This document shows positions 1-37,563 of a stretch of DNA of 37,563 nucleotides, in pieces. The stretch is taken from positions 1 to 37,563 of the forward strand of contig NZ_SDVA01000023.1 in NCBI RefSeq assembly GCF_004153545.1. The letters are read 5' to 3'. Below the pieces are notes generated by a model. The model was not told the DNA's origin, made no database searches, and saw nothing but the letters and a program-made list of their open reading frames with translations. The DNA comes from Serinicoccus sediminis (lineage in GTDB: Bacteria; Actinomycetota; Actinomycetes; Actinomycetales; Dermatophilaceae). Within the stretch, counting starts at the first letter, position 1. Every line of letters begins with the position of its first letter. Position numbers and translations under genes: made by a program.

Positions 1-7
1 TGCTGAC

Positions 8-247
8 ATGGCCGACCTGATGCAGCTGCTGACGACCAACCCGCTCGCCAAGCAGCTCGGCGTGCCGCAGGCGACCCGCCTGCGCCGCGGCCGCGAGCTG
101 CCCTCCGGCCCGGTGGCCGTGGGCGCCCCGGGGGCCGCTCCCCCCCCCCGCCGGCCAGCAGCCCGTCCCAGCCGGCCACCCCGTCGCCCTCCCGCTCCCC
201 GCGCACCGCCCCGCTACCGCCGACGGGCACGCCGGCCCGGGCGGTGA
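8..247 (+). pseudogene. FabG4-like 3-oxoacyl-ACP reductase, N-terminal fragment (broken)
   Basis: The first ~40 codons read like the N-terminus of the long two-domain FabG4-type 3-oxoacyl-ACP reductases: an NPLAKQLGVPQ stretch, then LRRGRELPSGPV. No Rossmann glycine motif or catalytic Tyr-x3-Lys follows. After about residue 42 the frame enters a run of ten C (140-149) and becomes Pro/Arg-rich to a TGA at 245-247. After the C run another frame, with very C-rich third positions, runs to a TGA at 273-275, which overlaps the GTG start of the next gene as GTGA. A slip in the C tract, a deletion or an assembly join could each explain this. The family call rests on a short match, and only the N-terminus is inside the window. 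Confidence 0.4.
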
Positions 248-271
248 CGGCGGAGCCGACGGTCCCGCCGA

Positions 272-1558
272 GTGACGGACGCACGACCGCAGGTGGTGAG
301 GGCCGGGCGACCGGCCCTCACCCGGCTCCTGGGCACGCTGGCCCCGGACGCCTTCGCCCGTGACCACTGGGGGCATACCCTCCACCTCGCCGACGTCGAG
401 GACCGCGGCGGCGACGAGTTCACCGACCTCTTCTCCCTCGACGCCGTCGACGAGCTGGTCTCCGACCGCGCCCTGCGCACGCCGTTCCTCCGGGTGGCCA
501 AGGACGGCTCGACCCTGCCGGAGAGCACCTTCACCTCCTCCGGCGGCACCGGTGCGGGCATGCCCGACCAGGCCGACGACAGCAGGCTGCTGCGGCTCTT
601 CGCCGACGGGTCGACCATCGTCCTGCAGGGCCTGCACCGCACGTGGTCGCCGATCCGCGCCTTCGCCGCGGACCTGGCCGACGACCTGGGCAGCCCGGTG
701 CAGGTCAACGCCTACGTGACTCCGGCCGCCAACCAGGGCTTCGACGACCACTACGACGTGCACGACGTCTTCGTGCTGCAGGTCTCCGGCACCAAGCGGT
801 GGGCGCTGCGCCAGCCGGTGCTGCCGCAGCCGCTGCGCTCCCAGCCGTGGACCGACCGCCGCGAGGAGGTCGCGGCCGCGGCCCGGGAGCCCGCCTACCT
901 CGAGACCACGCTGCGCCCCGGCGACTGCCTCTACCTCCCCCGCGGCTGGATCCACTCCGCGCGGGCGATGGGCGAGGTGAGCACGCACCTGACGATCGGG
1001 GTGCACGCCTGGACGCGCCACCACGTCGCGCGGGCCGCCCTCGACCTCGTGGGCGCCGGTCTCGGCGACGAGTCCGACGTGCGGCAGAGCCTGCCTCTAG
1101 GGGTCGACCTCTCCTCCCCCGACGGCTGGGGCGCGGACGTCGAGCAGGTCAGGTCCACGCTGCTGAGGCGGTTGCGCGACCTGCCCGCCGAGGAGCTCGC
1201 GGCCGTGCTGCACGAGGACCAGCGACGCAGCGCCCGGCCGGCGCCGGTCCGCCCCCTCGCCCAGGCCGCCGCGGCCGAGCAGCTGGGCGCGGATGACGCC
1301 GTCGTGCTGCGCGGGCACCTCGCCGCCACCCTGCGGGAGCACGGTGACCGGGTCGGCGTGGTGTCCCGGGTCGCCGAGTTCACCCTGCCGGCGAGCTACC
1401 GCCCCGCCCTCGAGCGCCTGCTGCAGGCCGACCCGGTCGTGGTCCGGGACCTCGGCGGACTCGCCGGCCTGGACGAGGCCGGTGCCGTCGACCTCGCGCG
1501 CGGGCTGCTGCGCCGCGGTGTGGCCTGCCTGCCCGAGCAGTCCCCCGGGCCCGGATGA
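272..1558 (+). CDS. JmjC/cupin-type 2-oxoglutarate Fe(II) oxygenase
   Basis: A 428-residue protein of the JmjC-like cupin family that includes bacterial RoxA/YcfD and human MINA/NO66, which hydroxylate ribosomal proteins. The metal triad is visible: His160-x-Asp162 in a DDHYDVHDVFVLQ segment, followed by GTKRW, and a distal His228 in LPRGWIHSAR. The C-terminal ~180 residues resemble the dimerisation/winged-helix part of ribosomal oxygenases. The GTG start at 272 is chosen because it overlaps an upstream stop as GTGA; GTG at 293 or 296 would also be possible. The 3' end overlaps the next gene as ATGA, so the two are probably translated together. The substrate is unknown; a ribosomal protein is the family precedent. 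Confidence 0.85.
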   Translation: MTDARPQVVRAGRPALTRLLGTLAPDAFARDHWGHTLHLADVEDRGGDEFTDLFSLDAVDELVSDRALRTPFLRVAKDGSTLPESTFTSSGGTGAGMPDQADDSRLLRLFADGSTIVLQGLHRTWSPIRAFAADLADDLGSPVQVNAYVTPAANQGFDDHYDVHDVFVLQVSGTKRWALRQPVLPQPLRSQPWTDRREEVAAAAREPAYLETTLRPGDCLYLPRGWIHSARAMGEVSTHLTIGVHAWTRHHVARAALDLVGAGLGDESDVRQSLPLGVDLSSPDGWGADVEQVRSTLLRRLRDLPAEELAAVLHEDQRRSARPAPVRPLAQAAAAEQLGADDAVVLRGHLAATLREHGDRVGVVSRVAEFTLPASYRPALERLLQADPVVVRDLGGLAGLDEAGAVDLARGLLRRGVACLPEQSPGPG

Positions 1559-2586
1559 CCGAGACCTTCCGCTGCTCGGACGCCGCGCGTGAGCGCGGTG
1601 ACCCGGTGCTGGGCACCGCCCCGCCGCAGGCCCGGCTGCTGCTCGTCGAGGTGCCGGGAGGCTGGCCGCCGGACGCCGTGGCCGCGCTGCCGCGGGGCGT
1701 CCGCGACGACCTCGTGCGGGTGATGACCGCCGCCTCCGCCCGGTTGCTGCTCGTCAAGCGGCCAGGTGGTCAGCACCGCCCGGAGGGCCCGTGGGCCTGG
1801 TATGCGGTGGACCCCGCCGCGCGGCGCGGCCACCGCGTCGTGGGCGGGGCCTGGGCCTCCGGCGAGGAGCTGCTCGCCGCGGCCGCTCGGGGCCTGGGCG
1901 GCGTGGCTGACGAGGACGCTGCCCCGGCCACGGCCCTGGGCGCCGGTGCCCGCGCCGTCGACCCGCACCACGACCCCGTCGAGGCGCAGGCCCACCCCGC
2001 CGCGGACGACGAGCAGCTGCTGCTCGTGTGCACCCACGGCCGCAAGGACGTGTGCTGCGCCGTCCGCGGTCGGCCGGTCGCTGCCGCACTGGGCACGGCC
2101 TGGCCCGACGAGGTGTGGGAGTGCTCGCACACCGGCGGCGACCGGTTCGCCGCCAACCTCCTCGTGCTGCCGGACGGCGCCTGCTACGGCGGGCTCGACG
2201 AGACCACGGCGCACCGGGTCGTGAGGGAGCACCGGGAGGGGGCACCCGCCGTGGCCCACCTGCGCGGCCGCATCGGCCAGGACCGGCTGGTCCAGGCCGC
2301 CGTGGTCGCCGCGCTGGGGCGCTGGCCGGTGCCCTGGGAGGCGGTGCGCCCGGTCGGCGCACCCGAGCAGCTGCCCCTGGCAGGCGGTGCGGGCGACGTC
2401 GTGGCGCGGTGGCGCACCCGGGTGGAGGTGCGCGGCCACGGCGTCTGGTGGGCGACGGGGGTCGAGCGCCTGGCCCCCGCCCAGCGGCTCACCTGCCGCG
2501 CGGCGCAGGCCGGCTCGGTCCGGGTGCCGGAGGTCGTCGACTGGACCGAGACGGCAACCGGCGACGCGGTCGGGCGTCGACCCTAG
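1555..2586 (+). CDS. Sucrase/ferredoxin-like (Apd1-type) iron-sulfur protein
   Basis: A 343-residue protein of the Suc_Fer-like family (thioredoxin-fold ferredoxin, related to yeast Apd1). The signature parts are CTHGRKDVCCAVRGRP and then ECSHTGGDRFAANLLVLPDG. In Apd1 the [2Fe-2S] cluster is held by two Cys and two His of an H-x-G-G-H motif. Here the first His is kept and the second position is Asp (HTGGD), so ligation must differ or use another residue. The start overlaps the upstream JmjC oxygenase stop (ATGA, 1555-1558), suggesting stoichiometric production and perhaps an electron-transfer partnership (inference). The stop lies in a CTAG at 2583-2586 shared with the convergent folC stop, leaving no room for a terminator between them. 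Confidence 0.85.
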   Translation: MTETFRCSDAARERGDPVLGTAPPQARLLLVEVPGGWPPDAVAALPRGVRDDLVRVMTAASARLLLVKRPGGQHRPEGPWAWYAVDPAARRGHRVVGGAWASGEELLAAAARGLGGVADEDAAPATALGAGARAVDPHHDPVEAQAHPAADDEQLLLVCTHGRKDVCCAVRGRPVAAALGTAWPDEVWECSHTGGDRFAANLLVLPDGACYGGLDETTAHRVVREHREGAPAVAHLRGRIGQDRLVQAAVVAALGRWPVPWEAVRPVGAPEQLPLAGGAGDVVARWRTRVEVRGHGVWWATGVERLAPAQRLTCRAAQAGSVRVPEVVDWTETATGDAVGRRP

Positions 2587-4061
2587 CCGGTCCGCAGCCC
2601 CAGCAGCTCGCGCACCTCGGCGGCCGTCGTCACCGAGCCGGTGGCGATCACGGCACCGCCGACCCCGCCGTCGTCGGCCAGGCCGGCGGCCACGTCGAGG
2701 GCGTCGGGCAGGTCGTTGACCACCGTGACCCGGTCCTCGCCGAAGAACTCGGCCACGAGCTCGCCGAGGCGGTGCGGCCGGATCGCCCGCGGCGAGGTGG
2801 TCCGCGAGACCACGACGTGGTCGAGCACCGGTTCCAGCGCCTGGATCATCGGCTCGGCGTCCTTGTCCTCCAGGACCGCGAGCAGCCCGACGAGCCGGGT
2901 GAAGGTGAAGGACTCGCGCAGCGCCTCGACCAGGGCCTGCACCCCGGCCGGGTTGTGCGCGGCGTCGACGAGGACGGTCGGCGAGCGGCGGACGATCTCC
3001 AGCCGCCCGGGCGAGGAGACGTCGGCCAGACCGCCGCGCAGGACCTCGTCGGTGAGCGGCTGCTCGCCTCCCCCGACGAAGGCCTCGACCGCGGCGACCG
3101 CGAGGGCGGCGTTGTGCGCCTGGTGCCCGCCGAAGAGCGGCAGGAAGAGGCCGTCGTAGTCGCCGGCCAGGCCGCGCACCGACACCTGCTGGCCACCGAC
3201 GGCGATCTCCCGGGCCAGCACCCCGAAGTTCACCCCCTCGGCCTTGAGCTCGGCCCCGACCTCCTCGGCGCGCTCGGTGAGGACGTCCATGACCTCCGGC
3301 TCCTGGACCCCCACGACGGCGATGGCTCCGGGCTTGATGATCCCGGCCTTCTCCGTCGCGATCTCCTCGAGGGTGTTCCCGAGCAGGCGGGTGTGGTCCA
3401 GCGCCACCGGGGTGAGCACGGCCACGTCGCCGTCGGCGACGGAGGTGGCGTCCCACACCCCGCCGAGCCCGACCTCCACCACGGCGACGTCGACCGGGGT
3501 GTCGGCGAACGCGGCATACGCCACGCAGACGAGCACCTCGAAGTAGGTCATCCGCACCTGGCGGGCCGGGTCGTCGTCGGCGGCGGACTCCACGTCCACC
3601 ATCTCGACGAACGGCAGCACCTCGTCGTAGGCGGCGAGGAAGGCCTCGACGGAGACCGGCTCGCCGTCGGTGCTGATCCGCTCGCGCATGTCGTGCAGGT
3701 GCGGGCTGGTGAACCTGCCGGTCCGCAGGCCCATCTCCCGCAAGACCCGCTCGACCATCCGGGCGGTCGAGGTCTTGCCGTTGGTGCCGGTGAGGTGGAT
3801 CATCCGGAAGGTGCGCTGGGGGTCGCCCATGAGCTCCATGACCCGCGCCACCCGGTGCAGGCTGGGCTCGGGCATGTGCTCCGGCGTGCGGGCCAGGATG
3901 TCCTCGGTCACCTGGGCGTAGCGCGCGAGGTCGGCCGGGTCGGTCGCCGCGGCCCCGTCCCCGCCGCGCAGGGCGGGCGCCTCGTCGCTCGGGACGGCAC
4001 CACCCGGGTCGAGCGGCAGCTCGGTGCTGCCGTCCTCGCCCTCGAAGAAGTTGTCGCTCAT
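2583..4061 (-). CDS. folC: Bifunctional dihydrofolate synthase/folylpolyglutamate synthase
   Basis: A 492-residue Mur-ligase-fold enzyme that adds glutamate to dihydropteroate and tetrahydrofolates in cytosolic folate synthesis. The ATP-binding loop [15 protein letters not shown] is followed by the folate/Mg loop [13 protein letters not shown]. The [10 protein letters not shown] region and the late DAAHNPAG motif, diagnostic of FolC, are present. About 45 residues at the N-terminus are a non-conserved acidic extension. The ATG at 4061 overlaps the ileS stop as ATGA, so folC is the second gene of an ileS-folC operon and probably falls under the ileS T-box by read-through and coupling. The operon ends tail-to-tail with the Apd1-like gene inside one CTAG tetranucleotide. 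Confidence 0.95.
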
Positions 4062-7000
4062 CGTCCGGCCTCCTCACGTCGGCTGATCAGGAGCTGCACG
4101 GTATGCCCGCCACCCAGGTCGGCGGTGCTGGCGTGGGCGCCGTTCCGGGCCGGGGGCAGGGACTGCCCGGCACCGGCGGCACCGAACTGGACGGCCAGCG
4201 TCTCACCCATGACGAGCTGCTGGTGGGCCATGGCGGCGTCCCAGACCTCGTCGTCGCCCACGACGGTGAGGCTGATCCGGTCGCTGATGTCGAGACCGGC
4301 GTCCTTGCGGGCGCCTTGGACGGCGCGTACCAGGTCACGCGCCAGGCCCTCCTGGGCCAGCTCCGGGGTCACGTCGGTGTCCAGCACGACGAAGCCGCCA
4401 CCCCGTCCGCCGAGCGTCGCCGTCGCCGCCGACGCCGCGTCGTCGGCGGACCCGCCCACGACCGTCTCCAGGGTGAACTCCCCCTCGACCAAGACGATCC
4501 CGCCGCTGGTCACCGTGCCGTCGTCGGCGACCGACCAGTCGCCGCTCTTGGACCCCTTGATCGCGGCCTGCACCTGCTTGCCGAGCCGGGGCCCGGCGGC
4601 CCGGGCGTTGACGGTGAGCCGCCGCTCGACCTGCAGGTCAGCCAGCGCGTCCGGGTCGTCGGCGTCCAGCACGGTCAGCTGCCGGACGTTGACCTCCTCC
4701 ATGATCACGTCGGTGACCATCTGCGCCCTGGCCCGGTTGCCCGGGGGCATCAGGGTCTCCCCGTCCTTGAGGACCACGGTGAGCCGGGGCAGCGGCAGCC
4801 GCACGCGCAGGCCCTGCGCCTTGCGCAGGCCCAGGGCGGTCGAGCAGACCTCCCGCACGGTGTCCATGGCGGCGACCAGCTCCGGGTCCTCCGGCAGGTC
4901 GCCGGCCTCCGGCCAGTCGGTGAGGTGCACCGACTCGCCGCCGGTCAGCCCACGCCATACCTCCTCGGTGAGGAGCGGGAGCAGCGGGGCGGCGACGCGG
5001 CAGGTGATCTCGAGCACGGTGTAGAGCGTGTCGAAGGCCTCCTGGTCCTCGGCCCAGAAGCGGTCCCGGGAGCGCCGGATGTACCAGTTGGTGAGGACGT
5101 CGACGAAGTCGCGGATGACCTCGGCGGCGACCGCGATCTCGTTGCCGTCGTAGGCGCCCTGGGCCGCCTCGACGAACTCCCGGGTCTTGGCCAGCACGTA
5201 GCGGTCGAGCTGGTGCTCCGAGCCGGTCGACCAGCGCGCCTCGTAGCCCGCGGCATTGGCGTAGAGCCCGAAGAAGTACCACGCGTTCCACAGCGGGATC
5301 ATCGTCTGCCGCACGCCGTCGCGGATCCCCTGCTCGGTGACGACGAGGTTGCCGCCGCGCAGGATCGGCGAAGACATGAGGAACCAGCGCATCGCGTCGG
5401 CGCCGTCGCGGTCGAAGACCTCGCGGACGTCGGGGTAGTTCTTGAGCGACTTGGACATCTTCTGCCCGTCGCTGCCGAGCACGATGCCGTGCGAGAGGCA
5501 CGTCGAGAACGCCGGCCGGTCGAAGAGCGCGGTGGCCAGGATGTGCAGGGTGTAGAACCAGCCGCGGGTCTGCCCGATGTACTCGACGATGAAGTCGGCC
5601 GGGAAGTGCTCCTCGAACCACTGCTCGTTCTCGAACGGGTAGTGCACTTGGGCGTAGCTCATCGACCCGGAGTCGAACCACACGTCGAGGACGTCCTCGA
5701 CCCGGCGCATGGTGCTCGCCCCGGTCGGGTCGTCGGGGTTGGGCCGGGTCAGCTCGTCGACGAACGGCCGGTGCAGGTCGACGTGGCCGTCGCGGTCGCG
5801 CGGGAGCGTGCCGAAGTCGGCCTCGATCTCCTCGAGGCTGCCGTAGACGTCGATGCGGGGGTAGGCCGGGTCGTCACTGCGCCACACCGGGATCGGGCTG
5901 CCCCAGAAGCGGTTGCGGGAGATCGACCAGTCGCGGGCGTTCTCCAGCCAGCGGCCGAACTGCCCGTGCTTGATGTGCTCGGGCACCCAGGTGATGTCCT
6001 CGTTGGTGCGCAGCATGTCGTCCTTGAACGCCGTGACCTCGACGAACCAGGAGGAGACCGCCTTGTAGATGAGCGGCTGCTTGCAGCGCCAGCAGTGCGG
6101 GTAGGAGTGGGCGTAGGACTCGCGGCGCAGCAGGACCGTGCCGGCGGTGACCGAGCCGGTGTCGTGCTGCTCCCCGCCGAGCTGGTTGCGGGTGGCGGCC
6201 TTGAGGTGGTCCATGATCGGCGCGTTGGCGTCGAAGACGAGCATCCCGGCGTACTCCTCCACCGGGGCGGTGAAGGCGCCGTCCGGGCCGACCGGCATGA
6301 CCGGCTCGATGCCCTCGCGGTCGGTGACCACCTTGTCGTCCTCACCGAAGGCGCCCGCGGTGTGGACCAGGCCGGTGCCGTCGGTGGTCGTGACGAACTC
6401 CGCGACGACCAGCCGGTGGGCGCGCTCCCAGCCCTGGTAGTAGGAGAACGGCGGCACGTAGGAGCGCCCGGTCAGCTGGGCGCCGGTGTAGGTGCCGAGC
6501 ACCTCCGGGTCCTCGCCGAGCTCGTGGGCGTAGGCCGAGAGCCTCTCCTTCGCGACGAGGTAGCGCTCACCGCCGCCGACCTGGGCGTCCTCGCCGGTGG
6601 CGCCGGGCAGCGAGGCCCGCACCACGACATACTCGATGTCCTCGCCGACCATGATCGCGAGGTTGGCCGGGAGGGTCCACGGCGTGGTGGTCCACACCAG
6701 CGCGAGCGCGCCGTCCAGGACCTCGTCGGGGGTCGCGCCGGGCAGCAGCCGCGCCCCGACGGTGACCGCCGGGTCCTGGCGCACCTGGTAGACCTCGTCG
6801 TCCATCCGCAGCTCATGGTTGGACAGCGGGGTCTGGTCGTTCCAGCAGTAGGGCAGCACGCGGAAGCCCTCGTAGACCAGGCCCTTGTCGTAGAGCCGCT
6901 TGAACGCCCACAGCACCGACTCCATGTAGTCGACGTTGAGCGTCTTGTAGTCGCCCTCGAAGTCGACCCAGCGGGCCTGGCGGGTGACGTAGTCCTGCCA

Positions 7001-7426
7001 CTCGTCGGTGTACTTCAGCACCGACTCGCGGCACTTGGCGTTGAACGCCTCGATGCCGATGCCGAGGATCTCGTCCTTGGTCTTGATGCCGAGCTGGTCC
7101 ATCGCCTCGAGCTCGGCGGGGAGCCCGTGGGTGTCCCAGCCGAAGCGCCGCTCGACCCGCTTGCCGCGCATGGTCTGGTAGCGCGGCACGACGTCCTTGA
7201 CGTAGCCGGTGAGCAGGTGCCCGTAGTGCGGCAGGCCGTTGGCGAAGGGCGGTCCGTCGTAGAAGACGTACTCGTTGGCGCCGCTCTCGCCGGCGTCACG
7301 CTGCTCGACGCTCCGGGCGAAGGTGCCGTGCTCGCGCCAGTAGGCCAGCACGGCCTGCTCGATCTCCGGGAAGCGCGGGGAGGGGGTGAGCGCGTCGGCG
7401 GAGGTGCTGGACTGGGGGTAGGCCAT
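4058..7426 (-). CDS. ileS: Isoleucyl-tRNA synthetase (long, IleS2-like)
   Basis: A 1122-residue class Ia synthetase that charges tRNA-Ile. The HIGH-type motif is HYGH (residues 67-70, in [13 protein letters not shown]); KMSKS is near residue 655 ([13 protein letters not shown]). A large CP1 editing domain lies between them, and a Cys-x2-Cys (HCWRCKQPL) is visible. The length and the non-Ile HIGH residue fit the eukaryote-like IleS2 clade usual in actinobacteria, which is often naturally less sensitive to mupirocin; sensitivity cannot be judged here. The ATG at 7426 is preferred to upstream in-frame codons because AGGAG lies 9 nt upstream and conserved sequence begins near it. A T-box leader precedes the gene and folC overlaps its end by 4 nt. 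Confidence 0.96.
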
Positions 7427-7530
7427 GGGTGGGCGGCTCCTGGGGTGTGGCGGGCGGTCTCGCGTGCGGTCGTCTCGTGTCGTGCTCGGGCTGTGCCACG
7501 AGGACGACGCTGCCGGGGTATGACGCCCGG

Positions 7531-7722
7531 TCGGCACCGCGGTACCACCTCGCTTGCCCGCCGCTCACCCCCGGCCCCGGTCGGGCCTGCTGGCGCGGCG
7601 TGCCGCTTCGTTCCGGCTGTGACGGGCCTGCCCCGTGCGGGTCTAGTGGGCTCACCGTCGGCGTACGGTGGCCGTTCTTCCGCAGGCTCGCCGCTGATGA
7701 CGGCTCGGTCGCCTGTGCCCAC
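7531..7722 (-). promoter_or_regulatory. T-box riboswitch (Ile), actinobacterial translational type
   Basis: On the minus strand the conserved T-box core GGTGGTACCGCG lies at about 7536-7551; it pairs with the NCCA end of uncharged tRNA. Stem I is closed by GTGGGC/GCCCAC (7717-7722 with 7646-7651). Inside it, a CCGTCATCAGCGG segment carries an ATC triplet (7696-7698) that fits the isoleucine specifier. No U-tract terminator is visible between the core and ileS, and the leader runs ~105 nt further to an AGGAG ribosome site. Control is therefore probably at translation initiation, as known for actinobacterial ileS T-boxes. The whole leader is 7427-7722. Confidence 0.9.
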
Positions 7723-7723
7723 C

Positions 7724-7729
7724 ATGCTA
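7724..7729 (-). promoter_or_regulatory. -10 element of the ileS T-box transcript
   Basis: Minus-strand TAGCAT fits the actinobacterial TANNNT -10 box. It ends 2 nt before the first base of T-box stem I, so the real start is probably a few bases into the stem or the stem is slightly shorter than drawn. The same TAGCATGG string occurs upstream of tig. Confidence 0.55.
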
Positions 7730-7807
7730 GCGCCTCGGCGCACGGGCGAGGCCCCCTTGCGCCGCGGTGCGGGCGACGGCGCCGCCTGGCCCGCTGACCG
7801 GCTGCAG

Positions 7808-7821
7808 CGTTCACGTGAACG
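7808..7821. repeat. 14-bp palindrome CGTTCACGTGAACG, copy 1
   Basis: A perfect 14-bp palindrome 144 bp upstream of the DUF559 gene. The next copy starts exactly 51 bp further on. Copies 1 and 2 share an extra right flank (T, then C or T, then GGAGCC) and a non-matching left flank. Copies 3 and 4 lie on the other side of the gene with the same 51-bp spacing. Confidence 0.9.
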
Positions 7822-7858
7822 TCGGAGCCGACGTCACGACCACGACGACCGGCCGTGG

Positions 7859-7872
7859 CGTTCACGTGAACG
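7859..7872. repeat. 14-bp palindrome CGTTCACGTGAACG, copy 2
   Basis: Second copy, 51 bp from copy 1 and 93 bp upstream of the DUF559 start codon. Only the 14-bp core is palindromic. The position fits an operator or a module boundary. Confidence 0.9.
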
Positions 7873-7914
7873 TTGGAGCCGCCGGGGCCGGTCGCGGCGC
7901 AGCGTTCGGCCAAC

Positions 7915-7925
7915 CCTGTGGACAA
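7915..7925 (-). other. TCCACAGG / DnaA-box-like sequence upstream of DUF559 gene
   Basis: The minus strand reads TTGTCCACAGG. TTGTCCACA is a perfect actinobacterial-type DnaA box, and the octamer TCCACAGG recurs upstream of the AbiEi-like gene at 32761. It lies 40 bp before the start codon. One box is not an origin; the link with this gene type is the point of interest. Confidence 0.5.
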
Positions 7926-7964
7926 CTTCTGCGGCCGGCGGGCGATCTCCGCCAGCCTGGCGGC

Positions 7965-8894
7965 ATGTCGCTGGACCTCACCCGACCGTTCCTCCGCCAG
8001 GACGGCTTGCGAGCGGGCCTCACGAAGCACGAGCTGGACGGGCCGCGGTTCCACACCGTCTTCGGGAGCGTCCGGCTCGCCTCTGACATCCCGCTCACCC
8101 CGGAGGTCCTCGGCCGGTGCGCCTCGCTCCTGGTGCCGCGGTGTGCTGCCAGCCACCATACCGCCGCTGAGGTGTGGGGAGGGGCGGTGCCCCCGACGGG
8201 ATGGACCCACGTCAGTGTCGCCCGCGCCGAGGACCGGCGGGCCAGGGTGGGCCTCCGGTGCCACGTCAACCCCTCCGCCGTCGTCCGCACTCGGGCTGGG
8301 CTGCGGCTGACCACGCCCGCCCAGACCGTGTTGGACCTGTCCCGCGAGCTGCAGCTGGTCGACCTCACGGTGCTGGCTGACTCCCTCCTGCATCGGCGGG
8401 TCCTGACGTCGGCCGAGCTCGAGCAGCGGCTGGACGCCTGCCAGGGCGGGCTCCCACGGGTCGCGTCCGCCGCGCGGACCCTCGTCCGACCGGGGGCGGA
8501 GTCGCCGATGGAGACCCGGGCCCGGCTCCTGCTCGTCCTGGCCGGCCTGCCGGAGCCTGTGCTCCAGCACGAGGTCGGGGACCTCCGGCATCGATTCCGC
8601 CTGGACCTCGCCTACCCCGAGCACAGGGTAGCCGTCGAGTACGACGGTCGTCAGCACGCGGAGGACGCTCGGCAGTGGGGCCACGACCTGGGCCGGCGGG
8701 AGTGGTTGGACGGTCGAGGATGGCGGTTGGTCGTGCTCCGCTCGGGCGACGTCTACGGCACTCCCTGGGCGACCGCGCTCCGTGTCGCCGGGGTGCTCGC
8801 TGCGCGTGGTCTCGTCACGGGCCTGCCCGCGCACCCACCGGCCACCTTCGCCGGCCACTTCCCGGAGCAGCCGTGGCGCGCGGCCCGTCCGTGA
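7965..8894 (+). CDS. DUF559 (Vsr-like PD-(D/E)xK) endonuclease-domain protein
   Basis: A 309-residue protein. The C-terminal third is a DUF559 domain with the very-short-patch-repair-endonuclease fold: a conserved Glu in SPMETRARLLL, then FRLDLAYPEHRVAVEYDGRQHAED with the Asp and the Glu-Tyr-Asp-Gly expected of the nuclease core. The N-terminal ~200 residues resemble the accompanying domain of AbiEi-type actinobacterial proteins (ASHHTAAEVWG, then LTTPAQTVLDLSREL). No signal peptide or membrane segment is seen. Function is unknown; such genes are common, variable accessory genes in actinobacteria. The ATG at 7965 is chosen because conserved sequence begins there and upstream codons run through the palindromes. 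Palindromes flank the gene on both sides. A second, divergent relative lies at 32819. Confidence 0.8.
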   Translation: MSLDLTRPFLRQDGLRAGLTKHELDGPRFHTVFGSVRLASDIPLTPEVLGRCASLLVPRCAASHHTAAEVWGGAVPPTGWTHVSVARAEDRRARVGLRCHVNPSAVVRTRAGLRLTTPAQTVLDLSRELQLVDLTVLADSLLHRRVLTSAELEQRLDACQGGLPRVASAARTLVRPGAESPMETRARLLLVLAGLPEPVLQHEVGDLRHRFRLDLAYPEHRVAVEYDGRQHAEDARQWGHDLGRREWLDGRGWRLVVLRSGDVYGTPWATALRVAGVLAARGLVTGLPAHPPATFAGHFPEQPWRAARP

Positions 8895-8913
8895 ACCCGC
8901 CATCGCCCCCATC

Positions 8914-8949
8914 AGCGGCCCTGGCGTTCACGTGAACGCCAGGGCCGCT
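8914..8949. repeat. 36-bp perfect palindrome with CGTTCACGTGAACG core, copy 3
   Basis: The 14-bp core (8925-8938) sits at the centre of an uninterrupted 36-bp palindrome with AGCGGCCCTGG arms. It starts 20 bp after the DUF559 stop codon. It can act as a duplex operator or, in RNA, as a very strong hairpin. Confidence 0.9.
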
Positions 8950-8965
8950 CCCGTCCGGTGTTTCA

Positions 8966-8999
8966 CCGGCTGCAGCGTTCACGTGAACGCTGCAGCCGG
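8966..8999. repeat. 34-bp perfect palindrome with CGTTCACGTGAACG core, copy 4
   Basis: The core at 8976-8989 is exactly 51 bp from copy 3. The palindrome arms (CCGGCTGCAG) differ from those of copy 3, so only the 14-bp core is shared while each arm is self-complementary. A separate CCGGTG-TTT-CACCGG hairpin (8955-8969) lies between copies 3 and 4. Confidence 0.9.
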
Positions 9000-9011
9000 C
9001 GCTGGGCACGG

Positions 9012-9045
9012 CCGAGGGCCGGGAGCGTGTGCTCCCGGCCCTCGG
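9012..9045. terminator. Strong hairpin terminator between alsT and the DUF559 module
   Basis: A perfect 15-bp GC-rich stem with a GTGT loop (9012-9026 with 9031-9045). It lies just beyond the alsT stop (9064, minus strand) and beyond the DUF559 module on the plus strand, so it can serve both. No T-run follows, as is usual in actinobacteria. Confidence 0.7.
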
Positions 9046-9063
9046 TGATGCTGCGGTATGCCG

Positions 9064-10743
9064 TCAGTGGCGGTCGCGCGGGGTGGTGGCCCCGCCCGCG
9101 CCGAACCCGTCGTCGTCGGGGTCGGCCAGACGGTTCGCGCCGGACTCCTCGCGCACCTGGTTGGCCTCGGCGAGGTCGCGCACGGACATCTCCTTGTCGG
9201 CGTCCAGCTTGCCGAGCTCGGCGAGCTTGCCGCTCTTGCGGTCGGCGAGGTACTCGTTCATCTCCTTCTTGATGACCGGCAGCAGGAAGTAGACGCCGAG
9301 CAGGTTGACGAACGCGCAGACGAACAGGAAGTTGTCCGCGAACGCCAGCACCTGGCCGAAGTTGAGGATGCAGCCCGCCACCGTGAAGACGAGGAAGACG
9401 ACCCGGTAGATGAGCGTCGAGGTCCGGGTGTCCCCGAACAGGTAGTTCCACGCCCGCTGGCCGTAGTACGACCAGGTGATGAGGGTGGAGATCGCGAACA
9501 GCGCGACAGCGACCGCCAGGACCGTCGGGAACCACGAGATGTTCTCGGCGAAGGCGTCGGAGGTGACGACCACACCGCCGCCGTAGTCGTAACTGTCGTC
9601 CGCGAAGACCTGCTCACGGGTCTCGTTGTAGAAGGTTGTGTCGGCGATGACGATGGTCAGCGCGGTCATGGTGCAGACGACGACGGTGTCGATGAACGGC
9701 TCGAACATCGCGACGAAGCCCTCGGACACCGGGCGGCGGGTCTTGACGGTCGAGTGCGCGATCGGCGCCGAGCCCAGCCCGGCCTCGTTGGAGAAGGCCG
9801 AGCGGGTCAGGCCGACGACGAGGGCACCGATGAACCCACCGGTGACGCCCTCGGCGGTGAACGCGCCGGTGAGGATGTCACCGATGGCACCGGGGATGTG
9901 CGGGATGTTCGTCAGGATGACGACGATGCAGGCGAGCACGTAGATGCCGCCCATGAGCGGGACCAGGGTCGAGGTCACCCGGCCGATGGACTTCATCCCG
10001 CCGATGATGACCGCGCCGATGAGGCCCGCGAGGACGAGACCGAAGATGAGCCCGGCGGAGGTGGAGGCCAGGAAGCTGTTCTCGCCACCGGTGACCTCGA
10101 CGGCCTGCGAGTAGGTCTGGTTGGCCTGGAACATGTTGCCGCCGCCGACGCCGAAGAACAGGATCGCGAGGGCGAAGAGGCCGGTGAGGCCCACGGAGAG
10201 GAACTTGGGGAACTTGCTGAACGCCACGGGGAGGTACTTGAACGGGCCGCCGGACACGGTGCCGTCGGCGCGGATCTCGCGGTACTTCACACCGAGCGTG
10301 CACTCGGCGAACTTGGTCGCCATGCCGAAGAGGCCGGCCAGGATCATCCAGAAGGTCGCCCCCGGGCCACCCAGGGTGACGGCGACGCCGACGCCGGCGA
10401 TGTTGCCCAGGCCCACGGTGCCCGAGACGGCGGAGGTCAGCGCCTGGTAGTGCGGGATCTCACCCGGGTCGTCCGGCGAGGAGTACTTGCCCCGCAGCGT
10501 GTCCCACGCCACCTTGATGCCGCGGAACTGGATGAACCCGAAGTAGATCGAGATGATGATGGCCGCGGCGAGCAGCCACATCACGACGAAGGGCATCGGG
10601 ATGCCGGGAATCTCGAAGAAGATGATGTCACCGGAGATCCGGGTGACCGTCTCGAAGCTGGAGTCGACGGTGGACTCGAGGTTCTGGACCCATTGCGGGT
10701 CGTCGACCGCCTCGGCCATGGACAGGGGAATTGTTCGCAACAT
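9064..10743 (-). CDS. alsT: Alanine/glycine:cation symporter (AGCS family)
   Basis: A 559-residue inner-membrane protein of the sodium:alanine/glycine symporter family. About eleven hydrophobic segments can be counted. Family motifs include [37 protein letters not shown] and [10 protein letters not shown]. It imports alanine or glycine with Na+ (or H+). The C-terminal tail is hydrophilic and charged. The start may be ATG 10743 or ATG 10719 (MAEAVDD); the extra residues are not conserved in type. It is divergent from valS and ends at a strong hairpin. Confidence 0.9.
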
Positions 10744-10761
10744 GCGTCACACTGTTTGCCA

Positions 10762-10794
10762 GATCAGGTGATTGGTCAACGACATACCCTGATC
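10762..10794. promoter_or_regulatory. Inverted GATCAGG/CCTGATC pair in the alsT-valS divergent region
   Basis: GATCAGG (10762-10768) and CCTGATC (10788-10794) form an inverted pair with a 19-nt gap. A minus-strand TTGACC, usable as an alsT -35 box, lies in the gap. It may be an operator for alsT, but no regulator is encoded nearby and the pair is short. Confidence 0.3.
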
Positions 10795-10885
10795 GTGACC
10801 AAAACGTGATGCAGGCCCGGAACACCAGGCACACGCTTCTCGTTGAGGCCTCTCCTGCCCCGTCGGTCGCGACGCCGCGGTCTGT

Positions 10886-10891
10886 GACAAT
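10886..10891 (+). promoter_or_regulatory. -10 element of valS (leaderless start)
   Basis: GACAAT ends 7 nt before the ATG at 10899 in a TGTGACAATGACGGGTATG context. The same GACAATG...GTATG arrangement precedes mscS. The distance suits an mRNA that begins at or near the start codon. Confidence 0.6.
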
Positions 10892-10898
10892 GACGGGT

Positions 10899-13595
10899 AT
10901 GACGCACCCCCACCAGATCGCTCCCCCGCGCCCGGCGCAGCTGCCCGAGCGTCCGTCCGTCGACGGCCTCGAGGAGAAGTGGGTCGCGGTATGGAAGGAC
11001 ACCGACGTCTACGCCTTCGACCGGGACGCCGCGCTGGCCGGCCCGCGCGAGCAGGTCTTCGCCGTGGACACCCCGCCGCCGACCGCGTCGGGCACGCTGC
11101 ACCTCGGTCACGTCTTCGGCTACACCCAGGCCGACTGCCTGGCGCGCTACCACCGGATGACCGGCAAGCACGTGTTCTACCCCATCGGCTGGGACGACAA
11201 CGGGCTGCCGACCGAGAAGCGGGTGCAGAACTACTACGGGGTGCGCGGCGACGCGACCCTGCCCTACGACCCCGACTTCACCCCGCCGCAGCGCGGCGGT
11301 GACGGCAAGAGCCTCAAGGCCGCCGACCAGGTGCCCGTGGGCCGCTCCACCTTCATCGAGCTCTGCGAGGAGCTCACGGTCATCGACGAGCAGGCCTTCG
11401 AGGACGTCTTCCGCCGTCTCGGCCTGGCCATCGACTGGAACGTGCAGTACCGCACCATCGGCGACCGCTCCCGCGCCGTCGCGCAGCAGGCGTTCCTGCG
11501 CAACCTGGCTCGTGGCGAGGCATACCAGGCGGAGGCGCCCGGGCTCTGGGACATCACCTTCCAGACCGCGGTCGCGCAGGCCGAGCTGGAGGCCCGCGAC
11601 TACCCCGGCGCCTACCACCGCGTCGCCTACCACCGCGCCGACGGCGACCCGGTGCACATCGAGACGACCCGCCCGGAGCTCATCCCCGCCGTGGTCGCGC
11701 TCGTCGCCCACCCCGACGACGAGCGGTATGCCGACCTCTTCGGCTCGACGGTCACCTCGCCGCTGTTCGGCGTCGAGGTGCCCGTGCTCGCGCACCCGCT
11801 CGCGGAGATGGACAAGGGCGCCGGCATCGCGATGTGCTGCACCTTCGGCGACATGACCGACGTGCAGTGGTGGCGCGAGCTGCAGCTCCCCACCCGGTCG
11901 GTCATCACGCGTTCCGGACGGCTGCGGGAGCAGAGCCCGGACTGGGTCGCCGGCGGCCCCGGCGAGCAGCTCTGGACCGAGCGGCTCGCCGGCCGGACCG
12001 TGCACGCCGCGCGCGAGGCCGTGGTCGAGGCGCTGCGGGAGTCCGGGGACCTGGACGGCGAGCCGACGAGGACCCAGCGCAAGGCCAACTTCTACGAGCG
12101 CGGCGAGAAACCGCTGGAGATCGTCACCAGCCGCCAGTGGTTCATCCGCAACGGCGGCCGCGAGGACGGCGCCCCCGGGCTGCGCGAGGCGCTCATCGCC
12201 CGCGGCGAGGAGGTCGACTTCCACCCCGGGTTCATGCGCAGCCGCTACCGCAACTGGGTCGAGGGTCTCAACGGCGACTGGCTCATCAGCCGGCAGCGCT
12301 TCTTCGGCGTGCCGTTCCCCGTCTGGTACGCCCTGGACGCGGCCGGCGAGGTCGACCACGACACCGTCCTCGTGCCGGACGAGGGCCGGTTGCCGATCGA
12401 CCCGGTGAGCGACGTGCCGGAGGGCTACACCGAGGACCAGCGCGACCAGCCCGGCGGCTTCACCGCCGACACCGACGTCATGGACACCTGGGCCACCTCC
12501 TCGCTGTCCCCGCAGATCGCGGCCGGGTGGCCGACGCGGGGCGGCGACGGCGAGGGTTCGGACGCCGAGCTCTTCGAGGCGATCTTCCCCTTCGACATGC
12601 GGCCGCAGGGGCACGACATCATCCGCACCTGGCTGTTCGCGACCATGGTCCGCGCGCACCACGAGCACGGCACCGTGCCGTGGACCGATGCCTACCTCAA
12701 CGGCTGGATCCTCGACCCGGACCGCAAGAAGATGTCCAAGTCCAAGGGCAACGCCGTCACCCCGCTGGACATGCTGCAGGCCAGCGGCACCGACGCGGTG
12801 CGCTACTGGGCGGCCGCGGCGCGGCCCGGCGTCGACACGGTCGACGACCCCAACCAGATCAAGGTCGGGCGTCGCCTGGCGATCAAGCTGCTCAACGCCA
12901 GCTCCTTCGTCCTCGGCTTCGGCGAGCTGCCGCAGGGCGCCTCCGAGGCCGAGCTCGTCACCGAGCCGCTGGACCTGGCGATGCTGGCCGGGCTGGCCGA
13001 GGTCGTGCGCCGGGCCACCCAGGCCTACGAGGCCTGGGACTACTCCACCGCCCTCGACGTCACCGAGTCGTTCTTCTGGACCTTCTGCGACGACTACCTC
13101 GAGCTGGTCAAGGAGCGCGCCTACGGCGGGGAGTTCTCCGCCGACGGCCCGACCGCGGACCCCGCGCCCGCCACGCTGTCCGCCCGCGCGGCGCTGCGGC
13201 TGGCCCTGTCGGTGCAGCTGCGCCTGCTGGCACCGGTGATCTCGTTCGCGACCGAGGAGGTGTGGTCGTGGTGGCACGAGGAGGGCAGCTCCGTGCACAC
13301 CCAGCCGTGGCCCGTCGTCGAGGAGCTGGCCGTGGCGCAGGGAGCCGACGCCGCGCTGCTCGGCACGGTCGGGCAGGCGCTGGCCGGCCTGCGCCGGGCC
13401 AAGTCGGAGGCCAAGGTCAAGATGCGCACCCCGATCTCGGCGGCGACGGTGGCCGGCCCGGCCGCCGAGCTGGAGCGGGTCCGCGCCGCCCTCGGCGACC
13501 TGGGTGCCGCGGGCAAGGTGACCGGCGAGCTGGCCTTCGCCGAGGCCGAGCAGTTCGGCGTGCGCGACGTCGCCCTGGTGGAGGCCCCGGCTTAG
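10899..13595 (+). CDS. valS: Valyl-tRNA synthetase (short, archaeal/rickettsial-like type)
   Basis: An 898-residue class Ia synthetase that charges tRNA-Val. The HIGH motif is HLGH (68-71, in [15 protein letters not shown]) and KMSKS is at 611-615. The [22 protein letters not shown] stretch replaces the GTDHAGIATQ region of classical bacterial ValRS. That marks the archaeal/rickettsial-like type widespread in Micrococcales, which lacks the long C-terminal coiled-coil arm; the protein ends soon after the anticodon-binding domain. The ATG at 10899 is favoured over 10890 because a -10 box sits 7 nt upstream, giving a leaderless mRNA, and there is no Shine-Dalgarno. Confidence 0.95.
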
Positions 13596-13598
13596 GGT
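13593..13598 (+). promoter_or_regulatory. -10 element of the MoxR/DUF58 operon, overlapping the valS stop
   Basis: TAGGGT begins with the TAG stop codon of valS and ends 5 nt before the ATG at 13604. This fits a leaderless start for the DUF4129 gene, although read-through from valS is equally possible. Confidence 0.45.
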
Positions 13599-13603
13599 GA
13601 GGT

Positions 13604-14356
13604 ATGCGCAGGGGCACGAGGTCGACCAGTGGTGTCGTCCTCGCGGTCCTCGCGGCGGTGGCCGCGCTCACCCTGCTCCTGTGGGGGTCGAGCAGCGGCA
13701 CCCCCCTGCTCGGCCCGCCGACCGGCTCCTGGGAGCCCGACCTCGCCCTGCCGCCGGCCCCGCCGCTCGCCGACGAAGCCCCGCAGACGGCGGTCCCGAC
13801 CGGGTCGCCCGAGCCCACGCAGGAGGGTCTGCAGCTCGACTGGCTGCTCATGGCGCTGCTCGCCCTCGTCGTCGTGCTGGTGCTGCTCGTCGTCCGGGCG
13901 CTGCTGGCCCGCGCGCACGACCGGGACGAGCCGTTGCGGATGGAGGAGGACGAGGAGCTCGCGGCGCTGCTGGAGGCCAGCGGTGACGACGTGCGCTACC
14001 GCGCCCTCGCCGAGGGCGACCCCCGCAACGCGGTCGTCGCCTGCTGGGTCGCGCTCGAGGACGCCGTGCGGCGCTCCGGGCTGGCCGACAACCCCGCCGA
14101 GACCGCCAGCGAGCTGACCCGTCGGGTGCTGGGCCGCTGGGAGGTCGACGAGACCTCGATCCGCACCCTGTCGGAGGCCTACCGCGAGGCCCGTTTCTCC
14201 CGGCACCCGGTGTCGGAGGAGCAGCGCGAGCAGGCCGTCGCCGCGCTCGACCGCATCCACGAGGACCTGCGCCGCCGGGCCCTCGCCGAGCAGGAGCGGG
14301 CGCACCACGCCGCGGCAGCCCGCGCCCCGTCCGAGGGTGAGGGCGAGCAGCGATGA
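13604..14356 (+). CDS. DUF4129 membrane protein of the MoxR operon
   Basis: A 250-residue protein: an N-terminal membrane segment (about residues 9-28), a ~50-residue Pro/Ser/Thr-rich outside stretch, a second membrane helix (about 84-104), then a cytoplasmic DUF4129 domain containing ACWVALEDAVRRSGL, ETASELTRRVL and LSEAYREARFSRHPV. DUF4129 proteins accompany MoxR ATPases and DUF58 proteins and are sometimes fused to transglutaminases. The role is probably structural or assembly-related at the membrane. It overlaps the next gene by 4 nt (ATGA at 14353). Confidence 0.85.
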   Translation: MRRGTRSTSGVVLAVLAAVAALTLLLWGSSSGTPLLGPPTGSWEPDLALPPAPPLADEAPQTAVPTGSPEPTQEGLQLDWLLMALLALVVVLVLLVVRALLARAHDRDEPLRMEEDEELAALLEASGDDVRYRALAEGDPRNAVVACWVALEDAVRRSGLADNPAETASELTRRVLGRWEVDETSIRTLSEAYREARFSRHPVSEEQREQAVAALDRIHEDLRRRALAEQERAHHAAAARAPSEGEGEQR

Positions 14357-14888
14357 CCAGGCCCTTGCCCCACCGGCAGCGGGCCCTGGCCACCGACCTG
14401 CGCCGCCACCTCGTGCCGGCCCTGGTCATCGCCGTCCTGCTGGGCGGGCTGCTGTTCTTCATCGGCGCCCTGCCCTACGCCTGGCCCCTGGCCCTGCTCG
14501 TCGTGGTGCTCGCCGGCGTCGTGGGCGGGTTGCTCACCTGGGGGGTGTCCACGACCGCCCGCGACGTCGAGCAGGCCTACTGGGTGTCGACGCCGCGCCA
14601 GGAGACGGCGCCCCCGGACGCGATGGACTACCGCCTGCTGCGGCTGCGGCGCGACCTGCGGGACGCCCTGGAGCGCGACGACCGCGCCGACGAGATCTAC
14701 CCCGTCGTCCGCGAGCTCGCCGCGGAGCGCCTGCTCGCCCACCACGACGTCGACCTCGAGACCCAGCCCGAGCAGGCCCGGGCGCTGCTCGACCCGCACC
14801 TCGCCGCCTACCTCGAGCACCCGCCCACGGACACCCGCAGGCGCAGCAGGAGCGCGCTGCATACCGCCATCGAAGGAGTCGAGAAGCT

Positions 14889-14892
<4 letters not shown>
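14353..14892 (+). CDS. Two-helix membrane protein of the MoxR operon, unknown function
   Basis: A 179-residue protein with two adjacent hydrophobic helices (about residues 21-42 and 46-67) followed by a ~110-residue charged, helix-rich cytoplasmic region (DYRLLRLRRDLRDALERDD and onward). I do not recognise a named domain, but proteins of this layout lie between DUF4129 and MoxR genes in many actinobacteria. It overlaps both neighbours (ATGA upstream, GTGA downstream), so it is almost certainly co-translated with them. Confidence 0.75.
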
Positions 14893-15922
<1,030 letters not shown>

Positions 15923-15923
<1 letters not shown>

Positions 15924-17287
15924 TGGCGGCCTTCGAGCGGGCCGACGCGTGGCGGCCCACCCACGCCCTGCAGCGCTGCCTCGTCGCGGTCCTCGCGATC
16001 GCGCCGGTCGCGCTGGTCTTCCGGCGGCCCGACCTCCTGGTGCTGGTGAGCCCGCTGGCGCTGGTGCTGGCCTGGAGCCTGGCCACCCGTCCGCAGGAAC
16101 GGCCCGACCACCGCTTCGCGCTGTCGCACGCGCAGGTCCGGGAGGGCGACCAGGCGCTGGCCGTCGCGGACGTCGAGCCGGTCGAGGGTGCCGAGGTCCT
16201 GTCCGCCGCCCTGACGCCGGCGCCCTACGTCACCGCGGTGCTGCGGGAACGGATGCGTCAGGCCCGGGACAGCGACGACCTCCTGGTCCAGCGCACGTCG
16301 ACCGTGGTCGAGGCCGCCGGGCCGCAGGTGCAGGGCTACCGGCGGCTGCTGGTCGGCGTCCGGGTGACCCGGTGGGGGGTGCGCCGGATCGGGCCGATGC
16401 AGGTGGCCGCCACGAGCGCCTGGGGGGCGTGGCGATGGGGTCCGCTCTCGATGGACGCGCAGGCCCTGCGGGTGCTGCCGCAGCCGGCGGCCTTCGACAC
16501 CTCCGCCCCGGCGCCGCACCCGCGCGGGCTGGTGGGGATGCACCGGTCGAGCCGGCCGGGCGAGGGCAGCGAGTTCGCGACGATCCGCCCGTTCCAGGTC
16601 GGCGACCGGCTGCGGCGCATCCACTGGCCGCGCTCGAGCCGGACCGGGGAGCTGCACGTCACCTCGAGCTACGCCGACCAGGACACCCACGTCGCCGTGC
16701 TCGTCGACGCGCACTACGACCTGGGGCGCTCCGGCGGCCTGGACGGGGACGTGAGCTCGCTGGACCGGTCGGTTCGGGCCGCGGCCGCGGTCGCCGAGCA
16801 CTTCCTGCAGCAGGGGGACCGGGTGAGCCTGCGGGTGCTCTCGGCCCGCACGCCCCTCCTCGTGCCCGTCGGGACGGGGAAGCGGCACGGGGTCCGCATC
16901 CTCGACACCCTCAGCCGGGTCCAGGCCTCCGTCGACGACCGGACCGACCCGCAGCGGGTCCACCTCGGGATCGGCTCCGGGACGCTGGTGGTGATGATCT
17001 CCTCCCTCGTGTCGCCCGACGCGCTGACGCAGGCGGCGACGCTGGCCGCCCGCGGCACCTCGGTCGTCGTGGTCGACGCCCTGGGGGACGCCGCGGCGCG
17101 GCTGGCGCCGAGCGGGGAGCGCGACCCGCTGGCCCGGACCGCCTGGCGCATCCGGATGCTCGAGCGGGACCGCGAGATCCGCAGGATCCGCGCCCAGGGC
17201 GTCGCGGTCGTGCCGTGGCTGGGTGCCGGCAGCCTGGACGTCGTGCTGGTCGAGCTGGCGCGGCGCCGACGGAGGGTGGGGGCCTGA
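15923..17287 (+). CDS. DUF58 domain membrane protein
   Basis: A 454-residue protein with two N-terminal membrane helices (about residues 18-52), a beta-rich extracytoplasmic or linker part, and a DUF58 domain. The domain has the hallmark GEGSEFATIRPFQVGDRLRRIHW, then LHVTSSYADQD, and a VWA-like HVAVLVDAH start. DUF58 proteins are the usual MoxR partners. The ATG at 15923 overlaps the moxR TGA, and the stop TGA overlaps the next ATG (17285-17289). The metal-site Ser residues of true VWA domains are not evident. Confidence 0.9.
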
Positions 17288-17838
17288 TGGGTGAGCTGCG
17301 CGAGCACTGGGTCAACCTGCGGACCGCCACCCCCAGCCACCTCCGGGTGCGCCTCGTGGCGCTGGCCGGGGCCGTCGTCGTGGCGCTGAGCCTCGCCGCT
17401 GCCGGCGGTGGCGGCCCCGTGGCGTGGGGCGGCACCGTGCTGCTGGGCGCCCTGGTGGTGCTGCAGCCGGGGGGCATCATGCCGGCGTTCTTCCTCGTGT
17501 GGGCGATCGCCGCCTGGTGGGCGGGCGTGCCGGGCCCCTGGCACTGGGCGCTGCTGCCGGCCGCCTGGGGCCTGCTGCTCGTGCACGCCGGCGCCGCCCT
17601 CGCGGCCTCGGTCCCGCCCCAGGCGACCGTGCCCCGTGCCGTCGTCGTGAGGTATGCCGCCCGCGTCGGCGTCGTCGCGGCGGCGGTCACCCTCGTCTGG
17701 GGTCTCGCGGCGCTGGCGGTCGGGGCCCGGTCCGGCGGCGGCCCGCTGCCCAGCGTCCTGGGGCTGGCCCTGCTGGCCGGGGCTCTGCTCGGCTACGTCC
17801 GCCTCCGCCGCCACCACACCGCACCGGACGCGCCGTAG
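17287..17838 (+). CDS. Polytopic membrane protein of the MoxR operon; C-terminus made by a repeat
   Basis: A 183-residue, very hydrophobic protein with about five or six membrane segments and no recognised domain. Its ATG overlaps the DUF58 stop. The last residues Ala-Pro-Asp-Ala-Pro and the TAG stop are encoded by the first unit of the downstream 22-bp repeat array (17821-17842). The original C-terminus has therefore probably been replaced or extended by the repeat. Confidence 0.7.
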   Translation: MGELREHWVNLRTATPSHLRVRLVALAGAVVVALSLAAAGGGGPVAWGGTVLLGALVVLQPGGIMPAFFLVWAIAAWWAGVPGPWHWALLPAAWGLLLVHAGAALAASVPPQATVPRAVVVRYAARVGVVAAAVTLVWGLAALAVGARSGGGPLPSVLGLALLAGALLGYVRLRRHHTAPDAP

Positions 17839-17908
17839 GACGACACCGGACGCGTGCTCAGCCCGCACCGGACGCGTGCTCAGCCCGCACCGGACGCGCC
17901 GTCGGCCC
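17821..17908 (+). repeat. 22-bp tandem repeat array 1 (4 units)
   Basis: Four units starting at 17821, 17843, 17865 and 17887, an exact 22-bp period, each beginning GCACCGGACGCG. In the sense of the preceding gene the orientation is CACCGGACGCG. The first unit carries the codons for APDAP and the stop of orf17287. There are no spacers between units. Confidence 0.92.
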
Positions 17909-17964
17909 GCGGTCGTGCTGCACGGGCCGGGGTCACCGCATACCTCGCGCCCCTCGCCCCGGCC

Positions 17965-17970
17965 TATGCT
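17965..17970 (+). promoter_or_regulatory. -10 element for the leader ORF and DUF202 pair
   Basis: TATGCT ends 7 nt before the ATG at 17978. Transcription would begin at or next to that ATG. Confidence 0.5.
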
Positions 17971-17977
17971 GGCGCCC

Positions 17978-18013
17978 ATGCACGCGCTCGTCGACCTGAC
18001 CGCCGGGCGATGA
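17978..18013 (+). CDS. 11-codon leaderless leader ORF (MHALVDLTAGR)
   Basis: A short ORF whose ATG sits 7 nt after a TATGCT -10 box and whose TGA overlaps the next start as ATGA (18010-18013). The DUF202 gene has no clear Shine-Dalgarno, so termination-reinitiation from this leader may be how it is translated. No run of one amino acid suggests attenuation. It could also be a chance short frame. Confidence 0.45.
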   Translation: MHALVDLTAGR

Positions 18014-18381
18014 GCGGGGGCCGGTCGCGGCGTCGCTTCCCGCAGTCGGTGTACGCCCTGGGCAGCGACCCGGACCCCCGCTTCAGCCTGGCCAACGAGC
18101 GCACCTTCCTCGCGTGGATCCGCACGGCGCTCGCCTTCCTCGCCGCGGGGGTCGCGCTGGAGGCGCTCGCGGTGCCGATCGCCCCGGGCTACCGGCTGGC
18201 CGCCGCTGCCGTCTTCGTCGTGCTCGGGATGCTGGCCTCGGTGCAGGCGTGGGTGGGGTGGTTCCGGGTCGAGCGGGCGATGCGCGAGGGGCGGACGCTG
18301 CCGCCGCTCACCATCGGTGCCGTCATCGCGGTCGGTGTGCTGCTGGCCATCCTCCTCGTCGCAGTGGGGCTGCTCGCGTGA
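18010..18381 (+). CDS. DUF202 (YidH-like) membrane protein
   Basis: A 123-residue protein with the DUF202 signature DPRFSLANERTFLAWIRTALAFLAAGVAL and three membrane helices (about residues 35-55, 61-81 and 95-120). Biochemical function is unknown; related proteins occur in SPX/VTC-type assemblies and as stand-alone pairs. The start overlaps the leader ORF (ATGA) and the end overlaps the second DUF202 gene (GTGA). Confidence 0.88.
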   Translation: MSGGRSRRRFPQSVYALGSDPDPRFSLANERTFLAWIRTALAFLAAGVALEALAVPIAPGYRLAAAAVFVVLGMLASVQAWVGWFRVERAMREGRTLPPLTIGAVIAVGVLLAILLVAVGLLA

Positions 18382-18734
18382 CCGTCGGACCGGACCGGCC
18401 CTACGACCCCGGGTTGCAGCCGGAGCGCACCCTGCTGGCCTGGCGCCGGACGGCGCTCGCGCTCGCCGTCGTCTCGGCCGCGATCGCGAGGTATGCCGGT
18501 GACCGGCTCGGTCTCGTCGCCGCCGCACTCGTGGGTGTGGTGGGTGTCGCGGGCGCGGCGTGGGCCTACCACCGGGCGACGCAGCGCTACCGCCGGATGC
18601 ATCTGTGGCTGCACCGCGAGGACACGCTCGACGGCGACGGGTTGGCGTTCGTCGTCGCCAGCGCCTCCCTGAGCCTCGTGGCCGTGGCGGCTGCGGTCTA
18701 CGTGCTGCAGGTGGGGCTGCAGAGGCTCGCCTGA
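18378..18734 (+). CDS. Second DUF202 membrane protein
   Basis: A 118-residue protein with a DUF202-type start (YDPGLQPERTLLAWRRTALALAVVS) and three membrane helices. The GTG at 18378 overlaps the previous TGA. Tandem DUF202 genes probably form a hetero-oligomer (inference). The pair is enclosed by 22-bp arrays that face inward from the two neighbouring genes. Confidence 0.85.
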   Translation: MTVGPDRPYDPGLQPERTLLAWRRTALALAVVSAAIARYAGDRLGLVAAALVGVVGVAGAAWAYHRATQRYRRMHLWLHREDTLDGDGLAFVVASASLSLVAVAAAVYVLQVGLQRLA

Positions 18735-18763
18735 GCCGTCACGCCACGAAAGAGGCGGTCGAC

Positions 18764-18895
18764 CTGCCCATCACGCGCTCGGTGCGGTCTGACCACGCGT
18801 CCGGTGTGTCCTGGACGCGCGTCTGGTGTGCTCCGATCACGCGTCCGGTGTGTTCCGACCACGCGTCCGGTGTGTCCTGGACGCGCGTCCGGTGC
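18764..18895 (-). repeat. 22-bp tandem repeat array 2 (6 units)
   Basis: Six units at an exact 22-bp period. On the plus strand the cores CGCGTCCGGTG (with variants) begin at 18774, 18796, 18818, 18840, 18862 and 18884. Read from clpX the orientation is CACCGGACGCG, and the array begins 3 nt after the clpX stop codon. One unit is changed to CCAGACGCG and the distal one has an extra mismatch, consistent with decay away from clpX. Confidence 0.9.
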
Positions 18896-18898
18896 AGG

Positions 18899-20176
<1,278 letters not shown>

Positions 20177-20242
20177 GTGGTCGTCCTTCCTGAGCTCGGG
20201 CCGGGGGTCCGTGGGGCGAGCCGGGCTCGCCCTGTCCGCCCG

Positions 20243-20248
20243 ACGCTA
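20243..20248 (-). promoter_or_regulatory. -10 element of clpX
   Basis: Minus-strand TAGCGT, about 67 nt before the GTG start. It implies transcription independent of clpP1-clpP2, consistent with the terminator between them. Confidence 0.45.
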
Positions 20249-20350
20249 CCTTGCCGGGAGGGGTTTGGGCAGGGTTTTCCGGGCGCCGTCCGCGTGTTGG
20301 CGCTCCCTGTCCGCTGTCAGCGCAACACCTCTGCGGCGTGCGCCGACGTC

Positions 20351-20399
20351 CGGGTATGCCGACGGCCGGGCCGCGCGGGCCCGGCCGTCGGCATACCCG
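20351..20399 (-). terminator. Terminator of clpP1-clpP2 (22-bp stem)
   Basis: A perfect 22-bp stem with a GCGCG loop, ending 7 nt from the clpP2 stop codon. The base of the stem is CGGGTATGCC/GGCATACCCG, the same motif that builds the 22994-23041 hairpin. Confidence 0.85.
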
Positions 20400-20405
20400 C
20401 GGGAC

Positions 20406-21116
20406 TCAGTCGTCCAGCGAGGCCTTGCGCGAGGCGAGCACCTCGTCGACGAGGCCGTACTCCTTGGCCTCGGCGGCGGTGAGGATCTTGTCGCGCTCGA
20501 TGTCCTTCTGGACCTGCTCGGCCGTGCGACCCGAGTGCTTGGCCCAGGTCTCCTCCAGCCAGGTCCGCATGCGCAGCACCTCGTTGGCCTGGATCTCGAT
20601 GTCGGAGGCCTGCCCGTAGTCGCCACCGGCCAGCGCGGGCTGGTGGATGAGCACGCGGGCGTTGGGCAGCGCGAACCGCTTGCCCGGGGCGCCCGCGGCC
20701 AGCAGCACGGCGGCCGCCGACGCGGCCTGGCCGATGACGAAGGTCTGCACGTCCGGCTTGATGTACTGCATCGTGTCGTAGATCGCGGTCAGCGCGGTGA
20801 ACGAACCACCGGGGCTGTTGATGTACATGAGGATGTCGCGGTCCGGGTCCTGGCTCTCCAGCACGATGAGCTGGGCGATGATGTCGTCGGCCGAGGCGTC
20901 GTCGACCTGGACGCCGAGGAAGATGATCCGGTCCTCGAACAGCTTGGTGTAGGGGTCCTGGCGCTTGGTGCCGTAGGAGGTGCGCTCCTCGAACTGCGGC
21001 AGGATGTAGCGGCTGCTCGGCGCGAGCGGCGCCGGGAGCCCGCCACCGGGCTGCGCGGGGGCGGCGCCCATCCAGGCACCACCGGCATACGGGCTCTGCT
21101 GCTGGGGGTAGGTCAT
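20406..21116 (-). CDS. clpP2: ATP-dependent Clp protease proteolytic subunit ClpP2
   Basis: A 236-residue serine protease subunit. The triad is Ser133 ([12 protein letters not shown]), His158 (VLIHQP) and Asp209 (ERDKIL). The ~40-residue N-terminal extension is Gln/Pro/Gly-rich and non-conserved. In actinobacteria ClpP1 and ClpP2 form a mixed two-ring protease. It is the second gene of clpP1-clpP2 with a 37-nt gap. Confidence 0.95.
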
Positions 21117-21153
21117 GGTGAGATCAGCTCTCTTCTCGCGTCTGGGTGGCCGG

Positions 21154-21756
<603 letters not shown>

Positions 21757-21814
21757 GTGCTGCTTTCCCTCGCTTCGTCCGGGGTATGCCGTGCGGCACG
21801 TGTGCTTGTCAGTG

Positions 21815-21820
21815 ACCCTA
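21815..21820 (-). promoter_or_regulatory. -10 element of clpP1-clpP2
   Basis: Minus-strand TAGGGT (TTAGGGTCAC context), about 60 nt before the clpP1 start and about 40 bp downstream of the ClgR box in the direction of transcription. Confidence 0.5.
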
Positions 21821-21859
21821 ACGCCCGGCCCGGTCGCGACACTCCCCCACCGGGGCCGT

Positions 21860-21873
21860 GTTCGCCGTGAGCG
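21860..21873. promoter_or_regulatory. ClgR-type operator upstream of clpP1
   Basis: GTTCGC-CGTGA-GCG matches the ClgR consensus described in Streptomyces and Corynebacterium (GTTCGC, five bases, GCG). ClgR activates clpP1P2 in actinobacteria. The site is centred about 50 bp upstream of the -10 box, a normal activator position. clgR itself is not in the window. Confidence 0.6.
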
Positions 21874-21941
21874 CACTGCCCGCCCCGGCCCGGGCTCCCG
21901 GGCCGGGGCGCCCGTGCGTGTGGGGCCGGCCCCGACCGTTC

Positions 21942-21947
21942 TAGGCT
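21942..21947 (+). promoter_or_regulatory. -10 element of the DMT transporter gene (leaderless)
   Basis: TAGGCT ends 6 nt before the GTG at 21954. There is no Shine-Dalgarno, so the mRNA probably starts at the GTG. Confidence 0.5.
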
Positions 21948-21953
21948 TGACCG

Positions 21954-22883
21954 GTGACCCCCACCTCCCGCACCGACCGCACCTGGCTGGTGGCCCTGGC
22001 CGCCTCGCTCTGGGGGCTCTCCGCCCTCTGGCGCGGCCCCCTCGCCCAGGAGCTGCCGTCCCTGGCCATCGTCTTCTGGGAGCACGTGCTGCTCACCCTG
22101 GCCCTGCTGCCGTGGCTCGTGCCCGCCCTGCGCCGGTGGCGGGCCGCGACGCCGCGCACGCAGGTGAGCGTCCTCGTCATCGGGGCCGGCAGCTCGGCCC
22201 TGGCGACGACCCTGTTCACCGCCGCCTTCCGGCTCGGTGACCCGATCACGCCGCAGGTCCTGCAGAAGCTGCAGCCCTTCATCGCCCTCGCGCTGGCGGC
22301 GGTGCTGCTGGGCGAGCGCCTGCGTCGGTCCTACCTGCTCTTCCTCCTGCCCGCGGTGGTGGGCGCCTGGCTCATGACCTTCGCCGACCCGTTCGCGGTG
22401 AGCGTGAGCTCGGCCCAGGCGGCGCTGCTGGCGCTGGGCGCGGCCGCCCTCTGGGCCGCGGGCACCGTGCTCGGCCGGGGGGCGAGCGCCGAGCTGGGCT
22501 TCGTCGACCTCGCCGCCCTGCGGTTCGCGTTCGGCCTGGTCACCCTCGCGGTCATCGCCGGGTTCACCGGCACCCCGCTCGCGGTCCCGCTGTCGGCCGT
22601 CCCCTCGATCCTCGCCCTCGCCCTGCTGCCGGGGCTCCTGGCGATGACGCTCTACTACCGGGCGCTGCGGCATACCCCGGCAGCGCGGGCGACCCTGGCC
22701 GAGCTGACCTTCCCGCTCACCGCCGCCCTCATCGGGGTCGTCGCGTTCAGCAGCCGCCCGGAGCCGACGCAGTGGCTGGGGATGGTGCTGGTCGTCGCGA
22801 CCGTCGTCGCGCTGTCGCTGCACGAGCAGCGCGCCCCGCAGCCCTCGGTCCGCGCCCCCGCGCACGCCGACGCCCTGCGCTGA
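21954..22883 (+). CDS. EamA/DMT-superfamily exporter
   Basis: A 309-residue protein with about ten membrane helices in two EamA halves. The first starts at [21 protein letters not shown] and has [21 protein letters not shown]; the second has [14 protein letters not shown] and [20 protein letters not shown]. These transporters export amino acids or other small metabolites; the substrate cannot be told. The GTG at 21954 is preceded by a -10 box at leaderless distance. The gene lies between clpP1 (divergent) and tig (convergent), interrupting the usual tig-clpP1 neighbourhood, and ends at a two-tier hairpin. Confidence 0.85.
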
Positions 22884-22993
22884 CCGCCCCACGCCCTCGC
22901 GCGGCCCGCGAGCGCCGACCGTCCCTCCGCCCGACCCCGGGAAGGGCGCGACTGCAGCGGTTGTCCACACCCCCTCCGCACGCAGAAGCGCAG

Positions 22994-23041
22994 GCACCGG
23001 GTATGCCCTGAGATCGCCCTGTCGGGCGGCATACCCGGTGC
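22994..23041. terminator. Bidirectional terminator between the DMT gene and tig
   Basis: A 14-bp outer stem GCACCGGGTATGCC/GGCATACCCGGTGC with an inner GCCC-TGTC-GGGC hairpin. It lies between convergent stop codons (22883 and 23069) and can end both transcripts. Confidence 0.75.
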
Positions 23042-23068
23042 AGCGGCGCACCGTGCGTGGTGAGTGGG

Positions 23069-24478
23069 TCAGGCCTTGTCGGCCGACTCCTCCTCGGTCT
23101 CGACGACCTCGTCGCCCGCCTCGACGACCTCGTCGCCCGCCTCGACGACCTGGTCGCCCGGGGCGACGACCTGGTCGCCCGGGGCGACCTCCTCGTCCGC
23201 GTCGTCCTCGTCGTCACCCTCGATGGCGTCCAGGTCGACGACGTTGCCCTCGGTGTCGGTGACCTTGGCCTGCTCCAGGACGTTCGCCAGCGCCTTGCGG
23301 CGTCCGACCTCGGCCACCATCGCGGGGACCTGGTTCTGCTGGTCGATCTGCTGCGCGAACTGCTGGGCGTTCATGCCGTACTGCTGCGCGGTCATCATGA
23401 TGTACTCGATGAGCTCGCCCTGGTCGACCTCGACCTCGTCGCGCTTGACCAGCGCGTCCAGCAGGAACTGCGTCTGCATGGCCTTCTTGGTCGACTCGGT
23501 CACCTCGGCGCGGTGCTCGTCGTCCTCCAGGCGGTCCTCGCCCTCCAGGTGCCGGTGCACCTCGGCCTCGACGAGGCTGTCCGGCACGGGGATCTCGACC
23601 ATCGCGAGCATGGCCTCGAGGACCTTGTCGCGGGCCGCGACGCCCTGCTCGAAGCGGGCGCCCTGCTCGGCCTGCTGGGCCAGGTCCGCACGCAGCTCGT
23701 CCATGGTGTCGAACTGGCTCGCGAGCTGGGCGAACTCGTCGTCCAGCGCGGGCAGCTCGCGCTCCTTGGCGGCCTGCACGGTGACGGTGACGTCGGCCTT
23801 CTCGCCCTTGCGGTCGCCGCCGGCGAGCGGGGACTGGAACTCCACCGTCTCCCCGGCCTTGGTGCCGCGCAGCGCCGTGTCGAGCCCGTCGAGCATGGTG
23901 CCCGAGCCGATCTCGTAGGAGACACCGGTCACCGAGTCGATCTCCTCGTCGCCGATCACGGCGGAGAGGTCGATGGTGAGGTGGTCGCCGGTCTTGGCCT
24001 TGCGCTTGATCGGCTTGAGGGTGCCGAAGCGCTCCCGCAGGTTGTCGATGCGGGTCTGGACGTCCTCCTCGGACGCCTGGACCGGCTCGACCTCGACCTC
24101 GATGCCGGAGAAGTCCGGGAGGTCGAACTGCGGCACGATGTCGACCTCGGCCTCGAACGCCAGGTCCTGGCCGTCCTCCATGGGCAGCGAGGTGAGGTTG
24201 ACCTCGGGCTGGCTCAGCGGCGTGAGGCCGTTCTCGGTCATCGCCTGCGTGTAGTACTCCGGCAGCGCCTCGTTGACGGCCTCCTGCACCACGGCACCGC
24301 GCCCGAAGCGCTGGTCGATGATCCGGTTCGGGACCTTGCCCTTGCGGAAGCCCGGGATCTGCACGTTGGCGCCGATGCTCTTGTAGGCGGCGTCCAGCCG
24401 GGGCTTGAGGTCGGCGGCGGGGACCTCGACGGTCAGCTTGACCCGGGTCGGGGTCAGGGTCTCGACAGCGCTCTTCAC
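23069..24478 (-). CDS. tig: Trigger factor (ribosome-associated chaperone, PPIase)
   Basis: A 469-residue protein. The N-terminal ribosome-binding domain includes VKSAVETLTPTRVKLTVEV and the tail-docking signature GFRKGKVPNRIIDQRFG. It is followed by a FKBP-type PPIase domain and a C-terminal chaperone domain. The GTG at 24478 is preferred over ATG 24499 because a GGAG lies 9 nt upstream and the family starts with (M/V)KSAVE. The C-terminal ~50 residues are acidic and made of heptads (see the 21-bp repeat). The promoter is TAGCAT at 24564-24569. Confidence 0.95.
   Translation of the reverse strand: MKSAVETLTPTRVKLTVEVPAADLKPRLDAAYKSIGANVQIPGFRKGKVPNRIIDQRFGRGAVVQEAVNEALPEYYTQAMTENGLTPLSQPEVNLTSLPMEDGQDLAFEAEVDIVPQFDLPDFSGIEVEVEPVQASEEDVQTRIDNLRERFGTLKPIKRKAKTGDHLTIDLSAVIGDEEIDSVTGVSYEIGSGTMLDGLDTALRGTKAGETVEFQSPLAGGDRKGEKADVTVTVQAAKERELPALDDEFAQLASQFDTMDELRADLAQQAEQGARFEQGVAARDKVLEAMLAMVEIPVPDSLVEAEVHRHLEGEDRLEDDEHRAEVTESTKKAMQTQFLLDALVKRDEVEVDQGELIEYIMMTAQQYGMNAQQFAQQIDQQNQVPAMVAEVGRRKALANVLEQAKVTDTEGNVVDLDAIEGDDEDDADEEVAPGDQVVAPGDQVVEAGDEVVEAGDEVVETEEESADKA
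23093..23189 (-). repeat. 21-bp minisatellite in the 3' end of tig
   Basis: About four consecutive 21-bp units encode a 7-residue motif, two of the VAPGDQV form and two of the VEAGDEV form. The frame is kept because 21 is a multiple of three. The copy number probably varies between strains and changes only the length of the acidic tail. Confidence 0.75.
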
Positions 24479-24563
24479 TGCTGGTTGCTCCGTTGTCATG
24501 TCGGGGGTATGTCGTGGCCCGCCGGGCACAGGTCGGCTACGGGCGGGCACGCGGATCAGCACC

Positions 24564-24569
24564 ATGCTA
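24564..24569 (-). promoter_or_regulatory. -10 element of tig
   Basis: Minus-strand TAGCAT, directly downstream of the tRNA-Pro 3' end, within the TAGCATGG string also used at ileS. It would give a 5' UTR of about 80 nt. Confidence 0.5.
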
Positions 24570-24571
24570 GG

Positions 24572-24648
24572 TGGTCGGGGTAGCCGGATTCGAACCGGCG
24601 GCCTTCCGCTCCCAAAGCGGACGCGCTACCAAGCTGCGCCATACCCCG
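24572..24648 (-). tRNA. tRNA-Pro (anticodon TGG)
   Basis: A 77-nt cloverleaf on the minus strand. The acceptor stem is CGGGGTA/TACCCCG, the D-arm includes GCGCAGCTTGGTAGCGC, the anticodon loop is CTTTGGGA with TGG, and the T-arm is GCCGGTTCGAATCCGGC. CCA is encoded. It reads proline CCN codons, especially CCA. Confidence 0.97.
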
Positions 24649-24686
24649 TGGTGGGGCGGCGTCACGGCCGCCCGCGGTGGAGGGTT

Positions 24687-24693
24687 TAGACTA
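24687..24693. promoter_or_regulatory. Overlapping divergent -10 boxes between tRNA-Pro and tRNA-Gly
   Basis: TTTAGACTAA reads TAGACT on the plus strand (24687-24692) and TAGTCT on the minus strand (24688-24693). Both fit TANNNT, and each lies about 40 nt from a tRNA. It appears to be a shared AT-rich promoter core for the two tRNAs. Confidence 0.45.
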
Positions 24694-24732
24694 ACTGCTC
24701 GGCCGGGGCACGGAGGACGTCGCGCTGGTCAC

Positions 24733-24806
24733 GCGGGTGTAGCTCAATGGTAGAGCCCCAGTCTTCCAAACTGGCTACGCGGGTTCGATTCCCGTCACCC
24801 GCTCCA
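24733..24806 (+). tRNA. tRNA-Gly (anticodon TCC)
   Basis: A 74-nt cloverleaf. The acceptor stem is GCGGGTG/CACCCGC, the D-arm is AGCTCAATGGTAGAGC, the anticodon loop is CTTCCAA with TCC, and the T-arm is GCGGGTTCGATTCCCGT. CCA is encoded. It reads GGA/GGG glycine codons. Confidence 0.97.
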
Positions 24807-24842
24807 CCCTGTCCAGCGGTCGTCGTCCGCGGCCCGGGCCGC

Positions 24843-25394
24843 TCAGGCCGGCTGCCGTCCCGCGGCCTCCTCCACCTGGTCCAGCAGCGTGTCCAGCTCG
24901 TCCGGGCGCCAGTCGTGCGGCGTGAGCTCGGCCCCGTCGAACTCCTCCATGGTGCGCAGCGCCACCTGCTGCCGCACGACGACCATGCTGTAGTTCGCCA
25001 GGATCAGCCGCCAGTGCTCGACCGCGCGGACGGCACCCTCGGAGCCGTAGCCGACGAGCCCCGCTGCCTTGCCCTGCCACTCCGGGTAGAGCCAGTCGGT
25101 GGCGTTCTTCAGCCCGCCGGGGACCGAGTGGTTGTACTCCGGCGTGACGAGCACGAAGGCGTCGCACGCGTCCACCGCCGCGCTCCAGGCCAGCACGCTG
25201 TCGTGCGGGTACTGCTTCTTCGCGCCGCCGGGGACCTTCTCCCACTCCAGGAGCGGGACGCCGAAGCTCTTGAGGTCGATGAGCTCGTACTCGGCCGAGC
25301 CGCCCCGGGCCAGCGCCCGCTCGTGGACCCACCGGCCCACGCTCTCGCCCTTGCGACCGTCACGGAGGGAGCCGATGATGATGCCGATCTTCAT
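24843..25394 (-). CDS. NADPH-dependent FMN reductase-like oxidoreductase
   Basis: A 183-residue flavodoxin-fold protein. The N-terminus KIGIIIGSLRDGRKGESVG binds the FMN phosphate, and the signature VTPEYNHSVPGGLKNATDWL is present. It reduces flavin or small quinone/azo substrates with NAD(P)H in the cytosol. Its ATG overlaps the dinB stop (ATGA, 25391-25394), so it is the second gene of a dinB operon. The stop abuts a GC palindrome (24829-24842) that could end transcription. Confidence 0.88.
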   Translation of the reverse strand: MKIGIIIGSLRDGRKGESVGRWVHERALARGGSAEYELIDLKSFGVPLLEWEKVPGGAKKQYPHDSVLAWSAAVDACDAFVLVTPEYNHSVPGGLKNATDWLYPEWQGKAAGLVGYGSEGAVRAVEHWRLILANYSMVVVRQQVALRTMEEFDGAELTPHDWRPDELDTLLDQVEEAAGRQPA

Positions 25395-26461
25395 GTCTCC
25401 ATCCGACCACGTCGGTCTCCGTAGCCACCCGCCGGGGGCACCATCTCCCCCCGGACGCCGAGCAGGCGCACCGGCCGGTCGTCGTCGAGCCGTTCGTAGA
25501 GCGCGAAGGCCTCGTCTGCCAGCACCTCCGGGTCGGTCGTGGGCGCCGCCAGCAGGTGGGACCGGTGGTAGGTGGAGAACGGCGCGAAGCGCACCTTGAG
25601 GTGCACCCGCCGGACCGGGCGGCCCTCCTCCCCGACGTCGGCGACGACCCGCTCCGCGAGCTCCCCCAACGCCTCACGGACCTGGTCGGCAGTCCGGAGA
25701 TCCTGCTGGTACGTCGTCTCCCGCCCCCGGGCGCGCGGCACCCAGGGCGTGTCGTCGGGACGGTCCGCGCCCTCCCCGCGCGCCAGCGCGGACAGCCGAG
25801 GCCCGTTGCCCGGGCCGAACTCGGCGCGCAGCACCTCGTCGTCGGCGTGGGCCAGCTCGGAGACCGTGGCGATGCCGAGAGCCGCCAGCCGGCTCGCGAT
25901 CCGCCGGCCGACACCCCACAGCGCCGTCGTGGCCCGCGGGCCCATGACGTCCAGCCAGGTGTCGCGGGTGAGGACGGCGGTGCCGCGGGGCTTGCCGAGG
26001 TCGGTGGCCGTCTTGGCCCGGACCAGCGTGTCGCCGATCCCCACGGAGCAGTGCAGCCCCGTCGCCTCCAGCACGGCACGCTGCAGGGCGCCCGCCACCT
26101 CCTGCGGGTCCTCGGCGCGCACCCCGACGAACGCCTCGTCCCAGCCCAGGACCTGCACCACGGCGCCCGGCCAGCCGCGCAGGACGCCCATGACCTGCTC
26201 CGAGGCGTCCTCGTAGGCCGGCAGGTCGAGCGGCAGGAACACCGCACCGGGACACCGGCGGGCGGCGACGCGCAGCGGCATACCGGAGCGGATCCCGTGC
26301 TCGCGCGCCTCGTAGGACGCCGTCGAGACCACGGCCCGCTCGCTCGGGTCGCCCCGGCCGCCGACCACGACGGGCCGACCGGCCAGCTCCGGGCGACGCA
26401 GGACCTCCACGGCGGCGAGGAACTGGTCCAGGTCGACGTGCAGCACCCAGCGTCGGCTCAC
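25391..26461 (-). CDS. dinB: Y-family DNA polymerase IV, DinB2-like with leucine steric gate
   Basis: A 356-residue translesion polymerase. Catalytic carboxylates are Asp10 (LHVDLDQFLAAVE), Asp108 and Glu109 (GWDEAFV). ASYEAREHGIRSGMPL is the palm/finger motif. At the position of the steric gate (Phe13 in E. coli DinB) there is Leu15, as in Mycobacterium smegmatis DinB2, which tolerates ribonucleotides. The little-finger domain follows. A conserved C-terminal clamp-binding pentapeptide is not obvious. The GTG at 26461 is the start, since upstream frames are non-conserved. It overlaps the FMN reductase gene by 4 nt. Confidence 0.92.
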   Translation of the reverse strand: MSRRWVLHVDLDQFLAAVEVLRRPELAGRPVVVGGRGDPSERAVVSTASYEAREHGIRSGMPLRVAARRCPGAVFLPLDLPAYEDASEQVMGVLRGWPGAVVQVLGWDEAFVGVRAEDPQEVAGALQRAVLEATGLHCSVGIGDTLVRAKTATDLGKPRGTAVLTRDTWLDVMGPRATTALWGVGRRIASRLAALGIATVSELAHADDEVLRAEFGPGNGPRLSALARGEGADRPDDTPWVPRARGRETTYQQDLRTADQVREALGELAERVVADVGEEGRPVRRVHLKVRFAPFSTYHRSHLLAAPTTDPEVLADEAFALYERLDDDRPVRLLGVRGEMVPPAGGYGDRRGRMET

Positions 26462-26489
26462 CCGACCATGGTGGCCGAGCCGGTGCGCC

Positions 26490-26510
26490 GGCGCCACGGG
26501 GCGTGGCGCC
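26490..26510. promoter_or_regulatory. Hairpin/operator-like inverted repeat between dinB and the lipoprotein gene
   Basis: GGCGCCAC and GTGGCGCC form an 8-bp inverted pair with a 5-nt gap in a divergent promoter region. It is not LexA-like (no CGAAC-N4-GTTCG pattern). It could be an operator or a leader hairpin. Confidence 0.3.
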
Positions 26511-26533
26511 CCGGGGGCCGTGACAGCCCGGGT

Positions 26534-26539
26534 TAGCGT
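26534..26539 (+). promoter_or_regulatory. -10 element of the lipoprotein gene
   Basis: TAGCGT, about 50 nt before the ATG at 26589, which also has an AGGGAG ribosome site. This gene therefore has a real 5' UTR, unlike several neighbours. Confidence 0.45.
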
Positions 26540-26588
26540 GAGGGGTGGCGTCGGGACGGTCGGCGCGCGGTCGATCGCAGGGAGTCGT

Positions 26589-28355
26589 ATGTCTGTCCAC
26601 CACGCCCGTACCCGTCGCCGCTGGGCGGCGCTGACCGCCACGGCGGTGGTGCTGGCCGCGTGCACCCCCGGCGCCGACTCACCCGGCTCGGCGGACGGGA
26701 CGGGGACGCCGACCGGGGCCGAGGGTTCCTCGGACGGCGGCGACCCGACCGGGGACGAGGAGGAGGGCGCCAACACCCTCGTCGCCGTCCCCGTGGCCGG
26801 TCCGGAGCCCGCCGTCCTCTCCGGCGGCACGTCGGCCGAGCTGTCGGTCGAGGCCTCGCGCGCCCTCTTCGAGAGCGCCCCGGTGGTCGTCGTCGCGGCG
26901 CAGGACGAGCAGCTGGCCGCCGCCTCCGCCGGCGTCGCGCTCGGCGTGCCCGTCCTCGTGGACGGCCCCGGAGTGGCTGAGGAGGTGGCGCGGCTCGGGG
27001 CGCGGACAGCCCTCACCGTGGGGCCGGTCGACGACCCTGGCGTCGACGTCCTGGCCGTCACGGACGACCAGGCGCTGGCGGAGGCCCTCGGGACCGAGCC
27101 CGCGGGCGAGCCGGTGCCCGAGGGCGAGCAGGTCCGCGCCCTGGTCGGGCTCGAGCCGGGCGTGGCAGCGCTGCTGACGGGTGTGGACCGGGACGGGGCG
27201 CCGTCCGGCGCCGACACCGACGCCGCGACGCAGACCGCGGGCGACCCGGCCGGGCAGACGAGCGCCCCGGTGGAGCCGCTGGAGTCCGACGTCGAGGAGC
27301 TGCCGGAGACCTCCGCACCGGAGGTGGTCGACGGGGTGACGGTGATGACGACGGGCGCCGACGAGGACGCCGCCGCCGTCGCCTCCGCCCGCGCCGTGGG
27401 GGCGCAGGTGCTCGTCGTGCCGGAGGGCGACCCGCGGGCCACCTCCGAGACGGTGCAGGCGCTCGCCGACGCGGACCCGGGCACCGTGATCGGCATCGGC
27501 GAGGAGTTCGGTGCCGCGCAGACGCTGACCTGGCGGGCGCAGACCGCGGCGACCGGGGTCGAGCTGCCCGGCGGCGGCCAGCTCGTGCTCCCGGGCAAGA
27601 CCTACGTCGCGCTCTACGGCAACCCGACGACGTCCGCGCTCGGCGTGCTCGGGGAGCAGGGCCCCGAGGCCACGGTCGAGCGGGCCGAGCAGGTGGCGGC
27701 ACCGTATGCCGACCTGACCGACGAGCCGGTCGTGCCTGCGCTGGAGATCATCGCCACCGTGGCCAGCTCGGAGGCCGGCGCTGACGGCAACTACAGCACC
27801 GAGATGGACCTGGAGACCCTCCGGCCCCTGGTCGACCTCGCCGAGAAGCACGGGATGTACGTCGTGCTGGACCTCCAGCCCGGGCGGACCGACTTCCTCA
27901 CCCAGGCCAGGAGGTACGAGGAGCTGCTGCGGCGCCCGCACGTGGGCCTCGCGCTGGACCCCGAGTGGCGGCTCGGCCCCAGCGAGGTGCACCTGGAGCA
28001 GATCGGCCAGGTCGACGTCGCCGAGGTCGACGCCGTCGTCGACTGGCTGGCCGACCTCACCCGCGACCACGACCTGCCGCAGAAGATGCTGGTCCTGCAC
28101 CAGTTCCAGACCCGGATGATCCCCGGGGTCGACGAGGTCGACCAGTCCCGCACCGAGGTCGCGGTGCTCATCCATGCCGATGGGCAGGGCGCCCAGGCGG
28201 ACAAGCAGGGCACCTGGCGGACGCTGCACGACCACGCCCCGTCGGTGCCCTACTGGGGGTGGAAGAACTTCTACGACGAGGACCTGCCCGGACCGCTCTC
28301 GCCGGAGGCGACGATGCAGGTCGAGCCGACCCCGGACTTCATCAGCTACCAGTAG
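26589..28355 (+). CDS. Conserved actinobacterial lipoprotein with CWB2-like repeats and C-terminal enzyme-like domain
   Basis: A 588-residue exported lipoprotein. A Lys/Arg-rich start and hydrophobic helix end in the lipobox LAAC with Cys25, followed by an acidic Gly/Ser/Thr-rich linker. Residues ~75-170 and ~255-320 look like two alternating beta/alpha units resembling cell-wall-binding repeat 2 (VALGVPVLVDGPGVAEEVARLG). The C-terminal ~250 residues are the most conserved-looking part: YVALYGNP, GMYVVLDLQPGRTDFLTQA, HVGLALDPEWRLGP, KMLVLHQFQTRMI and YWGWKNFYDEDLPG. The many Asp/Glu/His near strand ends suggest a TIM-barrel hydrolase-like fold (inference). AGGGAG lies 4 nt before the ATG. Function is unknown. 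Confidence 0.75.
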   Translation: MSVHHARTRRRWAALTATAVVLAACTPGADSPGSADGTGTPTGAEGSSDGGDPTGDEEEGANTLVAVPVAGPEPAVLSGGTSAELSVEASRALFESAPVVVVAAQDEQLAAASAGVALGVPVLVDGPGVAEEVARLGARTALTVGPVDDPGVDVLAVTDDQALAEALGTEPAGEPVPEGEQVRALVGLEPGVAALLTGVDRDGAPSGADTDAATQTAGDPAGQTSAPVEPLESDVEELPETSAPEVVDGVTVMTTGADEDAAAVASARAVGAQVLVVPEGDPRATSETVQALADADPGTVIGIGEEFGAAQTLTWRAQTAATGVELPGGGQLVLPGKTYVALYGNPTTSALGVLGEQGPEATVERAEQVAAPYADLTDEPVVPALEIIATVASSEAGADGNYSTEMDLETLRPLVDLAEKHGMYVVLDLQPGRTDFLTQARRYEELLRRPHVGLALDPEWRLGPSEVHLEQIGQVDVAEVDAVVDWLADLTRDHDLPQKMLVLHQFQTRMIPGVDEVDQSRTEVAVLIHADGQGAQADKQGTWRTLHDHAPSVPYWGWKNFYDEDLPGPLSPEATMQVEPTPDFISYQ

Positions 28356-28370
28356 GAGCACGACCGTCCC

Positions 28371-28390
28371 GGCCGCCCCCAGGGGCGGCC
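28371..28390 (+). terminator. Hairpin downstream of the lipoprotein gene
   Basis: GGCCGCCC/GGGCGGCC with a CCAG loop, 15 nt after the stop. There is no T-run, so termination is plausible but not certain. Confidence 0.5.
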
Positions 28391-28481
28391 ATCCATGACG
28401 ACAGGCCCGCCGACCGTGTGCTTGTGTGGCTGGACGGGCGCTCCGACCGGGGCGCCGGACCCGACGGGAAGGAGCCACGTC

Positions 28482-28685
28482 ATGGGGTTCATGGACAAGG
28501 CCGAGGACATGGCCGGGAAGCACGACGAGAAGGTCGACCAGGGGGTCGAGCAGGGCGGCGACTACGTCGACGACAAGACCGGGGGCCAGCACTCCGAGCA
28601 GGTCGACAAGGCGCAGGTCTTCGCCAACGACCGGGCCGACCAGCTCGGCGGCGTCGAGGACGAGGGCGACGACGAGAAGTCCTGA
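28482..28685 (+). CDS. MT0933-like antitoxin-family small protein (orphan)
   Basis: A 67-residue, charged, helix-forming protein starting MGFMDKAEDMAGKH and containing GDYVDDKTGGQHSEQVDKAQ. That is the pattern of the MT0933/Rv0909-like antitoxin family, whose toxin partner in Mycobacterium is Rv0910. AAGGAG lies 8 nt upstream of the ATG, which decides this start against longer frames. No toxin-like gene is adjacent: the lipoprotein is upstream and rpiB is convergent. It may act in another role. A strong terminator follows. Confidence 0.75.
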   Translation: MGFMDKAEDMAGKHDEKVDQGVEQGGDYVDDKTGGQHSEQVDKAQVFANDRADQLGGVEDEGDDEKS

Positions 28686-28720
28686 GCCGACCTCGGCAGG
28701 ACGACACCCCTGCACGACCA

Positions 28721-28753
28721 AGCCCCCGCCCGGACGCACCGGGCGGGGGCTTC
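28721..28753. terminator. Bidirectional terminator between the MT0933-like gene and rpiB
   Basis: A 14-bp perfect stem (AAGCCCCCGCCCGG/CCGGGCGGGGGCTT) with an ACGCA loop, between convergent genes. AA/TT at the stem base gives each strand a short U-run. Confidence 0.85.
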
Positions 28754-28766
28754 ATCGTGCCCGACG

Positions 28767-29234
28767 TCAGCCCTGCGGGGGCAGCGTCCCGTCGGCCTCG
28801 TAGGCGCTCACCATGTCGATGCGCCGCTGGTGCCGCGCGTCCCCGGAGAAGTCGGTCGCCAGGAAGGTGGCGACGATCTCCCGCGCCTCGTCGGTGCTGT
28901 GCATGCGCGCGCCGAGCGAGACGACCTGCGCGTCGTTGTGCTCCCGGGCGAGCCGGGCCAGCTCGGGCCGGTAGGCCAGGGCCGCCCGGATGCCGACGAC
29001 CTTGTTGGCCGCCATCTGCTCCCCGTTGCCGGACCCGCCGAGCACGATGCCGAGGGAGCCCTGCTCCTCGGCCACCGCCCGTGCGGCCCGCAGCACGTAG
29101 ACGGGGTAGTCGTCCTGGGGGTCGAGATCCAGGGGTCCGTGGTCGACCACGTCGTGGCCCTGCTCGGTGAGCCACGTGACCAGGTCGCGCTGCAGCTCGT
29201 AGGCCGCGTGGTCACCGCCGATGTGCACCCGCAT
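28767..29234 (-). CDS. rpiB: Ribose-5-phosphate isomerase B (M. tuberculosis type)
   Basis: A 155-residue RpiB/LacA-family isomerase that interconverts ribose-5-phosphate and ribulose-5-phosphate. HIGGDHAAYELQ is the phosphate-binding start. The loop LGGSGNGEQMAANKV has Glu72 and no catalytic Cys, as in M. tuberculosis RpiB, where Glu75 replaces the E. coli-type Cys. A GAGGAGG ribosome site lies 5 nt upstream of the ATG. It is co-transcribed with the DsbA-fold gene 10 nt upstream. Confidence 0.93.
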   Translation of the reverse strand: MRVHIGGDHAAYELQRDLVTWLTEQGHDVVDHGPLDLDPQDDYPVYVLRAARAVAEEQGSLGIVLGGSGNGEQMAANKVVGIRAALAYRPELARLAREHNDAQVVSLGARMHSTDEAREIVATFLATDFSGDARHQRRIDMVSAYEADGTLPPQG

Positions 29235-29244
29235 GCCGGCCTCC

Positions 29245-29898
29245 TCAGCTGAAGTCCGGGCCCACGGTGCGGGTCCGCTTCATCTCGTAGAAGCCGGGGG
29301 TCTGCGCGACGAGCAGGCAGCCGTCCCACAGCCGGCCGGCGGCCTCGCCCTTGGGCGCCGGGGTGACGACCGGACCGAAGAACGCGATGTCCTCCACCCG
29401 GACGACCGGCGTGCCCACGTCGTCGCCGACGAGGTCGATGGCCCGCTGGTGGCTCGCCCGCAGCGTCTCGTCGTAGGCCTCGCTCCCGCCCGCCTGGGTC
29501 AGGGCCGGGTCCAGACCCAGCTCGTCGAGCACCTCGGCGGTGATGGTGTCGAGCTCCTCGCTGCCGCGTCCCTCGAGGTGGATGCGCTGACCGTAGGCGT
29601 CGTACATCTTCCGGCGCAGGTCGTTGGCCTCGTCCGCGGGCAGGTCGGCGGTGGCCGCGACGATGGTCCGGACCGGGCCCCAGGCGCGGTCGAGCATGGC
29701 GCGGTAGCCCTCGTCGAGGTCGCGCCCCTCGTTGAGCACGGACAGGCTCATGACCGAGAAGGTGATCTCCAGGTTGCGCACCTCCGCGGCCTCCAGCAGC
29801 CAGCGGGAGGTCATCCAGGCCCAGGGGCAGGCCGGGTCGAAGAACATCTCGGCGTGCGTCGTCTCACCGGACTGGGCAGGTGCTTCGTGATGCGTCAT
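29245..29898 (-). CDS. Rv2466c-like mycothiol-type DsbA-fold oxidoreductase
   Basis: A 217-residue DsbA-fold thioredoxin-superfamily protein. The active-site region is FFDPACPWAWMTSRWLLEA, with Cys24 but Ala in place of the second Cys of the CPWC motif of M. tuberculosis Rv2466c. That leaves a monothiol centre. Later motifs match the family: GTPVVRVEDIAFFGPV and a C-terminal FYEMKRTRTVGP. It probably uses mycothiol to reduce nitro or disulfide substrates in the cytosol (inference). The ATG at 29898 precedes the conserved start. It lies upstream of rpiB in a two-gene operon. Confidence 0.85.
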   Translation of the reverse strand: MTHHEAPAQSGETTHAEMFFDPACPWAWMTSRWLLEAAEVRNLEITFSVMSLSVLNEGRDLDEGYRAMLDRAWGPVRTIVAATADLPADEANDLRRKMYDAYGQRIHLEGRGSEELDTITAEVLDELGLDPALTQAGGSEAYDETLRASHQRAIDLVGDDVGTPVVRVEDIAFFGPVVTPAPKGEAAGRLWDGCLLVAQTPGFYEMKRTRTVGPDFS

Positions 29899-29965
29899 GC
29901 GACCATCGTGTCACGGCATACCCTGACCTTCAGCCGCACCTGACGCTCGACGAGGAGACATCTGC

Positions 29966-32566
29966 ATGCCCGGGACCAACCTGACCCGTGACGAGGCCGC
30001 CGAGCGTTCGACGCTCCTCCGGACCGAGTCCTACGACGTGGTCCTGGACCTCGCCCGCGGGCCGGAGACCTTCGCCACGAGCAGCACCGTGCGCTTCACC
30101 TGCACGCGGCCGGGCGGGTCCACCTGGATCGACTTCGTCGGGCCCTCGGTCGAGCGCGTCGTGCTCAACGGCACCGAGCTCGACCCGGCCCGGTCGGTGT
30201 CCGACGGGCGGATCACCCTGCCGGACCTCGCGGAGACCAACGAGCTGGTCGTCGAGGCGACCGGCGCCTACATGAACACCGGCGAGGGCCTGCACCGGTT
30301 CGTCGACCCGGCCGACGGCGAGGTCTACCTCTACACCCAGTTCGAGGTCCCGGACAGCCGGCGGATGTACCCCGTCTTCGAGCAGCCCGACCTCAAGGCC
30401 ACCTTCGCCTTCACCGTGACGGCACCCGCGCACTGGCAGGTCATCTCCAACGAGCCCACCCCCGAGCCGACGCCCGCCGGGCGGACCGATGACGCCGACG
30501 GCGTCGACACCGCGACCTGGGCGTTCCCCGCCACCGCGCGCATCTCGTCCTACATCACCGCGCTGGTCGCCGGGCCGTACGACGTCGTCCGTGACTCGGT
30601 GAGCACGCGGGCCGGCGAGGTGCCGCTGGGCGTCTTCTGCCGACGCAGCCTCACCCCGCACCTGGACGCGGACAACATCCTCGACGTCACCAAGAAGGGG
30701 TTCGCCTTCTTCGAGGAGGAGTTCGACTGCGCCTACCCGTTCACGAAGTACGACCAGATCTTCACGCCGGAGTACAACATGGGCGCGATGGAGAACGCGG
30801 GCTGCGTGACCATCGTCGAGAACTACGTCTTCCGGTCCAAGGTGACCGAGGCGATCGTGGAGCGCCGGGCCCTCACCATCCTGCACGAGCTGGCCCACAT
30901 GTGGTTCGGCGACCTCGTGACCATGACGTGGTGGGACGACCTGTGGCTCAACGAGAGCTTCGCCGAGTGGGCCTCGACGACGGCCCAGGCCGAGGCGACG
31001 CGGTGGACCGACGCCTGGACCACCTTCGGCACCGCCGAGAAGGCGTGGGCCTACCGGCAGGACCAGCTGTCCTCCACCCACCCGGTGGCCGCGGACATGG
31101 TCGACCTGGCCGCCGTCGAGGTGAACTTCGACGGCATCACCTACGCCAAGGGCGCCTCGGTGCTCAAGCAGCTCGTGGCCTACGTGGGGCGCGAGCCGTT
31201 CCGCGACGGGCTGCGCGCCTACTTCGCCAAGCACGCGTGGGGCAACACCACCCTGCGCGACCTGCTCGTCGAGCTCGAGGCGACCAGCGGGCGGGACCTG
31301 AGCTCGTGGAGCCAGGTCTGGCTCGAGACCGCCGGCGTCAACACGCTCACGCCCGAGGTCGAGGTGGCGCAGGACGGCACCATCACCTCGTTGGCGATCG
31401 TGCAGACCACGCCGTCAGAGCACCCCACCCAGCGCCCGCACCGGCTCGCGGTCGGCTGCTACGACCTCGTGGACGGGGCGCTGCGCCGCAGCCACCGGGT
31501 CGAGCTCGACGTGGACGGGGAGCGCACCGAGGTGCCCGAGCTGGTGGGGCGTCCGATGCCCGACCTGCTGCTCGTCAACGACGACGACCTCGCCTACGCC
31601 AAGATCCGGCTCGACGAGCACTCGCTCGCCACGGCCCTGGAGCACCTGCGGGCGTTCGAGGAGTCGCTGCCGCGGGCGCTCGTCCTCGGCGCGGCGTGGG
31701 ACATGACGCGGGACGGCGAGATGGCCGCGAGCGACTACGTGCGCCTCGTGCTCACCGCGCTCCCGGGCGAGACCGACTCGACCCTGCTGCGCGTGCTCAT
31801 CCAGCAGGTGAGCGCCGCCGCGCTCACCTACACCGCGCCCGAGCACCGCGAGGCCGTGGTCGCGCAGCTGACCGCCGGGCTGCGGGAGAGCACCCTCGGC
31901 GCCGACGCCGGCAGCGACGCCCAGCTGCAGCTGGTGACGGCGTGGTCCTCGTTCGCCCGGTCCGAGGAGGACCTCGCCCTGGTGCGGGGCCTGCTGACGG
32001 GGGAGCGCGAGCTGGCCGGGCTGACCGTCGACCAGGACATGCGCTGGACGCTGCTCACCGCCCTCGCGACGGCCGGGGCGGCCGGCGAGGACGAGATCGC
32101 CGCCGAGCGCGAGCGCGACAACACCGCGACCGGCAACGAGAAGGCCGCCCGGGCGCGGGCCGCGGTGCCGACCGCGGAGGCGAAGGAGACCGCGTGGGTC
32201 GACGCGGTGGAGACCGCCGGCCTGTCCAACTCGGTGCTGGCCGCGATGGCCCTCGGCTTCGGGCGGGTGCACGACGAGACGCTGCTGCGCCCCTTCGTCG
32301 AGCGCTACCACGACGTGGTCGGGCAGGTGTGGGACGAGCGCACGCACCACATCGCCGAGTCGCTGGCGGTGGGCTTCTACCCCCTCGCGGTTGCCTCCCC
32401 CGAGCTGCTGCAGGCCAGCGAGTCCTGGCTGGAGGCGCACCCGGACGCCTCGAACAGCCTGCGCCGCACGGTGGCGGAGAACCGCGACGCCGTCGCCCGT
32501 GCCCTGCGCGCCCAGGCCACCGACGCCCAGACCCAGACCCCGACCCCGACCCCGACCCAGGGCTAG
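29966..32566 (+). CDS. pepN: Aminopeptidase N (M1 family zinc metallopeptidase)
   Basis: An 866-residue cytosolic aminopeptidase. The exopeptidase motif GAMEN is in YNMGAMENAGCVTI. The zinc site is HELAH (307-311) with Glu330 in NESFAEW. Domain order is the beta-saddle, the catalytic thermolysin-like domain, then the helical C-terminal domain. The last residues are a Gln/Thr/Pro low-complexity tail from a GACCCC-type hexanucleotide repeat (about 32529-32576). A GAGGAG ribosome site lies 8 nt before the ATG. A 22-bp array begins 18 nt after the stop. Confidence 0.96.
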   Translation: MPGTNLTRDEAAERSTLLRTESYDVVLDLARGPETFATSSTVRFTCTRPGGSTWIDFVGPSVERVVLNGTELDPARSVSDGRITLPDLAETNELVVEATGAYMNTGEGLHRFVDPADGEVYLYTQFEVPDSRRMYPVFEQPDLKATFAFTVTAPAHWQVISNEPTPEPTPAGRTDDADGVDTATWAFPATARISSYITALVAGPYDVVRDSVSTRAGEVPLGVFCRRSLTPHLDADNILDVTKKGFAFFEEEFDCAYPFTKYDQIFTPEYNMGAMENAGCVTIVENYVFRSKVTEAIVERRALTILHELAHMWFGDLVTMTWWDDLWLNESFAEWASTTAQAEATRWTDAWTTFGTAEKAWAYRQDQLSSTHPVAADMVDLAAVEVNFDGITYAKGASVLKQLVAYVGREPFRDGLRAYFAKHAWGNTTLRDLLVELEATSGRDLSSWSQVWLETAGVNTLTPEVEVAQDGTITSLAIVQTTPSEHPTQRPHRLAVGCYDLVDGALRRSHRVELDVDGERTEVPELVGRPMPDLLLVNDDDLAYAKIRLDEHSLATALEHLRAFEESLPRALVLGAAWDMTRDGEMAASDYVRLVLTALPGETDSTLLRVLIQQVSAAALTYTAPEHREAVVAQLTAGLRESTLGADAGSDAQLQLVTAWSSFARSEEDLALVRGLLTGERELAGLTVDQDMRWTLLTALATAGAAGEDEIAAERERDNTATGNEKAARARAAVPTAEAKETAWVDAVETAGLSNSVLAAMALGFGRVHDETLLRPFVERYHDVVGQVWDERTHHIAESLAVGFYPLAVASPELLQASESWLEAHPDASNSLRRTVAENRDAVARALRAQATDAQTQTPTPTPTQG

Positions 32567-32584
32567 ACCCAGACCTATACCCCC

Positions 32585-32716
32585 GCACAGGACGCGCGCC
32601 CAGGCCGCACAGGACGCGTGGTCCGACCACTCCGGACGCGCGCCCGGGCCGCACAGGACGCGTCGCCCGACCACTCCGGACGCGTCGCCCGACGACTCCG
32701 GACGCGGGTTCGGCGT
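32585..32716 (+). repeat. 22-bp tandem repeat array 3 (6 units, mixed subtypes)
   Basis: Units start at 32585, 32607, 32629, 32651, 32673 and 32695. Three begin GCACAGGACGCG and three begin ACTCCGGACGCG, interleaved, so the array mixes two subtypes. The orientation is GGACGCG in the sense of pepN. A unit such as 32607 has GGAC-GCGTG-GTCC self-complementarity. Confidence 0.9.
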
Positions 32717-32760
32717 CCTGATGTGCGCCGATCCACACCCCGGTCTGCCGCCGGCCTTCA

Positions 32761-32768
32761 TCCACAGG
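32761..32768 (+). other. TCCACAGG motif upstream of the AbiEi-like gene
   Basis: TTCATCCACAGGAT contains the octamer that also lies upstream of the DUF559 gene (7915, opposite strand). It is close to a DnaA-box core (TCATCCACA) and 50 bp before the start codon. Confidence 0.4.
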
Positions 32769-32818
32769 ATGGTCCAGAGGCCTGGTCGTGCCCGTGGTCG
32801 AGACAGAGGCTGAGTGGC

Positions 32819-33910
32819 ATGGACCTCGCCGCCCTGCCCTCGGTCTTCAGCCGCCGGTTCGCCCTCGATTCCGGTATGTCGTCCCGCGAGCTCACCGAGC
32901 TGCTCCTGCTCGGCGAGCTCGCGCGGGAGTCGAGGAGCTGGTTCCGCCGGCCCCGTGCCGGCGTGCAGCCCGGTCAGGAGGAGTGGCAGCGGGTGCAGGG
33001 CGAGCACCTCGACCGCCTGCAGTGTCAGCTGCAACGCTTCCCCGGGCACGTGGCCAGCCATACCAGCGCCGCCCTGCTGCACGGGCTCGCCGTCACGGTC
33101 TCCCCCGACGCCCCGGTCGAGCTGACCGTCCTCGAGGGCGCGCAACGATCCCGGACGCTGCCCGGCGTGATCCTGCACCACTGCGACTCCGCCGGCACGG
33201 AGGTCGCCGTCGTGGACGGGCTGCGCACCACCGACCTGCTCAGGACGGTCGCCGACACCGCGCGCACCCGCCGGCTCCCGCACTCGACGGCACTGGTGGA
33301 CGACGTCCTGCGCCGGGGCATGCTGACCACGTCCGACCTGCGCAAGCAGCTCGACCAGCAGAAGCGGTGGAGGGGACGCCCCAAGGCCGTCGCCGCGCTC
33401 GCGTTGTCCGATCCGCGGCGCGAGACCTGGCTGGAGTCGTTCTCCTTCGTCACGTTGCACGAGCGCGGGCTCCCGATCCCGCTCTCCCAGGTCGACATCT
33501 TCGACGAGGACGGCAGGTTCCTCGGCAGGACGGACGGGCTGCAGCCGGAGTCCGCGTCGTTCTACGAGGCGGACGGGCGTGGCAAGTACTTCCTCGACCA
33601 GTCCGAGACCGTCTCACCCGAGCAGTCGGTCCGTGGCCGCCTGGAGGCCGAGCAGCGCCGGCACGGTTGGCTCTGCGGGATCGGTCTGCGCGGGGTGCGC
33701 TGGACCAGCGACGAGATCATCGGTGACCCGGAGTCGGTGGCGAGCCGCGCGAAGCAGGTGCTCGGACCCCCACCGGCACCCGTCCGAGGGTATGCCGTGT
33801 GGAACGGCGAGCGCCGTCGTCTGCCGTTCTCCGCGGACCGTCCGGCGGTCGACCTGGAGCAGATCTACGTCACCCGCCGCATGCGTGAGCGGGCACGCCG
33901 TACCTCCTGA
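32819..33910 (+). CDS. AbiEi-like/DUF559-related protein of unknown function
   Basis: A 363-residue protein. The N-terminal part (SRRFALDSGMSSRELTELLLLGEL) resembles the winged-helix AbiEi-type antitoxin domain. It continues with SHTSAALLHGLAV and a LRTTDLLRTVADTARTRRLPHSTALVDDVLRRG segment typical of these proteins. The C-terminal part (QVDIFDEDGRFLGRTDGL, then EADGRGKYF) is a Vsr/DUF559-like core in which Asp and Glu-x-Asp-Gly survive but the region is divergent. No AbiEii nucleotidyltransferase toxin is adjacent. The ATG at 32819 begins the conserved region. 22-bp arrays lie on both sides, and it is a distant relative of the gene at 7965. Confidence 0.7.
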   Translation: MDLAALPSVFSRRFALDSGMSSRELTELLLLGELARESRSWFRRPRAGVQPGQEEWQRVQGEHLDRLQCQLQRFPGHVASHTSAALLHGLAVTVSPDAPVELTVLEGAQRSRTLPGVILHHCDSAGTEVAVVDGLRTTDLLRTVADTARTRRLPHSTALVDDVLRRGMLTTSDLRKQLDQQKRWRGRPKAVAALALSDPRRETWLESFSFVTLHERGLPIPLSQVDIFDEDGRFLGRTDGLQPESASFYEADGRGKYFLDQSETVSPEQSVRGRLEAEQRRHGWLCGIGLRGVRWTSDEIIGDPESVASRAKQVLGPPPAPVRGYAVWNGERRRLPFSADRPAVDLEQIYVTRRMRERARRTS

Positions 33911-33930
33911 CCACGATTCATCTCCACCCG

Positions 33931-34150
33931 TTGCCGACCACGCGTCCGGTGCGGCCTGAGCGCGCGTCCGGTGCGGCCCTAGCGCGCGTCCGGTGCGGCC
34001 AGACCACGCGTCCGGTGCGTCCTGAGCGCGCGTCCGGTGCGGCCAGACCGCGCGTCCGGTGCGGCCAGACCGCGCGTCCGGTGCGTCCTGACCACGCGTC
34101 CGGTGCGGCCAGACCGCGCGTCCGGTGCGGCCCTAGCGCGCGTCCGGTGC
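33931..34150 (-). repeat. 22-bp tandem repeat array 4 (10 units)
   Basis: Ten plus-strand cores CGCGTCCGGTG begin at 33941 and recur every 22 bp without exception to 34139. Read from malQ the orientation is CACCGGACGCG, and the first unit encodes the malQ C-terminus (APDAR) and stop. Internal variation is confined mainly to the 10 bases between cores. Several units can form CCGGAC-GCGYG-GUCUGG hairpins in RNA. Confidence 0.95.
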
Positions 34151-36256
34151 GACGGCGCGGGCGATGCGGCGGGCGCTGCGCCAGGTGACGAGCTCGTCCA
34201 GCAGGACCGGTCGGCCGTCCGGCCCGGCGAGCGGCACCCTCCAGTTGGGGTACTCCTCGTCCGTCCCGGGCTGGTTGATGACCCGCGTGTCGCCGGCCAG
34301 GTCGCTGACGCTGACCCCGAGCAGCTTGGCCGGCGTCCGGGCCAGGAAGGCGTGCAGCGCCTCGACCTGCTCGGACACCTCGCCGCGTTCCCCCAGCAGA
34401 CCTCGCCGTCGGAGGTCGGTCAGCACCTCGTCCCGCGAGCGCTCCTCCTCCTCCTGCTCGACCTCCAACGGTCGGTCGAGCAGGCCCAGCCGGGAGCGCA
34501 GGTCGATGTGGACCCCCTCGAGGTAGCCGGCCGTGGGCGGCAGGTCGTGGGTGGTGACCGTGGCCAGGCACAGCTCGCGGTAGGCCTCCGGGTCCAGCAG
34601 CCGGCCGTCCCCGTCCCAGTCCCGCTCGAACCACAGGATCGAGGTGCCCATCACGCCGCGGTCGCGCAGGTAGTCCCGCACCCACGGCTCGACGGTGCCG
34701 AGGTCCTCCCCGACGACGACGGCGCCGGCCCGGTGCGCCTCCAGCAGCAGGATGCCGATCATCGCCTCGTGGTCGTAGCGCACGTAGGTGCCCTGGAACG
34801 GCTCGGCGCCCTGCGGGATCCACCACAGCCGGAACAGCCCGATGACGTGGTCGACCCGTAGCCCGCCGCTGTCGCGCAGGGCGGCCCGCACCATCTCGCG
34901 GTAGGGGGCATACCCGAGCTCGGCGAGCTTGTCCGGGCGCCACGGCGGCTGCGACCAGTCCTGACCGAGCTGGTTGTACTGGTCGGCCGGTGCCCCGACG
35001 GTGACTCCCCGGGCCAGCGCGTCACCCAGGCCCCACGCGTCGGCGCCGTCCGGGTGCACCCCGACCGCGAGGTCGGAGATGACGCCGAGCGACATCCCGG
35101 TGTCGAGCAGGTCGCGCTGCACCCGGGCGAGCTGCTGGTCCAGCACCCACTGCAGCCAGCAGTGGAACTCGACCTCGGTCGCGTGCTCCTGCCGGTATGC
35201 CTCGACCGCCTCCCCCCGGGCGTCCTGCAGCTCCTGCGGCCACTGCCGCCAGGACGTCCCGTGCTCCTGGGCGATGGCGCACCAGGTCGCGAAGTCGACG
35301 AGCCCCTGGCCCTCCCGCTCGACGTAGGCCTCGAAGGCCCGGGACCGGCGCAGGGACCGCGGCTGCCGGAAGACGAGCCGTAGCGCCGCCTGCTTGGCCG
35401 CCCACACCGGGTCGCGCTCGATGCTGTCGAGGGCGAGGTAGCGCTGCGCGTCGTCGGCGTGCCACTCGACGAGCTGGCGCTCGGCCGCGGACAGGTAGGC
35501 GACCTCGGGCACGTCCTCGACCCGGATGTAGACGGGGTTGACGAACCTGCGACTCGTCGGCAGGTAGGGCGAGGGCTCCATCTCGCCGACCGGCTCGGCC
35601 GCGTGCAGCGGGTTGACCAGCACGAAGTCCGCACCGAGCCCGGCCGCCCAGGCCCCCGCCTCGCCGAGGTCCGCGAGGTCGCCGATGCCCCACGACGCGG
35701 CCGAGCGCATGGCGTAGAGCTGGGTCATCAGGCCCCAGGCACGGGCGCCGTCCGCCTCCAGCCCGGCCGGCAGCTCCAGCCGGGTCGGGGTCACGACCAG
35801 CGGCATCCGGGCCTGCTCGCCCGCGGCGCGCACGACGACCTCGTGCCACCCCAGCGGCAGGTCGGTCGGCACGTCCAGCAGCACCCGCCGCACCGGGCGG
35901 CCGCCGACCTCGCGGTCCTCCTGCCCGGGCCGCAGACCCAGCGACCGCTCGTGGCCGTCCTCGGTCCGCAGCGTCGCCGTCGGCGGCTCCTGCTCGGTGA
36001 GGTGCACCGGGACGACCGGGGACGCGCCCCGCGCGACCACCGCGACGGCGGGCAGCAGCCGGTGCCACTCGCGCTCCTGCACCCGGGTCAGCTCGCGGTC
36101 GACGAAGTCGCCGGAGACGTCGACCCCGAGCGCCTCCAGCACGGCGACGACCGTCTCGTCGGGGACCTGCGCGTGGCGGCCCTGCCAGTCCCAGAACTCC
36201 GTCGCGATGCCGTAGGCGCCCGCCAGCTGGGCGAGGGCAGTGATGCTCTGCGTCAC
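34133..36256 (-). CDS. malQ: 4-alpha-glucanotransferase (amylomaltase)
   Basis: A 707-residue GH77 enzyme that transfers glucan chains in maltose/glycogen metabolism. An actinobacterial-type ~150-residue N-terminal beta-rich domain is followed by the barrel: MTQLYAMRSAASWGIGDLADL, NPLHAAEPVGEMEPSPYLP, the nucleophile region GGLRVDHVIGLFRLWWIP, the acid/base region VVVGEDLGTVEPWVRDYL, and TTHDLPPTAGYLEG. The GTG start at 36256 has GAAAGG about 10 nt upstream. The last residues APDAR and the stop are encoded by the first unit of repeat array 4, so the natural tail was altered by the repeat. Confidence 0.93.
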   Translation of the reverse strand: MTQSITALAQLAGAYGIATEFWDWQGRHAQVPDETVVAVLEALGVDVSGDFVDRELTRVQEREWHRLLPAVAVVARGASPVVPVHLTEQEPPTATLRTEDGHERSLGLRPGQEDREVGGRPVRRVLLDVPTDLPLGWHEVVVRAAGEQARMPLVVTPTRLELPAGLEADGARAWGLMTQLYAMRSAASWGIGDLADLGEAGAWAAGLGADFVLVNPLHAAEPVGEMEPSPYLPTSRRFVNPVYIRVEDVPEVAYLSAAERQLVEWHADDAQRYLALDSIERDPVWAAKQAALRLVFRQPRSLRRSRAFEAYVEREGQGLVDFATWCAIAQEHGTSWRQWPQELQDARGEAVEAYRQEHATEVEFHCWLQWVLDQQLARVQRDLLDTGMSLGVISDLAVGVHPDGADAWGLGDALARGVTVGAPADQYNQLGQDWSQPPWRPDKLAELGYAPYREMVRAALRDSGGLRVDHVIGLFRLWWIPQGAEPFQGTYVRYDHEAMIGILLLEAHRAGAVVVGEDLGTVEPWVRDYLRDRGVMGTSILWFERDWDGDGRLLDPEAYRELCLATVTTHDLPPTAGYLEGVHIDLRSRLGLLDRPLEVEQEEEERSRDEVLTDLRRRGLLGERGEVSEQVEALHAFLARTPAKLLGVSVSDLAGDTRVINQPGTDEEYPNWRVPLAGPDGRPVLLDELVTWRSARRIARAVAPDAR

Positions 36257-36381
36257 GAGGGTCGAACCTTTCGCAGGGGACGGTCGAGCACAGTCTCTCA
36301 GGAGAGGGCCCCCGGGCCCTAGCGCCGCGACGGGGCGTCGTCCGCGGCCGGCGGGGGTGCAGGGGCACCTGCCCGGGCGAC

Positions 36382-36387
36382 GACAAT
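36382..36387 (+). promoter_or_regulatory. -10 element of mscS (leaderless)
   Basis: GACAAT ends 6 nt before the ATG at 36394, in the same GACAATG...GGTATG arrangement as valS. Confidence 0.5.
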
Positions 36388-36393
36388 GGGGGT

Positions 36394-37299
36394 ATGCCGA
36401 ATCTCGACGTGCCCTTCGACTCCTGGGGGTCGACCGTGGACTGGCTGCTCGGCGCGCCGCTGCGGATCGTCCTCATCCTCGTCTTCGCGATCATCGCCCG
36501 GTGGGCGGCGCACCGCGCGATCAAGGGGGTGGTCGAGCGCGCCGCGACGCGCGCCGACGACCACGAGCGGTCCTCGCTGGAGCGGGTCTTCGACTCGGCG
36601 GCCGGCGTGCGGAACGAGCGTCGGCGGCAGCGGGCGCTGACGATGGGCTCGCTGCTGCGCAGCATCGCCACCTTCACCATCGCCACGGTCGCGCTGCTGA
36701 CGATCATGGCCGAGCTGGGTATGCCGCTGGCACCCCTGCTGACCAGCGCCGGGATCGGCGGTGTCGCGCTCGGCTTCGGCGCCCAGTCGCTGGTCAAGGA
36801 CTTCCTGTCCGGCGTCTTCATGATCATCGAGGACCAGTACGGCGTCGGTGACTTCATCGACACCGGCGAGGCGGTCGGCACCGTCGAGGAGGTCAGCCTG
36901 CGGGTCACCCGGCTGCGCGACGCCAGCGGGGTCGTCTGGTTCATCCGCAACGGCGAGATCATCCGCATCGGCAACAAGAGTCAGGGCTGGGCGGTCGCGA
37001 CGATCGACATCCCGGTGGCCTACGACGAGGACCCGGCGCAGGTCATCCCGCTGCTGCGCGAGGTCACCGCCCAGGTGTATGCCGACCCCGACTGGTCCGG
37101 CAAGCTCCTGGAGGAGCCCACGGTGGCCGGCGTGGAGTCGGTCTCCGGCGGCACGATGACGCTGCGCATCTTCGCCAAGTGCCGGCCCGGCGAGCAGTGG
37201 GGTGTGCCCCGCGTCATCCGCGAGCGGGCCAAGGAGCGCTTCGACACCGAGGGCGTCCGCGGCCCGCGCATCACCCCCTTCGGGGACGCGCAGGTCTGA
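36394..37299 (+). CDS. MscS-family small-conductance mechanosensitive channel
   Basis: A 301-residue membrane protein. The first helix is at about residues 20-40, a charged loop follows, then the second and third helices. The third holds the pore signature AGIGGVALGFGAQSLVKDFLSGVFMIIEDQYGVGDFI. The beta domain (GTVEEVSLRVTRLRDASG, IRNGEI, IGNKSQGW) and the alpha/beta cage follow. It opens on osmotic downshock. No Shine-Dalgarno is present; a -10 box 6 nt upstream implies a leaderless mRNA. It is divergent from malQ. Confidence 0.92.
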   Translation: MPNLDVPFDSWGSTVDWLLGAPLRIVLILVFAIIARWAAHRAIKGVVERAATRADDHERSSLERVFDSAAGVRNERRRQRALTMGSLLRSIATFTIATVALLTIMAELGMPLAPLLTSAGIGGVALGFGAQSLVKDFLSGVFMIIEDQYGVGDFIDTGEAVGTVEEVSLRVTRLRDASGVVWFIRNGEIIRIGNKSQGWAVATIDIPVAYDEDPAQVIPLLREVTAQVYADPDWSGKLLEEPTVAGVESVSGGTMTLRIFAKCRPGEQWGVPRVIRERAKERFDTEGVRGPRITPFGDAQV

Positions 37300-37370
37300 C
37301 CCCCCTGCCGCAGCGATCCCGCCCAGCGCTCCGCCGAGAGCACAGCCCGCGGGTTTGGCACGATGGGTCG

Positions 37371-37563
37371 ATGGCAGGGAGGCCGGAGGGAGGCGACGAC
37401 CGGGGTGACCTGGTCGCCGAGCAGGGTGCGCGCCTGCACCTGCTGGCCGCCACGCTCACGGGTGACACCGACCGCGCGACGCGCCTGACCGCCGGCACCC
37501 TGGCCGCCGTCGGCCCGGGCGCCGGGTGGCGCGAGCTGCGGACGGCCCTGGTCCGGGCCTACC
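37371..37563 (+). CDS. Partial protein, cut by the window end; possible sigma-like or hypothetical
   Basis: The ATG at 37371 opens a frame that stays open to the window end (64 codons seen), beginning MAGRPEGGDDRGDLVAEQG. The stretch LHLLAATLTGDTDRATRLT faintly resembles sigma-70 region 2 of SigE-like factors (LLTGD..A..L), but too little is present to call. Third positions are strongly G/C, consistent with coding. A CACGAT lies 6 nt upstream as a possible -10 for a leaderless start. Confidence 0.5.
   Translation, partial: MAGRPEGGDDRGDLVAEQGARLHLLAATLTGDTDRATRLTAGTLAAVGPGAGWRELRTALVRAY

What the first reader, a model, noticed from the sequence alone, without database searches (positions are those of the whole stretch)
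17821..34150. Four arrays of an exactly 22-bp tandem repeat fixed to gene 3' ends
Seen in sequence: arrays at 17821-17908 (4 units), 18764-18895 (6), 32585-32716 (6) and 33931-34150 (10). The period is 22 bp without slippage, even where bases differ. The core is CACCGGACGCG or a close variant, with 10 more variable bases. All four sit directly at the 3' end of a gene (orf17287, clpX, pepN, malQ) and all have the same orientation relative to that gene. Fixed phase, fixed orientation and fixed position argue against random minisatellite growth. A transcript-level role (3' end formation, stability, protein binding) or targeted spread is more likely. I do not recognise the repeat as a named family.
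Basis: partly seen in the sequence, partly recalled or inferred. Interest (0 to 1): 0.8.

Follow-up and report, generated by a model that had tools for sequence, protein, structure and literature searches.

The report
Phased repeat arrays at gene ends
Bacteria of the Serinicoccus group carry dozens of short, precisely spaced repeat arrays, mostly at the ends of ordinary genes, with a spelling that changes between species; they look like rows of landing sites for a protein that has not been identified, perhaps marking where genes stop.

Summary
The four arrays are real, at the stated places, with period 22 bp. They belong to a genome-wide family: 201 repeat pairs against 15 for the reversed control. 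Of 40 arrays examined in the window's genome, 18 lie between convergent genes, 13 sense and 5 antisense between co-directional genes, 3 between divergent genes, 1 inside a gene. The 3'-end rule is thus strong (36 of 40) but not absolute, and the orientation rule only a tendency. Eleven core bases (CACCGGACGCG) are nearly fixed while the other eleven drift (4% versus 21% between neighbouring units). No compensatory pairing, unusual fold or T-run supports an RNA terminator. The genome holds a second family of period 32, and related species carry their own spellings at 22 or 32 bp; 240 kb from four genomes outside the genus had no intergenic array. At least 27 of 40 arrays have an array beside the same gene in related species, so they are not hopping. 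Best reading: helically phased binding sites for an unidentified DNA-binding protein, possibly punctuation at gene ends. Nearest published relatives are the GGGAATC repeats of Xanthomonas. Function is inferred, not shown.

The parts
17822..17909 (+). Array 1: 4 units of 22 bp (CACCGGACGCG + 11), core on the strand of the upstream gene
18763..18894 (-). Array 2: 6 units of 22 bp at the 3' end of clpX, in the convergent gap
32586..32717 (+). Array 3: 6 units of 22 bp (cores CACAGGACGCG / CTCCGGACGCG) after pepN
33930..34149 (-). Array 4: 10 units of 22 bp at the 3' end of malQ, in the convergent gap
17836..17838 (+). TAG stop codon of the gene 17287-17838, inside unit 1 of array 1 (C-terminus ...APDAP*)
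34133..34135 (-). TAG stop codon of malQ, inside unit 1 of array 4 (C-terminus ...APDAR*)
17287..17838 (+). Gene ending in array 1 (183 aa, no Pfam match)
18899..20167 (-). clpX, ending 4 bp before array 2
29966..32566 (+). pepN-like M1 aminopeptidase, ending 19 bp before array 3
34133..36256 (-). malQ (GH77 4-alpha-glucanotransferase), ending inside array 4
18378..18734 (+). DUF202 gene, convergent with clpX; array 2 also faces its 3' end
32819..33910 (+). Gene convergent with malQ (363 aa, no Pfam match); array 4 also faces its 3' end

Best explanation
The arrays are rows of binding sites, read as double-stranded DNA, for an unidentified sequence-specific protein. Each unit offers one nearly invariant 11-bp core; spacing of about two (22 bp) or three (32 bp) helical turns puts the cores on one face of the helix so that copies of the protein can bind cooperatively, as on plasmid iterons. 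They sit mostly at gene ends, in the 22-bp family above all between convergent genes, where the bound row would act as punctuation: a roadblock that stops RNA polymerase running into the neighbour, and perhaps a place where transcription supercoils are handled. The core spelling has changed between species together with the presumed protein (dialects). Shown: period, core conservation, position, conservation between species, species-specific spellings. Inferred: that a protein binds, that it reads DNA rather than RNA, co-evolution, and the roadblock function.
For: Core positions 1-11 differ in 4.1% and positions 12-22 in 21.4% of neighbour comparisons (333 pairs from 99 arrays found by TRF and kept if CGGACG occurred at least twice), so the core is constrained. 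Nothing points to RNA structure: pairing in the variable half equals shuffled columns (z -0.7 to 1.8 over 7 column pairs, 287 distinct units); mean fold z is -1.04 sense and -0.98 antisense (40 arrays) against -0.82 for 80 ordinary gene ends. Intergenic 9-mer recurrence in same-genus genomes outside the CACCGG species peaks at 32, 22, 54 and 43/44 with 14 at 27 and fewer than 8 at 37 and 48; coding DNA peaks at multiples of 3. In G000, 18 of 39 arrays outside genes are in convergent gaps against 37 of 231 background gaps (p = 7e-5) and 3 of 39 in divergent ones against 61 of 231 (p = 0.008). All 9 opposite-strand array pairs that passed the filters face inward. At least 27 of 40 arrays recur at the same gene in related species. 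Antisense and divergent positions exist, and most of those in G000 are kept between species, which suits a DNA element better than a 3' UTR element.
Against: No binding protein was identified and no expression data were available. The families are few and related, so the helical series may be coincidence; recurrence peaks at 8, 15, 23 and 29 and TRF periods 23, 29 and 51 do not fit it well. The preference for the sense strand (13 to 5) would suit an RNA role. Avoidance of promoters and genes alone could place arrays at convergent gaps. The convergent preference is weak in the 32-bp family of G010: 4 of 18 distinct arrays, with 3 between divergent genes and 1 inside a gene. Two divergent arrays lie 22-49 bp from both start codons, where a roadblock would be awkward. 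Arrays are more stable as RNA than their immediate flanks, on both strands.
Confidence: 0.4

Rival explanations
1. Minisatellites without host function: short duplications grow by slippage wherever they do no harm, which is at gene ends and in convergent gaps, and occasional copying spreads one spelling over the genome.
For: Neighbouring units within an array often share their variable half (listings), as local duplication predicts; divergent gaps and coding regions are avoided; arrays overwrite the last codons of genes (malQ ends ...APDAR* in the 5 genomes of the CACCGG clade and in none of the 19 others shown).
Against: The core is five times more conserved than the other half; positions are kept between species, in the same orientation wherever this could be told; neutral growth does not predict inward-facing pairs or the same periods under different spellings.
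Confidence: 0.25
2. RNA-level 3' UTR element: the transcribed repeats bind a protein or Rho and set the 3' end or the stability of the mRNA.
For: 31 of 40 arrays have the core in sense to the gene on their 5' side; of these 31, 18 begin 3-19 nt after the stop codon and 5 start exactly 17 nt before the gene end.
Against: 5 of 18 co-directional arrays are antisense and 3 of 40 lie between divergent genes, most of them conserved; no sense preference in the 32-bp family of G010; no covariation and no T-runs. Rho dependence itself was not tested.
Confidence: 0.15
3. BIME-like supercoil or chromosome-folding sites: arrays recruit gyrase or a nucleoid protein at convergent gene ends where positive supercoils collect.
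For: Enriched between convergent genes in G000; inward-facing pairs; thin in the middle 45% of the G012 contig (5 of 33 arrays, positions read by hand from listings, p = 3e-4).
Against: Species-specific spellings would require a fast-changing general protein; no palindromic pairing and no RAYT in 31 genomes. This reading overlaps the best explanation and cannot be separated from it here.
Confidence: 0.15

Closest known systems
GGGAATC / GGGGA(C/T)T intergenic repeats of Xanthomonas and Nostoc (PMC4692102; passages and sections 15-16 read)
   Same: Dispersed tandem repeats, mostly intergenic, close to or overlapping stop codons, under-represented between divergent genes, pairs in convergent orientation (Xanthomonas), mostly kept between the same genes in two related species with length variation, random gene classes, function unknown.
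   Different: Unit 7 bp, preferably 4 copies, G-quadruplex forming; here units are 22 or 32 bp without G-tract in the core, half of the 22-bp unit nearly fixed, several spellings in one genus.
REP / BIME elements (PMC3733652; passages read)
   Same: Extragenic, many copies, between co-directional and convergent genes; E. coli REPs are gyrase targets.
   Different: Not palindromic; no RAYT gene in 31 genus genomes.
MIRU and other VNTRs of Mycobacterium tuberculosis (PMC2734929; passages read)
   Same: Dispersed tandem arrays in intergenic gaps.
   Different: MIRU units are 40-100 bp; here 22 or 32 bp with a fixed core, mainly at gene ends.
Plasmid iterons (PMC4980987; passages read)
   Same: Direct repeats of 17-22 bp (22 bp in R6K and pPS10), bound cooperatively; a half-turn shift abolishes cooperativity.
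   Different: Many chromosomal arrays at ends of unrelated genes instead of one plasmid origin.
DNA uptake sequence dialects of Neisseriaceae (PMC3630211; search listing only, rest recalled)
   Same: Short genome-wide motif whose spelling differs by species with its receptor.
   Different: Here the motif is in phased tandem arrays at gene ends; no uptake link tested.
Sal-box / Reb1 roadblock terminators of rRNA genes (PMC11358750, PMC12366685; search listing only, rest recalled)
   Same: Repeated binding sites for a DNA-binding protein at gene 3' ends.
   Different: Eukaryotic; used only as a functional analogy.

Membership tests
GGGAATC-type gene-end repeats | Heptameric G-rich unit able to form G-quadruplexes | tested here: not met
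   Unit is 22 or 32 bp; core CACCGGACGCG has no run of three G.
GGGAATC-type gene-end repeats | Intergenic, near stop codons, inward-facing pairs | tested here: met
   36 of 40 face a gene 3' end; 9 of 9 opposite-strand pairs face inward.
REP / BIME | Palindromic unit | tested here: not met
   No pairing above shuffled columns in the variable half; core is asymmetric.
REP / BIME | RAYT transposase in the genome | tested here: not met
   PF01797 in 0 of 31 genus genomes; control rings in 5 of 14. Not decisive: CGTC REPs also lack a dedicated transposase (PMC3733652 abstract passage).
REP / BIME | Gyrase binding | not testable with these tools
   Needs ChIP or cleavage mapping.
MIRU | 40-100 bp unit | tested here: not met
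   Period 22 and 32. Homology to MIRU sequence itself was not searched.
Iterons | Direct repeats at whole helical turns with conserved core | tested here: met
   22 bp (about two turns) in 150 of 153 steps; core conservation. Binding not tested.
Iterons | At a replication origin next to a Rep gene | tested here: not met
   40 arrays on many contigs beside clpX, malQ, pepN and other genes; Rep genes were not searched for beside every array.
Intrinsic terminators | Stable hairpin followed by a T-run | tested here: not met
   Longest T-run 1-3 in 40 of 40 arrays plus 40 nt; fold z near control.
Rfam RNA families | Covariance-model match at gathering score | tested here: not met
   Only two tRNAs in the window.

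The most novel reading that the evidence does not exclude
A whole bacterial genus uses a gene-end punctuation code: a fast-evolving DNA-binding protein (or several) and its genome-wide arrays of helically phased sites co-evolve as species dialects, and the bound rows end transcription between convergent genes without a hairpin or Rho site.
Probability: 0.22. Interest if true: 0.9.

Novelty: new variant of a known kind. Interest (0 to 1): 0.66.

Why it matters
Gene-end repeats have been seen in unrelated bacteria without a known function. Here one genus offers a natural experiment: several spellings, two coexisting periods, arrays kept at the same genes over species, and one species (G030) nested among array-rich ones in which both inspected arrays have shrunk to remnants. 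That makes the question of what reads such arrays directly testable. If a protein-based roadblock is confirmed, it would add a new way of ending transcription in high-GC bacteria.

Tried and rejected
RNA hairpin in the variable half (GTGGTC-N-GACCAC looked suggestive): no covariation. Intrinsic terminator, or a hairpin just after the array: not supported; single examples of hairpins between facing arrays were seen by eye. REP/RAYT: no RAYT. Reverse-transcriptase-driven spread: RVT_1 in 7 of 31 genomes, not in the window's own. Phage or plasmid origin: no match in viral contigs for an exact 22-bp pair or 32-bp pair pattern; none in plasmids for array 4 (the only array asked). Replication polarity as for KOPS/Chi: strands look mixed along G012 in the listings; no test was run. 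Stop-cassette idea (period not divisible by 3): dropped because periods 33, 51 and 54 also occur. Candidate binding protein: not found; Pfam of ten genes at divergent, antisense or in-gene arrays gave a tyrosine recombinase, a GntR regulator and enzymes but no pattern. In print: searches showed me no report of these repeats in this group; only open-licence papers are held and only the listed results were looked at.
Full report
Observation. The four arrays are present, with units of exactly 22 bp and 4, 6, 6 and 10 copies. The genes are clpX, an M1 aminopeptidase (pepN), malQ and a 183-aa protein without Pfam match. In arrays 1 and 4 the stop codon TAG lies inside the first unit, the gene ending 17 nt into the array, with C-termini ...APDAP* and ...APDAR*.

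Genome-wide family. The window is contig C20 of a 3.55 Mb genome (G000). The pair CCGGACGCG-N13-CCGGACGCG occurs 201 times with up to 2 mismatches (reversed control 15) and 144 times with up to 1 (control 0). Of 57 relatives, five of 30 in the same genus are rich in it (G004 52, G012 122, G028 187, G029 99, G030 22); the other 25 and the 27 outside the genus have 0-2 each. G004's units have a different second half. A three-unit exact scan of the genome-contig collection (84,980 species; records of the window's own genome may be left out) gave 48 stretches: 47 from Serinicoccus chungangensis CD08_5 and an uncultured Serinicoccus (2B2-67), and one from Streptomyces flavofungini, a three-unit 22-bp array starting 2 nt after a called stop codon. 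G028 is S. chungangensis by matching contig coordinates; NCBI places it in Ornithinimicrobiaceae.

Position. Genes were called with a codon-usage script of my own, not a standard annotator. The listing is cut at 100 places; it is sorted by mismatches, so the places with an exact pair are all in it. I fetched those and the arrays of the listed one-mismatch places, not the rest. Of the 40 arrays so found in G000, 18 lie between convergent genes, 13 sense and 5 antisense between co-directional genes, 3 between divergent genes and 1 inside a gene (DUF3866). Two of the 5 antisense arrays are 153-196 bp from the stop they face. Against 231 gaps of 20 bp or more in 400 kb of evenly spaced stretches of the sister species G012 (37 convergent, 133 co-directional, 61 divergent), convergent gaps are enriched (p = 7e-5) and divergent ones depleted (p = 0.008). 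Spacing is 22 in 150 of 153 steps in G000, 71 of 72 in G012 and 238 of 246 in the two named genomes; the chain finder prefers 22, but Tandem Repeats Finder, which does not, agrees. Co-directional arrays were 3 sense and 3 antisense in G012, 18 and 9 in the named genomes. The orientation rule is therefore a tendency.

Facing pairs. Where two arrays lie within 400 bp on opposite strands, they face inward in 9 of 9 cases that passed the filters (one further pair is on the same strand). Some are the same locus in different species, so I count 6-7 independent loci. Pairs that the filters dropped (L088, L096, L105, L113; L246, L257) also face inward. In the 22-bp family the close pairs are separated by 25-27 bp at three loci, one of them in G004.

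What is conserved. In 436 units, positions 1-11 and G18 are nearly fixed (units were chosen with at most 2 core mismatches). In 99 arrays found by Tandem Repeats Finder (kept if CGGACG occurred at least twice), neighbouring units differ at 4.1% of core and 21.4% of other positions. Base pairing inside the variable half is at the level of shuffled columns. Mean fold z-scores are -1.04 (sense) and -0.98 (antisense) in 40 arrays against -0.82 in 80 control gene ends; no array plus 40 nt has a T-run above 3. Arrays are somewhat more stable than their own flanks on both strands. This looks like constraint on sequence rather than on RNA structure.

A wider phenomenon. Of 24 genus genomes whose malQ 3' end was printed, 5 belong to the CACCGG clade; among the 19 others, 8 have another TRF array just after malQ, of period 22 (G002, G025), 32 (G001, G003, G006, G010, G016) or 41 (G017). 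Motif-free 9-mer recurrence in intergenic DNA of same-genus genomes outside the clade and G004 peaks at 32 (515), 22 (143), 64 (100, twice 32), 54 (95), 29 (70), 8 (65), 15 (64), 23 (60) and 44 (59), shuffled mean 1.0; coding DNA shows multiples of 3. A few genomes (G010, G011) supply most of the count at 32. Several cores contain ACCGRVCG; others do not (G001, G002, G017, G025 and the CGAAACCTCC repeats of G006 and G010). Three ACCGRVCG cores at 22-bp spacing occur in 11 of 31 genus genomes (9 of them with 12 or more matches), at 32-bp spacing in 19 of 31 (13 with 12 or more), reversed controls 0 throughout. In 297 genomes of the order, of which only G000 and G026 belong to the genus, other genomes had few matches: five with 1-2 at 22 bp and two with 3-4 at 32 bp, at least three of these seven being repeats of a shorter unit; the reversed control also matched in two and three genomes, up to 5 times. 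G000 itself holds the 32-bp family (51 matches), with consensus CACCGRGCGYCGCnnRTGGTnGC plus about nine variable bases (31 distinct units from several genomes, first 12 positions fixed by my pattern). Positions of 32-bp arrays: G000 7 (3 convergent, 2 sense, 1 antisense, 1 divergent); G010 18 distinct of 20 rows (4 convergent, 4 sense, 6 antisense, 3 divergent, 1 inside); G011 5 (1 convergent, 3 sense, 1 antisense). So there is no orientation preference in G010 and only a weak convergent one. In stretches taken at round coordinates (one, L237, chosen to include malQ), 20 genus genomes (1,540 kb) gave 46 intergenic arrays of period 18 or more, two of them pieces of one 71-72 bp array that looks like a CRISPR; 7 of the 20 genomes gave none. 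Four genomes outside the genus (240 kb) gave none. Of the 46, 21 lay in convergent, 22 in co-directional and 3 in divergent gaps.

History. A malQ+clpX tree of 26 genomes puts the CACCGGACGCG species together: G000, G012, G029, G028, G030 (support 1.000; G004 was not in the tree). G030 is nested inside, yet its malQ and clpX arrays are reduced to one or two units and its genome count is 22 against 99-187 in the other four, while its 32-bp family remains (47). At least 27 of 40 G000 arrays have an array beside the same gene in the fetched loci of G012, S. chungangensis or 2B2-67; 19 of the 27 match in the same orientation only, and the other 8 sit in loci with two arrays, where both orientations are matched. 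Four of the 5 antisense and 2 of the 3 divergent arrays are among the 19. The count is a lower bound because those loci were fetched for arrays; a neighbour at 65% identity or more was accepted, so a paralogue could slip in. The arrays are old and stay in place.

Mechanism. I favour DNA-read binding sites on whole helical turns, by analogy with iterons, where a half-turn shift abolishes cooperative binding (PMC4980987, passages), acting as punctuation at gene ends. The binding protein and the function are inferred. Alternatives are neutral minisatellites, an RNA 3' UTR role, and BIME-like supercoil sites. The published GGGAATC repeats of Xanthomonas and Nostoc share position, inward-facing pairs and conservation between species, and also lack a known function (PMC4692102, passages and sections 15-16). 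In G012 only 5 of 33 arrays (positions read by hand) lie in the middle 45% of the contig (p = 3e-4), which the noisy GC skew of 20 stretches suggests is the terminus half.

Limits. No expression data; own gene caller; listings truncated; families related, so the helical series of periods is suggestive only. That I know no report of these repeats rests on searches of an open-licence library.

Noticed in passing
L179-L198 (G012, 400 kb); window: The 8-mer GGTATGCC/GGCATACC occurs 118 times in 400 kb of G012 against a mean of 14.9 for 150 permuted 8-mers, and 20 times in the window; also strong in G011 (63 against 4.2) and G007 (59 against 3.6), near background in G010 and G015. In G012 95 of 118 lie in coding DNA, with a preferred frame. 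Unexplained.
   Followed up: partly
L250:3153-3225 and L257:3119-3190 (G010): Two inward-facing array pairs enclose the same perfect palindrome containing GTATGCC...GGCATAC, close to the over-represented 8-mer.
   Followed up: no
L038:2557-2611: A three-unit 22-bp array with the same core 2 nt after a called stop codon in Streptomyces flavofungini, the only hit outside Serinicoccus in the named-species scan.
   Followed up: partly
L098:3029-3160: An array lies between a divergent pair, 29 bp upstream of a tyrosine recombinase gene; an array beside the same gene neighbourhood exists in strain 2B2-67 (L040).
   Followed up: no
L264:16698-19638 (G027): Two long arrays of 71-72 bp period, probably one CRISPR array, with reverse transcriptase matches on both sides in that genome (G027:C1:1614609-1615271 and 1621160-1621762).
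   Followed up: no
L123:279-458, L122:4704-4842, L120:4669-4820: A 51-bp intergenic repeat near malQ in G012, G028 and G030, which does not look like the ACCG families.
   Followed up: no
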